This document shows positions 1 to 64,000 of a stretch of DNA of 64,000 bases, in pieces. The stretch is from Erythrobacter mangrovi (GTDB lineage: Bacteria; Pseudomonadota; Alphaproteobacteria; Sphingomonadales; Sphingomonadaceae), in the NCBI RefSeq assembly GCF_013260645.1, contig NZ_CP053921.1, forward strand, positions 2,839,289-2,903,288. The letters are read 5' to 3'. Under the pieces are notes generated by a model, which was not told the DNA's origin, ran no database searches, and worked only from the letters and a program-made list of their open reading frames with translations. Position 1 is the stretch's first letter; every line of letters begins with the position of its first letter. The position numbers were made by a program, and so were the translations under genes.

Positions 1-462
1 GAAGCTGTCCGACAGCGCCTTGGGAACCGCCTGCTTGTCCGGCTTGCGCCACGTCTCGAAATCGCGCGTGCGAAACACCACGCCGCGGCCATCGAGGCGG
101 CAGATATCCCTGCCTGCTGCGTCGCGCAGGAAGACCGAAAAGCTCTCTTTCCCGTCTATCGTGCTGCGGTGATAGGTGCCGCCGGCCAGTCGCCCCACGC
201 CCGAATCGCCGCATTGCCAGCGCGTCCAGGTCAGGGCCGACCACTTGTCCGGGTCCCACTTGCCCAGCGCCATGGCGCTTTCGACGCTGACCCAATAGCT
301 CAGCGCCTGGATCGCGCCGGGATGGTGCGGATCGAGCGCCGACCACGGCCACAGCCTGTCGTCCTGCGAACAGGCAAAGTCGACGCTGCCGTCGGGATGG
401 ACGACATGGTTGCTGGTGAAGGCCTTGCTCGCGGGTCCCGGCATGGTCGCGAGTTTTGCAGG
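1..462 (-). CDS. Hypothetical protein, C-terminus cut by the window edge
   Basis: An open frame runs leftwards off the window with protein-like composition, rich in Trp and Asp, including the segments WPWSALDPHHPG and LTWTRWQCGDSGVGRL. I do not recognise the family. The start is uncertain. A TTG at 462 has an AGGAA ribosome-binding sequence about seven bases upstream. An ATG at 444 is in frame but has no visible Shine-Dalgarno sequence. No signal peptide is evident from either start. It lies downstream of msrA on the same strand, separated by about 210 bases that hold a repeat element and a hairpin, so co-transcription is doubtful. Confidence 0.5.
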
Positions 463-580
463 CAATCGGCTTTCCTACAATCCCGCCAGCGTGGCAGCCC
501 GTTGCCATGCCCGAAACACTTGCCCGCCCGAACCGCGAGAGGCCTCACAGGACCGCTCGCCGGTCGGGACGATTTCTTTT

Positions 581-650
581 CCAGGACCGTGTTCCATGTG
601 TTCCATCCAGACGGACAGCACAGCGAAGTTCCAACTCCGGCCCTACACGG
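581..650 (+). repeat. 70-bp dispersed element, copy A (tandem GTGTTCC)
   Basis: The first 30 bases carry two GTGTTCC heptamers nine bases apart and match 29 of 30 bases of the sequence at 60728-60757 in the opposite orientation. Both copies then have 31 unrelated bases followed by the identical nonamer CCTACACGG. Copy A lies between msrA and the partial gene at the left edge, antisense to both. Function unknown; a structured RNA, a protein-binding site or a small mobile repeat are all possible. Confidence 0.7.
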
Positions 651-663
651 CCCGTTCGGGCCG
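648..663. terminator. Short hairpin downstream of msrA
   Basis: A perfect inverted repeat CGGCCCG-TT-CGGGCCG (a UUCG-type loop if one pair is opened) lies eight bases beyond the msrA stop codon. There is no T-run, so it is at best a weak factor-independent terminator; it may only stabilise the msrA transcript end. Confidence 0.4.
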
Positions 664-671
664 GTCGCGCC

Positions 672-1208
672 TCAGGCTTCGGGCTTGAGGTACTTCTGAA
701 AGCTCTTGCGCAGCTTCATCAGCTTGGGCGGGATCACCGCGAGGCAATAGGGATTGCGTTGGCCTTCGCCCTCCCAATATTCCTGGTGGTAGTCTTCGGC
801 CGGATACCATTCGCCGCCTTCGATGGTGGTGACGGCGCTCTGGCCGGGGTGTTCTTCGTTCCAGCGCGCAATGGCGGCTTCGGCTGCCTCGCGCTGCCCC
901 TCGAGCGGGAAGATCGCGCTGCGATACTGCGTGCCGACGTCGTTGCCCTGGCGGTTGAGCTGGGTCGGATCATGGGTGCCCATGAACACGTCGAGGATTT
1001 CGGCGAGGCTGATGGTGTCGGCATCGAAGGTCACGCGCACGCCTTCGGCATGGCCGGTGGAGCCGCTGCACACTTCCTTATAGGTCGGGTGCGGCTTGCT
1101 CCCGCCGATATAGCCACTCTCGACCTCGGTCACGCCGATCACGTCCTTCATCACCGCCTCGGTGCACCAAAAGCACCCCCCAGCGACGATCGCCTGTTCC
1201 ATTGCCAT
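672..1208 (-). CDS. msrA: Peptide-methionine (S)-S-oxide reductase MsrA
   Basis: Reduces the S-epimer of methionine sulfoxide in oxidised proteins, a cytoplasmic repair reaction recycled by thioredoxin. The 178-residue product has the family signature [10 protein letters not shown] at residues 10-19 with the nucleophilic cysteine at 12, and the conserved stretch VESGYIGG. The length fits the single-domain family; no MsrB domain is attached. The start at 1208 (MAMEQ) is chosen because an AAGGAGAC ribosome-binding site precedes it; upstream in-frame sequence has no conserved character. It is divergent from the methyltransferase-like gene at 1306, sharing a 97-base promoter region. Identification is secure. 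Confidence 0.95.
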
Positions 1209-1305
1209 GCTTGTCTCCTTTGCCTGCCAAATAGGAAGCGGGCTCCACCTTGTCATCCGTTGGAGTCGCGGGCAGGACACGCCACCCATTCGATGGAGAG
1301 AATCA

Positions 1306-2196
1306 ATGCGTTACCTGGTCGCTTCCTGTTTCGCCGCCGCTCTGCTCGCGTCTACGGCTCCCGCCGCTGCACAGGAGAGTCATCCAAACCACGGCCTATC
1401 CGACCAAATTCCCAATGTAATTCTGGGACCTAGCGAGGACGGGATAGGCTCGGCACAGGCTGCCAAGCGGATGGAAAGCGTGCTCGCCGCGCCGCGCCGC
1501 GACAAGGATCGTGTGCGCGATGTTTGGCGGCATCCGGCCGAAACGCTGGCCTTCTTCCAGGTCGAGCCGGGCATGACTGTGGTCGACTACATTCCGGGCG
1601 GTGGCTGGTATACGCGCATCCTGGCACCGTATCTCGGTCCGAAGGGGCTCTACATCGGGCTGACCCCGGACCCGCGCGTCGCCGACAGCGACGATCGGAG
1701 CGATTACTACACCAGGCTCCCGGGGCGGTTCCGCGAAGGCGTGCCCGGCTGGTCGCTGGCCGGTGCGCCGGTCGCGATTTACGGATCGCAGGAGCTGCCG
1801 GCTGCGCTCAAGGGCCAGGTCGATCGCGTGCTGATCTTCCGCGAGATGCACAACATGCTGCGGACCGGCGTACTCTATGCCGAGCTTGTCCGAATGCGCG
1901 AGCTGTTGGCCGAGGATGGCCTGCTCGGCATCGTGCAGCATCGCGCCAAGGCCGATGCGCCGAGCGACTACACGCTTGGCGGCAACGGATATATGCGCGA
2001 ACGCGATGTGATCGCCTTGGTCGAGGCGCATGGTTTCGAACTGGTCGAGAGCAGCGAGATCAACGCCAATCCCCGCGATACCGCCGATCACGAAGGCGGC
2101 GTATGGCGGCTTGCCCCTGTCTGGTCGGGACGCAAGGCAGAGCTCAAGGATATTGGCGAAAGCGATCGCATGACGCTGCTGTTCCGCAAGCGCTGA
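1306..2196 (+). CDS. Exported class I SAM-dependent methyltransferase-like protein
   Basis: The 296-residue product begins with a clear signal peptide ([23 protein letters not shown], cleavage after about residue 23), which is the reason for choosing this ATG; a GAGAG sequence lies just upstream. The mature part resembles COG4798 predicted methyltransferases: a Rossmann-like [21 protein letters not shown] segment gives the SAM-binding glycine motif, and EMHNML follows the predicted beta-4 strand. The export signal is odd for an enzyme that needs cytoplasmic SAM, so the family may have another role in the periplasm. The substrate is unknown. Family call is good, catalytic activity is inferred. 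Confidence 0.8.
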
Positions 2197-2230
2197 GCGA
2201 TGGACAGGCGGCGGGCATCATTTTAGGGCC

Positions 2231-3112
2231 ATGGCCATGAGAGAACTGACCGTCGCCGTCCTGCAACTGCCGCTCGCCCGCGCCGCGGAAGCGGACAATA
2301 TCGCCGCCGTTTCGGCCCTGGTCGAAGAGGCCGCGGGCAAGGGCGCCCAGCTGATCCTGCCGCCCGAGCTCTTCTCCGGCGAGTATTTCTGCCGCGAAGA
2401 GGACGAGGCGCTGTTCGCGCTGGCCCGCCCGACGGCGGAACACCCCAGCGTGCTGGCGATGCAGGAGCTCGCGAAGAAGCTTGGGGTGGCAATCCCGACC
2501 AGCTTCTTCGAACGCGACGGGCATCACTATTACAATACGCTGGCCATGATCGGCCCGGATGGGACGATCATGGGTACCTATCGCAAGAGCCACATTCCCG
2601 ATGGGCCGGGCTACGAAGAGAAGTACTATTTTCGCCCGGGCAATGACGGCTTCAAGGTGTGGGACATCCCCTGCACCGGCGGCGAAGTCAGGATCGGCGT
2701 CGGCATTTGCTGGGACCAGTGGTATCCCGAATGCGCGCGGGTCATGGCGCTCAAGGGCGCCGAGGTCCTGCTCTACCCGACTGCGATCGGATCGGAGCCC
2801 TATGACGCAGATCTCGACACCAGCCGCATGTGGCGACGCGCGATGATCGGTCATGCGGTGTCGAATTGCATGCCGGTCTGCGCCGCCAACCGCATCGGCC
2901 ACGAAGGGCCGGAAGATCGCGCGCAGAGCTTCTACGGCCACAGCTTCATCAGCGATGAATGGGGCGATCTGGTGGCGGAATACGGCGCCGGGGAAAGCGG
3001 CGTGCTGATCGCGACGCTCGATCTGGTTCGAGCGGCCAAGCACCGAGCCGGCATGGGCTTCTTCCGCGACCGTCGACCGCAGCTCTACGGCCGGATCAGC
3101 GAGGATATCTGA
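2231..3112 (+). CDS. aguB: N-carbamoylputrescine amidase
   Basis: A nitrilase-superfamily enzyme that hydrolyses N-carbamoylputrescine to putrescine, CO2 and ammonia, the last step of the arginine decarboxylase/agmatine route. The 293-residue protein has the full catalytic triad: Glu46 (LPPELFSGEYF), Lys119 (YRKSHIPDGPGY) and Cys160 (GVGICWDQWYPE). The extended motif SHIPDGPGYEEKYYF and the GSEPYDADLDT segment are typical of AguB rather than of general nitrilases. The start could be the ATG at 2231 or the one at 2237; an AGGG lies just upstream. It lies 50 bases before folK and may be co-transcribed with it. No agmatine deiminase gene is visible in the window. Confidence 0.92.
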   Translation: MAMRELTVAVLQLPLARAAEADNIAAVSALVEEAAGKGAQLILPPELFSGEYFCREEDEALFALARPTAEHPSVLAMQELAKKLGVAIPTSFFERDGHHYYNTLAMIGPDGTIMGTYRKSHIPDGPGYEEKYYFRPGNDGFKVWDIPCTGGEVRIGVGICWDQWYPECARVMALKGAEVLLYPTAIGSEPYDADLDTSRMWRRAMIGHAVSNCMPVCAANRIGHEGPEDRAQSFYGHSFISDEWGDLVAEYGAGESGVLIATLDLVRAAKHRAGMGFFRDRRPQLYGRISEDI

Positions 3113-3162
3113 GGCGCTGTGTGGGCGGCCAGAGCCAGCGCCAAGCGAGGGAGCAGGCGCTC

Positions 3163-3645
3163 ATGAGCGAGGCCTATGTCCTTGCTCTGGGTTCCAACAT
3201 GCGGGTGCCGGGTATTGGCGGGCCGCGCGCGGTCATTGCTGCAGCCTTGATCGCGCTCGAACACGAGGGGATCGCGCTAAGGGTCGCTTCTCGTATCGTC
3301 GACAGCGCTCCTGTCGGCCCTTCGCGGCGCCGCTATACCAACGCTGCGGTGGTCGTGGAGACAGAGCTGGCTCCGCCGGAGCTCCTCACCCGGTTGCAGC
3401 AGATCGAACGGGCGTTCGGCAGGAACAGGCGCGGCCAACCCTGGCGCGCGCGACCGCTCGATCTGGATATCGTGGCCTGGAATGGCGGGATCTGGGTCTC
3501 GCCGGGTCTGGTGGTGCCACACCCGCGTTTTCGCGAGCGGGGCTTTGTGCTGACTCCGGCTGCGCAGATCGCCCCCGCATGGCGCGACCCGGTGAGTGGG
3601 CTTACGCTGCGCCAGCTCGCAGCGCGCGCGGCTTTAGCGCGGTAG
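3163..3645 (+). CDS. folK: 2-amino-4-hydroxy-6-hydroxymethyldihydropteridine pyrophosphokinase
   Basis: Transfers pyrophosphate from ATP to the pterin alcohol in folate synthesis. The 160-residue product shows the HPPK signatures LALGSN (residues 7-12), RPLDLDIV (97-104, carrying the two metal-binding aspartates) and HPRFRERGFVL (120-130). The ATG at 3163 is preceded by a GAGGGAG ribosome-binding sequence. The 3' end overlaps that of the convergent acetyltransferase gene by 44 bases, so the two messages can pair at their ends. The N-terminal segment GSNMRVPGIGGPRAVI is slightly unusual, but the catalytic motifs are intact. Confidence 0.92.
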   Translation: MSEAYVLALGSNMRVPGIGGPRAVIAAALIALEHEGIALRVASRIVDSAPVGPSRRRYTNAAVVVETELAPPELLTRLQQIERAFGRNRRGQPWRARPLDLDIVAWNGGIWVSPGLVVPHPRFRERGFVLTPAAQIAPAWRDPVSGLTLRQLAARAALAR

Positions 3646-4174
3646 CAGGGTTCCCTCGATAAACGGTCCAAGGATCGGCGTCGTCGAACAGCGCGCCGCG
3701 TGCCGCCAGCACGGCTCCGTCGCCCATGGTGACGCCCGGGCCGACGAAAGCTTCGGCCGCGACCCAACACCGCTCGCCCAGCGCAATCGGGCGGACAACC
3801 AGCTGGAAATCCGGATCCTCGACATCATGGGTGCTCGCGCAAAGGTGAGCGCGCTGTGAGACTACGCTGTCATTGCCGATGGCAATGCGGCCCTGATTGT
3901 AGAGGATGGCGCCAGGACCGATCAGGACATTGTCGCCCAGTTCGAGCTGCGCGGGGAGCCACACCTGCACGCTGGCATGGACCCGGCACCCCCGCCCGAC
4001 GCGCGCTCCGAACAGTCGAAGTAGCAAGACCCTCCAGCGATGGAGCGGGGGCGGCGTCCAGCGTGCCAGCACCAGCCAGCACGCTTGCCACACCACGCGC
4101 GCCAGCCGGTTGCCGAGTGGGAACGACGGGCCACCCGTGCGGCTGCGCGCCTGCCGTGCATCGAGTGGTCCCAC
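3602..4174 (-). CDS. WcaF-like left-handed beta-helix acetyltransferase
   Basis: A probable colanic-acid-type O-acetyltransferase of the hexapeptide-repeat family, using acetyl-CoA to acetylate a cell-surface sugar. N-terminal residues include RTGGPSFPLGNRLARVVW, then hydrophobic segments, and imperfect hexapeptide turns run from about residue 65 to 180 (for example ELGDNVLIGPGAILYN, and the CASTHDVEDPDFQL loop typical of WcaF). I chose the GTG at 4174, which follows an ACGGGA sequence; a TTG at 4231 would add 19 residues. The 3' end overlaps folK convergently. Its real partners may be the exopolysaccharide genes elsewhere in the genome. Confidence 0.82.
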   Translation of the reverse strand: MGPLDARQARSRTGGPSFPLGNRLARVVWQACWLVLARWTPPPLHRWRVLLLRLFGARVGRGCRVHASVQVWLPAQLELGDNVLIGPGAILYNQGRIAIGNDSVVSQRAHLCASTHDVEDPDFQLVVRPIALGERCWVAAEAFVGPGVTMGDGAVLAARGALFDDADPWTVYRGNPATALKPRALRAGAA

Positions 4175-4302
4175 TATGCGTCCCGTTCCATTGGTTATCG
4201 TGACCACTGGTATCGTCGGATGTGCTGCCAAACAACCATCACCCGCTTGACCCTGCGCCGAGCCATCCCTAGGTGCCCCTGCGTGCCAGCCACGCGCGGT
4301 TG

Positions 4303-4378
4303 GGGCCCTTAGCTCAGTCGGTAGAGCAACTGACTTTTAATCAGTAGGTCGCTGGTTCGAACCCAGCAGGGCTCACCA
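4303..4378 (+). tRNA. tRNA-Lys (anticodon TTT)
   Basis: The acceptor arm GGGCCCT pairs with AGGGCTC with one G-T pair. The D-arm has AGCTCAGTCGGTAGAGC, the anticodon loop is CTTTTAA with anticodon TTT, and the T-arm has the GGTTCGAACCC sequence. The CCA end is encoded. It precedes an AT-rich ATP-grasp gene, but no duplicated tRNA 3' end was seen downstream that would mark an integration site. Confidence 0.97.
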
Positions 4379-4477
4379 CCTTTTCCTTCCTATTCACTGA
4401 CCGGCAGATCCAGATTCTCTGGCCGCTGCCGTTGTCGGGTTGGGAGCCGGGACTGGTCGACGACCCCGTCATGGCAT

Positions 4478-5659
4478 CTACGCCGCCTGCAGTTCGGATA
4501 TCCGCCTGGAGATGTGGTGGGATATCAACTCCCCATAACGACTGCTGCCGATCAGCGTATTCGAAGCGCGCTGCGCGAGCGCGAGGTCGGGACGAGCGTT
4601 TATCTCGAGCACCAGCGGCTGCTCGGCGAGACCGATATCCCATCCGATCTGCACGAAACTCTTGAGAAATTCCCTGTGCGCTCTGAGCGCAACATCCTTG
4701 ATCTCGGCCCAGCGCTCCAGCGTCTTCCCCTGGATCTGGGCAGAGTTGAATGGATGGACGGCAAATTCACCCTGCCGCGAACGATATCTCGCAGCCGATA
4801 GTTCGCCGCTGTCGGGATCGATCGCGGCCATGAGTCCACCCAGATGCGCATTGTCCGCGACCGTGCCGGGCTGCGACGCGAAGCGCATTACCGACGTCAC
4901 GACTTCCGGCTCGCCCCGTTCGTTGAGCATAGTCGTGACCCGTGCCGTCGGCAGGCAGTCGATTGCCAGTTCGGCGACATCCGAACTCGGATAGACCCGT
5001 TGCTGGAGGATATAGGGCCTTGAAGGATCGTCGATAATCCGTCCGATGAACCGCCTGAGCCCATCGTCGCCCAGACGCGCGGCATGCTCAAGGTTGACCT
5101 CGAACACCCCGTTGCCGCCCGTGCCGTAGGTCGGCTTGGCGATCAGCACTTGCTGGTCGTCGAAGCGCCGGAAGGAATCGAGCTTACCGTCGTGGACATA
5201 GGCAAAGATCTGCGGGTGAGGAATCCCATGCTCTTCGCAGAATTGTGCGAAGGCGAACTTGTCGTGAAACAGGGTCGGATCGCTCGCCATCTTGTCGTCG
5301 ATGAAGCGGCCGCAGCCAATGTGCTCGAAACGCCGATAGAGGTCCGAGAGTTGCTTGCGGGTGCGGATGTTGAACATCGCCAGGTCGTTGGGATCGGTGA
5401 AATACCGAATCCCGACCACGGTCGACCAGCGGCGCCACTTGGCGTTCTTCACCCACCGCCCAGAGACCCGGTGGGCTCGAAAGCGAACGTAGAAAGAAAA
5501 GACCAGGTATACGACCGAGTTCAGAAGTATGCTGACGAAGCCGTGGCGCGAATTCCTGTATAGATAGTATTCGTTTAAGAAATCGGCAGATTTATATTTA
5601 AACACTCCCGGAAAAATTGCAAAATTAAACCTTATAAAATCATATAGCCTGTCAATCAT
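4478..5659 (-). CDS. ATP-grasp protein (sugar-transfer-associated type)
   Basis: The 393-residue product has an ATP-grasp fold: the ATP-binding strand VLIAKPTYGTGGNGV at about 171-185, ILQQRVYPSS in the middle, and the metal-binding LVLEINARPDL near the C-terminus. Such proteins often sit in polysaccharide loci and are thought to ligate an amino or carboxyl group, but the substrate is unknown. A hydrophobic stretch at about 41-58 may contact the membrane. The first 60 codons are markedly AT-rich compared with the surrounding DNA, suggesting transfer. The ATG at 5659 is chosen because sequence upstream has no protein-like character; a TTG at 5836 is possible but unlikely. Confidence 0.75.
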   Translation of the reverse strand: MIDRLYDFIRFNFAIFPGVFKYKSADFLNEYYLYRNSRHGFVSILLNSVVYLVFSFYVRFRAHRVSGRWVKNAKWRRWSTVVGIRYFTDPNDLAMFNIRTRKQLSDLYRRFEHIGCGRFIDDKMASDPTLFHDKFAFAQFCEEHGIPHPQIFAYVHDGKLDSFRRFDDQQVLIAKPTYGTGGNGVFEVNLEHAARLGDDGLRRFIGRIIDDPSRPYILQQRVYPSSDVAELAIDCLPTARVTTMLNERGEPEVVTSVMRFASQPGTVADNAHLGGLMAAIDPDSGELSAARYRSRQGEFAVHPFNSAQIQGKTLERWAEIKDVALRAHREFLKSFVQIGWDIGLAEQPLVLEINARPDLALAQRASNTLIGSSRYGELISHHISRRISELQAA

Positions 5660-5978
5660 ATCCAAACTGCGACCCTTGGAATTGATGTTTATGTAAATTG
5701 TTGGGCGTTGAATGCGGCCTGCGTGGCCGCCATCCACGTCTGGGCCCAATAATTCGTTAATGGCCGTTGCCCAGATATGTGAGATTGTCACCTCATCGGC
5801 CTGAGTTTTGCACGAAGTGCCACCCAAATTGGTCAATTAAGTGTGTTGATCGGGCAAGACTTGGTGCCTTCTATTCGAAATAACTACCTCGAAAGGGATC
5901 GAGCGACCTTGGGCGAAGCCTGCTGGTCACGCGGAGCGCACCGCGCTAACCTGACTGGCGTCGATCGCGGGGGTGGGC
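5660..5978. other. Intergenic region, divergent ATP-grasp / TIR genes
   Basis: This 319-base stretch separates the divergent ATP-grasp and TIR genes. It is AT-rich next to the ATP-grasp gene and returns to normal GC content near the TIR gene. It presumably holds both promoters. I see no convincing gene, RNA structure or repeat in it. Confidence 0.5.
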
Positions 5979-7943
5979 ATGGACATGGATGCGGAGGAGC
6001 AGGGGCAGGGTAGCGAGCCTGCGCCGCGCGTCTTCGTCAGCTATTCCCGTACCGATCTTCTTCGTGCCCGACCCGTCATCGACCTGCTCGTTCAGGCCGG
6101 GATCGACGTGTGGTGGGATGGCCTGCTGGCGGGGGGCGAAACCTATCTTCCGACGACCGAGGCGGCACTCGAAGGGGCCGATTGCGTAGTGGTGCTGTGG
6201 TCGGCGGCGTCGGTCGATTCCAACTGGGTACGCGACGAGGCGCAGAGCGGGCGCGATCGGCGGCGGCTCGTCCCCCTGTCGCTCGACGGGACCATGCCAC
6301 CACTGGGGTTCCGCCAGTTCCAGATGATCGATCTCACGCACTGGAATGGCAAGCCGGGCGCTCCCGAGGCGGACAAGGTCCTCCAGGCGGTCTACGGCAT
6401 CAGCGGCGCCCCAGCGCCACTGCCAACGGCGCTGAGCCCACCAACAGCACGCGGGCTGCGCGTCTCCCGCCGGACACTGGCGCTGGGTGGAGCGGGCATC
6501 GCCGGGCTTGCCGCGATTGGCGTGTGGCGCATGGGGCTCTTGCCGGGCGCTCGCGGGGGCAGGATTTCAATGGCCGTCCTGCCCTTTGCCAATCTTTCCG
6601 GCGATGCAGAGCAGCGCTGGTTTTCCGACGGCCTCTCCAACGAACTGCGCGCGGTACTGGCTCGCAATCCACACCTGCGGGTATCGGCTCCGACGACATC
6701 CTCTGCACTGGGGGAGGGCGGGGACGACGATTTCGCCGCCGCGCGCAAACTGGGTGTGGCCAATATCCTGCGTGGCAGCGTGCAATTGGCAGACATGGTC
6801 GTACGCGTGTCCTGCGAGGTGATTCAGGTATCCGACGGTCTGGTTCGCTGGGCCGACAGTTTCGATCGAAAGATGGACGACGTCTTCGCACTCCAGACCG
6901 AAATTGCGCGCACCGTGGCATTGTCGCTGGTGTCCGAGATCGCCGGTGACGCGGAGGCGCGCGACAGCCTGGCGCAACAGGAGGACGTGGGCGGGACGAC
7001 CAACCTTGCCGCCTATGAAGCCTATCTGCGAGGGCATGCGTTCTACGACCTCTCAGCCGGCGTCGAGACCGACCGCGCCGCGCTGGCCCAGTTCGATGCG
7101 GCGATTGCAGCCGATCCGCGCTACGGAGCAGCGCATGCCATGCGCGCGACCATGCTCGCCGCGGTGGCCAATGCGATGTCCGGCAAAGACGAAATCCGTC
7201 GGTTCTATGACGATTCCATTGCCTCGGCGAAACGGGCCATCGAACTCGCGCCCGATCTTGCACGGGGCCATCTGGCGCTGGGTTATGCGTTGGCCAACGG
7301 CCGTCTCGACCCAAAGTCGGCGCTGCCGCATTACGAAAAGGCGCGCGAACTTGCTCCGGGGGATGCCGACGTCCAGCGGTCGGTCGCCGCCTTCTACGCC
7401 TATGGCGCGAAAGCGCAGCTGGGTGCCGAGATCATTGCGGATGTGATCGAGCTCGATCCGCTCAACGCACGGGCTTTCCGCACGGCTGGCTACATTGCCT
7501 ACCTTGGGCGGGATTTCCCGCAGACCATCAGCCGCATGCGGCAAGCGCTGGACCTGAACCCCAAGCTTGCCAGCTCGCAATCGATGATCGGCAATGCCCT
7601 CTACCTGGAAGGGGACCCTGCAGGGGCTCTCAAGGCCTATCGCGAAGAACCGGTCGCGATCTTCGCCTTGACCGGCGAAGCAATTGCCCTGGGTCGATTG
7701 GGTGACCGCAAGGCCGCGGAGAAGGCAATGGCGCAACTGGTGGCCGACTATGGTGATGCGACACTCTATCAACAGGCACAGGTGCGCGCGCAGTGGGGCG
7801 AACAGGCCGATGCCTTGACCCTGCTCGAACGCGCGTTGGCGATGAACGATCCGGGCATGCTCCTGGCGCCAAACGATGGATTGCTCGACCCGCTGCGCGG
7901 CTCGCCGCGCTTCCGCAAGTTGCTTTCGTCGCTGACGTCATGA
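5979..7943 (+). CDS. TIR domain - TM - TolB-like - TPR protein
   Basis: A 654-residue protein with four parts. Residues 16-138 form a TIR domain starting RVFVSYSRTD, with SNWVRDEA carrying the glutamate (Glu87) that aligns with the catalytic residue of TIR NAD hydrolases. Residues 166-185 form one membrane helix. Residues 195-320 match the TolB-N/CadC-like domain (MAVLPFANLSGD, WFSDGLSNEL). Residues 340-650 are TPR repeats, for example AIELAPDLARGHLALGYALA. The TIR part should face the cytoplasm and the rest the periplasm. ATG 5979 has a GGGGGTGGG upstream; a GTG at 5973 is possible. Whether it hydrolyses NAD or acts as a scaffold is not shown by sequence. Confidence 0.85.
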   Translation: MDMDAEEQGQGSEPAPRVFVSYSRTDLLRARPVIDLLVQAGIDVWWDGLLAGGETYLPTTEAALEGADCVVVLWSAASVDSNWVRDEAQSGRDRRRLVPLSLDGTMPPLGFRQFQMIDLTHWNGKPGAPEADKVLQAVYGISGAPAPLPTALSPPTARGLRVSRRTLALGGAGIAGLAAIGVWRMGLLPGARGGRISMAVLPFANLSGDAEQRWFSDGLSNELRAVLARNPHLRVSAPTTSSALGEGGDDDFAAARKLGVANILRGSVQLADMVVRVSCEVIQVSDGLVRWADSFDRKMDDVFALQTEIARTVALSLVSEIAGDAEARDSLAQQEDVGGTTNLAAYEAYLRGHAFYDLSAGVETDRAALAQFDAAIAADPRYGAAHAMRATMLAAVANAMSGKDEIRRFYDDSIASAKRAIELAPDLARGHLALGYALANGRLDPKSALPHYEKARELAPGDADVQRSVAAFYAYGAKAQLGAEIIADVIELDPLNARAFRTAGYIAYLGRDFPQTISRMRQALDLNPKLASSQSMIGNALYLEGDPAGALKAYREEPVAIFALTGEAIALGRLGDRKAAEKAMAQLVADYGDATLYQQAQVRAQWGEQADALTLLERALAMNDPGMLLAPNDGLLDPLRGSPRFRKLLSSLTS

Positions 7944-7980
7944 TAGCTAGCTGCGGTCGCACAGACAGGGAGGTTTTTAC

Positions 7981-8232
7981 ATGAGAAAGATTACCATGGG
8001 GCTGGTCGCAGGGTGTGCAGCGCTGGCGCTGTCCGGGTGCCAGCAGGCGGAAACCGATGCGACTGAACCGGCGGCAGAAGAAGAAATGGCCACCGCGACC
8101 GATGCCGACGCAGCTACCGAGGCGGATGCCGCGAGCGAGGGAACCGGCGAAGAGGCTGATGGGCCTGAGACCGAAGAAGCGGCCGCGACCGCTGTCGAGG
8201 GCACGACAACCCCGATCAATCCGGAGAACTGA
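7981..8232 (+). CDS. Small acidic lipoprotein
   Basis: The 83-residue product has a lipoprotein signal peptide ending in the lipobox LSGC (cysteine at 20), followed by about 60 residues made almost only of Ala, Glu, Thr, Asp and Gly. This low-complexity acidic tail has no recognisable fold. The start follows a GGGAGG ribosome-binding site. It lies 37 bases after the TIR-TPR gene on the same strand and may be its partner on the periplasmic side; it is convergent with the Sel1-protease gene. No family function is known to me. Confidence 0.8.
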   Translation: MRKITMGLVAGCAALALSGCQQAETDATEPAAEEEMATATDADAATEADAASEGTGEEADGPETEEAAATAVEGTTTPINPEN

Positions 8233-8276
8233 CCTTCGTATCCATCGGTGCCGCTGGCGCCCGCCGGGAGTCTTTC

Positions 8277-10433
8277 CTAGCGGCGCGACAGCGGCCCGAT
8301 ATACTGCTCGAGCCAGTCGCGAACCTTCGCCACGCGCGTATAGCGACTAGGTTCGCCGACGGTTCCGCAGGCCCGGCCAGCGCTGACCACCCCGATCACC
8401 TTGGGAACCTTGTCGGCGTCGCCGTAATAGACAAGCCCGCCGCCGCTATCGCCCTTGCAAGCCTGCTGGCCCTGTTTTCCGCCCGCGCAGAGCGCCGCGT
8501 TCAGCGCACTTCCGCGGTAGCTGGTGATGCGGGTGCAGCGCTCCTCGCTGGTCAGCTCCATCTTCGCCCCGCGCAAATTGTCGGTCGACTGGCCATCTTC
8601 GGGCCGGGTCCAGCCCCAGCCATAGGTATAGACTTCCATACCAGCCTTGATCGCCCGCTTGCCGAGTTCAAGCGGATCGAGAGTCAGCCTGGTGATTGGG
8701 CTCGTCATGCCTTGCTTCGCACCGCGATCGGGGTCGTATTGGACCAGCGCGATATCGAAGGCGTAGGTGGCGGGGTCGAAAGAGGGATGGGGGATGGCGC
8801 GCAGGATGGGGTAGCTCGTCCCCTCGGCCTCGCGCGGGTTATAGACGCCCAGGCGGACCTCGTGCCCCGCCGCCACGATATCCTTGCCCTGGTCGGTCAG
8901 GCAATGTGCGGCCGTCAGGACCCATCCGGTCCGGATGATTGTTCCGCCGCACATGACCCGCTGCTGCTGCGACAGGGACATGCCGGCCAGAGATTGTGGC
9001 CGCCATAACAGAGCTTGCCACGGGGCCTGTCCGCGCCTGAGGCGGAACCCATTGATCGAATAGGCAATCTTGCGGCAGATCCGGTCGACATAGAGCTTTC
9101 CGCGGTAGCGTTCCTGGTTGACGATGCAGCCGGTTCCGGCGCTGGGCTTGCGCTCCATTTCGCGAACCGTGCCAGATGGTTCGTCGCCCGATGCCACGGG
9201 TGGAAGATAGGTGGTATCGGCGGCGATCATCTCGATGCCCGGCACTTCCGATGCGATAATGGGCAGGTACTCGCAAGCCTCCCACGACCCCGCGCGACAA
9301 AGCGGCATGAACAACTCGGCCGCACGCGTCGGGTTGGGTTCGACGATCTGTCCCCTCAAAAACTCTTTCCCGAGCGTAAGGCACGCCCTTTGCGCGGCTT
9401 CATTGTCCGGGCGGCAGGCACGTTCGAGCAGCTGGATTGCGCGCTCCGCCTCTGGCGATCCGGCCACGCCAGCCTTGCCCAACTGCAATTCGGCGGCACG
9501 AGGGCAGGCGCTCTCCTCACCCGCGTCACAGGCACGTACCAGCACTTCGTGGGCCCGGTCAGTCCCGTCGATCACCGGCATGCTCGACACCAGCACTTCG
9601 CCGAGCGTCGCGCAGGCAGCCAGATCACCGCCATCGCATCGCGCGGACAGCACCGGTTCCTGGCGAAGATTGCGGGCGAGTTCGCAATCCGCATCCTTGT
9701 CGATCTCGCAGCCGCGCTCGATCAGGAAAGTGGCCAGGTTCGGGTCGGGTGCGATGCCGATGCCGTTCCAGGCGCGCTGGCCCGATTGCCGACAACCCTG
9801 CCATGACCCGGCCAGGCAGGCCAGGTAGTAGTATTCACCCGCCTGCCACTGATCGGCCTGCGGGCTATATTCATGCTTCCAAGCGGCTCTCTCGCAGGCT
9901 TCGGCATTGCCTTTGCGGCAGACGTTGTCGAGCAGTGTCAAGGCCAGGCCATGGTCGGCCTGGGCGGGGTCGCTGTCGAGCAGCGTGCGGGCGAGCACCA
10001 GGCATGCTTCATCACTCCCCTCGCGGCAGGCCGCATCGGCGATGGCTGTGCCCCGTTCCGGATCGGGATCGCCCCCATCGCTACCTTGTATCATTATGTC
10101 GGCCTGACGCGCGCAGCCGTCGAGATTGCCGAGTTCGCAGGCTTCGCCATAGAGCACCGTGGCGATCGGGCGCACCTGCTTGACCCCTTGCCCCTTCAGA
10201 TAAGCGTAGGCCAATCCGACACAGGCTGCGGAATCCTGGCGCTTACAGGCCTTGGCATTGGCCCTGGCCTTGCGTTCCCATTCCTTGATCAGTTCGGGGG
10301 GCGGGTCGATGTCGGGACCGTTGACCTGACGCTGGGTGGCGACAAGGTCCTGAGCCTTTGCCGGACCGGGCATCGCCAACGCCCCGGCCAAGAGCATCGC
10401 TCCAGCAAGCCATTTCCACGATGCAAGAGGCAT
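8277..10433 (-). CDS. Exported Sel1-repeat / trypsin-like serine protease fusion
   Basis: A 718-residue secreted protein. Residues 1-27 are a signal peptide (ending PAKAQ). Residues 55-390 carry cysteine-rich Sel1-like repeats with paired Cys spaced as in helical HcpA-type repeats (for example CKRQDSAACVGLAYAYLKG). Residues 455-715 are a trypsin-fold protease with all three catalytic residues: His510 (LTAAHC), Asp560 (FDIALVQ) and Ser663 (GDSGGG). The start at 10433 has a strong GGAGGA site. Sel1 repeats may dock substrates or inhibit the protease. The combination is uncommon, and the position beside TIR and SLOG proteins suggests a signalling or stress role, which is inference. Confidence 0.88.
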   Translation of the reverse strand: MPLASWKWLAGAMLLAGALAMPGPAKAQDLVATQRQVNGPDIDPPPELIKEWERKARANAKACKRQDSAACVGLAYAYLKGQGVKQVRPIATVLYGEACELGNLDGCARQADIMIQGSDGGDPDPERGTAIADAACREGSDEACLVLARTLLDSDPAQADHGLALTLLDNVCRKGNAEACERAAWKHEYSPQADQWQAGEYYYLACLAGSWQGCRQSGQRAWNGIGIAPDPNLATFLIERGCEIDKDADCELARNLRQEPVLSARCDGGDLAACATLGEVLVSSMPVIDGTDRAHEVLVRACDAGEESACPRAAELQLGKAGVAGSPEAERAIQLLERACRPDNEAAQRACLTLGKEFLRGQIVEPNPTRAAELFMPLCRAGSWEACEYLPIIASEVPGIEMIAADTTYLPPVASGDEPSGTVREMERKPSAGTGCIVNQERYRGKLYVDRICRKIAYSINGFRLRRGQAPWQALLWRPQSLAGMSLSQQQRVMCGGTIIRTGWVLTAAHCLTDQGKDIVAAGHEVRLGVYNPREAEGTSYPILRAIPHPSFDPATYAFDIALVQYDPDRGAKQGMTSPITRLTLDPLELGKRAIKAGMEVYTYGWGWTRPEDGQSTDNLRGAKMELTSEERCTRITSYRGSALNAALCAGGKQGQQACKGDSGGGLVYYGDADKVPKVIGVVSAGRACGTVGEPSRYTRVAKVRDWLEQYIGPLSRR

Positions 10434-10593
10434 TGGTTCCTCCCCATCGCGACCCGGGAGGGAGTGCACCAAAGAACGTCCCCGAGGTCAAGGCATTGAT
10501 GAACAAGGTGCTTGTGCAGCCGCCATGCAAGGCTAGTGTTCTAGCTATGCGTCTGGGGGCGCATTGGGGATCAGGATCGGGGGTAGCACGCGC
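10434..10593. promoter_or_regulatory. Divergent promoter region of Sel1-protease and SLOG genes
   Basis: These 160 bases separate two divergent genes and must hold both promoters. The inverted repeat GCTAG-TGTT-CTAGC at 10532-10545, about 50 bases before the SLOG-protein start, is a candidate binding site. No -35/-10 pair could be assigned with confidence. Confidence 0.45.
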
Positions 10594-12531
10594 ATGAGTT
10601 CGGTACCGATCATGGAGACCCTGCCGCATCTTTCGCTGGGGGTTACCGGGCATCGCGGTACCAACCCGGCTTTCAGCGCCAATCGCGCTGCGGTTACGGA
10701 GGCGCTGAACGAGGTCTTTGCCCGGATCGACGGCATCCTGGCGGGTCACGAACAGGCGCTTGCGCCGGTCCGAATGCACAGCCTGCTGGTCGATGGCGTG
10801 GACCAGATCGCAGCCGAGCTGGCACTGGCGCGCCAATGGGAACTGGTCGCGCCCTTGCCCTTCGGCTCTGCTCTCAACCTTGCCATCAATGCCCGCCCGT
10901 CGACCGTCGCAGACATGGAGGCGCTGTGTCGCGGCGACATGGCATCCGATCCTGCGGTCGAATCTCACGCGGCGGCGATCCGGGAGGTCACCCAGCGGGC
11001 CCAGCTGTTCGAGCTTGCCGACCGTGACGAGGAAGTCGCGGCGCTGTTCCGCGAGGCGCTCGCCGATCCGGGCAGCTTCGACAAGGCGCGAGCTTTCGAC
11101 ACGCAGTGCTCCGACCATGTTGCGCTGGCCGGCCGGGTGATGATCGAGCGAACCGACCTGATCGTGGCGGTGTGGGATCGCAAGGTCCGCAATTTGCGTG
11201 GGGGGACGGGGCATACGGTCGTCTCGGCGCTTGAACTTGGCACGCCGGTGATGGTGATCGATCCGGCATCACCGACCGAATGGCAGATCTATACGCGTCC
11301 GGAAGAACTGGCGCAGCCGCTCCGGCGGGGCGAGGACCGGCTCGAGGCGATCGTCGAGGCTGCCTTCCTCGCCGCCGAGGCTGACGATCGAGCACTCGAG
11401 AAGGAGCGCTGGCATGGCTCGGGCAGCCATCTGTGGTCGCTCTATCGCCGGATCGAAGTGGTGTTCGGCGGGGAGGGGAGACCCTTCCGCAGGCTGTCAT
11501 CGAGCTATGAGACGCCCGGTGCGATCGGCACGGGGTCAGGGGCCGAATTGATCGGCACCGTGGCCGAACTGCTTCCCCCGGGCGACAAAGTCGCGGATCG
11601 TCTGGCCAGCTCCATCCTGCCGCAGTTCGCCTGGGCCGACGGCGTGTCGAGCTGGCTGTCCGACGCCTATCGCAGCGGCATGTGCTACAACTTCATCTTC
11701 TCCGCGCTCGCGGTGATGGCCGGGGTTCTCTACCTGCCACTCGGCCTGATGGAGCAGAAGTGGATCTTCGCTTCGATCGAACTGCTGTTGCTGGCGATGA
11801 TCGTTTTCGTGACCTTGATCGGCGGACGGCTGGCGTGGCACCGGCGCTGGTTCGAGACGCGACGGGTCGCCGAGTATCTGCGGCATTCGCCCAGCCTCTT
11901 GATGCTCGGCGTGGCCCGGCCGACCGGGCGCTGGCCGCGCGGCAAGGACAAGGAATGGCCCGAGCATTTCGCCCGCCACTGCCTGCGCGAGGTGGGCCTC
12001 CCGCGCGTCCGCATCGACCGCCGCTACCTGCGCGACGTGCTCGAGCGCGTGGTGCTCAGGCACGTGCAGGAGCAACGCGCCTACCACCTGGCCAAGGCGA
12101 AGCGGCTGGCCACGGTGCACCACCGGATCGATCGGGTGGCAGAGAAATGCTTTCTGCTGGCGATCTTCTCGGTGTCGTTGTTCCTGGCAAGTTCGGCGGG
12201 AGCAGCGCTTGGCATCCTGCCCGCGCACTGGCCCGGAGCGGGGGCGAAGTTGTTCACCTTCCTGGGCGTGGCCTTCCCCACGCTTGGTGCCAGCCTTTCA
12301 GGGATTCGCTTCTTCGGCGATTTCGAACGCTTCGCGGCGATATCGCGCGTCACGGCGGAGAAGCTGGGCGAGGTTGAGAAGCGCATCAAGCTGGTGCTGA
12401 GCGGCAATGGAGACTCGCTCGGCTATGCCTGCGCGGCCGAACTGGTTCATACGCTGGAGGAGATCGTGGTCGACGAAATCGAGAGCTGGCAGGCCGTATT
12501 CGGGGCGAAGCACATTGCCCTGCCGGCCTAG
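10594..12531 (+). CDS. SLOG domain plus SLATT-like multi-TM protein
   Basis: A 645-residue protein. The N-terminal part (about 14-225) looks like a SLOG/LOG nucleotide-binding domain: LSLGVTGHRG at 14-23, SLLVDGVDQIAAELALA, and DLIVAVWDRK with a glycine-rich LRGGTGH turn. Membrane helices follow at about 366-386 and 392-410, then an arginine-rich segment (AWHRRWFETRRVAEYLRH) and two more helices near 520-540 and 553-573, resembling the SLATT effector pattern. SLOG domains bind nucleotide signals and SLATT domains are proposed membrane-disrupting effectors, so this could be a nucleotide-gated membrane protein. ATG 10594 is chosen; a TTG at 10564 is in frame. Domain calls are by pattern, moderately sure. 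Confidence 0.7.
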   Translation: MSSVPIMETLPHLSLGVTGHRGTNPAFSANRAAVTEALNEVFARIDGILAGHEQALAPVRMHSLLVDGVDQIAAELALARQWELVAPLPFGSALNLAINARPSTVADMEALCRGDMASDPAVESHAAAIREVTQRAQLFELADRDEEVAALFREALADPGSFDKARAFDTQCSDHVALAGRVMIERTDLIVAVWDRKVRNLRGGTGHTVVSALELGTPVMVIDPASPTEWQIYTRPEELAQPLRRGEDRLEAIVEAAFLAAEADDRALEKERWHGSGSHLWSLYRRIEVVFGGEGRPFRRLSSSYETPGAIGTGSGAELIGTVAELLPPGDKVADRLASSILPQFAWADGVSSWLSDAYRSGMCYNFIFSALAVMAGVLYLPLGLMEQKWIFASIELLLLAMIVFVTLIGGRLAWHRRWFETRRVAEYLRHSPSLLMLGVARPTGRWPRGKDKEWPEHFARHCLREVGLPRVRIDRRYLRDVLERVVLRHVQEQRAYHLAKAKRLATVHHRIDRVAEKCFLLAIFSVSLFLASSAGAALGILPAHWPGAGAKLFTFLGVAFPTLGASLSGIRFFGDFERFAAISRVTAEKLGEVEKRIKLVLSGNGDSLGYACAAELVHTLEEIVVDEIESWQAVFGAKHIALPA

Positions 12532-12550
12532 GCCCGAAGATCGACGGGCC
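12531..12550. terminator. Hairpin between convergent genes
   Basis: GGCCCG and CGGGCC form a six-base stem with an eight-base loop between the SLOG-protein stop and the end of the response regulator gene. No T-run follows on either strand, so the terminator role is tentative. Confidence 0.35.
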
Positions 12551-12552
12551 GC

Positions 12553-14406
12553 TCAGGGATTATCGAAATGTCCTGCCTCGGCGAGGATCTTGCCGACTTC
12601 GGAGGCCGTGCGGGCATCGAGCTTCTTCAACGCATTGGAGCGGTGGATTTCGACCGTGCGGTAGCTGATCCCCAGCTGCTGCGCGATTTCCTTGTTGCGT
12701 AGGCCCTGGAACATCAGTTCGCAGACTTCCAGCTCTCGCTTGGAAAGCTGGGCGAGCGTTTCCTTCGCATGGGCCGAGGTTTCGGATCGCTGCCGGTCGA
12801 CGCTTCGCGAATTGATCGCTTCGCTGATGGCATTCGACAGTTTCTGGAAGGTGATTGGCTTCTCGAGGAAGTCGATCGCGCCAAGCTTCATCGCTTCGAT
12901 CGCGGTCGGCATGTCGCCATGCGAACTCAGGACGAGTATGGGCAGGTGCTTGAGCGTCGAGGGTAGCTCGCGCAGGACCTGGATGCCGCTCATGCCTTCC
13001 ATGCGCAGGTCGAGGACAGCGGCGTCGAAATCATAGTCCGCGCAGCCCGCTAGGAAATCCTTGCCATTGGCGAAGGGGTGGGCGTTGATCCCGAAATTGG
13101 CGAGACCCGTCGTGATCGTTTGTCGAACAGCGCTGTCGTCGTCGACGATAGCGACGTTCCACGCATCGGCGCCGGCCCTTTTCTCGGGCCTTTCCGATGG
13201 GAGTGCGGAAGCGGCAGTTGCCGTCTGGGAATGGGACTGGCTTTCCAGCCATTGGCTGGCATCGCGTGCAGTCAGTGGCCCCGAGAAATAGAAACCCTGG
13301 AGGCAATCGCAGCCGAGATTGGTCAGATGGTTGGCGACTTCTTGCGTCTCGACCCCTTCGGCAATCGAACGTAGTCCCAGTCGCTTGGCCAGGTCGATGA
13401 CCGACCTGGCAACTGCGTCGGCCTGCTTAACTTCCGCGGCCTTTCCGGCGACCTTCCTGTCGAGCTTCAGCTCGTCGAGCGGTACGTCGGTAAAGTGATC
13501 GAGGGTCGAACTGCCCATGCCGAAATCGCCGATGCTTAGTCGACTGCCGGCCAGTTTGGCTGCAAGCAGGGCCTTCATTGCCTCCTCGCATTCGAGGACG
13601 CCGTTCTGCTCGGACACCTCGATGACGAGCAGTTCGAGCGGGAAATGGTTCTTCTTTGCCGATTCCAGCAGGCGTTCGACGGATCGCGGCGCATGGGCCG
13701 CCGTGGCCGAAATGTTGATTGAAAGGGTGAGCCCCTCTGGCGCCAGTTCCGCCGCGGCCCATGCCATGGCTGGATCAAGCGCCGCACTGCTCAATTCGAT
13801 GGACAGCTCTTCGCCCAGTTCCTCACTGTAGCGGGCCGGGGAGACCAGGCCTTCCTGGTCGTCCAGTATGCGGATCAGCGCTTCAAACCCCTCGGGCTTC
13901 CGGCTGAGCGCCCAAAGCCGCGGTTGGAAGAGGAAGGTTATTCGCCCTACCGCGCTCGGTTTGCGGACATTGTTCGCGTTAAGACCTGATCCCCGATTGT
14001 TCGATGCCTGACCTCCTTGTGCGAGGGAGGCATCACTCCCTTCGGGAAAAAGCAGCGCCTTCAACTGATCTTTCGAGAAGGGCTTTTCCAGTCGGCCACG
14101 AATATTGTGCTGGCTGGCCTGGGCCACACGCTGTGCGGCGTCGATCACCGACTGGCCGAGGCCCGAACACAGGTAGACCGGCATGTCGGCGAGTTCCGAA
14201 GCCAGTATATCGAGTGCCTCGAGGCCATTCGTGCCAGGCATTCGCAAATCCACCATGATCTCAGTGGGGTGCCATGAGAGCAGGGCCTCACGCGCGTCCT
14301 CGACCGTAGTCACCGCCTTGGCCTCAACGGAAAGCGCCCTTGCGATCCTGGCAATGGTGGACGCCATCGCCGGATCATCATCGAGAATAAGTAATTTTCG
14401 CCCCAA
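12553..14406 (-). CDS. REC-EAL-REC-LuxR-type HTH regulator
   Basis: A 617-residue fusion: receiver 1 (Asp53, Lys108), an EAL domain (about 155-395), receiver 2 (Asp466, Lys516) and a FixJ-like HTH (555-610, LSKRELEVCELMFQGLRNKE). In the EAL domain Glu175, Asn231, Glu263, Lys314 and Glu350 are kept, but the DDFGTG motif reads GDFGMG (293-298), losing one metal-binding aspartate. c-di-GMP may therefore be bound rather than hydrolysed. The start is a TTG at 14406, ten bases after the kinase stop; the receiver fold begins at residue 4, so no later start can be right. It probably receives phosphate from the upstream kinase and controls transcription. Confidence 0.88.
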   Translation of the reverse strand: MGRKLLILDDDPAMASTIARIARALSVEAKAVTTVEDAREALLSWHPTEIMVDLRMPGTNGLEALDILASELADMPVYLCSGLGQSVIDAAQRVAQASQHNIRGRLEKPFSKDQLKALLFPEGSDASLAQGGQASNNRGSGLNANNVRKPSAVGRITFLFQPRLWALSRKPEGFEALIRILDDQEGLVSPARYSEELGEELSIELSSAALDPAMAWAAAELAPEGLTLSINISATAAHAPRSVERLLESAKKNHFPLELLVIEVSEQNGVLECEEAMKALLAAKLAGSRLSIGDFGMGSSTLDHFTDVPLDELKLDRKVAGKAAEVKQADAVARSVIDLAKRLGLRSIAEGVETQEVANHLTNLGCDCLQGFYFSGPLTARDASQWLESQSHSQTATAASALPSERPEKRAGADAWNVAIVDDDSAVRQTITTGLANFGINAHPFANGKDFLAGCADYDFDAAVLDLRMEGMSGIQVLRELPSTLKHLPILVLSSHGDMPTAIEAMKLGAIDFLEKPITFQKLSNAISEAINSRSVDRQRSETSAHAKETLAQLSKRELEVCELMFQGLRNKEIAQQLGISYRTVEIHRSNALKKLDARTASEVGKILAEAGHFDNP

Positions 14407-14416
14407 AGGATTCTCG

Positions 14417-17110
14417 CTATTCTGAATTTGCCTTACCCACTACGCCTTCTAACAATACCTCCTTCAGCCGCGCATTCGAAAAGGGCTTTTGAAGGAAGTT
14501 CTCGGATCGTTCGAGGGCCTTGTGTTTCACCGAATCTCCCGCGTAGCCTGACATGAAGATGATCTTCATGTCGGGGTGCGACGCACGAGCGCTTTCCGCC
14601 AGGTCCAGGCCCGACAGTTGGCCCGGCATGACGATATCGGTCAGAAGGATGTCGAAGTCCTTCTTGTCCTGCAACTTCTGCATGGCGCTGGCGCCGTCGG
14701 CGGCGGCCTCCACTTCGAGACCCCACCGCCGAATCTGGCGTACCAGGTGTCGGCTCACGTTGACATCGTCTTCGACCAGCAACAGCGACAGCGATTCCTT
14801 CTTGGGCACGTCGGCTTGATCGTCATCGACGCTTTCCGTCGGAGTATTCTCGGCCTTCGGCAGGAAGATGTGGATGGTGGTGCCTTCTCCCAGCCGGCTT
14901 TCGATCGTGGCGGTTCCGCCCGTCTGCTTGGCAAATCCGTAGATCATGCTGAGCCCGAGCCCGGTGCCAACCCCCACCGGCTTGGTCGTGAAGAAGGGTT
15001 CGAAGGCCCTGCCAACCTCGGCAGGTGTCATCCCGTGCCCGTCGTCCTCCAGGACGAGTTCCACATAGGCACCGTCCTGTAGATCGTGCGGGTGGGACTT
15101 GCTGCTGGCGGAGATGAAAGTGTTCCGCGCCGCGATGCGGAGCGTGCCGCCGTCCTCCATGGCATCGCGCGCATTCACCGCCGCGTTGAGTATCGCGTTC
15201 TCCAACTGGGTCTGGTCGGCATAGGCCCACCACAGGTTCTCGGACGGCTCGATGTGAACTTCGATGTTGGCGGGAATGGTTCGCCGGATCAGCTTGCCGA
15301 TTTCCTGCAGCGAATTGCCGACATCGATCGCCCGCGCGGAGAAGGTCTGCTGGCGCGAGAAGGTCAGCAGCTGCTTGGTCAGGCGCGCACCACTTTCGGC
15401 AGCCATGGTGATCAGCTCGACCATTTCCTGTGCGTCTGCATCGAGCTCCAACTCGCGCAGGATCTCGGCATTGCCCAGGATAACCATCAGCATATTGTTG
15501 AAATCATGCGCGATACCACCGGTCAGCCGACCGGTCGTTTCGAGTGACTCGGCCCTGCGCAGGCGCGCTTCGACCTCTGTTCGTTCAGTCACATCGCTGA
15601 TCGAACCGAAAGCTCGCGCCGGTTTTCCCGTCACGTCGCGGATGAGTACCGCGCGTTCCTCGATAATACGTACGGCGCCCGACGAGGTCAGCATCCGATA
15701 GCCCGTCGACCATTCAGATTTGTCCGATGCCAGGACCTCGAGCAGGTGTGCCTTTGCCCGCTCCTTGTCTTCCGGATGCAGGCGCATTTCCCAGGAGGTC
15801 AGACCCGGCGGGTCCTTCTCGTCCAGTTCCAGGAGTTTTTCCCAGCCATCGCTGCGCCACACGTAGTTCTCGAGAATATCCCATTCCCACACCACGTCGT
15901 TCGATAGATTGGCAACGGTGCGGAACCGTTCCTCGCTCTCGCGCAGCTTGGTATCGGCGTCGATGACGTCAGACACGTCGTAGAGCGCTGCGGCCAGCCT
16001 GATTGCCTTGCCATTTTGGTCGCGAAACACCGTGGCGTGGGCCCGGGCGACCGCGTACTCGCCGCAAGGCCGGCGATAGGTGAAGGTCTGCTTGAACGTG
16101 GTTTCCTTGCCTTCGAGCAGGGCAAGTACCCGCGCGACGAGATTTTCCCCTTCCCAGGTCTTGGAAAGGACGCGGATCATCCTGTCCCGATCCAGGTCCT
16201 CGGTTAAGCTGACCCCAAACAGGTGAGCGAATTGGTCGTTCGTCCACGCGGTTTCGGTTTCCAGGTCCCAATCGATGATCGCGATCTTACCTGCGCTGGT
16301 CGCCAGTTCGAGCCGATCCCGGCTTTGCTTCGCTTCCTCTTCCGCTTCGCGGATATGGGTAATGTCGACGAAATTCGTCAGCACTCCGTCCATCTCGCCG
16401 TCTTTGTGGAAGACTGGAGATGCGTTGCACAGAAGCCATCGACGCACCTTGCCGGTCTCATCGCGATGCCCCAGCGTCAAATTCTTGATCGGCTGGCCGG
16501 TCTTTAGGACGGTCATCGCAGGGAACCGTTCCTGCGGTACTTTTTCGCCCTTGCTGTCGACGAAATCCCAGTAGGGATTACTGGCATCCATCCCTTCTGC
16601 ATCGCGATCCAGGCCCAGCAGTTCCTTGGCGCGCGGATTTGCCCGGATGATCGTGGTCGAGGTGTCGTGCAGGACCAGGCCGGCCTGCACTTCATCGAAG
16701 ATGAGCTGAAATTCGGCCCGCAGGTAATTGAGCCGTTCTTCGGTCGCCTTCCGCTCGGTTACGTCGCGTACGACCCCGAGGAACCATTTCAGGCCGCGCC
16801 CCGCATTCTCGAAGGGCGTGATGACCATGTCGTTCCAGAACGTTTCGCCATTCTTGCGATAGTTGAGGATTTCGCCCGAGAATTCCCGGCGCTCTTCAAG
16901 GGCCTTGTTGATGGCGGCCCGGGTCTCTTCGAGTGTCTCGGGCCCCTGGAGGATCCTGCAGGGCTGCCCGATCAATTCCTCTCGGGAATAACCCGTAATG
17001 GTGCAGAATGCATCGTTGCAGAATTGGATCCGCGAGTGCTCATCGGTCACCACGATGCCTTGCGAGATGGTCGCCAGCACTGCTTCGAGCAGGGCATTGC
17101 GCATCGGCAT
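14417..17110 (-). CDS. LOV-like/PAS hybrid histidine kinase
   Basis: An 897-residue cytoplasmic kinase. PAS 1 (about 8-120) is LOV-like: GQPCRILQGPET at 48-59 places a cysteine (51) at the flavin-adduct position, and Asn83 and Asn93 (ILNYRKNGETFWN) match flavin-contacting asparagines. However the usual Asn before Cys is Pro50 and the terminal Gln is Val114. PAS 2, 3 and 4 lie at about 130-255, 265-385 and 395-510. The HisKA H-box GGIAHDFNN has His535, the HATPase N-box is at about 640-650, and a C-terminal receiver has Asp825 and Lys875. A GGGGGAGG lies 11 bases upstream. It is transcribed with the REC-EAL-REC-HTH gene. Confidence 0.88.
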   Translation of the reverse strand: MPMRNALLEAVLATISQGIVVTDEHSRIQFCNDAFCTITGYSREELIGQPCRILQGPETLEETRAAINKALEERREFSGEILNYRKNGETFWNDMVITPFENAGRGLKWFLGVVRDVTERKATEERLNYLRAEFQLIFDEVQAGLVLHDTSTTIIRANPRAKELLGLDRDAEGMDASNPYWDFVDSKGEKVPQERFPAMTVLKTGQPIKNLTLGHRDETGKVRRWLLCNASPVFHKDGEMDGVLTNFVDITHIREAEEEAKQSRDRLELATSAGKIAIIDWDLETETAWTNDQFAHLFGVSLTEDLDRDRMIRVLSKTWEGENLVARVLALLEGKETTFKQTFTYRRPCGEYAVARAHATVFRDQNGKAIRLAAALYDVSDVIDADTKLRESEERFRTVANLSNDVVWEWDILENYVWRSDGWEKLLELDEKDPPGLTSWEMRLHPEDKERAKAHLLEVLASDKSEWSTGYRMLTSSGAVRIIEERAVLIRDVTGKPARAFGSISDVTERTEVEARLRRAESLETTGRLTGGIAHDFNNMLMVILGNAEILRELELDADAQEMVELITMAAESGARLTKQLLTFSRQQTFSARAIDVGNSLQEIGKLIRRTIPANIEVHIEPSENLWWAYADQTQLENAILNAAVNARDAMEDGGTLRIAARNTFISASSKSHPHDLQDGAYVELVLEDDGHGMTPAEVGRAFEPFFTTKPVGVGTGLGLSMIYGFAKQTGGTATIESRLGEGTTIHIFLPKAENTPTESVDDDQADVPKKESLSLLLVEDDVNVSRHLVRQIRRWGLEVEAAADGASAMQKLQDKKDFDILLTDIVMPGQLSGLDLAESARASHPDMKIIFMSGYAGDSVKHKALERSENFLQKPFSNARLKEVLLEGVVGKANSE

Positions 17111-17344
17111 CGCCAGTTACCTCCCCCGCAATTTCATACCCTCTCAGGTACTTACGGTATTGTAAATTTGCGCCTCCCGGCTCGTCAAGCTTCTGAAGGG
17201 TAATGGATTCGGCCTTGGAAGGGGTGGCTGGTTCGAGCGTGGAAACGTTCACCAAGGGTGGTCGCGAACCCATCCGTATTTGCCCGTATTCCACCTTGCC
17301 GAGAAAATTGGCCTGATGGGCTCAGGATCGCAGGCGAGGTGCCC

Positions 17345-18052
17345 ATGCTGCGATCCGTTCCAATAGCCTTGGCGGCAATATGTGCCGTTTCCGCCACACC
17401 GGCGGTGCCTGCAGCGATTCGGATCGCTGAACCCGACCTGGATCCCGCGCGCGCAATCGGTCGCATTGTCTGCCAGCAAGCTAAACACCGCTTCGTCAGC
17501 ACCGCGGTGCTGGTCCGCGATACGCGGACCCTGCTTGCCGCAGGCCACTTCAACTCGGACGATCTCGCGGCCCGGCACTTGCCGATCTCATCCTGCCGGT
17601 TCGAACACCGCTCTGCATCGGGCACGCGGTTTGCCTCTGCATTCACGCTCGTCGAAACGGGCGGGGGCCCTATGGAGCGCAGGCTCACCCCGGCGACGGA
17701 CTGGGCGGTCTTGCGACTGGCTGAGCCCGCCCCCCGCTTCATGCAACCCGTCACGCGCATTTCGGATCCGGAGGAAGCCGTGGCTTCGCCGCTGGAGATG
17801 GCCGCATACGATGATCCCGGCCGGTATGGCTCGGCAGTCTCGCTCGAAGCGTGCAAGGGCTGGCGAGGCGATGCCCGATCCGTCGTTATGCGCCACTCCT
17901 GCCGCACCCGGCCGGGCCAGAGCGGGTCTCCCATCTTCCGCGCAGATCGGAGCGAACTGGAGCTGACTGCGATCCATGTTGGCGCTGGCGAAACCGCCGG
18001 GCGGGCGGTGCTACTCGCCAAATCGCTGCGGAGGGCCCTGCTTTCAACGTGA
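17345..18052 (+). CDS. Exported trypsin-like serine protease
   Basis: The 235-residue product has a signal peptide (MLRSVPIALAAICAVSATPAVPA), which fixes the start; GCGAGG lies upstream. The trypsin-like triad is His68 (LLAAGHF), Asp119 (TDWAVLRL) and Ser193 (RPGQSGSPIF). The short length and the GQSGSP motif resemble V8/S1B-type proteases. It is divergent from the histidine kinase across 234 bases and is followed 52 bases later by a secreted unknown protein. It is the second trypsin-like protease within 10 kb. Substrate unknown. Confidence 0.85.
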   Translation: MLRSVPIALAAICAVSATPAVPAAIRIAEPDLDPARAIGRIVCQQAKHRFVSTAVLVRDTRTLLAAGHFNSDDLAARHLPISSCRFEHRSASGTRFASAFTLVETGGGPMERRLTPATDWAVLRLAEPAPRFMQPVTRISDPEEAVASPLEMAAYDDPGRYGSAVSLEACKGWRGDARSVVMRHSCRTRPGQSGSPIFRADRSELELTAIHVGAGETAGRAVLLAKSLRRALLST

Positions 18053-18104
18053 CTGTCGACCGTCGATTGTTGCCTGCCCTGAATTCTTGTGAGAAAACGC
18101 TGCC

Positions 18105-18608
18105 ATGACGCGATTGAGATCCGCTGCAATTGCCGCGCTGTGCTGCCTGGTCGCGGCTGGTATCCCCGCGTCCACTTCGCTCGCGAGCGGGACTGGGGCG
18201 GGGGCCGATGGCGGGCCGCAGCATGAGGGGACGGTGGGCGCCACACCCAAGGCCAAGCGGCCACGCGTGGGGTCCGACGTCAACGGCGCCCTGCCGCCGC
18301 CCGAGGCATGGAACTGCGACCAGATCGCTGGCGAGTACCGGGACTGGCTGGATCAGGGCAACAAGGCGGGCGACTGGAAGTATGTCGGCCCGGTCTATGT
18401 CCATGTCGAGGACGGGGGCGAATACGACTGGGGCGATTGGATCGACTGGGCCAATGGCAACGGCTGCGCCGGCGGGGCGTTCATCAGGCCCGAAGTGCTG
18501 CCCGGGGTCGTGCTGGCACCTGGGCTGGTTGGCGGCCTGATCACGGCTGCGGGCGCGGGTGGCCTGATCGGCGCGCAGGCCGGCTCCGGCCCGCGGAGCC
18601 CTGGCTGA
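18105..18608 (+). CDS. Secreted hypothetical protein
   Basis: The 167-residue product has an N-terminal signal peptide (about 1-27, ending TSLAS), a middle segment rich in Trp, Asp and Gly (YVHVEDGGEYDWGDWIDWAN) with two cysteines (NCDQ and NGCAGG), and a C-terminal glycine-rich hydrophobic stretch (LVGGLITAAGAGGLIGA) that could enter a membrane. No family recognised. It lies downstream of the small protease gene and could be its target or partner. A terminator follows. Confidence 0.7.
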   Translation: MTRLRSAAIAALCCLVAAGIPASTSLASGTGAGADGGPQHEGTVGATPKAKRPRVGSDVNGALPPPEAWNCDQIAGEYRDWLDQGNKAGDWKYVGPVYVHVEDGGEYDWGDWIDWANGNGCAGGAFIRPEVLPGVVLAPGLVGGLITAAGAGGLIGAQAGSGPRSPG

Positions 18609-18636
18609 AGCTCGGTCAATCCGACCATGGAATGCG

Positions 18637-18662
18637 AAGGGCGGCCCGCGAGCCGCCCTTTT
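18637..18662 (+). terminator. Rho-independent terminator
   Basis: AAGGGCGGC and GCCGCCCTT form a nine-base stem with a six-base loop, followed by TTCC so that four Ts run through the stem end. It lies 28 bases after the stop of the secreted protein gene and just before the convergent cysNC end. Confidence 0.75.
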
Positions 18663-18668
18663 CCTTGG

Positions 18669-20576
18669 TCACTTCAGGGGCAGGATTTGCCGAATGATAA
18701 AGTCGGCTGCCTCTTCCGCGGTCATCTCGACCGTATTGACCCGGATTTCCGGATCTTCAGGCGCTTCATAGGGGCTGTCGATACCGGTGAAGTTCTTCAG
18801 CTTGCCGTCGCGGGCCTTCTTGTAGAGGCCCTTCACGTCGCGCGCCTCGGCCACTTCGAGCGGGGTGTCGACGTGGATCTCGATGAACTCGCCGTCGCCG
18901 ATCATGTCGCGCACCAGCTGGCGGTCCGCCCGGAAGGGGCTGATGAAAGCGGTCAGCACGATCAGGCCCGCATCGGTCATCAGCTTGCACACCTCGCCGA
19001 TGCGGCGGATGTTCTCGATCCGGTCGCTCTCGGTGAAGCCCAAGTCCTTGTTGAGCCCGTGGCGGACGTTGTCGCCGTCGAGCAGGAAGGTGTGGCGATT
19101 CATGATCGCCAGCTTCTTCTCGACTTCGTTGGCGATGGTCGACTTGCCCGATCCCGACAGGCCGGTGAACCACAGTACGCGCGGCGTCTGGTTTTTCATC
19201 GCGGCGTGATGCTCGCGGGTGATGTCGGTCGCCTGCCAGTGGACGTTCTGGCTGCGGCGCAGGCTGAAGTGCAGCATCCCGGCACCGACGGTGTGGTTGG
19301 TGATCTTGTCGATCAGGATGAATCCGCCGAGCGTGCGATTGTCGACGTAGGGATCGAACACCACGCGCTTGTCGGTGGTGATTTCGCACACGCCGATCTG
19401 GTTGAGATGGAGCGTCTGCGAAGCGAGATGTTCCATCGTATTGACGTCGATCTCGTACTTCGGATGGGCCACCGTCACGCTGACGGTCTGCGTGCCCAGC
19501 TTGAGCCAATAGGCGCGGCCGACGACCAGCGGCTCGTCGTCCATCCACACGATGGTGGTCTCGAACTGGTCGGCCACTTCGGGCGGGCTGTCGGCCGAAG
19601 CGAGCACGTCGCCGCGCGAGCAGTCGATCTCGTCATCGAGGCAGATCGTCACCGACTGGCCGGCGATGCCTTCATCGAGATCGCCGTCCATCACCACGAC
19701 CGACTTGACGGTGCTGACTTTGCCCGAAGGCAACGATCGGACCCGGTCGCCGGGCTTGACCGTGCCGCTGGCGATGAGTCCGGAGAAACCGCGGAAGTCG
19801 AGGTTGGGGCGGTTGACCCATTGCACCGGCATGCGGAATGACTTCTCGGCATCGCCCGCGGCGTTGATCTCGACTTGTTCGAGGTGGTCGACCAGTGTTG
19901 GACCCTGGTACCACGGGGTCTTGGCCGAGTGAGTGGTGATGTTGTCGCCCTTGAAACCCGAGATCGGGATCGCGGTGTAACCCTCGATGCCGATGCTTTC
20001 GGCGAAATGCGCGTAATCGGCGACGATCGCGTCGAATTTGGCCTGATCGTAATCGATCAGGTCCATCTTGTTGACCGCCAGCACCAGATTGCGGATGCCG
20101 AGCTGGTGGCACAGGAAGCTGTGCCGCTTGGTCTGCACCAGCACGCCCTTGCGTGCGTCGATCAGGATCACCGCGAGGTCAGCGGTCGATGCGCCGGTGA
20201 CCATGTTGCGGGTGTACTGTTCGTGTCCCGGGCAGTCGGCGACGATAAACTTGCGCTTCTCGGTCGCGAAAAAACGATAGGCGACGTCGATCGTGATGCC
20301 CTGCTCGCGTTCAGCGGCGAGGCCGTCGACCAGCAGAGCGAAGTCGATCTCCTGCCCCTGCGTGCCGACCTTCTTGCTGTCGCTTTCCAGTGCGGCAAGC
20401 TGGTCTTCGAAGATCATCTTGGAATCGTAGAGCAAGCGGCCGATCAGGGTCGACTTGCCGTCATCCACGCTGCCGCAGGTGATGAAGCGCAGCATCGACT
20501 TGTTCTGGTGCTGCTCGAGATAGGCTTCGATGTCCTCGGCGATCAGCGCGTCGGTCTGGTAAACCTGCTCGGTCAT
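18669..20576 (-). CDS. cysNC: Bifunctional sulfate adenylyltransferase large subunit / APS kinase
   Basis: The 635-residue fusion joins the CysN GTPase (about 1-440) to the CysC adenylylsulfate kinase (about 445-635). With CysD it makes APS from sulfate and ATP, driven by GTP hydrolysis, then phosphorylates it to PAPS. CysN shows the P-loop [20 protein letters not shown] and NKMDL. CysC shows the P-loop GLSGSGKST and the [10 protein letters not shown] motif. The ATG overlaps the cysD stop by one base (TGATG), so translation is coupled. Alternative upstream frame sequence is cysD in another frame and is not coding here. Confidence 0.95.
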
Positions 20577-21496
20577 CAGAAGTACCCCTCCTGCTTCTTC
20601 TTCTCCATCGAGGCATCGCCGGCGTCCTTGTCGATCACGCGGCCCTGGCGTTCGCTGGTGGTGGTGAGGAGCATCTCCTGCACCACATCGGCGAGAGTCG
20701 CCGCCTCGCTCTCGACCGCACCGGTCAGCGGGAAGCATCCCAGCGTGCGGAAGCGGATCGACTTTTCGGTGATTTCGGGGCGCTTGCCCATGACCTTCTC
20801 GAGCCGTTCGATATCGTCGGCCATGAACAGTCCGCCTTCATGCTCGAAGGTCGGTCGCTTGGCGCTGAAATAGAGCGGCACGATCTCGATGTTCTCGGCC
20901 ATGATGTATTGCCAGATGTCGAGCTCGGTCCAGTTCGAGATCGGGAAGACGCGGATGCTCTCGCCCTTCTTCTTGCGGGCGTTGTAGAGGTTCCACAGCT
21001 CGGGGCGCTGGTTCTTCGGGTCCCATCCGTGGCTGGCGGTACGGAAGGAGAAGATGCGTTCCTTGGCGCGGCTCTTCTCCTCGTCGCGGCGGGCGCCGCC
21101 GAAGGCCGCGTCGAAGCCGTATTTGTCGAGCGCCTGCTTGAGCCCTTCGGTCTTCCACATGTCAGTGTGCAGCGGGCCGTGATCGAACGGGTTGATCCCG
21201 CGCTCCATGGCCTCGGGGTTATGGTAGACGAGCAGTTCCATTCCCGCGTCGCGCGCGCTCTTCTCGCGCAGCGCATACATGTCCTTGAACTTCCAGGTCG
21301 TGTCGACGTGCAGCAGCGGGAAGGGCGGGGGCGACGGGAAGAAGGCCTTCTTTGCCAGGTGCAGCATCACCGCGCTGTCCTTGCCGATCGAATAGAGCAT
21401 CACCGGCTTTTCCGCCTCGGCGACCACTTCGCGCATGATGTGGATCGCTTCCGCCTCGAGGCGCTGGAGATGGGTAAGGGTCTTGGCGTCGCTCAT
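20576..21496 (-). CDS. cysD: Sulfate adenylyltransferase small subunit
   Basis: The PP-loop ATP pyrophosphatase subunit that forms APS with CysN in assimilatory sulfate activation. The 306-residue product has the PP-loop [14 protein letters not shown] at about 34-47, [12 protein letters not shown] and the conserved [20 protein letters not shown] region. The ATG at 21496 has an AAGGAG site five bases upstream. It starts the cysD-cysNC operon and is divergent from the LuxR-type gene; an 18-bp palindrome lies between them. Confidence 0.96.
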
Positions 21497-21544
21497 CGGA
21501 ACTCCTTTTCGACCGATCGAGATAGTGCGAGCGCATCCTGGTGG

Positions 21545-21562
21545 ACCTCCCATATGGGAGGT
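21545..21562. promoter_or_regulatory. Perfect 18-bp palindrome, candidate operator
   Basis: ACCTCCCATATGGGAGGT is a perfect dyad with no spacer. It lies in the 80-base gap between divergent cysD and the LuxR-type regulator gene, 15 bases before the regulator ATG and about 50 bases before cysD. Its placement suggests autoregulation of the regulator and possibly control of sulfate activation. Confidence 0.65.
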
Positions 21563-21576
21563 GGTATCCTGCTGAC

Positions 21577-22605
21577 ATGCGCATTCCCAACCTTGGAGAG
21601 ACCGAACTCCTCCTGCCGCTCCACGGTGGGATGTTCGAACAGCCGATGTGGCAAACTTTTCTTCGTCGCTTGAAACGCGTGGCAGGCGGGGACCTAGCCA
21701 TGCTTTCCCTGCGCACGCCCGGATCGCGCGACGAGCTGATCCTCAGCGATGGCGAACCCGGCGATGTTGCGCGGCTGCTGGGCGATACCATGCGCGAAGG
21801 GCGGACCTATGCGCTCGACGAACTGGTCGAGGGCAGGGCCGGTGGCGCCTACCCGGCGGACCTGCGCGCGATCCGGCTGCGCGATCCCGGCGGGCTCGAG
21901 GCCTGGCTGGCGCTTGGTGCGGACACGCCGCTCGAGGCCGAACATTCGAGCCTGCTCACGGCGCTCGCGCCGCACTTGCGCGTGGCGCTGAATGTCCTGG
22001 CCTCGCTCGAACGCGAGAAGGCCCGGGCCTCGATGAGCGCAGACGCCTTCCGGCGAATGAACTTCGGCTGGATTGCGGTCGATGAGCGCAGCCGGATCGT
22101 CGACTGCGATCCGCAGGCCGAACGCTTCCTCGAACGCTCGGGTTCGCTGCGTCGCGGGCCCTATGACCGCCTGGTGCCCTCGTCCCCCGGGGTCGATCGC
22201 CAATTGACCGCACTGGTGCGCGACTTCGCGGCCGATCAGCGCGACCGGCCACACGCGCTCAACCTCAGCCGCGATCCGTGGATCGACGTGCTTGTCTCAC
22301 CTATGCACCTCGAATCGCTCACCGGCGACAGTCGCGCGGTTGCGGTGATCTATCTGCGCGGTGACCGGTCATCGAGCGCCGACCGGCACGAGCAACTGGT
22401 CGACCTGTTTGACCTGACTCCGGCTGAAGCACGGCTGGCATGGTCCTTGTCCCAAGGGCTTTCGATCGCCGAGGCGGCCGAAAATCATGGCCTGACGCTC
22501 GAGACGGCGCGCTATTATTCGAAGCGGATCTACGCCAAGACCGGCGCGCGCGGGCAGGTCGATCTGGTGCGCAATATCCTCACCGGCGTGCTGGCGCTAG
22601 CATAG
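21577..22605 (+). CDS. LuxR-type HTH transcriptional regulator
   Basis: The 342-residue protein has a C-terminal LuxR-like helix-turn-helix at about 275-335 ([20 protein letters not shown], then [17 protein letters not shown]) and an N-terminal region without a strong family signature; residues 160-260 look like a degenerate PAS fold ([22 protein letters not shown]). There is no receiver domain, so it is not a typical response regulator. The ATG at 21577 was chosen over a GTG at 21541 that would run through the palindrome. Divergence from cysD suggests a link with sulfur metabolism but does not prove it. Confidence 0.82.
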
Positions 22606-22689
22606 CTTTCCTACAGGCTGACAGTCGCGCTAGGGCCGGGGCCGCTCTTTCTCCTGTTGCATCTCCCACACCACCCCCCCTCTGAAAAA

Positions 22690-22799
22690 CGGGTAATGTG
22701 TCGCCTTCGGCCCGAGGCTGGCCAATAACGCGCTGTAAAGAAGGTCAATTTCTCCGCCGAGCAAAGGCGACACCGAGTCGCCTTTGTCGCCTTAGTCGA
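22690..22799 (-). repeat. 110-bp GGCGAC element, copy 1
   Basis: On the minus strand it starts with a 39-base block that differs by one base from the copy at 48807-48845. That block contains a nine-base stem, AAAGGCGAC-TCGGT-GTCGCCTTT. After about 45 variable bases it ends with a second GGCGACAC motif between CGGG and CCCG. The acyl-CoA dehydrogenase stop codon (22792-22794) lies inside the block, so the element is the 3' end of that transcript. Both copies are exactly 110 bases long. Confidence 0.8.
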
Positions 22800-23538
22800 C
22801 GCGGGTTGGATCGGTCCGGGCAGTCAGGTCAGGCCAGAAGGCCTCGGAACCGCGCGCTACCACCAACTCGCCGAGTACGCGGCTCCAATGCGCATCGTTG
22901 CCGAACTCGCTGCGCCATTGCCAAAGCCGCTTGGTCAGTTCGTGAAGCCCATATTCTTCGGTGAAGCCGATAGCACCATGGACCTGATGCGCGACGGTCG
23001 AGCCCACGCCTACTGCGCGGTTGGCGCGCAGTTTGGCGGCGGCCACTTCGAAGGTCGCATCGCCGCGGTCGAGTGCCTGAGCCGCGCCCATCGCCGCGCA
23101 ATTGGCGGCTGCGGCCTCGCAGGCGAAGGTGGCGAGGCTTTGCTGGACCGCCTGGAACTTGCCCAGCGGGCGGCCGAACTGCTGGCGCTCGTTGACATAG
23201 CCGACTGCTATCGCCAGCGCCGCGTCGAGCGCTCCGGCGATCTGCGCGCCGCGGGCGAAGGCGCACAGCAGGAAATGCTCCTGGCTGCCCTCCTGTGCGC
23301 GCCCGGCAATGATCGCTTCAGGCAGAGGCAGGGCGAGCGCGTGGTATCCGGCGAGGCGGAACACCACCAGCGCGTCCTCCCATGTGCCACCGAAGCCGCC
23401 TTCGGTCTCGGGAGCCAGTAGCAGCGGCAGGCCGAGCTCTTCGATCCGCGCCCAGTCGCGTTCCATGGTGGCGCTCGAGCTGAGTTCGGCGAACAGCGGA
23501 TCGGCCATTTCGGCCAGCATGCGGCGGGTGTCACTCAT
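22792..23538 (-). CDS. Acyl-CoA dehydrogenase-like protein lacking the middle domain
   Basis: The 248-residue product has a helical N-terminal part (IEELGLPLLLAPETEGGFGG) and an acyl-CoA dehydrogenase C-terminal helical domain (VGYVNERQQFGRPLGKFQAVQ, AHQVHGAIGFTEEYGLHELTKR). The beta-sheet middle domain that normally separates them, about 100 residues, is missing: the sequence passes from LPEAIIAGRAQEG almost straight to the C-terminal helices. Family members are usually 330-400 residues. It overlaps the upstream full-length dehydrogenase gene by four bases and may be the partner in a heteromer, as in steroid-type FadE pairs. The last codons and stop come from a repeat element. Confidence 0.75.
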   Translation of the reverse strand: MSDTRRMLAEMADPLFAELSSSATMERDWARIEELGLPLLLAPETEGGFGGTWEDALVVFRLAGYHALALPLPEAIIAGRAQEGSQEHFLLCAFARGAQIAGALDAALAIAVGYVNERQQFGRPLGKFQAVQQSLATFACEAAAANCAAMGAAQALDRGDATFEVAAAKLRANRAVGVGSTVAHQVHGAIGFTEEYGLHELTKRLWQWRSEFGNDAHWSRVLGELVVARGSEAFWPDLTARTDPTRVD

Positions 23539-24671
23539 CTCAGGCCAAGTCCCCGTGCGATGATGCCTTTGAGGATTTCGCGCGTCCCTCCACGCAGCGA
23601 GAAGCTGGGCGAGACCTGTAGCAGATAGGCGGTGACGCGGGCGAGCGCGTCCTCGCCGTTCAGGTCCATCTCCACCACCGCCTGCACCAGCTCGGGGATC
23701 GCCTGTTCGTAGGAATTGCCCAGGTCTTTGACGATAGTCGCTTCGAGTGCGGGGTCCTCGCCACGCGCCAGCTTGGCAGCGACCGAAGCACTCATCAGCC
23801 GCAACGTCCATGCCTCAGCCGCGAGCCGCCCGACAAGTTCGCGTACCGTCTGATCGGGGTGCTTGCCCGCATGGCGGACCAGTTCGGTGAACAGCGCCAT
23901 CGATGACAGGTAACGCTCGGGCCCCGAGCGCTCGAGCGACAGCTCGGCGGTCGCCTGCTTCCACCCATTGCCCTCTTCCCCGAGCAGCGCGGTTGCGGGC
24001 AGGCGCACGTCTTCGAAGAACACCTCGTTGAATTCATGCGCACCGGTCAGGTCGATGATCGGCTTCACCGTCACGCCCGGAGCGTCCATCGGGATGACGA
24101 ATTGCGACAGGCCCTGCTGACGCTCGCTGCCCGGTTCGGAGCGGATCAGCGCGATCATGAAATGCGCGACATGCGCGCCGGTGGTCCAAACCTTCTGGCC
24201 GTTGATGACCCAGTCATCGCCGTCACGCCGTGCCGAGGTCCGCACAGAGGCAAGATCGGAACCCGAATTGGGTTCGCTGAGACCGATGCAGGCGAAAGCC
24301 TCGCCCCGCGCAATCGCGGGCACCCAGCGACGCTTCAGCTCCTCATTGCCCATGCGCAGCAACAAGGGCCCGCTCTGGCGGTCGGCAATCCAGTGCGCGC
24401 CGACCGGCGCACCCGCCGCCAGCAGTTCCTCGATCACCACGTAGCGCTCGATCTGGCTGCGTTCGTGCCCGCCGTATTCCCTGGGCCAGGTCATGCCCAG
24501 CAGCCCGGCCTCTCCCAGCCTGCGGCTGAAGGCCGGATCGGCCTTGGTCCAGCAATTGGCGCGACGGACCGGGTCGCGCTCGCCATGCTCGGCGACCAAG
24601 GCACGCACCTGCTCGCGCAAGGCGGTGGCGCTTTCGGGCCAGTCGACGGCCTCTGTAGCGAAGGTCTGCAA
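23535..24671 (-). CDS. Acyl-CoA dehydrogenase
   Basis: A 378-residue flavoenzyme that introduces the alpha-beta double bond into acyl-CoA esters. It has the FAD/substrate segment CIGLSEPNSGSDLASVRT, the middle-domain WVINGQKVWTTGAHVAHFMI and the C-terminal SLRGGTREILKGIIARGLGL. The start is a TTG at 24671 with a GAGGAGA site six bases upstream; no ATG lies close enough. It is coupled by a four-base overlap to the truncated dehydrogenase gene. It is divergent from the aldehyde dehydrogenase gene. Substrate specificity cannot be read from sequence. Confidence 0.88.
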   Translation of the reverse strand: MQTFATEAVDWPESATALREQVRALVAEHGERDPVRRANCWTKADPAFSRRLGEAGLLGMTWPREYGGHERSQIERYVVIEELLAAGAPVGAHWIADRQSGPLLLRMGNEELKRRWVPAIARGEAFACIGLSEPNSGSDLASVRTSARRDGDDWVINGQKVWTTGAHVAHFMIALIRSEPGSERQQGLSQFVIPMDAPGVTVKPIIDLTGAHEFNEVFFEDVRLPATALLGEEGNGWKQATAELSLERSGPERYLSSMALFTELVRHAGKHPDQTVRELVGRLAAEAWTLRLMSASVAAKLARGEDPALEATIVKDLGNSYEQAIPELVQAVVEMDLNGEDALARVTAYLLQVSPSFSLRGGTREILKGIIARGLGLR

Positions 24672-24784
24672 GGCTTCTCCTCTCGCGCCCTCTCTCACCA
24701 ATCTATCGCCGCAGCGCAAGACCCGTTGCATCGAGAAACGAATCCCGACAGTGTATGCCCTATAGCGAGTCCTGGAGGAGAGAG

Positions 24785-26209
24785 ATGATGACCGACTACA
24801 AGAACCTGATCGATGGCGAGATGGTCGACAATGGCCGCTGGATGGAGGTCGTCAATCCCGCCACTGAGGAAGTGTTTGCCCGCGTTCCAGCCTGCGGCAA
24901 GGACGAGCTCGATCGCGCCGTCACCGCTGCGCGCCGCGCCTTCAAGACCTGGCGCAAGACCAGTTCCGAGGAACGCCAGAAGGTGGTCCAGGGGATCGCC
25001 GCCGCGATCAAGGACAATGCGGACGAGCTGTTCCGCCTGCTCACCGCCGAACAGGGCAAGCCGCACCACCAGGCGCAGATGGAAATCTACGGTGCCGCGG
25101 GGCTGGCTGCCGCGCAGTCGACCCTGACGCTGGACGACGTGATCAACCAGGATGACGAGGAGCGCCTCAGCCGCACCCGCCGCGTGCCGGTGGGCGTGGT
25201 CGGCGGGATCGTGCCGTGGAACTTCCCCGTGATGATGGCGATCCAGAAGATCGTCCCCGCGCTGATTTCGGGCTGCACCATCGTGCTCAAGCCATCGCCC
25301 TTCACCCCGCTGACCACGCTGCGCGTGGCCGAGCTGATCAAGGACGTGGTCCCGGCCGGCACGGTCAACATCATTACCGGCGAGGACAGCCTCGGCCCGC
25401 TGATCACCGAGCATCCGGATATCGACAAGGTGACCTTCACCGGTTCGACCGCGACCGGCAAGAAGATCATGGAAGGCGCTTCGAAGGACCTCAAGCGCAT
25501 CACGCTCGAACTCGGCGGCAATGACGCCTCGATCGTGCTGCCCGATGCCGATGTCGAAAAGGTTGCCGAACAGCTGTTCTGGTCGAGCTTCACCAATGCC
25601 GGGCAGATCTGCGTGGCGGCGAAGCGCATCTACATCCACGAGGACATCTACGACGACCTGAGCAAGGCAATCGCCGAATACGCCAAGGGCGTGACCGTGG
25701 GTGACGGATCGCAGCAGGGCACGGGCGTCGGGCCGATCCAGAACAAGAAGCAGTTCGATCGCGTGTGCGAACTGATCCAGGACGCCAAGGACAAGGGCTA
25801 CAAGTTCCTGACCGGCGGCAATGTCGATCCTACGGGCACCGGCTATTACGTGCCGATCACCATCCTCGACAATCCGCCCGAAGACGCGCGGATCGTGGCT
25901 GAGGAACAGTTCGGCCCGGTCATGCCGCTGATGAAGTTCTCGACCGTCGACGAGGTGATCGCGCGGGCCAATAACTCCGACTACGGGCTGGCCGGTGCGG
26001 TCTGGACCAAGGACGTCGACAAGGGCGTCGAGATTGCCGAGCAGCTCGAAACCGGCACGGTGTGGGTCAACGAGTTCCTCCACATCTCGCCGCTGGCCCC
26101 CTTCGGCGGGCACAAGCAGTCGGGCTTCGGTGCGGAATACGGGCTCGATGGCCTCAAGGAATTCACCTACCCGCAGGTGATCACGGTCAAGCGCAACGCG
26201 GCGGTCTGA
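24785..26209 (+). CDS. NAD(P)-dependent aldehyde dehydrogenase
   Basis: A 474-residue aldehyde dehydrogenase that oxidises an aldehyde to its acid. It carries VPWNFPVMM and the cofactor-binding FTGSTATGKKIM, the general base glutamate in LELGGNDASIV and the catalytic cysteine in NAGQICVAAKRIY. The start follows a GGAGGAGAG site; two ATGs lie side by side (24785, 24788). The neighbouring acyl-CoA dehydrogenases suggest a degradation pathway for an aliphatic or aromatic acid, but the aldehyde is unknown. Its end is four bases from that of the convergent MocA-like gene. Confidence 0.9.
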   Translation: MMTDYKNLIDGEMVDNGRWMEVVNPATEEVFARVPACGKDELDRAVTAARRAFKTWRKTSSEERQKVVQGIAAAIKDNADELFRLLTAEQGKPHHQAQMEIYGAAGLAAAQSTLTLDDVINQDDEERLSRTRRVPVGVVGGIVPWNFPVMMAIQKIVPALISGCTIVLKPSPFTPLTTLRVAELIKDVVPAGTVNIITGEDSLGPLITEHPDIDKVTFTGSTATGKKIMEGASKDLKRITLELGGNDASIVLPDADVEKVAEQLFWSSFTNAGQICVAAKRIYIHEDIYDDLSKAIAEYAKGVTVGDGSQQGTGVGPIQNKKQFDRVCELIQDAKDKGYKFLTGGNVDPTGTGYYVPITILDNPPEDARIVAEEQFGPVMPLMKFSTVDEVIARANNSDYGLAGAVWTKDVDKGVEIAEQLETGTVWVNEFLHISPLAPFGGHKQSGFGAEYGLDGLKEFTYPQVITVKRNAAV

Positions 26210-26212
26210 CGC

Positions 26213-26794
26213 CTAACCGAGTGCGCGCAGGGTAGCTTCGTCGTCCACATCGGCGAGGGTGCCCTGCGGCGCCGCGACCAGTTCAGCCGCGCCCAGCAAG
26301 GCGCGAGCACCCTTGTCGCCGCTGGCAAGCACCAGCCGATCGAAATGCGCGCTGCCGAAGACGGCGGGTGGCATCGCAGCCGTGCCATCGGTTGAGGCGA
26401 CCAGCGCCGCTTCTCCCTGTATGCGGGCCTTAGCCAGCAAGGCGACGAAATGGGCATGGGGCACCAGCGGCATGTCGGCGAGTGCGATCAATAGCTGGTC
26501 GATCTTAGCTTCCTTGGCTAACCGCCCCGCGAGGGCGACCGAAGTGCCCATGCCCTGCGCGGCATCGGGGTTCGGGACCGGATTGAAACCCGCCTCCACC
26601 CAGCCGGGAACGCAGGGATGCTCCGGATCGGACACGCTCACCCAGCGGTGGGCGAAAGCGAGCTGCGCCAGGGCGTCGGCGGCATGCAGGCCCAGCATCT
26701 TGCCCCGGAAACCCGCCGCCAGCTTGTCGCCGCCGAACCGGCGCGATTGCCCGGCGGCGAGTAGCGCCACCGCAAGGCGCGGCACCTCACCCAA
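26213..26794 (-). CDS. MocA/MobA-like molybdenum cofactor nucleotidyltransferase
   Basis: A 193-residue NTP-transferase-fold protein, probably molybdenum cofactor cytidylyltransferase, which converts Mo-MPT to MCD for xanthine-oxidase-type enzymes. It has ALLAAGQSRRFGGDKL at residues 9-24 (nucleotide-binding loop) and LLIALADMPLVP (metal-binding Asp). The start appears to be a TTG at 26794 with GAGG six bases upstream, overlapping the XdhC stop by eight bases; a GTG at 26785 is the alternative. As the last gene of the molybdenum hydroxylase operon it should supply that enzyme's cofactor. Confidence 0.85.
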   Translation of the reverse strand: MGEVPRLAVALLAAGQSRRFGGDKLAAGFRGKMLGLHAADALAQLAFAHRWVSVSDPEHPCVPGWVEAGFNPVPNPDAAQGMGTSVALAGRLAKEAKIDQLLIALADMPLVPHAHFVALLAKARIQGEAALVASTDGTAAMPPAVFGSAHFDRLVLASGDKGARALLGAAELVAAPQGTLADVDDEATLRALG

Positions 26795-27731
26795 GCCCGG
26801 CCTCGAAGGGGGTGTCCTGGTAGGCCTTCACGATCTCCGCCAGTGCCGAAAGCGCCAGCGTGTCGGGATCACGCGAGGAATGGAACAGGCCGATCGGCGC
26901 GTGGATGCTGGCGACCTGCTGCTCCGACACACCCGCCTGCGCCAGCGCCTCGCGGCGTAGCGCATGCGCGCGGCGCCCACCCATTGCCCCGAAGTAGAAA
27001 TGCGGCAGCGCCAGCGCGCGCTGCATCAGCGCCAGCTCCCAGTCGTGATCGTGAAACAGGAAGACGAAGGCGGTCCAGTGGTCGCCATGCAGCCCGTCGG
27101 TCTCGGTGGTGCGGGTAAGCCGGCTGGCCGCGAGCCCCTCGCCCGCAAGTGCCGCTACCAGATCGCCATCGGGCGACAGGACTTCGACCTCGAGATCCAT
27201 GGTCCGGGAGAGGCGGGCGAGCGCGGCCACGCCCGCGCCATGGCCGACCAGCACCAGCCGCGGCTGCGGCCAGTGGCCGAAGCGCCCGCAGCCGCCGGCG
27301 AAATCGAAGGAGGGGCTGGCCCAAACCTTCTCGAAGGCCGCGCCATCGGGTTTGATCGCGACCGAGAACGGCCTGCGCGCGGCAACCGCGGCAAGGCTCG
27401 CCTCGACCAGCGCGGCGTCGCCAAGCGGCTGGAAATGGATGTCGAGCCCGCCGCCGCAGGGCAGGCGAATGTCGAGATAGGGCGAACCCGCGCCGAAGCG
27501 CACGATCCGCGGCGCGCCTTCGTCAAGCGCAGCCAGCGCCTCGGCCACCACCGCATTCTCGATGCAGCCGCCCGAGAGCGAGCCGTTGAAGCTGCCGTCC
27601 TCGCACACGCCCATATGCGTGCCGGGATTGCGCATCGAACTGCCCTCGACCGCGAGCACGGTGACCAGCACGCAGCGCTGGCCCTGGCCGAGTTTCCCCG
27701 CGAGGAAGCGAAATACGCGCGGGGAATCCAT
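26787..27731 (-). CDS. XdhC/CoxI family molybdenum hydroxylase maturation protein
   Basis: A 314-residue protein of the XdhC family, which binds molybdenum cofactor, promotes its sulfuration and hands it to the hydroxylase. The N-terminal domain has VLVTVLAVEGSSMRNPGTHM and LSGGCIENAV (cysteine at 56); the C-terminal Rossmann-like domain has PRLVLVGHGAGVAALARL and HFYFGAMGGRRAH. The ATG is seven bases from the cytochrome c stop. Together with the MocA-like gene it completes a maturation set for the IorAB-type enzyme upstream. Confidence 0.9.
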   Translation of the reverse strand: MDSPRVFRFLAGKLGQGQRCVLVTVLAVEGSSMRNPGTHMGVCEDGSFNGSLSGGCIENAVVAEALAALDEGAPRIVRFGAGSPYLDIRLPCGGGLDIHFQPLGDAALVEASLAAVAARRPFSVAIKPDGAAFEKVWASPSFDFAGGCGRFGHWPQPRLVLVGHGAGVAALARLSRTMDLEVEVLSPDGDLVAALAGEGLAASRLTRTTETDGLHGDHWTAFVFLFHDHDWELALMQRALALPHFYFGAMGGRRAHALRREALAQAGVSEQQVASIHAPIGLFHSSRDPDTLALSALAEIVKAYQDTPFEAGLG

Positions 27732-27738
27732 CGCGATC

Positions 27739-28197
27739 CTATCCGGTGATGCCGGCGAGGTAGGCGATGATCGCGGCGCGCCTGGCCTCGTCGCTCACCG
27801 CGCCCGCGGCCATCGAGGTGCCGGGTACCTTGGCGGCGGGATTGGCGAGGAAGGCGTCGAGTTCCTCCTCGCTCCAGGTGATGCCCGATCCCTTCATCGC
27901 GTCCGAATAGGCGAAACCGGCCAGCGTGCCGGCTTTGCGCCCGACCACTCCGGCGAGATTGGGCCCGACGCCCGAAGCGCCTCCGAGTTCGACCGAATGG
28001 CAGGCCGCGCAGGCGGCAAAGGCGGCCTTGCCCGCCGCGCTCGGGTCGGCTGCCGCGCTGTCGGGTGTGGCAGCCACGGGGGTCCCGGGCTCGCGTACCA
28101 CGATCTGTTCGACCGGCGGTTCAGGGTCGGATCCGCAAGCGGCCAGCGCCAGCGCAAGGGCGAGGGTCAGGGGACGGGCGAGAGTGGCCTTGTACAT
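27739..28197 (-). CDS. Lipoprotein-type class I cytochrome c
   Basis: A 152-residue exported haem protein. The signal sequence ends in a lipobox LAAC (Cys21), so it is probably membrane-anchored. One haem site CAACH (63-67) is followed by GPNLAGVVGRKAG, and a likely axial methionine lies in PGTSMAAG. The start has an AAGGAGA site. Placed directly after the Mo-hydroxylase large subunit gene, it is the likely electron acceptor carrying electrons from the hydroxylase to the respiratory chain. Confidence 0.92.
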   Translation of the reverse strand: MYKATLARPLTLALALALAACGSDPEPPVEQIVVREPGTPVAATPDSAAADPSAAGKAAFAACAACHSVELGGASGVGPNLAGVVGRKAGTLAGFAYSDAMKGSGITWSEEELDAFLANPAAKVPGTSMAAGAVSDEARRAAIIAYLAGITG

Positions 28198-28219
28198 GCT
28201 CTGGGTCTCCTTTCCGCGC

Positions 28220-30469
28220 TCAGGCGAACTGCTTGGCGAAGGGCATTTCGCGCAGGCGCTTGCCCGACGCCGCGAAGATCGCGTTGGCCAGCGCCGGGGC
28301 GACCGGGGGCAAGCCGGGCTCGCCCGCGCCGCCCAGCGTCACGTGGTCGCCATTGATGATCTCCACCGCGATGGCGGGGCATTCGTTCATGCGCAGCATC
28401 TTGTAATCGTGGAAATTGCTCTGCTCGACCGCGCCGTCCTTGAGCGAGATCTCGCCATGGAGCGCGGCGGTCAGGCCATAGACGATGCCGCCCTCCATCT
28501 GGTTGCGGAAACCGTCGGGGTTCACCGCGAAGCCCGGATCGGCCGCGCACCACACCGTGACCAGCTTTGGCGATCCCGAGGTCATGTCGACCTCGACCAC
28601 CTCGGCCACGATGGTGCCGAAGGATTCGACCAGCGCCACGCCCTTGCCATGGCCTTCGGGCGTGTTGCCCCAGTCGGCCATCGCGGCGACCTTCTCCAGC
28701 ACCGCCTTGTGGCGCGGCGACTGGCCCAGCATTCCCAGCCGGAATTCGACCGGGTCCTTGTTCGCCGCATGTGCGGCCTCGTCGATGAAGCTTTCGATGA
28801 AGAAACCCTGCTGGCCGTGGTCGACCGAACGCAGCGACGCGAAGGGCAGGAGCAATTCGGCTTCGGCCACGCGGATCGACTTGTTGGGAATGTCGTAGAA
28901 TGCGCAATCGAACGACCCCGGCGGGTCGTGCCGCTGGGTGAACACGTTGTTGTAGGCCACCAGCTTGCCGTTCTGGTCCAGCCCGCCCTTGAAGCGGCTG
29001 ATATCGGCGCAGCGGAACAGGCCCTTTTGGGTGTCTTCCTCGCGCGACCAGATCATCTTGACCGGATAGCCGGTCGCCGCGCCGATCCGCGCGGCCATGG
29101 TCACGTAATCGGTTTCAAGCCGCCGCCCGAAGCCGCCGCCCAGCAGCGGATGGTGGAGGGTCACGTCATCGGCGCTTAGCCCGGTGGCCTTGGCTGCCGC
29201 GGTGCGCGCCATCAGCGGCACCTGCGTGCTGGTCCAGACATCGCACTTGCCGTCGCGCACCCACACGGTGGCGTTCATCGGTTCGAGCGGCGCATGGGCG
29301 AGATAGGGCACGCGATATTCGGCCTCTACCTTGGTCGCGGCGCTGCCGAAGGCATCCACCGCATCGCCATTCCCGGCTGCTTCGTCCCCGCCGCCGTCAC
29401 CGGCTTCGTCGAGCGCTGCGGTGAAGCGGGCATACTGGTCATCGCTGGTGCGGATCGCGCTCTCGGGCTCGCTGTATTCGGCGGTGATGAGGTTTAGCGC
29501 TTGCTGCGCCTGCCAGTATCCATCGGCCACCACCGCGATGAAATCGCCCATGTTGAGGATCTGCAGCACGCCGGGCATGCCCTTTGCCTGTTCGGCCTGC
29601 ATCGATGTCACGCGCGTGCCGGGCACGGGTACGCGGCGCAAGGCGGCGTAGCTGAGCTGCTGGTCGGGCACGACCGCGTCGATCCCGAAGCTGGCCGACC
29701 CGTCGACCTTGGCCGGGATGTCGAGCCGCGGCGCATCGGTGCCCATCAGGCGATAGGCCTTGGGCTGCTTGAGCGGTGGGGTCTGCGGCATGTCCTGTTC
29801 GGCCGCAGCCGCGGCGAATTCGGCATAGGGGGCTGACTTGCCCGAGGCGGCATGGCTCAGCATGCTGTTGGCGGTGACGATCTCGCTGGCCGGGACGCCC
29901 CAGCTCTTTGCCGCGGCGGCGACCAGCATGTGCCGCGCGGCCGCGCCCGCGATGCGCATGGTGTGCTGGCCGGTCGACCGGACCGAGGAACTGCCGCCGG
30001 TGATCATGGCGTCGGCCAGTCGCCCGATATTGGTGAACAGCCCGTTCCAGGTCGGCTCGAGCCAGTCGGGTGCGTTAACCGTGCCCGGCGCGACGAACAG
30101 CCGCGCGGTGTCGGTGACGATGTAATTGCCGTCTGCCGGCGCCTGCATCACCCGCACCAGCGACCAGTCGGCGTCGAGCTCGTCCGCCAGCATCTGGGCC
30201 AGCGCCGAATGCGCGCCCTGGCCCATCTCGCAATGCGGGACGATCGCGGTAGCGACATTGTTGGCGTCGATCTTGAGCCAGCTGTTGATCAGCTGTTCGC
30301 CCTCGCCATTCGCGACGATCGGGCCGAGCTTGCCGACCGGGTTGCCCGGGCGCACGCCCACACCGATCAGCAATGCGCCGCCGGTCAGGACACCCGCGCC
30401 GATGAAGCCGCGGCGGGTCCACTTGGCCGCGCGGCTGCGCTGCGGCTTGGGATTGTCGGCATTGTCCAT
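28220..30469 (-). CDS. Molybdopterin hydroxylase large subunit (isoquinoline 1-oxidoreductase beta type)
   Basis: A 749-residue molybdenum-binding subunit of the xanthine oxidase family. The N-terminus has a Tat-type signal (RRGFIGAG followed by a hydrophobic stretch), so the folded enzyme is exported with its cofactor. Motifs include [16 protein letters not shown] and [20 protein letters not shown] near the C-terminus, with the catalytic glutamate in GEPG. The ATG overlaps the stop of the 2Fe-2S subunit gene by one base. Substrates in this group are N-heterocycles or aldehydes. A low-complexity Gly/Asp/Glu insert ([16 protein letters not shown]) lies near residue 360. Confidence 0.9.
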
Positions 30470-30951
30470 CACGCAGCCTCCTCGGTCGAGGTGGGTTCGA
30501 TCCCGGCGGCAACCTTGATCGCGCGGCGGATGCGGACATAGGTGCCGCAGCGGCAGATATTGCCCGACATGGCGGCGTCGATCTGTTCGTCGGTGGGGCG
30601 CGGAATGTCGCGCAGCAATGCGGTGGCCGCCATGATCTGGCCCGACTGGCAATAGCCGCATTGCGGTACCTGCTCGCTGATCCAGGCCTGCTGGATCCTG
30701 CTTAGCTCGCCATCGGGTCCGGCGATACCTTCGATGGTGGTGATTGCCTTGCCCTCGGCCTCCGAAACCGGGGTGGAGCAGCTGCGGATCGGCTGGCCGT
30801 CGAGGTGCACGGTGCAGGCCCCGCATTGGGCGATGCCGCAACCAAACTTGGTTCCGGTCATGCCCAGCTTTTCACGCACGACCCACAGGATCGGCGTGGC
30901 CGGATCGGCTTCTACCGTGGTCGGTTTGCCGTTGATCGTGAAGCTCACCAT
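30469..30951 (-). CDS. 2Fe-2S subunit of molybdenum hydroxylase (isoquinoline 1-oxidoreductase alpha type)
   Basis: A 160-residue iron-sulfur protein that passes electrons from the Mo site. The plant-ferredoxin-type cluster uses Cys38, 43, 46 and 58 ([15 protein letters not shown]). The second cluster uses Cys98, 101, 133 and 135 (CGYCQSG, CRCG). A CGAGGG lies upstream of the ATG. It is the first gene of the operon that continues with the large subunit, cytochrome c, XdhC and MocA. There is no export signal, consistent with piggy-back Tat export with the large subunit. Confidence 0.93.
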
Positions 30952-31044
30952 TGCGCCCTCGTACCTTGTCTCGAAATGTTCAGGCCAGAATGCGCGAGCG
31001 AAAACCGGTTGTCCACCGCAACCTATCTGCGAGTGGAAATTTGC

Positions 31045-32145
31045 CTATGGGGTCTGGGGGTTAGCGTCCCACGCGGGCCTTTCGAAGGTGACCAGTTCGG
31101 CGATCTCGCGCGATTGCGGGCCGATGGTCAAGGCATTCGCCACGCCGGGCAGGACAGCGACCGAAAAGATCTCGCCGATCACACCTTCGAGATAGAACCA
31201 TTGTTCGAGAGCGCCCGTCTCCAGCGAGACGATGGCAATGCCGCAACGTGCTTCCTCGCCGCGTTGCGCCAGCCTTTCGTCCAGTGCCAGGCCTTCGAAG
31301 CGCCCATCGCGCGGCTTGGACAGCCCGATCAGCGCGTGTTTGCCGAACAGCGCCAGTCCGCGCAGGAAGCCGGGCTGGAAGCACAAGGGATCGAACCGGC
31401 CGCTATCGAGGTCGATCCGGCCAAGCTCGCCAGTGCCCGAATTGAGCACCCACAGCTCGCCATCGTGCCAGCGGGGCGAATGCGGCATGGACAGGCCTTG
31501 CGCCACGATCCGGTCGTTGGCGATGTCGATCACCAGTCCGCCATTGCGCCGGTGCGGGCGCCAGCCATCCTTGTCGTCAGACTGTGCCACCGCGGTGACA
31601 TAGCGCGGCTGGCCCTCGACCATGGCGAGGCCGTTGAGGTGGCAGCGATCCTCCGGCGCCAGGGCGCTGATGAAATCGGGTTTCCACAAGGGGCGGAAAC
31701 TGTGCGTCAGGCTCGGCTCGCACAGGCAGGAATAGCGCGTGTTGACCACCACCACCCCGCCGCTGTCGCGAATACCCAATTCGTGGAAGTCGATGTTGCC
31801 CATGACCTGCATGTTGCGCGGGATATAGAGCCGGTCATGCTTGCCATTGGCGCGTTCGTTGGGAGCGAGGACGTTCTCGAGCCGCACGAGCTGGGTCAGC
31901 GTGCCCAGGTAGATCCGTTGCGCATCGCCGACCACGCCCATCGCCTGCGGATAGAACGCCTCGTGCACCGCCAGCTTGCCGTCGGGCGAATGGCCGACGA
32001 GGTAGAGGTAGCCCGACTGGTAGGAGGTGAAGGCGAGCGAGATGCCGGCCTGGGCGAGATAGCCGGCGAGACCGGGCGAGAAGTCGAGCGTCACCTTCGG
32101 CGGTTCGCCTGATGGCGGCGGGGGCGGCGCTGCGGTCTCGCTCAT
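31045..32145 (-). CDS. DUF4915/TIGR03032-family protein
   Basis: A 366-residue protein resembling the TIGR03032 family, with AFTSYQSGYLYLVGHSPDG, FYPQAMGVVGDAQRIYLGTLTQLVRLEN and HSPRWHDGELWVLNSGTGELGRID. Repeated beta-strand patterns suggest a beta-propeller. The N-terminus is proline-rich (ETAAPPPPPSGEPP) with no signal peptide. The start has no strong ribosome-binding site. It follows the second halogenase gene by only 38 bases on the same strand, so it probably ends that operon. The biochemical role of the family is unknown to me. Confidence 0.8.
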   Translation of the reverse strand: MSETAAPPPPPSGEPPKVTLDFSPGLAGYLAQAGISLAFTSYQSGYLYLVGHSPDGKLAVHEAFYPQAMGVVGDAQRIYLGTLTQLVRLENVLAPNERANGKHDRLYIPRNMQVMGNIDFHELGIRDSGGVVVVNTRYSCLCEPSLTHSFRPLWKPDFISALAPEDRCHLNGLAMVEGQPRYVTAVAQSDDKDGWRPHRRNGGLVIDIANDRIVAQGLSMPHSPRWHDGELWVLNSGTGELGRIDLDSGRFDPLCFQPGFLRGLALFGKHALIGLSKPRDGRFEGLALDERLAQRGEEARCGIAIVSLETGALEQWFYLEGVIGEIFSVAVLPGVANALTIGPQSREIAELVTFERPAWDANPQTP

Positions 32146-32183
32146 CGCGCCAAGGCCTAGCGCGTCATGCAGCGCTGCGCCAG

Positions 32184-33677
32184 TCAGGCGGGTGCGTAGT
32201 CGGAGAAGTTGGTGGCGCAGGCCGCCAGCATGGCGCGCACCGCTTGCGGATCGCCCGCGGCAAGCCCCGGTGGCGGGGGCTGCATCTTCGCCTGTGGGGG
32301 GAAGGTGCCGTAGCCGGCGAAGATGCAGTGCCAGCTCATGGTCGCGTAATGCGGCGCACCGTCATGCAGCTGGTTGTTGAGCTGGGTGATGTCCTCGTGA
32401 GTGAACCACGCGGTCATCATCGCCTTGAGATTGTCCGACAGTGCATGGTTTGCCGCATTGTCGCGCCAGTATTGCGTGTCGCTACGCTGGTTTAGCCGGT
32501 AATGCGCCACGATGTAGTCGCGGATGCCCTCATACTTCGCGGCGATGCGGCGGTTGAAGGTCTCGCGATGCTGCGCGGAGAAACCGCCGCCCTCATAGGC
32601 CTTGGCGAAGTCGAGCGCGGTGACGATCACGATATGCAGCGCCGTCGCCTCGAGCGGTTCGATGAAACCCTGCGACAGGCCGACCGCCAGGCAGTTGCGC
32701 GTCCAGCTGTCCTCGACCCGCCCGACCCGCATTTGCAGGAACCGCGCCTCGCCTTCGTCGACCATCCCGATCGCCGCGCGCAGTTCGGCCTCGGCCTCCT
32801 CGTCGGAGATGTATTTCGACGAGTAGACATAGCCGTTGCCGACCCGCGAGGTGAGCGGGATCGACCAGCGCCAGCCTGTCGCCATGGCGATGCTGTCGGT
32901 CTGCGGCTTGATCGGCTGGCGATGCGCGGTCGGCATCACCACGGCGCGATCGTTGAACAGATTTTCGGCGAAAGGCAGGAAGCGCGCACCCAGCTTCTGT
33001 TGGGCGATGATCGAACGGAAGCCCGAACAATCGACGAAGATGTCGCCTTCGATGCGTTCGCCGCCTGCGCACAGCAACGCGGCCACATCGCCGTCCACGC
33101 CAAGCTCCGTGTCGACCACGCGCAGCGGCATGTGCACCACGCCCCGCGCGGTCGCCCATTCGCGCAGGTACCCGCCCAACTTGTGCGCATCGAAATGATA
33201 GCCGTAGCTCGGTGCGAAGGGGAAATTATCGTTTGGTTGCGGGGCTTTGTGTGCTTCAGCCAACGTCTCGGCCAGGAACCAGTCGTCCGGGTTCGCGGGC
33301 ACGTCCACGCCCCGTCGCCGCAAGGCGCAATTGCGCAGGAACTGCGGTTCGGTGTGCAGGTCTACTGGGCCGGGGAAGGGGTGGAAATAGCTCTCACAGC
33401 GCGCCCGCTCGCTCCAGCCGGTGAAGCGGATGCCCAGCTTGAAGGTCGCGTCGCAGGCCGCCATCCACTCGGCCTCGGCAATGCCGAGATGGTCGAAGAA
33501 GGCCTTGAGTTGCGGGGTTGACCCTTCGCCAACCCCAATGATCCCGATATCGGGGCTTTCGACCACCGTTACCGATCCGCCCCGCTCGCCCCATTCCTTG
33601 TGGAGCAGGCAGGCGGTGATCCAGCCTGCGCTGCCGCCGCCGAGCACGACGACGCGGGGAAGGGTAGGAGTGCTCAC
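32184..33677 (-). CDS. Flavin-dependent tryptophan halogenase-like protein (1)
   Basis: A 497-residue FAD-dependent halogenase homologue. The nucleotide-binding GGGSAGW lies at 13-19, ATFKLGIRF carries Lys80 aligned with the catalytic lysine (79 in PrnA), and GWRWSIP matches the WxWxIP halogenase signature; FIEPLEATALHI follows with its conserved glutamate. The start is a GTG at 33677 overlapping the GH97 stop by four bases (GTGA), so translation is coupled. Such proteins are common in sphingomonad and Caulobacter TonB loci, where the natural substrate is not established. A role in carbohydrate use is unproven. Confidence 0.9.
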   Translation of the reverse strand: MSTPTLPRVVVLGGGSAGWITACLLHKEWGERGGSVTVVESPDIGIIGVGEGSTPQLKAFFDHLGIAEAEWMAACDATFKLGIRFTGWSERARCESYFHPFPGPVDLHTEPQFLRNCALRRRGVDVPANPDDWFLAETLAEAHKAPQPNDNFPFAPSYGYHFDAHKLGGYLREWATARGVVHMPLRVVDTELGVDGDVAALLCAGGERIEGDIFVDCSGFRSIIAQQKLGARFLPFAENLFNDRAVVMPTAHRQPIKPQTDSIAMATGWRWSIPLTSRVGNGYVYSSKYISDEEAEAELRAAIGMVDEGEARFLQMRVGRVEDSWTRNCLAVGLSQGFIEPLEATALHIVIVTALDFAKAYEGGGFSAQHRETFNRRIAAKYEGIRDYIVAHYRLNQRSDTQYWRDNAANHALSDNLKAMMTAWFTHEDITQLNNQLHDGAPHYATMSWHCIFAGYGTFPPQAKMQPPPPGLAAGDPQAVRAMLAACATNFSDYAPA

Positions 33678-35704
33678 CGCTTGAGCGGTATCAGCCGCAC
33701 TGCAAATCCGCCACCCGGTGCCATGCGCAGATCGAGCGTATCGGCTGCGGTGACGCGCTTTTCCTCGATGATGATGTCGAACCGCGCCTCGCCTTCCCAA
33801 TTTGCGGAAGGGCCATCGCGATAGATCTGCGCGCGGTAAGTCCTACCCGGATCGAGGAATGACAGCGAGACCCGGCTGTCGCGACCCTGCTCGTCGACCA
33901 CCCCGCCGACATACCAGTCGGCGCTGTTGCGGTCCTTGCGCGCGGTAATCACGTAGTCGCCCACCTGCGCGTCGAGCACGCGGCTTTCCGACCAGTCGGC
34001 GGGCACATCCTTGATGAACTGGAAGGCCTTGGGATACTTCGCGTAATTCTCGGGCAGGTCGGCCGCCATCTGGATCGGCGAATAGACTACCACATATTCC
34101 GCCAGTGCCCGCGCCTGCGTCATCTGCAGCGGCTGCCCGCGGCCCTCGAGGCTGAGGACACCGGGGGTGTAATCCATCGGGCCAGCCAGCATGCGGGTGA
34201 AGGCAAGCGTCGGAATATGGCTCGGCCCGTTGGGCGGTACGCCCCAGGCGTTGAATTCCATGCCCCGCGCGCCCTCGCGGGCGACCCAGTTCGGATAGGT
34301 GCGCCGCAGGCCGGTGTCCTTGACCGGTTCGTGTGCGTTGATCGCGATGTGCCGCTTAGCCGCCTCGGTCACGACCTTGAGGTGGTGGCGCTGCATCACC
34401 TGGCTTTCGGTGCATTCGCGTGTCTCGATGCCATCCGCATGGACATAGCGCAGGTTGCAGGCATCGGTGACGTAGCCCGTCTTGATGGTCTTCACGCCGT
34501 GCTGGGCCATCAGGTCGAGCCCGGCTTCGAGTTGCGCCTCGTAATTGCCGATATCGCCCGAGGTTTCGTGGTGGCCGATGATAGGCACGCCCTTCTTCGC
34601 GGCGTAGCGCGCCAGCTCGTCGAAGTCATAGTCGGGATAGGGCTGAGTGAAACTGAACAGCGACCCGTTGAAGAACCAGTCGCCATCCCAGCCGACGTTC
34701 CAGCCTTCGACCAGCACGCCTTCGAAGCCGTTCTTCGCCGCGAAATCGATGTAGCGCTTGACGTTGGCGGTGGTCGCACCGTGGATCGGGCCCGAACCCC
34801 AGCTCTCGACCGCGAGATGCATTCCCCACCACACGCCGACGTATTTGTGGGGCTTGAACCAGCTCACATCACCCAGCTTGTTGGGTTCATTGAGGTTGAG
34901 TTCGATATCGCTCATCGCCAGCCCGGCGGCATTGTCCGAGACCAGGATCGTACGCCATGGGGTGGCAAAGGGTACATCGCGCACGGCCCGCGCTGCGCCG
35001 CTTCCGGTGGGGGCGAGCGTGGCGCGGAAGTTGGCACCGGTTGTGCGCTTGACCCACATACCGGCAAAATCCACCAGTGCGGCTTCGTGCAGTGCGATGT
35101 GCGTGCCGTCAGCCATGCGGAGGGTCAGCGGTGTATGCGCGACCGAGACTCCCGAGATCGGCGTCTGCTCATAGAGATATTCGTAGCGGTTCCATTCGCC
35201 GCCAGGAATCCACCAGGCGGTCCCGTCCTGCGCGATATTGAACTCGGTCAGTTCCTCCGCGATCCGCACGGTCTGGCCCATACTCGCGTCGTCGAACAGG
35301 TAGCGGAAACCGATGCCATCGTCGAACACGCGGAAGACCACGCCGAACTTGCGCTTCGCGTCGCTCTGTTCCTCGAAGCGAACGGTCAGCTCGTTGTGAT
35401 TGTCGCGGACGAAGCGCCGTTCGCCCCAGGGTTGTTCCCAGGTCTCGTCATGACTGGCGCGGCTGCTCCCGACCACGGCAAGGCGACGTTCCAGCTTGTC
35501 CTGGTCGGTCAACAGGAAACCGAGGCGACTGTCGGTGATGACTGGCTTGCCGTCCCTCTCGACGCGGTAGAACGGCCGCCATTCGCCGTTGACGTCGACG
35601 GTAACGGTCAGGCGGCCATCAGGCGAGCTGACCGTCTCTCCTGCGAATGCCGCCGGTGCGACAGTCAGGAGGAGTGTCGCGAGGAGCAAACGGAAGAACG
35701 TCAT
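33674..35704 (-). CDS. GH97 alpha-glucosidase (SusB-like)
   Basis: A 676-residue exported glycoside hydrolase, with signal peptide MTFFRLLLATLLLTVAPAAFA, cleaving alpha-glucosidic bonds in maltodextrins. An N-terminal beta-domain (about 22-260) is followed by the catalytic barrel, with VGVWWGMHL, VLVEGWNVGWDGDW, INAHEPVKDTGLRRTYPNW and ARGMEFNAWG. The HEP and GMEF glutamates match those of SusB-type inverting members. The ATG overlaps the upstream GH13 stop by four bases. It should act in the periplasm on oligosaccharides imported by the TonB receptor. Confidence 0.93.
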   Translation of the reverse strand: MTFFRLLLATLLLTVAPAAFAGETVSSPDGRLTVTVDVNGEWRPFYRVERDGKPVITDSRLGFLLTDQDKLERRLAVVGSSRASHDETWEQPWGERRFVRDNHNELTVRFEEQSDAKRKFGVVFRVFDDGIGFRYLFDDASMGQTVRIAEELTEFNIAQDGTAWWIPGGEWNRYEYLYEQTPISGVSVAHTPLTLRMADGTHIALHEAALVDFAGMWVKRTTGANFRATLAPTGSGAARAVRDVPFATPWRTILVSDNAAGLAMSDIELNLNEPNKLGDVSWFKPHKYVGVWWGMHLAVESWGSGPIHGATTANVKRYIDFAAKNGFEGVLVEGWNVGWDGDWFFNGSLFSFTQPYPDYDFDELARYAAKKGVPIIGHHETSGDIGNYEAQLEAGLDLMAQHGVKTIKTGYVTDACNLRYVHADGIETRECTESQVMQRHHLKVVTEAAKRHIAINAHEPVKDTGLRRTYPNWVAREGARGMEFNAWGVPPNGPSHIPTLAFTRMLAGPMDYTPGVLSLEGRGQPLQMTQARALAEYVVVYSPIQMAADLPENYAKYPKAFQFIKDVPADWSESRVLDAQVGDYVITARKDRNSADWYVGGVVDEQGRDSRVSLSFLDPGRTYRAQIYRDGPSANWEGEARFDIIIEEKRVTAADTLDLRMAPGGGFAVRLIPLKR

Positions 35705-37326
35705 AGTTCGAGGACCAATGCTGCGAAGGGAGGAAGGGAGGTCGGGCTCGCATCGTTGACGGCGGCGATCACAGCTCCGGGCTGTAATTCCGACGGAACT
35801 ACCAGTGTCGCGGCGCCCAAATTGAACAGGCACCGGATTACTTGTCCGCCGCCCTGCCGCTCGATCACGAAGATTTCGTCGACTTGCGCGCAGCGGGTCA
35901 CTGCGCCGTGATGGAGTGCCGGATTGGCGTTGCGCAGCGCCAGCATCGCGCGGGTGTGGTTGAGCAGCGAACCCTCATCGGCTTCCTGCCGGTCGACCGC
36001 GCGGGCGAGGTTGTCTTCCCCGACCGGTAGCCACGGCTCGCCGTTGGTGAAGCCGGCGTGCTTGGCATCGGCCTGCCATGGCATCGGCGTGCGTGCGCCG
36101 TCGCGGCTCAACGTCAGCGGCCAATTGGCGATCGCTTCGGGATCGTGGAGCTGCTCGAACGGGATATCGACCTGGGTGAGGCCCAGTTCCTCGCCGTAAT
36201 AGAGGATGATATTGCCGCGCAGGCAGGCGAGCAGCAGCATCTTGAGGCGCGCAGCGGGGGCATGCTGGTCCGCGCTCCACCAGCGGCTGATCGCACGCGG
36301 GGCGTCGTGATTCTCGAAAGCCCAGCTCGGCCAACCGAGGCCTTCCTCGTCGGGCCATTGCGCCAATGCCGCCGAGATTGCGCCGGGCGTCAGCTTGTCG
36401 GCATAGAGGAAGTTGAAGCCATAGGCGGAATTGAGATGCCTTTCGCCCGCGGTGAAGGCCTTCATCTCGGCCTCCGCTTCGTCCCCGCCAACCTCGGCCA
36501 CCGTGAACACCGCTTCGTATGCGTCGGTCAGTTCGCGGATTCGCGCGATGAACGCCGGGATATCGGGGTGCGACTGATTGTACTTCTTGAGCTGGAAATC
36601 GAACGGCCGGCTGCGCGGGCGATCGCTGGCGGGGGCCGGCGGATTGTCGCGCAATTCGGGATCATGCATGGCGAAATTGAGCGCGTCGATCCGGTAGCCG
36701 TCGACGCCCCGGTCCAGCCAGAAGCGCATCACATCCAGCACCGCGTCCTGGACTGCCCGGTTGTGCAGGTTGAGCTGCGGCTGCGAGCTCAGGAAGTTGT
36801 GCATGTAGTACTGACCGCGCCGGGCATCCCACGTCCAGGCGGGCCCCCCGAACACCGATTGCCAGTTGGACGGTGGCGACCCGTCGGGCTTGGCATCCGC
36901 CCAGACATACCAGTCGTTTTTGGGATTGCTGCGGTCCGAACGGCTTTCGGTGAACCAGGCGTGTTCGTCCGACGTATGTGAAAAGACCTGATCGATCAGG
37001 ACCTTGAGCCCGAGCTCGTGCGCGCGCGCGGCCAGGGCATCGAAATCGGACAGCGTGCCGAAGATCGGATCGACGTCGCAATAGTCGGCGACGTCATAGC
37101 CGAAGTCCTTCATCGGCGAGACGAAGAAGGGCGAAATCCATATCGCGTCCACGCCAAGCGAGGCGACGTGCGGCAGACGCTGCGTGATGCCGGGCAGGTC
37201 ACCGATCCCGTCGCCGTTCGAATCCTGGAAGCTGCGCGGATAGATCTGATAGATCGCCGCGCCCTTCCACCATGGTAGGGCAGCGCTTTCGTCGGCGACC
37301 TGCGCGATCGCGGCTTGGCGGTTCAT
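35701..37326 (-). CDS. GH13 alpha-glucosidase (cytoplasmic)
   Basis: A 541-residue GH13 enzyme of the oligo-1,6-glucosidase/alpha-glucosidase group. The catalytic residues lie in DGYRIDALNF (nucleophile Asp), FTVAEVGGDE (acid Glu) and FENHDAPR (transition-state Asp); QDSNGDGIGDLPGI is the calcium-loop signature. There is no signal peptide, so it is predicted to act in the cytoplasm on imported maltose or isomaltose. It overlaps both neighbours by four bases (ATGA), so the run of glycosidases is translationally coupled. Confidence 0.94.
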   Translation of the reverse strand: MNRQAAIAQVADESAALPWWKGAAIYQIYPRSFQDSNGDGIGDLPGITQRLPHVASLGVDAIWISPFFVSPMKDFGYDVADYCDVDPIFGTLSDFDALAARAHELGLKVLIDQVFSHTSDEHAWFTESRSDRSNPKNDWYVWADAKPDGSPPSNWQSVFGGPAWTWDARRGQYYMHNFLSSQPQLNLHNRAVQDAVLDVMRFWLDRGVDGYRIDALNFAMHDPELRDNPPAPASDRPRSRPFDFQLKKYNQSHPDIPAFIARIRELTDAYEAVFTVAEVGGDEAEAEMKAFTAGERHLNSAYGFNFLYADKLTPGAISAALAQWPDEEGLGWPSWAFENHDAPRAISRWWSADQHAPAARLKMLLLACLRGNIILYYGEELGLTQVDIPFEQLHDPEAIANWPLTLSRDGARTPMPWQADAKHAGFTNGEPWLPVGEDNLARAVDRQEADEGSLLNHTRAMLALRNANPALHHGAVTRCAQVDEIFVIERQGGGQVIRCLFNLGAATLVVPSELQPGAVIAAVNDASPTSLPPFAALVLEL

Positions 37327-39152
37327 TCAGTTGTCTCCGAAACTCGGCAGAGTGCCCAACCGAAGGCGGGCAAGGTAAATGCGGCGCTGCCCGGTGCGGT
37401 TACCTGGGCGGGGCAGGCGCCCGATAGGGTCTCGAGCCCACTTGCGCCATAGCCAAGGGCCACGTTGACATCACGCGGCGCGTTGCCGGTGTTGAACACG
37501 GCGAGGTATTCGGTGTCGTCGACAGGATCGAACCGGCTCGCCGCAAAGACGCCGGGACCCTGTTCGTAGTGGCGGATCACTTGCTTGCCACGGGTTAGGG
37601 CCGAGTGGTTCCTGCGGATCGCACTGAATTCCGCGATAAGGGCAAAGAGTGGGTGGCTCTCGTCGAAATTGCTGGCCGCAGTGGTTGCGTCGGTGCCGAT
37701 CAGGTCGTTGTCGTTGTAGACTGCGGTCTTCGACGGCATCATGTCTTCGCGGGCAAGCTGATCGCCGCCATCACCAACGAAACCCTGCTCGTCACCGTAA
37801 TAGATGACCGGTGCCCCGCGCAGGCTGAGCATCATCGCGTGGCCAAGCATCACGCGCTGGAGCAGCTCGTCCTGCGAGATATCGGGCTTGTCGGCTCTGA
37901 TGAGAGTCGAGAAGCGACCCATGTCGTGATTGCCAAGGAAGGTCGGCAGGTTGCGCGCCGCGTCCTCGCCTCCTTCGTAAAGCACGTCGCCGTCGAACAT
38001 GTGCGCCAACACGACGGTGCCCTGGTCGCGACCCAGCAATTCGCGCATCGCCGCCTGGAAGGCGAAGTCCAGCACGGCAGGTAGTTTGTCGCGGCGGGTA
38101 TACTGGGCAATATAGCCGCTGTCGGGCACGTCCTTGTAGACTTCGCCGAACATGGTGAAGTTCGGGATGCCGCTCTCCTGCGCGACCTTCTCGATCGCCG
38201 GGACGAATGCCTGCCAGAAGCCGGGGTCGACGTGGCGGGCGGTGTCGATCCGGAAGCCGTCGATCCCGAAGTCACGCACCCAGCCCGAGAATATCTCGAT
38301 CATCCCCGCACGCACACGCGGGTGTTCGGTAAACAGGTCGTCGAGCCCGGCGAAATCGCCGAACCGGCTGTCTTCGCCGGTGAAGCTGCTGTTCCCGCGA
38401 TTGTGGTAGTAGATCGGGTCGTTGAGCCAGGCGGGGACCTTAACGTCTTTCTCGGTCGCCGGAACAACCGGCTGATAGGCGTATCCCGCATCGGTGAGCT
38501 TCGCGAAATTCGCTGCCGAGCTGTCCTCGTCACCCATGAAGCCGGGATTGGTCGGCTGACCATCGGCCTTGCCGCGGGTCGAATAGGGATAGTCGGCCTT
38601 GCTGCGATACTCGAAATTGGTTTCGGCGCCGTCGGCATAGGTGATGACGTCGGCGGTGTGGTTGGTGATGATGTCCATATAGACCTTCATCCCGCGCGCA
38701 TGGGCCGCGTCGACGAAGGCCTTGAATTCGTCCCGGCTGCCGAAATGGCTGTCGGGGCGGGTAAAGTCGGTCACCCAGTAGCCGTGGTAGCCCGCGCTCT
38801 CATCCCCTGCCGGGCCTTGTACCGGCTTGTTCTGGAAGATCGGCGCGAACCAGATCGCGGTGATCCCGAGCTTCTCGAGATAGTCGAGCCTGCTGGTCAG
38901 CCCCTTCAGGTCTCCGCCGTGATAGAAGCCCTTGGCGGACGGGTCGAAGCCGGTCTTCAGCCGATCGCCGCGAAAACCGCCCTTGTCGTTAGACGGATCG
39001 CCGTTCTCGAACCGGTCGGGCAGCACGAAATAGACGACTTCTTCGGAAGGAAGCCGATCGCGCATAGCTGCCTTTGCCTCGGCGGACGGCGGTTCGGCAT
39101 GGGCAAGCGAGGCCATGCCGAGGGCCAGCAAAGGCAGAACGGATCGGATCAT
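37323..39152 (-). CDS. Exported GH13 alpha-amylase
   Basis: A 609-residue secreted amylase with signal peptide MIRSVLPLLALGMASLAHA. Catalytic segments: DGFRIDTARH, MFGEVYKDV and FLGNHDMGR. YYFVL-type start EEVVYFVLPDRFENGDP and the TNHTADV motif are typical of neopullulanase/cyclomaltodextrinase-like amylases. A C-terminal beta-domain follows. It is expected to trim maltodextrins in the periplasm or outside the cell. The start overlaps the stop of halogenase 2 by four bases. Confidence 0.93.
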   Translation of the reverse strand: MIRSVLPLLALGMASLAHAEPPSAEAKAAMRDRLPSEEVVYFVLPDRFENGDPSNDKGGFRGDRLKTGFDPSAKGFYHGGDLKGLTSRLDYLEKLGITAIWFAPIFQNKPVQGPAGDESAGYHGYWVTDFTRPDSHFGSRDEFKAFVDAAHARGMKVYMDIITNHTADVITYADGAETNFEYRSKADYPYSTRGKADGQPTNPGFMGDEDSSAANFAKLTDAGYAYQPVVPATEKDVKVPAWLNDPIYYHNRGNSSFTGEDSRFGDFAGLDDLFTEHPRVRAGMIEIFSGWVRDFGIDGFRIDTARHVDPGFWQAFVPAIEKVAQESGIPNFTMFGEVYKDVPDSGYIAQYTRRDKLPAVLDFAFQAAMRELLGRDQGTVVLAHMFDGDVLYEGGEDAARNLPTFLGNHDMGRFSTLIRADKPDISQDELLQRVMLGHAMMLSLRGAPVIYYGDEQGFVGDGGDQLAREDMMPSKTAVYNDNDLIGTDATTAASNFDESHPLFALIAEFSAIRRNHSALTRGKQVIRHYEQGPGVFAASRFDPVDDTEYLAVFNTGNAPRDVNVALGYGASGLETLSGACPAQVTAPGSAAFTLPAFGWALCRVSETTE

Positions 39153-40681
39153 GCGGGAACTCCCTGCGGTTTGACTGTCTTGAGCATGGTTTGCACGAAT
39201 TGGAGGTGTGTCGGCATCCGCCGCACTTCTTCGACCAGCATGGCTTCGGTTCCGTCGAGCAACTTGCGAAGGTCGCCTTCCGGCATGGCATCGGCCAATG
39301 GGTTGTAGCCACGGGCTTCGACACCCTGACCGACCAGAACCTGGAACCAGCCAACTTCGGTGAACAGTTCTTCATGCTCGCGATGGATGAAGCCGCTTGC
39401 CTGCCACTGGGCGATCTTGGCGTTGAGCGTGTCGGGCAGGTCCATAGCGCGCACGCCATCCCAGAAGGCTTCGCCCTCGCGGGCGTTGGCGTGATAGTGC
39501 AGGATCAGGAAATCGCGGATACGCGCCCATTCGAATTCGCATTGCGCGTTGAACCAGTTGACAATCGCGGGATCCGGATTGCCTGACGGCAGCACACTCA
39601 GGAAGCGGCTGATGGTCGACTGGATCAGGTGGATCGAGGTCGATTCCATCGGCTCGAGGAAGCCGGCGGAAAGGCCGATGGCCAGGCAATTGCCGCGCCA
39701 CATTTCCCGCCGGGCGCCGGTGGTAAAACCGATGGGGCGCGGATCGGCGAGGGGAGCACCGTCAAGATTGCCGAGAAGTACCTCGGCCGCTTCGTCGTCG
39801 CTCAGATGTGCGCTCGAATAGACCAGCCCATTACCGATACGGTGTTGCAGCGGAATCCGCCACTGCCATCCCGCCTTGCGCGCAATGGCGCGTGTGTAAG
39901 GCGTGAAGTCCCCGCCATTCGCGCACGGGACGGCAAGCGCGCGGTCACATCGTAGCCACTGGGTCCAGTCCTCATAGTCGGTCCCGAGCGTCTGCCCGAT
40001 GAGGAGGGCGCGAAAACCCGTGCAGTCGAAGAAGAAGTCGCCTCCGATCTCGCGCTTGCCATTCAGCCGCAGCGCGGAGATGGCCCCGCTCTCGCCATCG
40101 CGCGCGACCTCTTCGATCAGGCCTTCATGACGCACCACGCCGCGCGCCTCGGCAAAGCGTCGCAGATGGGCGGCGTAGAGTCCCGCATCGAAGTGATAGG
40201 CATAGGGCATCTCGGGGGCGCCCTGGGCCCTGCGCCCGCGTTGCATGCACAATGTGCGGGCGGCGAGTTCGTTGAGCGAATAGCGCATCAGCGGCTTGGC
40301 GAAGCCGAGTTGCTTTGCACGCAACCAATAATGTTGGAATGGCAGCAGCCCGGCGCGCCGACCGATTGCACCGAAGGCGTGCATGTAGGTTTCGCCTTCG
40401 CGCAGCCAGCCATCGAACTCGATGCCAAGCTTGAAGGTCGCCTTGGTTTCGCGAACGAACTCTGCCTCGTCGAGGCCAAGCGCACCGTTGAACAGGTGGA
40501 TTTGGGGAATGGTCGCTTCGCCGACGCCGATGGTCCCGATGGCGTCGCTTTCGACCAGAGCTATTTCAGTGCCCGGAGGGGCAAATCGGGCCAGTGCCGC
40601 GGCCGCCATCCAGCCGGCGGTTCCGCCTCCCGCGATGACGTAGCGTATGTGCTTGCCGCTATCAGATTTTGAGTGGGTCAT
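39149..40681 (-). CDS. Flavin-dependent tryptophan halogenase-like protein (2)
   Basis: A 510-residue FAD-dependent halogenase homologue. GGGTAGW at 18-24 binds FAD, ATFKLGIEF holds Lys84 at the catalytic-lysine position, and AGWQWRIP matches WxWxIP; FLEPMESTSIHLI carries the conserved glutamate. It is clearly a paralogue of the protein at 32184-33677, but only distantly similar. It opens the coupled run halogenase, amylase, glucosidase, GH97, halogenase. A 121-base gap with a hairpin separates it from the TonB receptor gene, so it may have its own promoter or be reached by read-through. Confidence 0.9.
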   Translation of the reverse strand: MTHSKSDSGKHIRYVIAGGGTAGWMAAAALARFAPPGTEIALVESDAIGTIGVGEATIPQIHLFNGALGLDEAEFVRETKATFKLGIEFDGWLREGETYMHAFGAIGRRAGLLPFQHYWLRAKQLGFAKPLMRYSLNELAARTLCMQRGRRAQGAPEMPYAYHFDAGLYAAHLRRFAEARGVVRHEGLIEEVARDGESGAISALRLNGKREIGGDFFFDCTGFRALLIGQTLGTDYEDWTQWLRCDRALAVPCANGGDFTPYTRAIARKAGWQWRIPLQHRIGNGLVYSSAHLSDDEAAEVLLGNLDGAPLADPRPIGFTTGARREMWRGNCLAIGLSAGFLEPMESTSIHLIQSTISRFLSVLPSGNPDPAIVNWFNAQCEFEWARIRDFLILHYHANAREGEAFWDGVRAMDLPDTLNAKIAQWQASGFIHREHEELFTEVGWFQVLVGQGVEARGYNPLADAMPEGDLRKLLDGTEAMLVEEVRRMPTHLQFVQTMLKTVKPQGVPA

Positions 40682-40757
40682 GATCGAGTCGATCCCCCTG
40701 GGTCAAATTCCGACCGGGCCATAGCAGGCCATCCGGCATCAAGGCCAAAGTGGGGGC

Positions 40758-40786
40758 GGGGCGGCCGGGAGGAGAGTGGCCGCCCC
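40758..40786 (-). terminator. Hairpin after the TonB receptor gene
   Basis: GGGGCGGCC and GGCCGCCCC form a perfect nine-base stem with an 11-base loop, 17 bases past the receptor stop codon. No T-run follows. It may partly terminate the receptor transcript and lower expression of the downstream halogenase-glycosidase genes. Confidence 0.6.
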
Positions 40787-40802
40787 GCAAGTCAGTTCTG
40801 GG

Positions 40803-43550
40803 TCAGAACTTGTAGGTGAAGCCCGCCAGGAAACGGCGACCGTAGATCTGGTAATCGATCACCTGGTTCCGTGCCGCACCGACCGAGGCGAAACGTTCAT
40901 CGGTCAGGTTCTGGCCCTGGACGTAGAGCGACAGGCCTTCGAGAGCGCTGCCGGGCTGGAAGTCATACCCGATCTGCGCGTCGATGATCGTCTCTGCCAG
41001 TGCCGTCCGCCGGGTCGGCGATCCGCCGAAGCCGGTGAAGTCGCCCAGGAAGGTCGAACGGTGACGGGCGCTGACACGCGTGTTGAAGCCCGCCTTCTCG
41101 AAATAGGCCGTGCCGTTGACCACCCACTTGGAGTAGCCCGGGATGGTGGTTTCCGCGCCATCGGCGTCCTTGACCTTGGTCTCGGTGTAGCCAACGCCGC
41201 CGGTGATCCCGAAGCCTTCAAGCGCGCTGCTGAAGTTCGAGAACGGGAGGGTCACCGCCAGTTCGCCGCCGTAGAGGTCACCGCCCCCGGTGTTGACCGG
41301 GGCGTCGAGCGTGCCTTGGCTCGGCAGGTTAGGATAGGCATCCGCGCCGGTCGGTGCGGGGAAGGCTCCGTAGTCGAAGTTGAAGCGACCGTTGAAGATG
41401 TAGCTCTTGATGTCCTTGTAGAACAGCTGGACAGCAACCACGCCACCGGTACCGAAGTACTTCTCGACGTTGAAATCGACGGCGTTGGCACGATAGGGCC
41501 GCAGGTAGGGGTTACCGCCGCCGCCACGGATGATGCCGCCCGGTACCGACGCATCGATCCCGTACCCGATCGACAAGCGCGTGTCGTCAAGGCGCGAACG
41601 CATGATTTCGCGTGCCGCGGCAAAGCGGATCACCCAGTCGCTGTCGAGTCTCAGCGAGAGGTTCATGCTGGGCAATACGTCCCAGTAGTTGTCGCCGAGA
41701 GTCAGTTCTTGCGGCCCGGCTGGGCCGAAAATGAACCCAGTCGATTTCTGGTTGGTATTGATCGCCTGGACGCCAAAATTGCCGGTCAGGACACCTCCAC
41801 CCACATCTTGCTCGATGTTGGCTTGCAGGTACGCTGTCATCAGATCTTCGTTGACCGTGTAGCCCTTGCCCAGGACGTCGTTGGCGGCGTTGGGTCCGCT
41901 GGTGACGCGAGGCTCGAGCTCCAGGATGCCGGCAGCAATCAGCTCACGTGCGTCATAGCTGACGATCGGACCCAGGCCGAGGTAGCTGAGATCGGTCGAG
42001 CGCAGCAGAAACTCTGACGGAATGCTGGCGGTGAAGGCACCGTTGGGCAGACGCACAAAAGCTTCATCTGGGACCAGACCCTTTTCGCGCGTGGTGTAGT
42101 TCAGGCCGAACTGCACGCTGCGAAGGAAGCTGCCTTCGAACTCTTTTTCGATCTCGGTCCGGAACTGGAACAGCTCGTCATCGATGATGCGATTGTTGTA
42201 ATAGCCAGCTTGCGGAATGGTGCCGCCACCCCAGCCGAGCGGGTCGGTCAAGAAGATAATCGACGGATCGCTGTAGTCGAGCGAAGGATCGAACACGGTG
42301 CCCGTGCTGCCTGATACGAAACCGATCGAGGCGGCCGCGCCGTCGCCGGTAGTCGGACCGTTGAAACCGGTACCCGAATAGCTTTCGAGGCTCAGCTCGT
42401 TGCGGTCGGTCCGCGAGTAGCCGAAGTCGAACATGGCGTGCCAGCCGTCGTCGCCGTCATAATCGGCATTGAAGCCGAACGAGTAGAGATCGGCCTTGCG
42501 CTGGAAGATGTCGTTGCGAATGACGCCGCGAACATTGTCGAAGGTGCCCGACGTTACGAGGCCGTCTTCCACCGTAGCCGTTGCTGCGTCGCCGGTCGTA
42601 CCGAATGCGAAGAACCCGAGCGGCAGCTCGATACCGCGCTTCGTCTGATCGTCGTTGAAGTGCGAATAGAACCCATCGAATGTCAGCATGAATTCGGGCG
42701 TGGCTGCGATCTGCAGCGTGCCGTTCAAGCCGAAGCGCTTGAGGTCGGTGGAGGTCACGAAAGACTTCGACCCGCCGATCAGCGCTGCATCCTGCCCATT
42801 GACCTGCACATTGTTGTAACCCCAGGCGTTGAATTCCTGGAGCTGGTAGGGCTCATCCACATAGGATGCGGCAAGCGAGATGCCGATCGTGTCGTCAGCG
42901 AACTGGTCGACGTAGGTGCCGTTGACGCGATAGCCGAGTTCGTTCGATCCGGCGTTCAGTTTGCCGATGTCGGCATAGGAACCGCGCGCACCGACGGAAA
43001 TGATGCGCTTGTTTGTTTCCAGCGGGCGGATCGTGCGAATGTCGATCGTGCCCACCAGGCCCTGGCCGACCAGCGAGGCAGTCGGCGACTTGTAGACGAC
43101 CACCTGGTTGACGATTTCCGAGGGGTACTGGTCGAGTTCGACCGAACGGTTGTCGCTGGTGGTAGTCTGTTCACGACCGTTCAGGAGCGTCTGCGAGAAG
43201 TCGGGGCCAAAGCCGCGGATCGCGATGACGTTCGCGCGACCGTTGAGGCGCTGCGACGTTAGGCCCGGGAGGCGGGCAATCGATTCACCGATCGAGGCAT
43301 CTGGCAGCTTGCCGATGTCTTCCGCGGTAACCGATTCCACAATCTGGTCGGCACGCTTCTTGGTGTTGGTTGCGCTTTCGAGTGAAGCGCGGAAGCCCGA
43401 AACGATGATGACGCCTTCGTCTTCATCGACTGTTGCTTCGACGTCGTCGGCTGCGGCGTCCTGTGCGACCGCCGGTGTTGCAAGCGCAGCAAGTGCGATG
43501 CTTACGGCGCCCACGCTGATGCCGCCGGCAAGATGCTTGCGAAATGCCAT
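40803..43550 (-). CDS. TonB-dependent receptor (maltodextrin type)
   Basis: A 915-residue outer-membrane receptor: signal peptide to about residue 29 (ending AVAQ), an acidic linker with a TonB-box-like EGVIIVSGF, a plug domain (about 60-190, with GESIARLPGLTSQRLNGR and IRGFGPDFSQTLLNGR) and a 22-strand barrel ending in YKF. The start has a GGGAGAG site. Neighbours mark it as a maltodextrin transporter like Caulobacter MalA. No SusD-like lipoprotein is present, as expected for Proteobacteria. Divergent from lacI across 283 bases holding the operator. Confidence 0.92.
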   Translation of the reverse strand: MAFRKHLAGGISVGAVSIALAALATPAVAQDAAADDVEATVDEDEGVIIVSGFRASLESATNTKKRADQIVESVTAEDIGKLPDASIGESIARLPGLTSQRLNGRANVIAIRGFGPDFSQTLLNGREQTTTSDNRSVELDQYPSEIVNQVVVYKSPTASLVGQGLVGTIDIRTIRPLETNKRIISVGARGSYADIGKLNAGSNELGYRVNGTYVDQFADDTIGISLAASYVDEPYQLQEFNAWGYNNVQVNGQDAALIGGSKSFVTSTDLKRFGLNGTLQIAATPEFMLTFDGFYSHFNDDQTKRGIELPLGFFAFGTTGDAATATVEDGLVTSGTFDNVRGVIRNDIFQRKADLYSFGFNADYDGDDGWHAMFDFGYSRTDRNELSLESYSGTGFNGPTTGDGAAASIGFVSGSTGTVFDPSLDYSDPSIIFLTDPLGWGGGTIPQAGYYNNRIIDDELFQFRTEIEKEFEGSFLRSVQFGLNYTTREKGLVPDEAFVRLPNGAFTASIPSEFLLRSTDLSYLGLGPIVSYDARELIAAGILELEPRVTSGPNAANDVLGKGYTVNEDLMTAYLQANIEQDVGGGVLTGNFGVQAINTNQKSTGFIFGPAGPQELTLGDNYWDVLPSMNLSLRLDSDWVIRFAAAREIMRSRLDDTRLSIGYGIDASVPGGIIRGGGGNPYLRPYRANAVDFNVEKYFGTGGVVAVQLFYKDIKSYIFNGRFNFDYGAFPAPTGADAYPNLPSQGTLDAPVNTGGGDLYGGELAVTLPFSNFSSALEGFGITGGVGYTETKVKDADGAETTIPGYSKWVVNGTAYFEKAGFNTRVSARHRSTFLGDFTGFGGSPTRRTALAETIIDAQIGYDFQPGSALEGLSLYVQGQNLTDERFASVGAARNQVIDYQIYGRRFLAGFTYKF

Positions 43551-43675
43551 ATTGTGCTCTCCCTAATGGCCCGATCCAGATAGCAGTCCCCGGGCCGAAT
43601 CCAATTCGTCGACAGGAAGCTCGCGGCTCCTGTTCATCGTCCGGATAGGTGGTGTGCGCGTCGCGCCGATAGATG

Positions 43676-43689
43676 GCATACGTATACGC
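43676..43689. promoter_or_regulatory. LacI-family operator, site 1
   Basis: GCATACGTATACGC contains the perfect dyad CGTATACG at 43681-43688 and an overlapping ATACGTAT. It lies in the region between the divergent TonB receptor and LacI genes, 126 bases before the receptor start. The same CGTATACG octamer occurs at 44885-44892. It fits the central-CG palindromes bound by LacI-family sugar repressors. Confidence 0.7.
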
Positions 43690-43833
43690 ACCCTCTGCAA
43701 GGGCGGCTTGAGTCTCCGAAATGTCACAGGCTACAACCGGCAGGAGCGTTGCTCTTTCGCGCGATTGCCAGCGGTCCGCGGCCATCCTAGAGTTGGCTCC
43801 CAAGGTCCAAGGGGAGGGGCCAGGAGGAGAGCA

Positions 43834-44871
43834 ATGGGTCGCAAGCCGACGGGTCGGCCGACCAGCTTCGATATCGCCTACGCGGCAGGTGTCTCGCAGC
43901 CTACAGTGAGCCGCGCGTTGCGTGGCGATCGAGCCGTGAGCCAGGCAACGCAAGAGCGGATCAGGCAGATCGCGCGCGATCTCAATTACACCGTCGACAA
44001 GAACGCGTCGTCGCTGCGTTCGCAGCGCTCGAACACTATCGCCTTGCTGTTCTTCGAAGATCCGACGCCCGACCAGAGCATGATCAATCCGTTCTTCCTC
44101 GCCATGCTCGGGTCGATCACTCGCGCCTGCGCCGATCGCGGGTTGGACCTGCTCATCTCGTTCCAGCGGATGGAAGATGACTGGCACGTCCAGTACCAGG
44201 ACAGCCATCGTGCCGATGGCCTGATCCTGCTCGGCTATGGCGACTATACGCTCTACCGTGAGCGGCTCGACCAGCTGGAGCGGCAGGGCACTCATTTTGC
44301 ACGCTGGGGCTCGGTCTCGAGCGACAGTGGCGGCCTGACCGTAGGGACCGACAATCTCGAGGCAGGACGGCTTGCAGGGCAGCATCTGATCGATAGCGGA
44401 CGCCGGCGGATCGCATTCCTCGGCGGAGCGGATGAGCATTGTCCCGAGTTCGAAAGTCGCTACGCGGGGCTGTGCAGATCGCTTCGCGCGGCGGGGATCG
44501 ATCCGGATCCGGCGCTGCAATATGATGCCATCACCACCGAAGAGGCAGGCCATTCGGCCGCACAGGCGCTGCTCTCCTCGGGCAAGAAGTTCGACGCGAT
44601 TTTCGCGGCGAGCGACCTCATCGCGATCGGCGCGATGCGGGCATTGGCCGAAGCAGGCCTGAAGGTCCCCAGCGATGTCGCGGTGGTCGGGTTCGACGAT
44701 ATTCCGGCCGCCAGTCTTACGACACCTCCCCTGACCACGGTGATGCAAGACATCCGGGGCGCGGGTGAAGCATTGGTCGACACCTTGCTGGCGCAGATCG
44801 AGGGGCGCGATTTGCCGGGGCACCGGCTTCCCGGCAAGCTGGTGGTACGGGGGTCCAGCGCAGTCGCCTGA
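43834..44871 (+). CDS. LacI-family transcriptional regulator
   Basis: A 345-residue repressor. The N-terminal helix-turn-helix and hinge lie at residues 9-60 (SFDIAYAAGVSQPTVSRALRG), and a periplasmic-binding-protein-like sensor domain follows (GLTVGTDNLEAGRLAGQHL, FAASDLIAIGAMRAL, DVAVVGFDDIP). The ATG at 43834 is set by a strong AGGAGGAG site. Placed between the TonB receptor and the MFS permease, it should control both sides in response to maltose or a derivative. Two CGTATACG sites flank the gene. Confidence 0.93.
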   Translation: MGRKPTGRPTSFDIAYAAGVSQPTVSRALRGDRAVSQATQERIRQIARDLNYTVDKNASSLRSQRSNTIALLFFEDPTPDQSMINPFFLAMLGSITRACADRGLDLLISFQRMEDDWHVQYQDSHRADGLILLGYGDYTLYRERLDQLERQGTHFARWGSVSSDSGGLTVGTDNLEAGRLAGQHLIDSGRRRIAFLGGADEHCPEFESRYAGLCRSLRAAGIDPDPALQYDAITTEEAGHSAAQALLSSGKKFDAIFAASDLIAIGAMRALAEAGLKVPSDVAVVGFDDIPAASLTTPPLTTVMQDIRGAGEALVDTLLAQIEGRDLPGHRLPGKLVVRGSSAVA

Positions 44872-44878
44872 ACCACAA

Positions 44879-44892
44879 CGTATTCGTATACG
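44879..44892. promoter_or_regulatory. LacI-family operator, site 2
   Basis: CGTATTCGTATACG includes the dyad CGTATACG at 44885-44892, identical to site 1. It begins eight bases after the lacI stop and 99 bases before the permease start, where an operator for the permease-kinase-amylase operon is expected. Confidence 0.7.
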
Positions 44893-44977
44893 GCCTTGTT
44901 GCAGGTCCCGCATCATGCGAGCCAAGCCGGATTGCACCATGGCGGGCACCAAGACCTGCGCGGGATGAGGGACTGGA

Positions 44978-46492
44978 ATGGAACAAACGCTTCGCGAGAA
45001 GCCGCGCCAGGGCTTTGCCGGCCTGTGGAACATCAGCTTCGGCTTTTTCGGTATCCAGATCGGTTTCGCGCTGCAGAACGCGAATATGAGCCGCGTCTTC
45101 CAGACGCTGGGCTCCTCGATCGATGACTTGCCGGCATTGTGGGTGGCGGCGCCGCTAACGGGCCTGCTGGTCCAGCCCATCATCGGCCATCTGTCCGACC
45201 GCACGTGGAACCGGCTGGGACGCAGGCGGCCGTACTTCCTGACAGGTGCCGTACTCGCCTCGCTCGCGCTGCTTGCCATGCCGTTGAGCCCGGCGATGGG
45301 CGCACCACTGCTGTTCGCGGCGGCGATGCTGTGGATGCTCGATGCCAGCCTCAATATCTCGATGGAGCCGTTTCGTGCCTTCGTTGGCGACATGCTCAAT
45401 ACCGACCAGCACGCCGCAGGCTATGCCGTGCAGACCGCCTTCATTGGCGCCGGTGCGGTGGTCGGGTCGATCTTTCCATGGTTCCTCGAACACCTCGGCG
45501 TGAGCAACATCGCTGCAGAGGGCAGCCTGCCCGACACGGTCAAATGGAGCTTCTGGGCGGGCGCTGCTGCACTGTTCGGTGCGGTACTATGGACCATCCT
45601 GACCACCCGCGAATACTCTCCCGAAGAACAGGCTGCCTTTGCTGGTGGGGAAGCGGCCGTCGACGACAGCGTTTCCCTGCGCGCGCTGGCGGCAAAAAGC
45701 TACGGTTCGGCAGCCCTATGGGTCGCTGCCGGCGTCCTCGTCGCCCTGGCTGTGGATGCCCTTGCGCTAGAAAGAGAGGTATTCCTGCTGGGTGCCTTGC
45801 TGGCGCTTTATGGGCTGCTCAGCGCCATCGCGATTGCGATGGCCAAACAGGGGCGCGCGGCCAACATGCTTTCCAGCATCGTCGGTGACTTTTCCGGCAT
45901 GCCCGAAGTGATGAAACGCCTGGCGCTGGTACAGTTCTTCAGCTGGTCGGCGCTGTTCATCATGTGGATCAACACCACGCCAGTGGTGACGCAATATGTC
46001 TATGGAAGCTCGGACACGGCCAGCACCGCCTACAATGAGGGCGCGAACTGGGTGAACGTCCTCTTCACCGTTTACAATGGCGTCGCGGCCGTAGCCGCTC
46101 TGGCCCTGCTGCCATGGCTCAGCCGCAAGGTTGGGCAGGTGACGACCCACTCGATCTGTCTGACGCTGGGTGCCGCAGGTTTCCTGACGTTCTTTCTCGT
46201 TCGTGACGCGCAGGTCCTGCTGCTGGCCGAAGTCGGTATCGGTATCGCCTGGGCGAGCATCCTCGCCATGCCATATGCTATTCTCGCAAGTAACCTGCCG
46301 CAGGCCAAGCTCGGCATCTACATGGGGCTGTTCAATATCTTCATCGTTGTCCCGCAGTTGCTGGTGGCGACGGTGATGGGCTCCATCATGCAGGCCTTCT
46401 TCCCCGGCGAGCCGGTGTGGACCATGCTCTTTGCCGCGGCCAGCTGGATCGTGGCCGCGCTGGCCATGCAACGGGTCAAGGCGGCGCTGTGA
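44978..46492 (+). CDS. MFS sugar (maltose-type) permease
   Basis: A 504-residue inner-membrane transporter with about 12 membrane helices, opening with LWNISFGFFGIQIGFALQNANMSRVFQTLG and the loop GHLSDRTWNRLGRRRPYFLTG characteristic of the GPH/SLC45-like sugar:cation symporters. It is similar in kind to Caulobacter MalY. It should import maltose or short maltodextrins from the periplasm. The start follows GGGACTGG. The stop overlaps the ROK kinase start by one base (TGATG), so it is coupled to it. Confidence 0.9.
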   Translation: MEQTLREKPRQGFAGLWNISFGFFGIQIGFALQNANMSRVFQTLGSSIDDLPALWVAAPLTGLLVQPIIGHLSDRTWNRLGRRRPYFLTGAVLASLALLAMPLSPAMGAPLLFAAAMLWMLDASLNISMEPFRAFVGDMLNTDQHAAGYAVQTAFIGAGAVVGSIFPWFLEHLGVSNIAAEGSLPDTVKWSFWAGAAALFGAVLWTILTTREYSPEEQAAFAGGEAAVDDSVSLRALAAKSYGSAALWVAAGVLVALAVDALALEREVFLLGALLALYGLLSAIAIAMAKQGRAANMLSSIVGDFSGMPEVMKRLALVQFFSWSALFIMWINTTPVVTQYVYGSSDTASTAYNEGANWVNVLFTVYNGVAAVAALALLPWLSRKVGQVTTHSICLTLGAAGFLTFFLVRDAQVLLLAEVGIGIAWASILAMPYAILASNLPQAKLGIYMGLFNIFIVVPQLLVATVMGSIMQAFFPGEPVWTMLFAAASWIVAALAMQRVKAAL

Positions 46493-47388
46493 TGCCGGGC
46501 CTGGTCGGTGCGGTCGAGGCCGGGGGGACCAAGTTCGTCCTCGCGCTCGCTCGCCCCGACGGCACGGTGATCGAGCGTACGCGCATCGATACACAGGATG
46601 GCCAGAACACCCTGCGGGAACTGACCGCATGGTTCGCGGCGGCCCAAGCTCGGCACGGTTCGATTGACGCCTTCGGCATCGCCAGCTTCGGACCGATCGG
46701 GATCGATCCGGGGCAGGCCGATTACGGTACCTTCCTCACAACGGTGAAGCCCGGATGGCAGGGTGCCAGTTTCACCCAGGCGCTGGCCGGTTTCGACGTG
46801 CCGGTGAAGATCGATACCGATGTGAACGGGGCTGCGCTCGGGGAAGCCTTGGCTGGCGCGGGCAGGGGCCGAAGGGTCGTGGCCTACACCACGGTCGGTA
46901 CTGGTATCGGGAGCGGCATCGTAAAGGACGGCGCGGTAGTCACGGGGCTATCGCATTTCGAAACGGGGCACCTTCGCCCGCCGCATGACCTCTCCCGCGA
47001 TCCCTTTGAAGGATCCTGCCCATACCACGGGGACTGTTGCGAGGGTCTCGCCAGCGGCACCGCGATCCGCGCGCGATGGGACGCCGAATTGGGCGAGGTG
47101 ACGGACCCTCAGGCAGTCGCACTAATCGGTCATTACCTGGGCCACCTCGCCGCGACGCTGGCGGCATTCCACATGCCCGAAGTTTTTATCTTCGGTGGCG
47201 GGGTCATGAAGACGCCCGGCCTGCTGGAGGCGCTGCGCACGACCATGCGTCAAAGCCTCGCTGGCTACCTCGCCTATTACGATCGCGATCTCGACGAGAT
47301 CGTTGTTGCGCCCGAACTGGGCGACGATGCCGGCATAACCGGAGCGATCTCGCTCGGTCGGCAAGCCATGGAGAAGACCCCGTCATGA
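46492..47388 (+). CDS. ROK-family sugar kinase (fructokinase type)
   Basis: A 298-residue ROK kinase that phosphorylates a hexose with ATP. VGAVEAGGTKFVLAL binds phosphate, DTDVNGAALGEALAG includes the catalytic-region residues, and TVGTGIGSGIV is the ROK glycine loop. The zinc motif is HLRPPHDL followed by CPYHGDCCEG, as in fructokinases. Within this maltose locus it may act as the glucokinase for glucose released by glucosidases. The ATG overlaps the permease stop, and its stop overlaps the next ATG by four bases. Confidence 0.9.
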   Translation: MPGLVGAVEAGGTKFVLALARPDGTVIERTRIDTQDGQNTLRELTAWFAAAQARHGSIDAFGIASFGPIGIDPGQADYGTFLTTVKPGWQGASFTQALAGFDVPVKIDTDVNGAALGEALAGAGRGRRVVAYTTVGTGIGSGIVKDGAVVTGLSHFETGHLRPPHDLSRDPFEGSCPYHGDCCEGLASGTAIRARWDAELGEVTDPQAVALIGHYLGHLAATLAAFHMPEVFIFGGGVMKTPGLLEALRTTMRQSLAGYLAYYDRDLDEIVVAPELGDDAGITGAISLGRQAMEKTPS

Positions 47389-48800
47389 AACGCCTGCTCG
47401 CTGCCGCGGCAATCCCGCTCCTCGCCGGCGGGGTCTATGCAATCGCCTCAAGGGCCGATCAGCCGGAGGCTTCCGCTTGGGTTCCGCACAGCAAGGTCAC
47501 GCTCACCCATCCCGAATGGTCGCGCAAGGCCGTGCTCTACCAGATCAACACCCGCCAGTTCACGCCTGAAGGGACATTCAAGGCCGCGCAGGCGCAATTG
47601 CCGCGGCTCAAGGAGCTGGGCGTCGATATCCTGTGGTTGATGCCGATCCATCCGATCGGCAAGGACAACCGAAAGGGTACTCTGGGCAGTCCCTACTCGG
47701 TCCAGGACTATTACGCGGTGAACCCCGAGTTCGGCACCAAGGAAGACCTCAAGGCCTTCGTCGATGCGGCCCACGCGCAAGGCTTCAAGGTGATCCTGGA
47801 CCTCGTCGCCAACCACACCGCGTGGGACAACCGGATGGCGAAGGATCATCCCGACTGGTACGAGAAGGACTGGAAGGGCGATTTTCGGCCGACCCCGTGG
47901 TGGGACTGGTCGGACATCATCGATCTCGACTGGTCGCAGCCCGGTGTGCGCGAGCATGTCGGCGGGGCCATGGAAATGTGGGTTCGCGACTACGGTATCG
48001 ACGGCTATCGCGCCGACGTCGCCGGGTACGTCCCGCTCGATTTCTGGGAAGCGATGCGGGCGCGGCTCGATGCCATCCGCCCGGTCTTCATGCTCGGCGA
48101 GGTCCAGCAGACCGCCTTCCACTTAGCCGCCTTCGATGCGACCTATGGCTGGGACTGGCACGTCACCAGCAAGAAGGTCGCACATGGCGAAGGCGATGCG
48201 ACCAGCTTCTACGGCTACTATGCCGAGAATGAGAGCCTGTGGCCGCGCGAGGCGATGCGGCTGACCTATATCGAGAACCACGACAGCAACGCCTGGGAAG
48301 GCACGATGCGGGAGAATTACGGTCCGGCGCTTGAGGCGATGACCGTACTGTCCTTCACTGGCCAGGGCCTGCCATTGGTCCATAACGGCATGGAAGCCTG
48401 CAATGCCAAGCGGCTGGAGTTCTTCGAGAAGGACCCGATCGATTGGGATCAGGGGCAGCAATGCGACTATGGCGCGCTGCTCAAGGACCTGATCGCCTTC
48501 CGCAAGGCCAATCCGGTGCTCGATAACGGGCAATGGGGTGGGGTGATGCAGAAGGTCGATACGGACAAGCCGCAGCAGGTCTTCGCCTGGGCGCGGCAAG
48601 ATGACGGCAACAAGGTGCTCGCCTTCTTCAATTTATCCGGCGCCCCGGTGACCTTCTCGATCACCAGCAAGCTGGCCAACGGGACCTACCGCGAGTTCCG
48701 CGGCGCGGAGGGGGTCAAGATGGCCGCGGGCGACAGCATGACCCTGGCACCCTGGGGCTACCGCCTGCTCGCGACGGATCCTGCCGCAGGCCAGCGGTAA
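47385..48800 (+). CDS. Exported GH13 alpha-amylase family protein
   Basis: A 471-residue GH13 enzyme with a likely signal sequence (MKRLLAAAAIPLLAGGVYA). Catalytic segments are DGYRADVAGY, FMLGEVQQTA and TYIENHDSN; VLYQINTRQFTPEG opens the barrel. Compared with the other two GH13 proteins it has Ala in RADVAG and a shorter B domain. It is the last gene of the plus-strand permease-kinase operon, and a 110-bp repeat starts six bases after its stop. It should act in the periplasm, its exact specificity being unknown. Confidence 0.92.
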   Translation: MKRLLAAAAIPLLAGGVYAIASRADQPEASAWVPHSKVTLTHPEWSRKAVLYQINTRQFTPEGTFKAAQAQLPRLKELGVDILWLMPIHPIGKDNRKGTLGSPYSVQDYYAVNPEFGTKEDLKAFVDAAHAQGFKVILDLVANHTAWDNRMAKDHPDWYEKDWKGDFRPTPWWDWSDIIDLDWSQPGVREHVGGAMEMWVRDYGIDGYRADVAGYVPLDFWEAMRARLDAIRPVFMLGEVQQTAFHLAAFDATYGWDWHVTSKKVAHGEGDATSFYGYYAENESLWPREAMRLTYIENHDSNAWEGTMRENYGPALEAMTVLSFTGQGLPLVHNGMEACNAKRLEFFEKDPIDWDQGQQCDYGALLKDLIAFRKANPVLDNGQWGGVMQKVDTDKPQQVFAWARQDDGNKVLAFFNLSGAPVTFSITSKLANGTYREFRGAEGVKMAAGDSMTLAPWGYRLLATDPAAGQR

Positions 48801-48806
48801 TTGGGG

Positions 48807-48916
48807 TCGACGAAGGCGACAAAGGCGACTCGGTGTCGCCTTTGCGCTATTAATATAAGACTTTGGGAATAAATAGAAAATTTTCCCTGTTTCGGGTAAA
48901 GGCGACACTTGGCCCG
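48807..48916 (+). repeat. 110-bp GGCGAC element, copy 2
   Basis: Begins six bases after the GH13 stop codon in sense orientation. The first 39 bases match copy 1 with one mismatch and hold the stem AAAGGCGAC-TCGGT-GTCGCCTTT (48821-48843). The middle is AT-rich here and unlike copy 1. The end has GGCGACAC between CGGG and CCCG. The remaining 81 bases to the thiolase gene show no gene. Confidence 0.8.
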
Positions 48917-48997
48917 ATTTATGGGGGGTGTTGCGCGGGCCGACTATGGGGAACAGCGCATGCCGCCATATCCCCAGGTCGGCCCCGTAGGAAAGGC

Positions 48998-50260
48998 CTA
49001 TCCGACGAAGCCGTCGATACGCTCGATGATGACCGCCGGAGCCATGCCGCCCGCAGCGCACATGGTGACGAGGCCGTAGCGCCCGCCCGAACGTTCGAGC
49101 TCATCGAGTGCAGTGCCGATCAGGATCGAGCCTGTGGCACCGATCGGGTGGCCAAGAGCCATGGCACCGCCGTTGATATTCACTTTCTCGCGGTCGAGAT
49201 CGAGGTCGCGGATGAACTTCTCAGCGACGACCGAGAAGGCCTCGTTGATTTCCCAGACGTCGATGTCGTCCTTGGAGAGACCGGCCTTTTCCAGCACCTT
49301 CTTCGCCGCCGGGACCGGGGCGTTGAGCATCAGCGTGGGGCAATCGCCCTGGTTGGCATAGGCGACGATGCGGCCGCGCGGCTTGAGGTCGTGTTCCTTT
49401 GCGTAGTCTTCCGATGTGATGAGCAGGGCCGCAGCCCCATCGACCACGCCCGAACTGTTGCCCGCATGGTGGAAGTGCTCGATCTTCAAGTCAGGGTACT
49501 TGCGGTTGATCTGCTTGCGGAAGGTGGTGCCGCCGATGTCGAAATCGGCCAGCTTGGCGAAGCTGGGATTGAGCGCGGCTAGGCCTTCGGCGGTGGTTTC
49601 GGGGCGCGGAAATTCCTCGCGATCGAGCGCGACCGAGCCATCTTCATTGTACACCGGCACAACCGACTTCTTGAAGCGACCTTCCTTGATCGCCCGGTCG
49701 GCGCGCTGCTGGCTGACCAGCGCAAGCGCATCGAGGTCTTCGCGACTGATCCCTTCCATCGAGGCGATGGCATCGCCGCATATGCCCTGATGGCTTTGCG
49801 GGTGCAGCACGTCGAGCGCCTCGTTACCGGCGCCCATCATCCGTGGCGGAAGGCCGGCATTGGCCTGTTCGGCAGCATAGGCCGTCGTGTAGCTCATCAT
49901 CTCGGTGCCGCCGGCGATGACGCAGTCTTCCATTCCGCTCATCACCGTGGCCGCAGCGAGGTTCACCGAGGTAATGCCGCCACCGCAAAAGCGGTCGAGC
50001 GTCGTGCCGCTGGCGCTGATGTCGTAGCCCGCCGACAGCGCAGCCATGCGGCCCAGATCGCCGCCCTGCTTGCCGTTCTGGCTGCTGGTCGACCAGATGA
50101 TGTCGTCGACCGTCTTCGTGTCGAGATGGTTGCGCTCCTTGAGCGCACTGAGGACGGTGGCGGCGAGGTGCTGCGGGTGCAGGTGCGACAGTGCGCCCTT
50201 GCCCGGCTTGCCGATTCCGCGCGGGGTGCGGACAGCATCGATGATATAGGCTTCGGCCAT
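48998..50260 (-). CDS. Acetyl-CoA C-acyltransferase (thiolase)
   Basis: A 420-residue thiolase of fatty acid oxidation, cleaving 3-ketoacyl-CoA with CoA. The acyl-accepting cysteine is Cys92 (DRFCGGGITS); the active-site loop NGGAMALGHPIGATG and the C-terminal MCAAGGMA carry the other catalytic His and Cys. The start at 50260 has a GAGAGGAG site. It is divergent from the enoyl-CoA hydratase and acyl-CoA dehydrogenase genes, with a dyad in the gap. Confidence 0.93.
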   Translation of the reverse strand: MAEAYIIDAVRTPRGIGKPGKGALSHLHPQHLAATVLSALKERNHLDTKTVDDIIWSTSSQNGKQGGDLGRMAALSAGYDISASGTTLDRFCGGGITSVNLAAATVMSGMEDCVIAGGTEMMSYTTAYAAEQANAGLPPRMMGAGNEALDVLHPQSHQGICGDAIASMEGISREDLDALALVSQQRADRAIKEGRFKKSVVPVYNEDGSVALDREEFPRPETTAEGLAALNPSFAKLADFDIGGTTFRKQINRKYPDLKIEHFHHAGNSSGVVDGAAALLITSEDYAKEHDLKPRGRIVAYANQGDCPTLMLNAPVPAAKKVLEKAGLSKDDIDVWEINEAFSVVAEKFIRDLDLDREKVNINGGAMALGHPIGATGSILIGTALDELERSGGRYGLVTMCAAGGMAPAVIIERIDGFVG

Positions 50261-50308
50261 GGTCCTGGTCTCCTCTCGACTTGTCGTTTTGTGCGGCGAA
50301 TGCCGGTT

Positions 50309-50326
50309 GACGTTTGCGTAAACGTC
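50309..50326. promoter_or_regulatory. Candidate operator between divergent beta-oxidation genes
   Basis: GACGTTTGCGTAAACGTC has seven-base perfect arms around GCGT. It lies in the 117-base gap between the thiolase and enoyl-CoA hydratase genes, about 50 bases from each start. The form resembles known MerR- or TetR-type operators of acyl-CoA catabolism genes; the cognate regulator is not in the window. Confidence 0.65.
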
Positions 50327-50377
50327 GCGCAGCAAGGGCGCAAGACAAGTTTCGAATTGAAATGGGAGAGAGCAGCT

Positions 50378-51139
50378 ATGTCCGAGGAAGTCCTGACGAG
50401 CGAAGAGGACGGCATCCTCGTCGTCACCATCAACCGCCCGGAGGCGAAAAACGCGATGACCAAGGCTGCGGCCGAAGGCATCGCGGCGGCCATGGACCGG
50501 CTCGACAGTGACGACAACCTTCGCGTCGGCATCCTTACCGGTGCGGGTGGGACGTTCTGTTCGGGCATGGACCTCAAGGGCTTCCTGCGCGGTGAGTCGC
50601 CCAGTATCGAAGGTCGCGGTTTCGGCGGCATCGTGCAGAAGCCGCCGGTCAAGCCGCTGATCGCCGCGGTCGAGGGCTATGCGCTCGCGGGCGGGCTCGA
50701 ACTGATGATCGCCTGCGACCTGGTCGTCGCCCATTCGGGTGCCAAGTTCGGGATTCCCGAGGCCAAGCGCGGACTCGTCGCCGCGGCTGGCGGCGTCATG
50801 ATGCTGCCTGACCAGATCCCCGAACGCGTGGCCATGGAGCTCGCGCTGACGGGCGATTTCATTTCGGCGGCACGCGCCTACGAACTCGGCCTGATCAACC
50901 GCGTCACCGACGGTTCGGCGCTGGACGGGGCAAAGGAACTTGCCGCGGCGATCGTTGCCAACGGTCCGCTCGCGGTGAGGATCTCCAAGCAGATCATCAA
51001 GGAATCGCGTGGTTGGCCAATGGATGAACGGTATACGCGTCAAGCCCAGCTGATTGCGCCGGTCTTCACCAGCGCGGATGCGCGCGAAGGCTCGCTCGCC
51101 TTTGCCGAAAAGCGCAAGCCCAACTGGACCGGCAAGTAA
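50378..51139 (+). CDS. Enoyl-CoA hydratase/isomerase
   Basis: A 253-residue crotonase-fold enzyme that hydrates trans-2-enoyl-CoA. TINRPEAKNAMT opens the fold, FCSGMDLKGF and AVEGYALAGGLELMIACD form the oxyanion hole, and GIPEAKRGLVAAAGG carries the glutamate position. A GGGAGAGAG precedes the ATG at 50378. It is followed after 39 bases by an acyl-CoA dehydrogenase gene in the same direction, forming an operon opposite the thiolase gene. Confidence 0.92.
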   Translation: MSEEVLTSEEDGILVVTINRPEAKNAMTKAAAEGIAAAMDRLDSDDNLRVGILTGAGGTFCSGMDLKGFLRGESPSIEGRGFGGIVQKPPVKPLIAAVEGYALAGGLELMIACDLVVAHSGAKFGIPEAKRGLVAAAGGVMMLPDQIPERVAMELALTGDFISAARAYELGLINRVTDGSALDGAKELAAAIVANGPLAVRISKQIIKESRGWPMDERYTRQAQLIAPVFTSADAREGSLAFAEKRKPNWTGK

Positions 51140-51178
51140 CCAAGACACAACGAAAAGATACCCGAGAGGACCCTAGAG

Positions 51179-52342
51179 ATGCCCGCAATCGACGTACCCC
51201 AGCCCGAATTCATGAACGACGAGGAGATCTCCATCTTCGCGGATGCGGTCGGCAAGTTTTACCAGCAACATGCGCCGGAGAAGCGCGTGCTCGAATGGCG
51301 CAAGAACGGCCAGGTCGAACGTGATTTCTGGCGTGAGGCAGGTCAGGCTGGCCTGCTTGGGGTTTCAGTGCCGGTCGAATACGGCGGCCATGGCGGCGAT
51401 TTCCGCCATGACATGGTGGTGATCGACCAGCAGGCGAAGCACGGGGTCGAAGGCTTCGCCGCTTCGCTGCACAACACGATCATCCTTCCCTACCTCGTCC
51501 GGCACGGTACCGAAGAGCAGAAGAAGAAGTATCTGCCCAAGCTGGTTACCGGCGAGCTGGTCAGCGCTATCGCCATGACGGAACCGGGCGTGGGCTCCGA
51601 CTTGCAGAGCATCACCACCACCGCGATCAAGGACGGCAATGGCTACCGCATCAACGGAGCCAAGACCTATATCTCGAACGGCCAGACGGCGGACTTCATC
51701 ATTGTCGTCGCCAAGACCGACCCGAACGAGCGCGCCAAGGGCATTTCGCTGATGTTGCTCGAGACCGAAGGGGCCGAGGGATTCCAGCGCGGCAAGAAGC
51801 TCGACAAGATCGGGCTCGATGCGTCTGACACTTCAGAGCTGTTTTTCGATGATGTTTTCGTCCCGGCCGAGAACGTGCTGGGCGGCGTCGAAGGCAAGGG
51901 CTTCTACCAGCTCATGGGCGAACTGCCGCAGGAACGCCTGATCATTGCCATGGGCGCAGCCACGGGTATCGAAAAGGCGCTCGAGACCACGCTCGAGTAC
52001 GTGAAGAGCCGCAAGGCCTTCGGGCAGACGATCTGGGACTTCCAGAACACCCAATTCGTCCTCGCCGATCTCAAGGCACGCGGGACGGCGGCGCGGATAT
52101 TCGTCAATGACTGTATCGCTCGACACCTTAAGGGCGAGCTCGATGTCGCGACCGCCTGCATGGCCAAGTACTGGGTTACCGAATTGCAGGGCGAAGTTGT
52201 CGACAAGTGCCTGCAGTTCCACGGCGGCGCTGGCTTCATCAACGACTACCCGATTGCGCGGATGTATCGCGACAGCCGCATCACTCGCATTTTCGGCGGC
52301 TCGAACGAGGTCATGAAGATGGTGATCGCTCGCTCGATGTAA
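51179..52342 (+). CDS. Acyl-CoA dehydrogenase
   Basis: A 387-residue full-length acyl-CoA dehydrogenase. AMTEPGVGSDLQSI and YRINGAKTYISNG build the FAD and acyl sites; the C-terminal domain has RKAFGQTIWDFQNTQF, QFHGGAGFINDYPIARMYRD and RIFGGSNEVMKMVIARSM. Its start has a GAGAGGA site. It should produce the enoyl-CoA for the hydratase encoded just upstream. A strong hairpin lies 21 bases after its stop. Confidence 0.93.
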   Translation: MPAIDVPQPEFMNDEEISIFADAVGKFYQQHAPEKRVLEWRKNGQVERDFWREAGQAGLLGVSVPVEYGGHGGDFRHDMVVIDQQAKHGVEGFAASLHNTIILPYLVRHGTEEQKKKYLPKLVTGELVSAIAMTEPGVGSDLQSITTTAIKDGNGYRINGAKTYISNGQTADFIIVVAKTDPNERAKGISLMLLETEGAEGFQRGKKLDKIGLDASDTSELFFDDVFVPAENVLGGVEGKGFYQLMGELPQERLIIAMGAATGIEKALETTLEYVKSRKAFGQTIWDFQNTQFVLADLKARGTAARIFVNDCIARHLKGELDVATACMAKYWVTELQGEVVDKCLQFHGGAGFINDYPIARMYRDSRITRIFGGSNEVMKMVIARSM

Positions 52343-52363
52343 CTGCAATCTTGCGGGGAATAG

Positions 52364-52397
52364 GCGGGGCCCGCGCTTTAACCGGCGCGGGCCCCGC
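52364..52397 (+). terminator. Strong GC-rich terminator hairpin
   Basis: GCGGGGCCCGCGC and GCGCGGGCCCCGC form a perfect 13-base stem around an eight-base loop TTTAACCG. It separates the beta-oxidation operon from the exopolysaccharide genes. The run after the stem is GTTACG, so termination may need a factor. Confidence 0.75.
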
Positions 52398-52433
52398 GTT
52401 ACGTCCGAGCCCGGAGTCGCGCCGGGGAGAGCA

Positions 52434-53804
52434 ATGATAGGCCTGCAGCACCGCTTGCCGGAAACACGCCAGGGCTGGATCGTGGCGGGGTTCCTCGGGC
52501 TTGCACTCGTCTTCGGCGGAGGCGGGTCGCCAAGTGCGGCGGCCGAGATCATCGTCCAGCTCGCCTTTGTCGCCGGCGTCGTCGCATGGGTTTGGTGGCC
52601 GGACAGGCAGGCGCTGGTGCCGCCGAATGGTGCCCTGCTTGTCCTGGCAGGGTTGCTCCTCGGCCCGCCGGTGCTCCAACTTGTCCCCCTACCTCCCGCC
52701 ATCTGGCAGGCACTGCCCGGACGCGAGCTGCTGGCTGCGGCCTTCGCCTCGGTGGAAGGCGCAGCGGATCGCTGGTGGCCGCTTTCCGTCGCGCCGTACA
52801 ACACGCTGGCGGCCTTGCTTGCGCTCGTGCCCGTTGTCGGCGCCTTGCTGGCATCGGGCATGCTTGCGCCGCGCGACCGGCGTTTCCTCTTGCTCGTCAT
52901 CAGCCTCGTTTCGCTAGCCGGCGCTGCTTTGGGGGCGCTGCAAATGGCCGGCGGAGGGCACCGATTCCGGCTCTACGAGATTAGTCACGATCTGTGGCTT
53001 ACGGCCTTTCATGCCAGCCGCAATTCGGCTGCGGACGCGCTGCTGATTGGAATGCTGGCGCTTACCGCCTGGTTCGCGTCCGGATCACGGCGGAGGCCAT
53101 TGCTGCCAAGCGACCTTGGGTTGCTGGCCCTGTGCCAGACGTTCCTCTTCGTTGCCTTGGTCCTGACCGGATCGCGCGCTGGGATTGCCCTGTTCGTACC
53201 GGTCTTGCTGTTCCAGTTTGCCATGCTCCGCACGGCCGGGATCGCCCGCGGTCTGTCGAACGGAATGGCGAGCGCAGCAAGCTTGTTCGGTCTGGTAGTT
53301 CTCGGTGCGACGCTGTTTTCGCACAATTCGCGCGTGGCCGAAGTGCTGGCCAGGTTCGACGCGACCCGCGATTCGCGGATCGATATGTGGCAGGATACCT
53401 GGACCGCCATTTCCACATATTGGCCGGTAGGCAGTGGGATCGGGACATTCACCCGGACTTTCCTGCCGGTCGAACGCCTGCCGATGATCGACGACCAGTT
53501 CCCTAATCGCGCGCACAACGATTTCCTCGAATTCTTGCTCGAAGCAGGACTGCTTGCTCCCCTTGTCCTGACCATCGGCTTCGTCGTGTTCGCCTATCTT
53601 GCGCGCAAGGCCTGGCAGGTGATGCCGCAGGAACGGCCGGTCACCTTGTTCAGTGTCGGTACTTTCGTGGTGATAGCGCTCCATAGCCTCGTTGATTATC
53701 CGCTGCGGAACATGGCATTGGCGGTGGTAGCAGGGGTCGCGGCCGGGCTCCTTGGGGCAATAGCTCGGGAAGGCCGGGAAGGGCGCGAAACGAACGCGAC
53801 ATGA
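52434..53804 (+). CDS. O-antigen ligase/polymerase-like membrane protein
   Basis: A 456-residue protein with about 10-11 membrane helices. The Wzy_C/WaaL-like region has VALVLTGSRAGIALFVPVL, a large periplasmic loop with RIDMWQDTWTAISTYWPVGSG, GTFTRTF, RAHNDFLEFLLEAGLLA and a C-terminal LVDYPLRN. These are the hallmarks of the O-antigen ligase family, which joins or polymerises lipid-linked glycans in the periplasm. The start follows GGGGAGAG. It overlaps the Wza-like gene by four bases. Confidence 0.88.
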   Translation: MIGLQHRLPETRQGWIVAGFLGLALVFGGGGSPSAAAEIIVQLAFVAGVVAWVWWPDRQALVPPNGALLVLAGLLLGPPVLQLVPLPPAIWQALPGRELLAAAFASVEGAADRWWPLSVAPYNTLAALLALVPVVGALLASGMLAPRDRRFLLLVISLVSLAGAALGALQMAGGGHRFRLYEISHDLWLTAFHASRNSAADALLIGMLALTAWFASGSRRRPLLPSDLGLLALCQTFLFVALVLTGSRAGIALFVPVLLFQFAMLRTAGIARGLSNGMASAASLFGLVVLGATLFSHNSRVAEVLARFDATRDSRIDMWQDTWTAISTYWPVGSGIGTFTRTFLPVERLPMIDDQFPNRAHNDFLEFLLEAGLLAPLVLTIGFVVFAYLARKAWQVMPQERPVTLFSVGTFVVIALHSLVDYPLRNMALAVVAGVAAGLLGAIAREGREGRETNAT

Positions 53805-54529
53805 CGGTGCATCGGGGACGCATTACCGCCGGACGGCGCTTGGCATTTTCCGTGGTGCTTGCGCCGGTATGCCTGGGTCTTGCCGCTTGCCAGCCGGGGA
53901 CCGATTCAATCGTGCCTGCGGGTGACGCCGGCTATGCTGCGATTGCCCTTCCCCAGGGCGACGGGATGCCCGAACGATACCTCCTCCAGCCGGGCGATGT
54001 GGTTTCGGTTCAGGTTTACGGGGAACAGGAATTGAGCGTTGCGGAAGTCTCGCTCGACAATGCGGGTATGCTCAACCTGCCGTTGATCGGGGGAGTGAGG
54101 GCGAGCGGCCTGACCGCCGATGAACTCTCGGAATCGATCGAGGCGGTCTATGCCGCGGAATATGTCCGCGACCCGCGTGTCGCGGTGCTGGTCAAGAAGA
54201 CCCAGCTTCGCACCATTGCGGTGGAAGGGGAAGTCGCGCTTCCCGGCGTCTACCCCTACGCCGAAGGCCAGACCCTGCTGACCGCACTGGCCTTGGCGCG
54301 CAGCACAACCGAAAAGGCCAAGCTCGACGAAGTCATGATCTTTCGGACGATCGATGACCAACGAATGGCAGGTCGGTTCGATATTCGTGCAATCAGGGGC
54401 GGGCGCATGCCCGATGTGACCTTGTTGCCCGGTGACATAGTCGTGGTGGGTTTCTCTGGCTCGCGCGGTGCATTCCTCGATGCGCTCCGGGCGATCCCCG
54501 CCATCGGCATCTTCCGGCCCTGGCCATGA
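53801..54529 (+). CDS. Polysaccharide export lipoprotein (Wza family)
   Basis: A 242-residue outer-membrane lipoprotein with lipobox LAAC (Cys30). A poly_export domain follows (YLLQPGDVVSVQVYGEQELS, NLPLIGGVRASGLTADEL, YVRDPRVAVLVKK), then a SLBB domain (TIAVEGEVALPGVYPYAEG). It is shorter than Escherichia coli Wza because of fewer SLBB repeats. It forms the export pore for exopolysaccharide and is coupled by four-base overlaps to both neighbours. Confidence 0.93.
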   Translation: MTVHRGRITAGRRLAFSVVLAPVCLGLAACQPGTDSIVPAGDAGYAAIALPQGDGMPERYLLQPGDVVSVQVYGEQELSVAEVSLDNAGMLNLPLIGGVRASGLTADELSESIEAVYAAEYVRDPRVAVLVKKTQLRTIAVEGEVALPGVYPYAEGQTLLTALALARSTTEKAKLDEVMIFRTIDDQRMAGRFDIRAIRGGRMPDVTLLPGDIVVVGFSGSRGAFLDALRAIPAIGIFRPWP

Positions 54530-56733
54530 ACATGGAACCGCCGCTCCAGCCCGTGACTCCGGCATCGCGCTATCAGGCGGCCTATCTGGCTGCGGGCGAA
54601 AACCCGATCAGTGCGAATCTGCGGCATGCCTTCTCGGCCCTGCGACGCCATTTGTGGATGGCGATCGCCATCGTCGGGGCTGCCGTGCTGCTGGCGCTCA
54701 TTTCGACCCTGCTCGATACGCCGCGCTATACGGCCGAGACGAGCGTTCAGATCAATGACCAGAGTGACGAAGTGCTGGGCAGCGACTTCGAGGCGGGCAA
54801 CGTTACCCCGCCATCGGATTGGGATATCGATCGCTTCCTCAACACGCAGCTGGACATTCTGCGCAGCCGTGGACTGGCGGAGCGGGTAGCCGACCGGCTC
54901 GAGCTGGCGGGTAGCGAGACGTTCTTCAGCGCGATGGAGGTGGCGCCTACGGCCCTGACCGGCGACCAGGCGAAGGATCGGAGCCTTGCGGTCAGCTTGT
55001 TGCGGGGCAATCTCGAAATCGACCTGCCCCGCGCAACGCGCGTGGCGACGATCTCGTTCACCAGCACCGATCCGGCGACATCGGCTTCGATTGCCAATGC
55101 CTTCGCCGAGGAATTCATCCAGGCCAACCTGCAGCGCCGCTACGACAGCACGTCCTATGCGCGCGATTTCGTTGCCGATCAGCTTGAAGAAGCGCGGATC
55201 TCGCTTGAGGATTCGGAACGGGAACTCAACGAATATGCCAAGGGCGTAGGGCTGATCCGAACGCGCGATGCCCTCTCGCCCGATGGCCGCGATGTGATTG
55301 CGGGTACGGTCACGACGTCCAGCCTCGTCCAGCTCAACGGCGCGGCGATCCAGGCACGTGCTGCCCGGATCGAGGCGCAGGCACGCTGGGAAGCGATCCA
55401 GGGCACACCCCTGCTGGCGTCGCAGCCCGTCCTCGGCAATCCCACCGTGCAGATCCTGATGACCCGGCGGGCCGAATTGCAGGCGGAATTGCAGTCCGCA
55501 CGCGACCGCTATCTGCCCAATCATCCGGCGATCAGTCGGCTTGAAGAGGATCTGGCGGCGGTCACGCGCCAGTTGGAGGGCACGGCGTCGCAGGTTCGCG
55601 AATCGATCCGCGCCGAATTTCGCGCGGCGCAGAACGCCCAGGCGCAGCTCGACAGCCAGGTCAGCAATGCGCGCGGCGCGAGCCTTGCCGAGCAGGACCA
55701 ATCGGTGCGGTACAATGTGCTGGCGCGTCAGGCCGACACCGCCCGTTCTATCTATGACGGATTGCTGCAGCGCTATCGCGAGCTCAACGCTTCTGCCGGT
55801 ATCGCATCGAGCAATATCGCCATCATTGACCGGGCCGAGGCACCCAGCGTTCCTTCCTCCCCCAATGTTCCTCGCAACATCGCCCTCGGCATGTTCGTCG
55901 GCCTGGCGCTGGCCGGCATGGCGGTGTTCCTGCGTGACCAGCTCGACGACGTCATCCACACGCCGGAGGATGTCGAGGACAAGCTCGACCTCGCGCTCCT
56001 GGGCGTGGTCCCGCGGGCCGACGACGGTTCGCCGATCGCCGCACTCGAGAATCCGAAATCGCCGATCGCCGAAGCCTACAATTCGCTCCGCGGTGCGCTC
56101 CTCTATTCGACGCCCAAGGGCCTGCCACGCATCATCGTGGTGACCAGCGCGCAGGCGCATGAAGGTAAGTCGACGACCAGTTTCGCCATTGCGTTGGGGT
56201 TTGCCAGGATCGGCATGAAGCCACTGCTGATCGACGCCGACCTGCGACGCCCGGCGCTCGACAAACTTTTCGGCCTGCGGGCGGAACGCGGCCTGACCGA
56301 TCTTCTGGTTTCGCAGGACGATCCATCGACCGCGATCATGCATATCGACACCGCGGGTATCGACCTGCTGCCGACCGGGCCCTTGCCGCCCAGCCCGTCG
56401 GAACTCCTGTCCTCGCCACGCATGGCGCAACTCCTCGAAAGCTTTGCAGAGAGCCATGATGTGGTGATCCTCGATAGCCCGCCTGTCCTGGGTCTCGCGG
56501 ACGCGCCGATGCTGGCAGCTATTGCGGATGGGACCGTTTTCGTGGTCGAGGCCGAACGTGGGCGAAGCGGCGCACTCAAGGCCGCGCTGAGGCGGTTGCG
56601 CTCGATGAAACCCGTCATGCTCGGCGCAGTGCTGGCGAAATTCGATCCGACGAAGTCTGGCAACCGCTATTCGGCCTACTACGGCTACGATTACTACCAA
56701 TACGCCTCGGGCGAACGGCACAGCGAGGCATGA
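54526..56733 (+). CDS. Polysaccharide co-polymerase / tyrosine kinase (Wzc type)
   Basis: A 735-residue protein with a Wzz domain between two membrane helices (about 43-63 and 455-475), long coiled-coil segments in between (DQLEEARISLEDSERELNEY) and a cytoplasmic BY-kinase: Walker A AHEGKSTTS, Walker A' LLIDADLRRP and Walker B VVILDSPPV. The C-terminal tail YSAYYGYDYYQY has seven tyrosines for autophosphorylation. It controls chain length and export. No cognate phosphatase gene lies in the window. Confidence 0.94.
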   Translation: MNMEPPLQPVTPASRYQAAYLAAGENPISANLRHAFSALRRHLWMAIAIVGAAVLLALISTLLDTPRYTAETSVQINDQSDEVLGSDFEAGNVTPPSDWDIDRFLNTQLDILRSRGLAERVADRLELAGSETFFSAMEVAPTALTGDQAKDRSLAVSLLRGNLEIDLPRATRVATISFTSTDPATSASIANAFAEEFIQANLQRRYDSTSYARDFVADQLEEARISLEDSERELNEYAKGVGLIRTRDALSPDGRDVIAGTVTTSSLVQLNGAAIQARAARIEAQARWEAIQGTPLLASQPVLGNPTVQILMTRRAELQAELQSARDRYLPNHPAISRLEEDLAAVTRQLEGTASQVRESIRAEFRAAQNAQAQLDSQVSNARGASLAEQDQSVRYNVLARQADTARSIYDGLLQRYRELNASAGIASSNIAIIDRAEAPSVPSSPNVPRNIALGMFVGLALAGMAVFLRDQLDDVIHTPEDVEDKLDLALLGVVPRADDGSPIAALENPKSPIAEAYNSLRGALLYSTPKGLPRIIVVTSAQAHEGKSTTSFAIALGFARIGMKPLLIDADLRRPALDKLFGLRAERGLTDLLVSQDDPSTAIMHIDTAGIDLLPTGPLPPSPSELLSSPRMAQLLESFAESHDVVILDSPPVLGLADAPMLAAIADGTVFVVEAERGRSGALKAALRRLRSMKPVMLGAVLAKFDPTKSGNRYSAYYGYDYYQYASGERHSEA

Positions 56734-57881
56734 GGCCCAGACGCGTGCAAATCGGCGCGGGCCTTGGGATCGCGCTGTTTTGCTTTCTGGTGCTGACCTC
56801 GGGCTTCGATCGGATGAGCGAGACCCGCGAAGCCTTTGAACGATTCGTGCCGGAGTCCATGCAGGTCGGGGCAGCGAAGCGTCGGTCGGCGACCGCGCTC
56901 AGTGAAGAAGACTACACCGCAGCGGCCGAACTGGCCCGCGCAGCAGTCTTGCGCGATCCGCTCGACGCGCGCGGGTTGGCGTTCTTCGCCAGCGCGCGGC
57001 TCCTGGCTGGTGACGGCGGGGACGCCGATCGTGCCTTTGGGGTGGCGCGCCAGCTTGGCCGGAGGGAGCCCCTCACACAGGTATACTTCCTGTCGCAGAG
57101 CCTGGATCGCGGCGATTTCGAGCAAGCCGCGGTGGAACTCGACGCGCTGCTCCGTTCTGGGCGTCGCGATGCGGCGGTCGCACAGACCTATTTCTCGCTG
57201 CTCGAACAGAGCGACGCCGGACGGCGAGCCCTGGGCGAGCGGCTGGCGCAGAATCCCCGCTGGTCGGATGTCTACCTGCGCGCCCAGGGAACGAGCGCGG
57301 CGACTTTGCGGGCGCGCGGCAGCTTTCTTGCCAGGGCGGATAATGGGGTGAGCAAACTTGGTTGCGAGGCGACGCTGCCGATGATCCGCGAGCTGGCGAA
57401 GCGGAACTTCCGACGCGAGGCGGAAGGCCTTGCCGCGCGCCATTGCGATCGTGTCGCGCGCGGTAGCATCGTGGCCGATCCGCAATTCCTGCTGTTCGGC
57501 GACGAGGAAGCCGGAGCGCTCGGCTGGCGCCGGTTCAACACCGGCGACGTGCGGGTGACGAGACTTTCGGGCGAACGCGCCCGGATCGAGCTGGAGAACC
57601 GGGCAAGCGTAAGTCGCCGGGTGCTCGCGCAACCGATCGCCGTGGTCCCAGGGCGCTACCGGATCGCCGCCAAGGTAGATGGTCCGGGAGGCGAGCGCCT
57701 GATGGCCGGGATTGCCTGCGGCAGGCCTGAACGCCCCCGCGCGGCGCGCGATCGGATCGATGGGGAAGGCCTGCTGCTCGATGCGCCCGCCTGCGATAAC
57801 CAGCTGCTCAGCCTATGGCTCAGGCCGGGAGCAGGCCGGGTCGTGATCGACAGTGTCACACTCGCTCCTGCTGATCGATGA
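56730..57881 (+). CDS. TPR-repeat exopolysaccharide-cluster protein
   Basis: A 383-residue protein with an N-terminal membrane helix (VQIGAGLGIALFCFLVLTSG), a TPR-like helical region (about 55-220, for example EEDYTAAAELARAAVLRDPLDARGLA) and a beta-rich C-terminal part (residues 260-383, with GRYRIAAKVDGPGGERLM) resembling a carbohydrate-binding fold. Its start overlaps the Wzc stop by four bases. The 3' end overlaps the convergent glycosyltransferase gene by 26 bases. Its role is inferred from position: assembly or export of the polysaccharide. Confidence 0.75.
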   Translation: MRPRRVQIGAGLGIALFCFLVLTSGFDRMSETREAFERFVPESMQVGAAKRRSATALSEEDYTAAAELARAAVLRDPLDARGLAFFASARLLAGDGGDADRAFGVARQLGRREPLTQVYFLSQSLDRGDFEQAAVELDALLRSGRRDAAVAQTYFSLLEQSDAGRRALGERLAQNPRWSDVYLRAQGTSAATLRARGSFLARADNGVSKLGCEATLPMIRELAKRNFRREAEGLAARHCDRVARGSIVADPQFLLFGDEEAGALGWRRFNTGDVRVTRLSGERARIELENRASVSRRVLAQPIAVVPGRYRIAAKVDGPGGERLMAGIACGRPERPRAARDRIDGEGLLLDAPACDNQLLSLWLRPGAGRVVIDSVTLAPADR

Positions 57882-58995
57882 GCAATTCAGAGTAGATCTC
57901 TTCCCAATGCCGGGCGATGGCGGCCTGACCGAACGGGCCCACCGCCAATTGCTGCGCGGCCTTGGACATTTCCAGCCACTCATTCTCGTTGCGGGAGAAA
58001 GCATCGCGGAAGGCCGAGGCGATGGCCTGCGGATCAGTGCCACTGTCGATCGCGGCACCGGCGGCAAAGCCTTCGGGCAAGCCGCAGGCTTCAGACATGA
58101 TTGTTGGAACACCGGCCGCCCATGCCTCGAGGATCACCATGGGGAGGCCTTCGCTCAGCGAGGGAAGGACGAGGAAGCGGGACACATCCAGCAGAGCCGC
58201 CTTCTGCGATCCGAAGGCAGCGCCCACGAAGTGTACCGAGGGTCCGCAGTCCGCCAGCGTTGCCTCCAGCGCTTCGATGCCCTCGTTTTCGCCCCATCCG
58301 GCAATGGTCAGCGTGGCATCGGTCGGCAGGTCGGGTAAGGCGGCGAGCCAACCGTCAACCAATGCGAGGATGTTCTTCTTCTCGTGAATGCGGCCCAGGT
58401 AGAGCGCGGCAGGGCCGGGCATGCGAGTGGGTCGCGGGCCGGGTGGGGGCGCGGCATTGGGGATCACGGCGATCCGCTGCGAGCCGGTTTCCCGTTCAAT
58501 GTCACTGGCTTCTGCCTCGGTAAGCGCATGAAAAGCCGTTGCGCGTTTCCACATCGTCTTTTCCCAGCCGACCCGCGCCAGCTCCTTCTTCCAGGCGTTG
58601 CGGCGCGTGATCCACGGGTCCAGCATGCCGTGCGGACTGACGATCAGCGGCCTGCCCGTGCGGCGCGCCCAGCCGCAGGCTGCACGGCTGGGGAACTGCC
58701 AGATTCCGTGGAGATGGAGCAGGTCGAGCTGCGCTTCGTGTAAGCGCCGCGGAAGATCGGGGGAATAGGCCAGCTGGCTTGGGCCAGAGCCGCTCGAAAG
58801 GTGGATTTCCGCATCCGCCAGTCGCCAGACATCCAGCCCGTGCTGCTCGTCGGCCAAGGCCACAACGACCGGCACCGCGCCGAGGCTGCGCAGCAAGGCC
58901 ACGTTGTTCACGATGGCCTCGAACACCCCCCCATTGGCTCGGCTGGCTCGGGCGGAGAGTAGCCCGATCCGCTTTCCTGCGATCGGGCTCAGCAT
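57856..58995 (-). CDS. Glycosyltransferase family 4
   Basis: A 379-residue GT-B-fold enzyme transferring a sugar from a nucleotide donor to a growing glycan. The N-terminal domain has LLHLHGIWQFPSRAA and IVSPHGMLDPWITRRN; the C-terminal donor-binding domain has ALYLGRIHEKKNI, LTIAGWGENEGIEAL and LVLPSLSEGLPMVILEAWAAGVP (the EX7E region). It faces the polysaccharide genes convergently and is followed upstream on its own strand by the FAH gene two bases away. Donor and acceptor are unknown. Confidence 0.92.
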   Translation of the reverse strand: MLSPIAGKRIGLLSARASRANGGVFEAIVNNVALLRSLGAVPVVVALADEQHGLDVWRLADAEIHLSSGSGPSQLAYSPDLPRRLHEAQLDLLHLHGIWQFPSRAACGWARRTGRPLIVSPHGMLDPWITRRNAWKKELARVGWEKTMWKRATAFHALTEAEASDIERETGSQRIAVIPNAAPPPGPRPTRMPGPAALYLGRIHEKKNILALVDGWLAALPDLPTDATLTIAGWGENEGIEALEATLADCGPSVHFVGAAFGSQKAALLDVSRFLVLPSLSEGLPMVILEAWAAGVPTIMSEACGLPEGFAAGAAIDSGTDPQAIASAFRDAFSRNENEWLEMSKAAQQLAVGPFGQAAIARHWEEIYSELLIDQQERV

Positions 58996-58997
58996 GG

Positions 58998-60008
58998 TCA
59001 GGCCTGGACGACCTTCTGCTCGATCGCGCCGAAGATCGAATGGTGGTGCGCATCCTTCATTTCGATCCGCACGACGTCGCCGGGCTGCATGAATGGCGTG
59101 CTCGGCTTGCCGTTGGCGATCGTCTCGATCATGCGAATTTCGGCGATGCAGCTATACCCAAGGCCGCCTTCGGCAACGGGCTTGCCTGGATCGCCCTCGG
59201 GGCCCTGGTTCGATACCGTGCCCGACCCGATGATCGTACCCGCGCACAGGCGCCGGGTCTTGGCCGCGTGGGCGACAAGCTGGGCAAGGTTGAACGTCGC
59301 GTCGACACCGGCATTGGCGCGGCCAAAGGCTTCGCCATTGAGGTCGACCATCAGCGGCAGGTGAACGAGATTGTCGCGCCACTCGTCACCCAATTCGTCG
59401 GGCGTCACCGCGACCGGGCTGAAGGCGCTGGCAGGCTTCGACTGGAAGAAGCCGAAGCCCTTGGCCAGTTCGTCGGGGATCAACCCGCGCAGGGACACGT
59501 CGTTGACCAGCATGACGAGCTTGATGTGGCCAGCGGCATCCTCGGCGGAGACGCCCATCGGTACGTCGTCGGTGATCACCGCGACCTCGCCCTCCATGTC
59601 GCAGCCCCAGGCGACATCGCCCAAAGGAATGTCCGCGCGCGGCGCCAGGAAAGCGTCGCTGCCCCCCTGATACATCAGGGGGTCGTGGTAGAAGCTCTCC
59701 GGCACGGTCGAGCCACGCGCCTTTCGCACCAGTTCGACGTGGTTGATATAGGCCGAGCCGTCGGCCCATTGGTAGGCGCGCGGCAGCGGGCTAAGCGCTT
59801 CGCGTTCGTGGAAGCGCTCGCACGGGACCGCCTGATGCTCGACGTCGCGATAGAGCGCTTCGAGCTGCGGCGCGACGCGGTCCCAGTTGTCGAGCGCATA
59901 TTGCAGCGTTGGCGCGATGTAGCCGGCTGCGCAGCAGCGCGTCAGGTCGCGCGAAACGACCACGAGCTTGCCGTCGCGGCTTCCATCATTGAGCGTGGCG
60001 AGTTTCAT
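58998..60008 (-). CDS. Fumarylacetoacetate hydrolase-family protein
   Basis: A 336-residue FAH-family protein, probably the fumarylacetoacetase of tyrosine/homogentisate degradation in bacteria. Conserved parts include WGCDMEGEVAVITDDVP (metal-binding Glu and Asp), LVNDVSLRGL, KGFGFFQSKPASAFSPV and IIGSGTVSNQGPEG. It is encoded just after maleylacetoacetate isomerase, whose product is its substrate, separated by five bases. Other FAH-family reactions cannot be excluded, but the pairing makes fumarylacetoacetate likely. Confidence 0.9.
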   Translation of the reverse strand: MKLATLNDGSRDGKLVVVSRDLTRCCAAGYIAPTLQYALDNWDRVAPQLEALYRDVEHQAVPCERFHEREALSPLPRAYQWADGSAYINHVELVRKARGSTVPESFYHDPLMYQGGSDAFLAPRADIPLGDVAWGCDMEGEVAVITDDVPMGVSAEDAAGHIKLVMLVNDVSLRGLIPDELAKGFGFFQSKPASAFSPVAVTPDELGDEWRDNLVHLPLMVDLNGEAFGRANAGVDATFNLAQLVAHAAKTRRLCAGTIIGSGTVSNQGPEGDPGKPVAEGGLGYSCIAEIRMIETIANGKPSTPFMQPGDVVRIEMKDAHHHSIFGAIEQKVVQA

Positions 60009-60013
60009 GGCGG

Positions 60014-60673
60014 TTATTCTCCTGCGGGCCCCTTGTAGTCGGGGCTGTCAATCTGGTTGTCGGGATAGGCGCGTTGAAACTCTGCGCGTGCAAGGCAGGC
60101 AGCCTCGATCCGGGTGATGTGCGGATGCTCCGAAAAATCGAAATCGAAGCGGCGGGCGTTGTAGACCTGCGGCAAGAGGACGACTTCGAACAGGCCGGGC
60201 GCATCGAAGAGGAATTCGCCCGTGCCCAGCTGGGCAAGCCGCGCCTCGACAGGATCGAAGGTTCGCTTGAGCCAGTGGCGATACCAGGTGTCGATCTCGT
60301 CCTTCGAATGACCCAACGGATCGGCAAGGTACTTGAGCACCGGGAGATTGTTCACCGCATGCGTTTCCGTAGCGATGGCATAGGCCAGCTCCCGCACGGT
60401 GAAGCGGTCCTCGATGGCCGTGGGCAACAGCGGCGGTTCGGGATAGGCTTCTTCGAGCCATTCGATCTGCGCCATCGACTGGGCCCGGTCCCTGCCATCG
60501 GCTTCCAGCATCGGCACCGAACCGAAAGGATTGCGGCTGGTATAGGCGGTGTCTTTCTGCTCCGAGGTGACGAGGTTCACCGGGACATAGTCATAATCCA
60601 ACCCCTTGAGGTTGAGCGCAATGCGCAACCTGTAGCTGGTCGAACTGCGGAAATAGCCGAGCAGCCGCATCAT
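60014..60673 (-). CDS. maiA: Maleylacetoacetate isomerase (zeta-class GST)
   Basis: A 219-residue glutathione-dependent isomerase converting maleylacetoacetate to fumarylacetoacetate. The zeta-class signature SSTSYRLRIALNLKG (10-24) and the NPFGSVPMLEADG motif for glutathione binding are present. Two ATGs (60673 and 60670) are adjacent; GGGGAGTG lies upstream. A 70-bp repeat element ends 15 bases before the start in sense orientation and contributes a TATAAT-like sequence at about 60700. Confidence 0.92.
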   Translation of the reverse strand: MMRLLGYFRSSTSYRLRIALNLKGLDYDYVPVNLVTSEQKDTAYTSRNPFGSVPMLEADGRDRAQSMAQIEWLEEAYPEPPLLPTAIEDRFTVRELAYAIATETHAVNNLPVLKYLADPLGHSKDEIDTWYRHWLKRTFDPVEARLAQLGTGEFLFDAPGLFEVVLLPQVYNARRFDFDFSEHPHITRIEAACLARAEFQRAYPDNQIDSPDYKGPAGE

Positions 60674-60884
60674 TCCGCACTCACTCCCCGTGTAGGACGA
60701 TTATAGGATCTCCCGGCGACATCCCTGCTGGACGGAACACATGGAACACGGTCCTGGCGATAAGAACCGCCAGCGCCCCAGCTTCGTGCAATTGTGCTTG
60801 CCGCAGGCATGATGGGGAGGCCGGACATCGCGCTACGGTGCCATGCCGGCACGGGGTAGGACAGGTTCGACGACACCACCTGCA
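60674..60884. other. Intergenic region with repeat element
   Basis: The 211 bases between the glutaryl-CoA dehydrogenase stop and the isomerase start hold the repeat copy at 60688-60757 and no gene I can support. TATAAT on the minus strand near 60700 could be a -10 box for the isomerase-hydrolase pair. Confidence 0.5.
60688..60757 (-). repeat. 70-bp dispersed element, copy B (tandem GTGTTCC)
   Basis: On the minus strand the first 30 bases (60757-60728) match copy A at 581-610 with one difference, and after the same 31-base spacing the nonamer CCTACACGG (60696-60688) is repeated. Here the element lies in sense orientation directly upstream of maiA and includes its likely promoter or leader. 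Confidence 0.7.
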
Positions 60885-62069
60885 TCAGAAAGCGGCGATC
60901 CCCGTGATGGCCCTGCCGAGGATCAAGGCATGAACGTCATGCGTGCCCTCATAGGTGTTGACCGTCTCGAGGTTCACCATGTGGCGAATGACCTGATATT
61001 CCTCCGAGATGCCGTTGCCACCATGCATGTCACGCGCCTTGCGTGCGATATCGAGCGCCTTGCCGACATTGTTGCGCTTGACGATCGAGATCATTTCGGG
61101 AGCGAACTTGCCTTCGTCCATCAGGCGACCGACGCGTAGCGATGACTGGAGGCCGAGCGAAATCTCGGTCATCATGTCGGCCAGCTTGAGCTGGTACAGC
61201 TGCTTCGAAGCGAGCGGCACGCCGAACTGGTAACGGTCGAGGCCGTACTGGCGTGCGGCATGCATGCAGAATTCAGCCGCGCCCATCGCGCCCCAGCTGA
61301 TGCCGTAGCGCGCCCGGTTGAGGCAACCGAAGGGACCCTTGAGGCCCTGCACTTCGGGAAGCAGCGCATCGGCGCCAACCTTGACCTCGTCCATCACGAT
61401 CATGCCGGTGGTCGAGGCGCGCAGCGACAACTTGCCTTCGATCTTGGGCGCCGACAGCCCCTTCATGCCCTTTTCCAGCACGAAGCCACGAATGCCGCCA
61501 CCATGCGCCTCGCTCTTCGCCCAAACGACGAAGACGTCGGCGAAGGGGGCGTTGGAGATCCAGGTCTTGGATCCCGAGATAACGTAGCCGTCGCCGTCCT
61601 TCTTCGCGACGGTCTTCATGCCTGCGGGGTCGGAGCCGGCGTCGGGTTCGGTCAGGCCGAAGCAGCCGATCAGCTTGCCGCTGGCAAGGCCGGGCAGATA
61701 CTTCTGCCGTTGTTCTTCCGAACCGTATTCGTAGATCGGAAACATCACGAGGCTCGACTGGACCGAGGCCATCGAGCGATAGCCCGAGTCGACCCGCTCG
61801 ATCTCGCGTGCGATCAGGCCGTAGGCGACATAGCTCGCGCCCGCGCCGCCGTATTCGGGCGGGATCGTGGCACCCAGCAGCCCGGCCTCGCCCATCATCG
61901 GGAACAGTTCGGGGTCGTCGATTTCCTTGGAAAATCCTTCGATCACGCGCGGTTGCAACTCGCCCTGCGCGAAGGCGTTTGCGGCGTCGCGGATCATCCG
62001 TTCTTCTTCGGTCAACTGCTCGTCGAGGTTGAACGGGTCTTCCCAGCCAAAAGGCACCATGCCGGCCAT
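60885..62069 (-). CDS. gcdH: Glutaryl-CoA dehydrogenase
   Basis: A 394-residue acyl-CoA dehydrogenase-family enzyme that oxidises and decarboxylates glutaryl-CoA to crotonyl-CoA in lysine/tryptophan breakdown. Distinctive parts are [57 protein letters not shown] and the C-terminal [20 protein letters not shown] with the catalytic glutamate. The start has a GAGGAGA site. It follows the lasso-B2-like gene by 60 bases on the same strand, with no evident functional link. Confidence 0.93.
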
Positions 62070-62129
62070 GTGGTCTCCTCTGCTACCGGCTGCGCACTGG
62101 CAGGCTTGCGCCCGCTCTGCAAGGGGGCG

Positions 62130-62579
62130 TCAGGCGGGCTCTGCCTCGCCCGGAACCAACAGTGTGTAGCGGCTTTCGTCGCACAGGCCAGTGACCCACT
62201 CGGGCCCTACCTTCAGCCAGGCGTGGAAGCGCGGCTTGCCATCGGCATCGCGTTCGGCGCCGAGGAACAGCGAGGAGGCGATGCCGCGCCGCTCCAGCAT
62301 CCGACGCGCTGCAAGCGCCTGCGGCAGGCAGTTCGGATCGGTCGGGAGATTGCGCGTGGCACGGAGCACTGCCAGCCTCACGCGGCGTACCGGCGCGATC
62401 GCATCTGGGTCGAGCGCCACCAGGTCCCCGCCTGCCGCAATCGGCCCGAAGCTCGAACGCCATTTACGTGGAGGCACCAGGCGAACGCGCAGCTGCGCCA
62501 CCGCCAGATCGAACAGGGCTTCAAAGGTTGCCCAGCGATCGGCGCCGTCGAGAGCGAGAAAACTTGCCAGCTTGCCCAT
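62130..62579 (-). CDS. Lasso peptide biosynthesis B2-like transglutaminase-fold protein
   Basis: A 149-residue protein resembling the McjB C-terminal (B2 protease) domain: NCLPQALAARRMLERRGI with Cys84, FHAWLKVGPEWV with His119, and a C-terminal YTLLV. In lasso peptide loci B2 cleaves the leader of the precursor. Here no precursor, B1 or cyclase gene is visible nearby, so it is a lone paralogue of unknown substrate. A short N-terminal extension precedes the fold. There is no signal peptide. Confidence 0.75.
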   Translation of the reverse strand: MGKLASFLALDGADRWATFEALFDLAVAQLRVRLVPPRKWRSSFGPIAAGGDLVALDPDAIAPVRRVRLAVLRATRNLPTDPNCLPQALAARRMLERRGIASSLFLGAERDADGKPRFHAWLKVGPEWVTGLCDESRYTLLVPGEAEPA

Positions 62580-62623
62580 GCGCGAAGGCTATCACCTTTG
62601 CGCCCCGGGCACGATAGTTCGAT

Positions 62624-62986
62624 TCAGGACTGTTGCAGCGCCTGCTGGACCCTGGCGATCACTTCCGCTGGAGGGCAGGGTTTGGAAAGCGCCTGTGCGT
62701 GGGGGAAGCGATGGGTCACCTCGGCGGGAGTGAGCTGGCCGGAATGGAAGATGACCGGGACTTCCTCTGCCATCATCTGCTCTGCCAGCGGATAGACGAT
62801 CCCGTCGCCAAGCTGAACGTCGAGGATCGCGACGTCGGGCCGATTCTTCTGATAGGCAAGCATGGCCGAGGACACGCTCTCATAGGGCCCTTCGACCTCA
62901 AAGCCCGCTTCGGTGATGGTTTGGCACAGGTCCTCACCGATGATCAGCTCGTCTTCGGCAACGAGTACGCGTATCGAATGGCTCAT
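62624..62986 (-). CDS. Single-domain response regulator
   Basis: A 120-residue stand-alone receiver: VLVAEDELIIGEDL with the acidic pair, phospho-acceptor Asp in VAILDVQLGDG (about residue 56), and the conserved lysine in LSKPCPPAEV. There is no output domain, so it works by protein-protein contact like CheY or as a kinase-linked phosphate sink. The AED/LDVQLGDG form is like receivers paired with HWE-type kinases in alphaproteobacteria. The partner kinase is not adjacent. Confidence 0.9.
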   Translation of the reverse strand: MSHSIRVLVAEDELIIGEDLCQTITEAGFEVEGPYESVSSAMLAYQKNRPDVAILDVQLGDGIVYPLAEQMMAEEVPVIFHSGQLTPAEVTHRFPHAQALSKPCPPAEVIARVQQALQQS

Positions 62987-63051
62987 CCGGCAGTCTCCAA
63001 GAAGTTGCCGACCCCGGGAACCAACCCCGCTCAGCGCGATTGGTTCCTGCG

Positions 63052-63519
63052 CTAATCGAGACGTCCGTATTTGTTTGCGAAGCCGCTTTGATCGCCGGCG
63101 GCGAGGAGCTTTGCCTGACCGACCCAATCGTCGCGCCGGATGCGTCCCTGGAAGCGGCCGAGCTGCGCATCGATGCGGTCGATTTCGCCATCGTCCCACG
63201 CTGCGACCTGCGCGAAGCTGGTCACGCCGAGCTCGCCAAGCAGGGCAGCCAGCTTGGGTCCCAATCCCTTGATCCGCGTGAGATCGTCGCCGCTGGGCGG
63301 TGCAGCCGTGACTGGCTTCGGTTCCTGTTTCGCGGCAGGTGCACTGTCGATCAGCGCCTTGTTCCGCTCGGCGGGCGATGCGCCTTCATCCAGCACGTCC
63401 TTGACCGTGCCGGTCACGCGCGTGCGGCGCGAAGCCTTGAACACGTACCACGCAATTACCAGGCCCAGCGCCAGTGCGATCACCACCGCGGGCCAATAGG
63501 TCTGGAGCAATTCCGTCAT
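63052..63519 (-). CDS. Membrane-anchored helix-hairpin-helix protein
   Basis: A 155-residue protein with one N-terminal membrane helix (WPAVVIALALGLVIAWYVF, about 9-27), a linker rich in Ala, Lys and Pro, and a C-terminal helix-hairpin-helix region (DDLTRIKGLGPKLAALLGELGVTSFAQVAAW). Similar domains are often called FEN1-like or flap-endonuclease-like, but the nuclease residues are not evident. It overlaps the tiny membrane ORF by four bases and belongs to the OmpA operon. Confidence 0.85.
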   Translation of the reverse strand: MTELLQTYWPAVVIALALGLVIAWYVFKASRRTRVTGTVKDVLDEGASPAERNKALIDSAPAAKQEPKPVTAAPPSGDDLTRIKGLGPKLAALLGELGVTSFAQVAAWDDGEIDRIDAQLGRFQGRIRRDDWVGQAKLLAAGDQSGFANKYGRLD

Positions 63520-63632
63520 TCGCTATCCTCTTGTGTCGTCGTGGCGTCACGGGCCCACAGAGCCCAGCCGATCGCGATTCCCGCGCCATAGGCAGCCAGC
63601 AAGGTCACCACCAGTTCGAACCACACCGGCAT
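63516..63632 (-). CDS. 38-residue membrane protein
   Basis: A short ORF of 38 codons between the OmpA and HhH genes. It starts one base after the OmpA stop, and its stop overlaps the HhH start (ATGA). The product is MPVWFELVVTLLAAYGAGIA followed by GWALWARDATTTQEDSE, giving one membrane helix with a short charged tail. Tight coupling on both sides makes translation likely. Function unknown; it may stabilise or position the operon's other membrane proteins. Confidence 0.7.
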   Translation of the reverse strand: MPVWFELVVTLLAAYGAGIAIGWALWARDATTTQEDSE

Positions 63633-63633
63633 C

Positions 63634-64000
63634 TCAGCGCGCTCCCGGCGTGTCGACGGGGGTGGGAACGGGAGGTTCGGTGCGGATCACGGCGAATTCG
63701 ATACGGCGGTTGGCGGGGTCATCGGGGGTGAGCCCTTCCACAGGCTTGGCCGATCCGACGCCGCGTGCACGCAACCCGTCGCGCGGGATGCCGCGCCGGA
63801 CCAGCGCCTCGCGCACCGCACGCGCGCGTTGCATGCTCAACGCGATATTCCCCGGTTCGGCACCCGAACTATCGGTGTGGCCCGTTATCGAGATGATCGC
63901 GCCAAGGCAGGGGCGCAACGAGGCTGCGACTTCGTCGAGCAGCAGCTGGCTGGCCGGAAGCATCCGGCTCGATCCCTCTTCGAAACGGATCGAGCGGCTT
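63634..64000 (-). CDS. OmpA-family protein, N-terminus cut by the window edge
   Basis: The frame runs past 64000 (sequence SIRFEEGSSRMLPASQLLLDEV before the first internal Met), so the true start is outside. The OmpA C-terminal peptidoglycan-binding domain is complete: ITGHTDSSGAEPGNIALSMQRARAV, LRARGVGSAKPV and NRRIEFAV. It anchors an outer-membrane or periplasmic protein to the cell wall. A Pro/Thr-rich tail (EPPVPTPVDTPGAR) follows. It heads the operon with the tiny membrane protein and HhH protein. Confidence 0.9.
   Translation of the reverse strand, partial: SRSIRFEEGSSRMLPASQLLLDEVAASLRPCLGAIISITGHTDSSGAEPGNIALSMQRARAVREALVRRGIPRDGLRARGVGSAKPVEGLTPDDPANRRIEFAVIRTEPPVPTPVDTPGAR

Follow-up and report, generated by a model that had tools for sequence, protein, structure and literature searches.

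A dispersed family of ~185-base intergenic units in Erythrobacter mangrovi and other sphingomonads, tentatively read as small transcription units

The 64,000-nucleotide stretch of Erythrobacter mangrovi contig NZ_CP053921.1 analysed here (positions 2,839,289 to 2,903,288; the window) contains two copies of an intergenic repeat, first described in an initial annotation as a 110-bp element lying in sense orientation just after stop codons. Both copies are present as described, sharing a 39-base proximal block with one mismatch (97%, query 1-39), a 9-bp stem AAAGGCGAC/GTCGCCTTT with the loop TCGGT on the annotated strand and a distal GGCGACAC at 22698-22705 and 48901-48908. In copy 1, a TAA stop (22794-22792, minus strand) lies inside the 39-base block, while in copy 2 a TAA at 48798-48800 lies six bases ahead of 48807. 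The fixed length of 110 bp is not supported: inner spacing varies within the family, and each copy continues to a TTTCCTAC box, giving a unit of ~180-185 bp. This box, found three times in the window where 0.26 occurrences are expected, lies in copy 1 one base past the stop of an ORF at 21541-22605 (LuxR-like by eye), and in copy 2 next to a minus-strand frame at 48998-51148 (thiolase-like by eye), three bases away from where that frame ends (48998). Genes were named by reading their translations, with one exception that was searched. On the strand opposite to the annotated one, which is the proposed RNA strand, the parts are as follows.

22607..22791, plus strand: copy 1, whole unit, from TTTCCTAC to the last GTCGCC (paralogue alignment and coordinates)
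22607..22614, plus strand: copy 1 TTTCCTAC box, proposed -35 (TTTCCT)
22630..22635, plus strand: copy 1 CTAGGG, putative -10 at 17-bp spacing
near 22644, plus strand: copy 1 putative start, GCTCTTT
22698..22705, plus strand: copy 1 site D' GTGTCGCC, the distal motif of the initial annotation
22763..22791, plus strand: copy 1 hairpin AAAGGCGAC-ACCGA-GTCGCCTTT and tandem GTCGCC
48815..48994, minus strand: copy 2, whole unit
48987..48994, minus strand: copy 2 TTTCCTAC box, proposed -35
48966..48971, minus strand: copy 2 ATATGG, putative -10
near 48957, minus strand: copy 2 putative start
48901..48908, minus strand: copy 2 site D' GTGTCGCC
48815..48843, minus strand: copy 2 hairpin and tandem GTCGCC

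The 23-base hairpin of copy 1 has an MFE of -12.9 kcal/mol. The genome has four further copies, six in all at six separate places, and the 23-base palindrome with up to two mismatches occurs at five places against none in the reversed control. The family extends to other sphingomonads, among them Croceicoccus gelatinilyticus and Qipengyuania proteolytica, with the same constant ends and variable middle, and 49 of the 51 stretches with a named source that carry copies belong to Sphingomonadales. Beyond the distal motif, a T(T/G)TCCTAC box is found in 46 of 57 copies (chance, 93/3780 windows). Four other genomes have 58 copies between them, of which 53 carry the box (control, 9/660). The consensus of the 18 copies in genome G175 reads TTTCCTACA, then CCTGCCAt.aT, then CGGCTCTT. 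AAAGAGC (annotated strand) is present in 15 of 57 copies, 13 of which have it at a distance of 36-37 nt from the box. We regard the family, its approximate boundaries, its conserved blocks, its strand bias and its homogeneity within genomes as established. Of the initial interpretation, the dispersed family is supported; the sense 3'-UTR rule, the fixed length, the strand and the REP-like character are not. No Rfam match was obtained on the element, in the window and at six relatives' or own loci, with E values up to 5. Titles and abstract openings of the literature on sphingomonad small RNAs and repeats showed nothing comparable, and among titles on TTTCCTAC in sphingomonads no paper was found. 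On this footing, the family of ~185-base intergenic units in sphingomonad relatives is undescribed.

A non-autonomous dispersed DNA element (MITE- or REP-like), running from TTTCCTAC to TGTCACCC and tolerated near gene ends, would make the box an end rather than a promoter. We consider this unlikely, although several features of the family fit it. Copy number per genome is very uneven, from none found in most to at least 19 in some; at least 41 of 199 family genomes carry copies, these figures being lower bounds owing to strict filters and to the scoring of at most 19 candidates per genome, and the 158 without a match under those filters would be odd for an important regulator. In one genome, four paralogues align over the unit while their flanks are mostly unrelated, and convergent gaps are common (25 of 51). 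Copies are also homogeneous within genomes: hairpin details are mostly alike within a genome but change from species to species at a given locus (the mmsB-side own copy, unmatched by the search expression, was judged from separate comparisons), so that the prfA-side copy of G007 resembles other G007 copies and not the prfA-side copies L032 and L083. Against such an element, neither boundary is entirely sharp, with ~19 nt ahead of the box common to L169 and L178 and ~36 nt beyond the unit end common to L173 and L178; no terminal inverted repeats were seen, TTTCCTAC and TGTCACCC not being inverted copies; and no viral contig searched matched the pattern, nor did copy 2 find a plasmid match by blastn. 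Furthermore, 17 pairs of presumed orthologues have identities of 95% in the box, 90% in the 3' block (inflated, as the pairs were found through this block) and 68% in the middle, against 59% for aligned random 50-mers, and such conserved ends with worn middles at one locus are unexpected of dead insertions.

The REP comparison also falls short, the stem having no adjoining GTAG or CGTC tag: its flanks on the proposed RNA strand are GAGC/GCGC and GTCG, and the GTAG of GTAGGAAA is ~150 nt away. Of the GTAG- and CGTC-tagged REP families, the CGTC ones occur mainly in alphaproteobacteria, and reported carriers include S. chlorophenolicum, S. wittichii and N. aromaticivorans (PMC3733652). As in the tagged REPs outlined there, the element has a short palindrome with a 9-bp stem, a 5-nt loop and A-T pairs at the base, and the stems of both window copies lie within the range for CGTC families (8-9 bp, loop of 4-5 nt). 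Unlike them, its palindrome makes up only part of a 180-185 bp unit and, whereas head-to-head dimers predominate among tagged REPs, the own copies are six singles at six places. Another comparison is with the Rhizobium-specific intergenic mosaic elements (RIME), which appear by title in the references of PMC2873474. RIME are intergenic, palindromic and of about the length initially annotated. Compared by description, they are shorter than the unit, which also has a promoter-like end. Integron attC sites, considered on account of the 3' placement, were dropped because a start codon adjoins half of the copies in this genome.

The promoter-like box, a weak T-run and the mismatches of the hairpin point away from the sense strand of the initial annotation. 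On the annotated strand, the non-Watson-Crick cells of 10 pairs in 55 sequences comprise 66 A.C, 2 G.U and 47 neither; the 66 A.C are G.U on the other strand, making the latter the likely RNA strand. There, nine pairs in 92 sequences gave 127 G.U, 17 A.C and 94 neither, counts that, like the former, ignore the relatedness of copies; this set includes one mis-registered own copy with a 6-nt loop and leaves out 10 of 102 aligned matches in which the two GTC anchors are missing (six real copies whose 3' block is altered or shortened, five from G259 and one from G246, and four opposite-strand or partial matches). RNAalifold on the RNA strand gave UA 20, CG 19 and UG 15 for the central pair, with 2 broken. 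At the one variable position, two other pairings lean to the annotated strand, by 10 to 5 and by 12 to 3. A long-range switch pairing the distal motif with the hairpin arm was considered and is not claimed; at the one variable Y/R position, the distal-arm pair is standard in 53/57 copies on the annotated strand and 44/57 on the RNA strand, and the local hairpin pair in 41/57 and 55/57, respectively.

These mismatches also bear on the initial view that the element acts, in sense orientation, as 3'-UTR hairpin or terminator for the gene with the adjoining stop codon, which we now find highly improbable. In its favour, 43 of the 58 copies in the four other genomes have their hairpin end facing the end of a convergent gene (p = 0.0003), often within 20 nt; this count and that of the mixed set below rest on gene calls from our own simple codon-score finder. 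Placement just after a stop describes part of the copies; in three of the six own copies the hairpin end is next to a start codon, and in a mixed set the sense 3'-UTR rule is obeyed by only 31 of 56 (p = 0.50). In addition to the A.C mismatches on that strand, a lenient terminator test (stem of at least 6, then at least 4 T within 6 bases) was positive there in 0 of 58 copies. The RNA strand gave 19 positives among the 58, in every case at the final hairpin, and control stretches gave 14 of 1040. The remaining 39 copies failed on the RNA strand, the T-run of the family is weak (TTTGTC), and neither window copy is followed by a terminator-like hairpin.

At the other end of the unit, the box and a CATNAT-like stretch 17 bp on resemble a promoter. 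TTTCCT is a poor -35 against the usual consensus, and across the genome TTTCCTAC shows no excess (63 sites versus 57 in the reversed control). Two small genes for HTH-like proteins (called with the same finder) also have the box, 28-29 nt ahead of their ATG, a distance that fits a promoter of leaderless genes. Alternatively, the element may be a DNA-level binding platform, on which one protein, possibly with looping, would occupy tandem TGTCRCC sites spaced ~75 bp from each other, the hairpin arising only because some sites are inverted. Where the hairpin arm has decayed (the left arm is degraded in G175), direct repeats TGTCACCTTTGTCACC are retained; a variant common to the copies of a genome is what transcription-factor sites would display; and the 5' box is shared with a sibling family that carries TGTTCCAYGTGTTCC. 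We regard this model as distinctly doubtful. Hairpin changes are biased to one side, towards G.U, which is unexpected for DNA binding, and the distance between first repeat and distal motif ranges from 79 to 100 bp. To our knowledge, the spacing of ECF-type, LexA and PhoB sites does not fit the repeats.

The explanation we favour, with somewhat less than even confidence, is that each copy is a ~180-185 bp transcription unit on the strand opposite to the annotated one, belonging to a multi-copy family of regulatory RNAs or leaders. From these sequence patterns we infer its transcription, start site, partner and function. RNA polymerase would recognize the -35 TTTCCT and the CATNAT-like -10 across the 17-bp spacer and start ~36 bases inside the TTTCCTAC box, at GCTCTTT. 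The predicted RNA would contain a first UGUCRCC site, followed by a variable middle rich in A/U. A hairpin would then form between its left arm, GGYGACA, and the next UGUCRCC; a second UGUCRCC lies 9 nt further on, and the left arm could pair with it about as well. Its end would adjoin the next gene. Between convergent neighbours it could stop as a small RNA, the hairpin and UUUGUC being a possible weak terminator; otherwise it would run on as the leader of an mmsB-, queE-, ppdK- or prfA-like gene. The active part may be the repeated UGUCRCCUUUGUCRCC, read by a common partner; this may be a protein, or it may be mRNAs, whose Shine-Dalgarno region could pair with UCACCUUU. Such a partner, we propose, is why the copies of one genome change together.

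Comparable small RNAs are the rhizobial SmelA075 and SmelA099, which are reported to have anti-Shine-Dalgarno motifs and, for SmelA075, presumed paralogues on several replicons (PMC3927594). The likeness lies in a repeated short motif; CCUCCUCCC of SmelA075/SmelA099 sits in hairpin loops, whereas UGUCRCC of the predicted RNA would lie partly in the stem. Other alphaproteobacterial small RNA families are suhB (RF00519) and ar35 (RF02346), which, unlike the element, are in Rfam; L066 has matches to both away from the element, that to ar35 below the gathering score.

If transcribed, the units would form a multi-copy sphingomonad RNA family without an Rfam match and define a TTTCCTAC promoter class in sphingomonads. 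They would come with a built-in comparison between orthologues at fixed loci and paralogues changing in concert, and their partner molecule could be found by covariation. A mobile element with a promoter-like end and without inverted repeats would also be unusual. More speculatively, and in our opinion improbably, Erythrobacteraceae may harbour a superfamily of dispersed transcription units with one 5' end, TTTCCTAC, and different tandem 9-nt repeat ends, each subfamily having its own trans-acting partner with which its copies co-evolve, which would amount to an undescribed kind of genome-wide RNA or leader regulon. Two such tandem 9-nt repeats occur in this genome, TGTCRCCTTTGTCRCC in six copies and TGTTCCAYGTGTTCC, that of the sibling family (gene calls from our finder), at 28 places.

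Both 110-base copies described in the initial annotation are present in the window as it stated, and BLAST with copy 2 finds six places in the genome (GCF_013260645.1): copy 2 itself, copy 1 (97% identity across 39 bases) and four more (92-95% across 30-38 bases). When at most two mismatches are allowed, the 23-base palindrome AAAGGCGACNNNNNGTCGCCTTT occurs in five places (reversed control 0), the copy that escapes being one with a six-base loop. To the right of the distal motif, 62-148 nt away, 46 of 57 copies have a box, GTAGGAAA (TTTCCTAC on the other strand), which is present in 93 of 3780 control windows. The box is likewise found in 53 of 58 copies from four relatives' genomes (control 9/660), and three times in the window against 0.26 expected, a number reached in 0 of 100 shuffles. 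In one of these genomes, G175, four paralogues can be aligned from the box to TTTGTCACCC; outside, four of six pairs are without convincing similarity within 100 nt, while similarity extends past the unit over ~19 nt ahead of the box between loci L169 and L178, and over ~36 nt beyond its other end between L173 and L178. Because the box is conserved and these paralogues align from box to TTTGTCACCC with mostly unrelated flanks, the unit is about 180-185 bp long.

Features in the window
22607-22791, +: copy 1 of the unit
22607-22614, +: box of copy 1
about 22674-22680: homopolymer C/G tract (similar tracts at loci L064, L070, L075 and L092)
48994-48815, -: copy 2 of the unit
48994-48987, -: box of copy 2
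471-605, +: sibling element, T(T/G)TCCTAC, then TGTTCCATGTGTTCC about 115-119 nt on
471-478: third occurrence of the box, at the start of this sibling element
about 60863-60733, -: sibling element, T(T/G)TCCTAC, then TGTTCCATGTGTTCC about 115-119 nt on

The simplest account of the family would be a multi-copy transcribed unit, either a small RNA or a leader, in which a common partner might recognise the tandem UGUCRCC; its transcription is proposed from sequence. The strand would be opposite to that of the initial annotation (here the RNA and annotated strands, respectively). On the annotated strand, the non-Watson-Crick cells of the hairpin (ten pairs, 55 sequences) comprise 66 A.C, 2 G.U and 47 others, the A.C cells being G.U on the RNA strand, although a single pair, constant in its A, accounts for 32 of the 66, which makes the cells look more independent than they are; for the central pair on its own the figures are 15 versus 1. 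Nine pairs in 92 copies read on the RNA strand give 590 Watson-Crick, 127 G.U, 17 A.C and 94 other cells. RNAalifold predicts the local hairpin on the RNA strand and favours another pairing, with more broken cells, on the annotated one. When candidate terminators were sought leniently, as a stem of 6 or more with 4 or more T among the following 6 bases, 19 of 58 copies had one within the element on the RNA strand, always at the final hairpin with a TTTGTC or similar tail, and 0 of 58 on the annotated strand (14 of 1040 control stretches); the 126 nt beyond the element contain one in 1/58 on the RNA strand and 5/58 on the other, and the corresponding stretch in a mixed set contains one in 2/57. 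However, the first repeat-arm and distal motif-arm pairings lean toward the annotated strand at the variable position (10 versus 5 and 12 versus 3), which counts against a simple single-strand reading. A DNA-binding platform is a live rival of the transcribed unit.

With positions counted from the start of the box on the RNA strand (53 copies), 90% have C at position 23 and 67% have A at position 24; these fall in a CATNAT-like stretch, and CTCTT lies near position 37, a promoter-like arrangement whose spacing matches a -35, a 17-bp spacer, a -10 and a start. The CATNAT-like stretch is weaker in the sibling family and at 12 other intergenic sites. By our own gene finder, 23 of 30 sampled TTTCCTAC sites (63 in the genome) are intergenic, but the octamer shows no over-representation across the genome (63 versus 57 in the control), which argues against the promoter reading of the box. 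Two sampled sites, L104 and L114, lie 28-29 nt before the ATG of small HTH-like proteins; Pfam gives HTH_29, below cut-off, for that of L114 and no match for that of L104. At L101, L104, L114 and L123, the last close to the gene beside element copy L003, TTTCCTAC immediately precedes genes for small HTH-like proteins, which may be leaderless and use this same class of promoter. At L124 (1382301 in this genome), the octamer lies 48 nt upstream of a DUF6456 gene (PF20057, E 9.5e-42), a domain of gene-transfer-agent regulators.

With a strict pattern, 8 of 60 genus genomes, this one among them, yield 18 copies in all (control 0). A pattern scan of genomes sampled at one per species yields 51 stretches, of which 49 are in named Sphingomonadales (Qipengyuania, Croceicoccus, Erythrobacter, Novosphingobium, Aurantiacibacter, Parasphingorhabdus or family-level MAGs) and two are labelled only 'Pseudomonadota bacterium'; copies listed under Qipengyuania proteolytica are also found in genome G007. 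A covariance model trained on 56 copies matches at least 41 of 199 family genomes (E <= 0.01), with 6 matches here and up to at least 19 in others. A dispersed DNA element is also a live rival. No match to the family's search pattern was found in viral contigs, none to copy 2 by blastn in plasmids and none to the element in Rfam.

The proposed placement after stop codons holds as a preference in some genomes and not as a rule, because the left gene is directed toward the element in 43 of 58 copies of G175, G246, G259 and G202 (p = 0.0003; 37/51 with both flanks known, p = 0.002) versus 31 of the 56 with a gene call in a mixed set of 57 distinct copies, three from this genome. Copies 1 and 2 and L003 each follow a stop codon, in the annotated orientation, within a gap between convergent genes, whereas L004, L005 and L006 lie between same-direction genes, antisense to both, their hairpin end adjoining the start codon of mmsB-, queE- and ppdK-like genes (names judged by reading translations).

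Among 17 presumed orthologue pairs, identity is 95% in the box, which was outside the original search pattern yet required for entry in this comparison, and 90% in the 3' block, a value inflated since the pairs were found through it. It is 79% in the 40 nt beyond the unit, 78% in the first site, 76% in the -10/start region, 68% in both the -35/-10 spacer and the middle, and 67% before the first site (random 50-mers align at 59%). The hairpin differs between species at the prfA-like and queE-like loci and is common to most paralogues inside this genome, where two copies have a variant loop, and inside G007; most copies end 3' in TGTCACTT(G/C)TGTCACC in G246 and in GGTGACAGGGTGTCACC or one-base variants in G259. 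Copies would be either homogenised or tracking a common partner. Several copies carry homopolymer runs of C or G, about 7-12 bases long and possibly slippage sites, in the interval from the proposed start to the first TGTCRCC site. Croceicoccus copies L065, L076 and L079 have a separate GC hairpin within the variable middle, AAACCCCGCGC...GCGCGGGGTTT in the first two.

The sibling family is marked by GGACCNTGTTCCANGTGTTCC, found with up to two mismatches in 28 places in this genome (control 0), the next gene being co-directional and downstream in 23. Because the T(T/G)TCCTAC box precedes it in 21 of the 28, lying 111-122 nt away in 15 cases, a common 5' module joined to interchangeable tandem repeats at the 3' end is supported for both families. 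Also in this genome, arrays of GGGTGACA/GGGTGACGC-like repeats precede TGTTCCA repeats at L115, L116, L230 and L240, that of L115 lying upstream of a RuvA-like gene.
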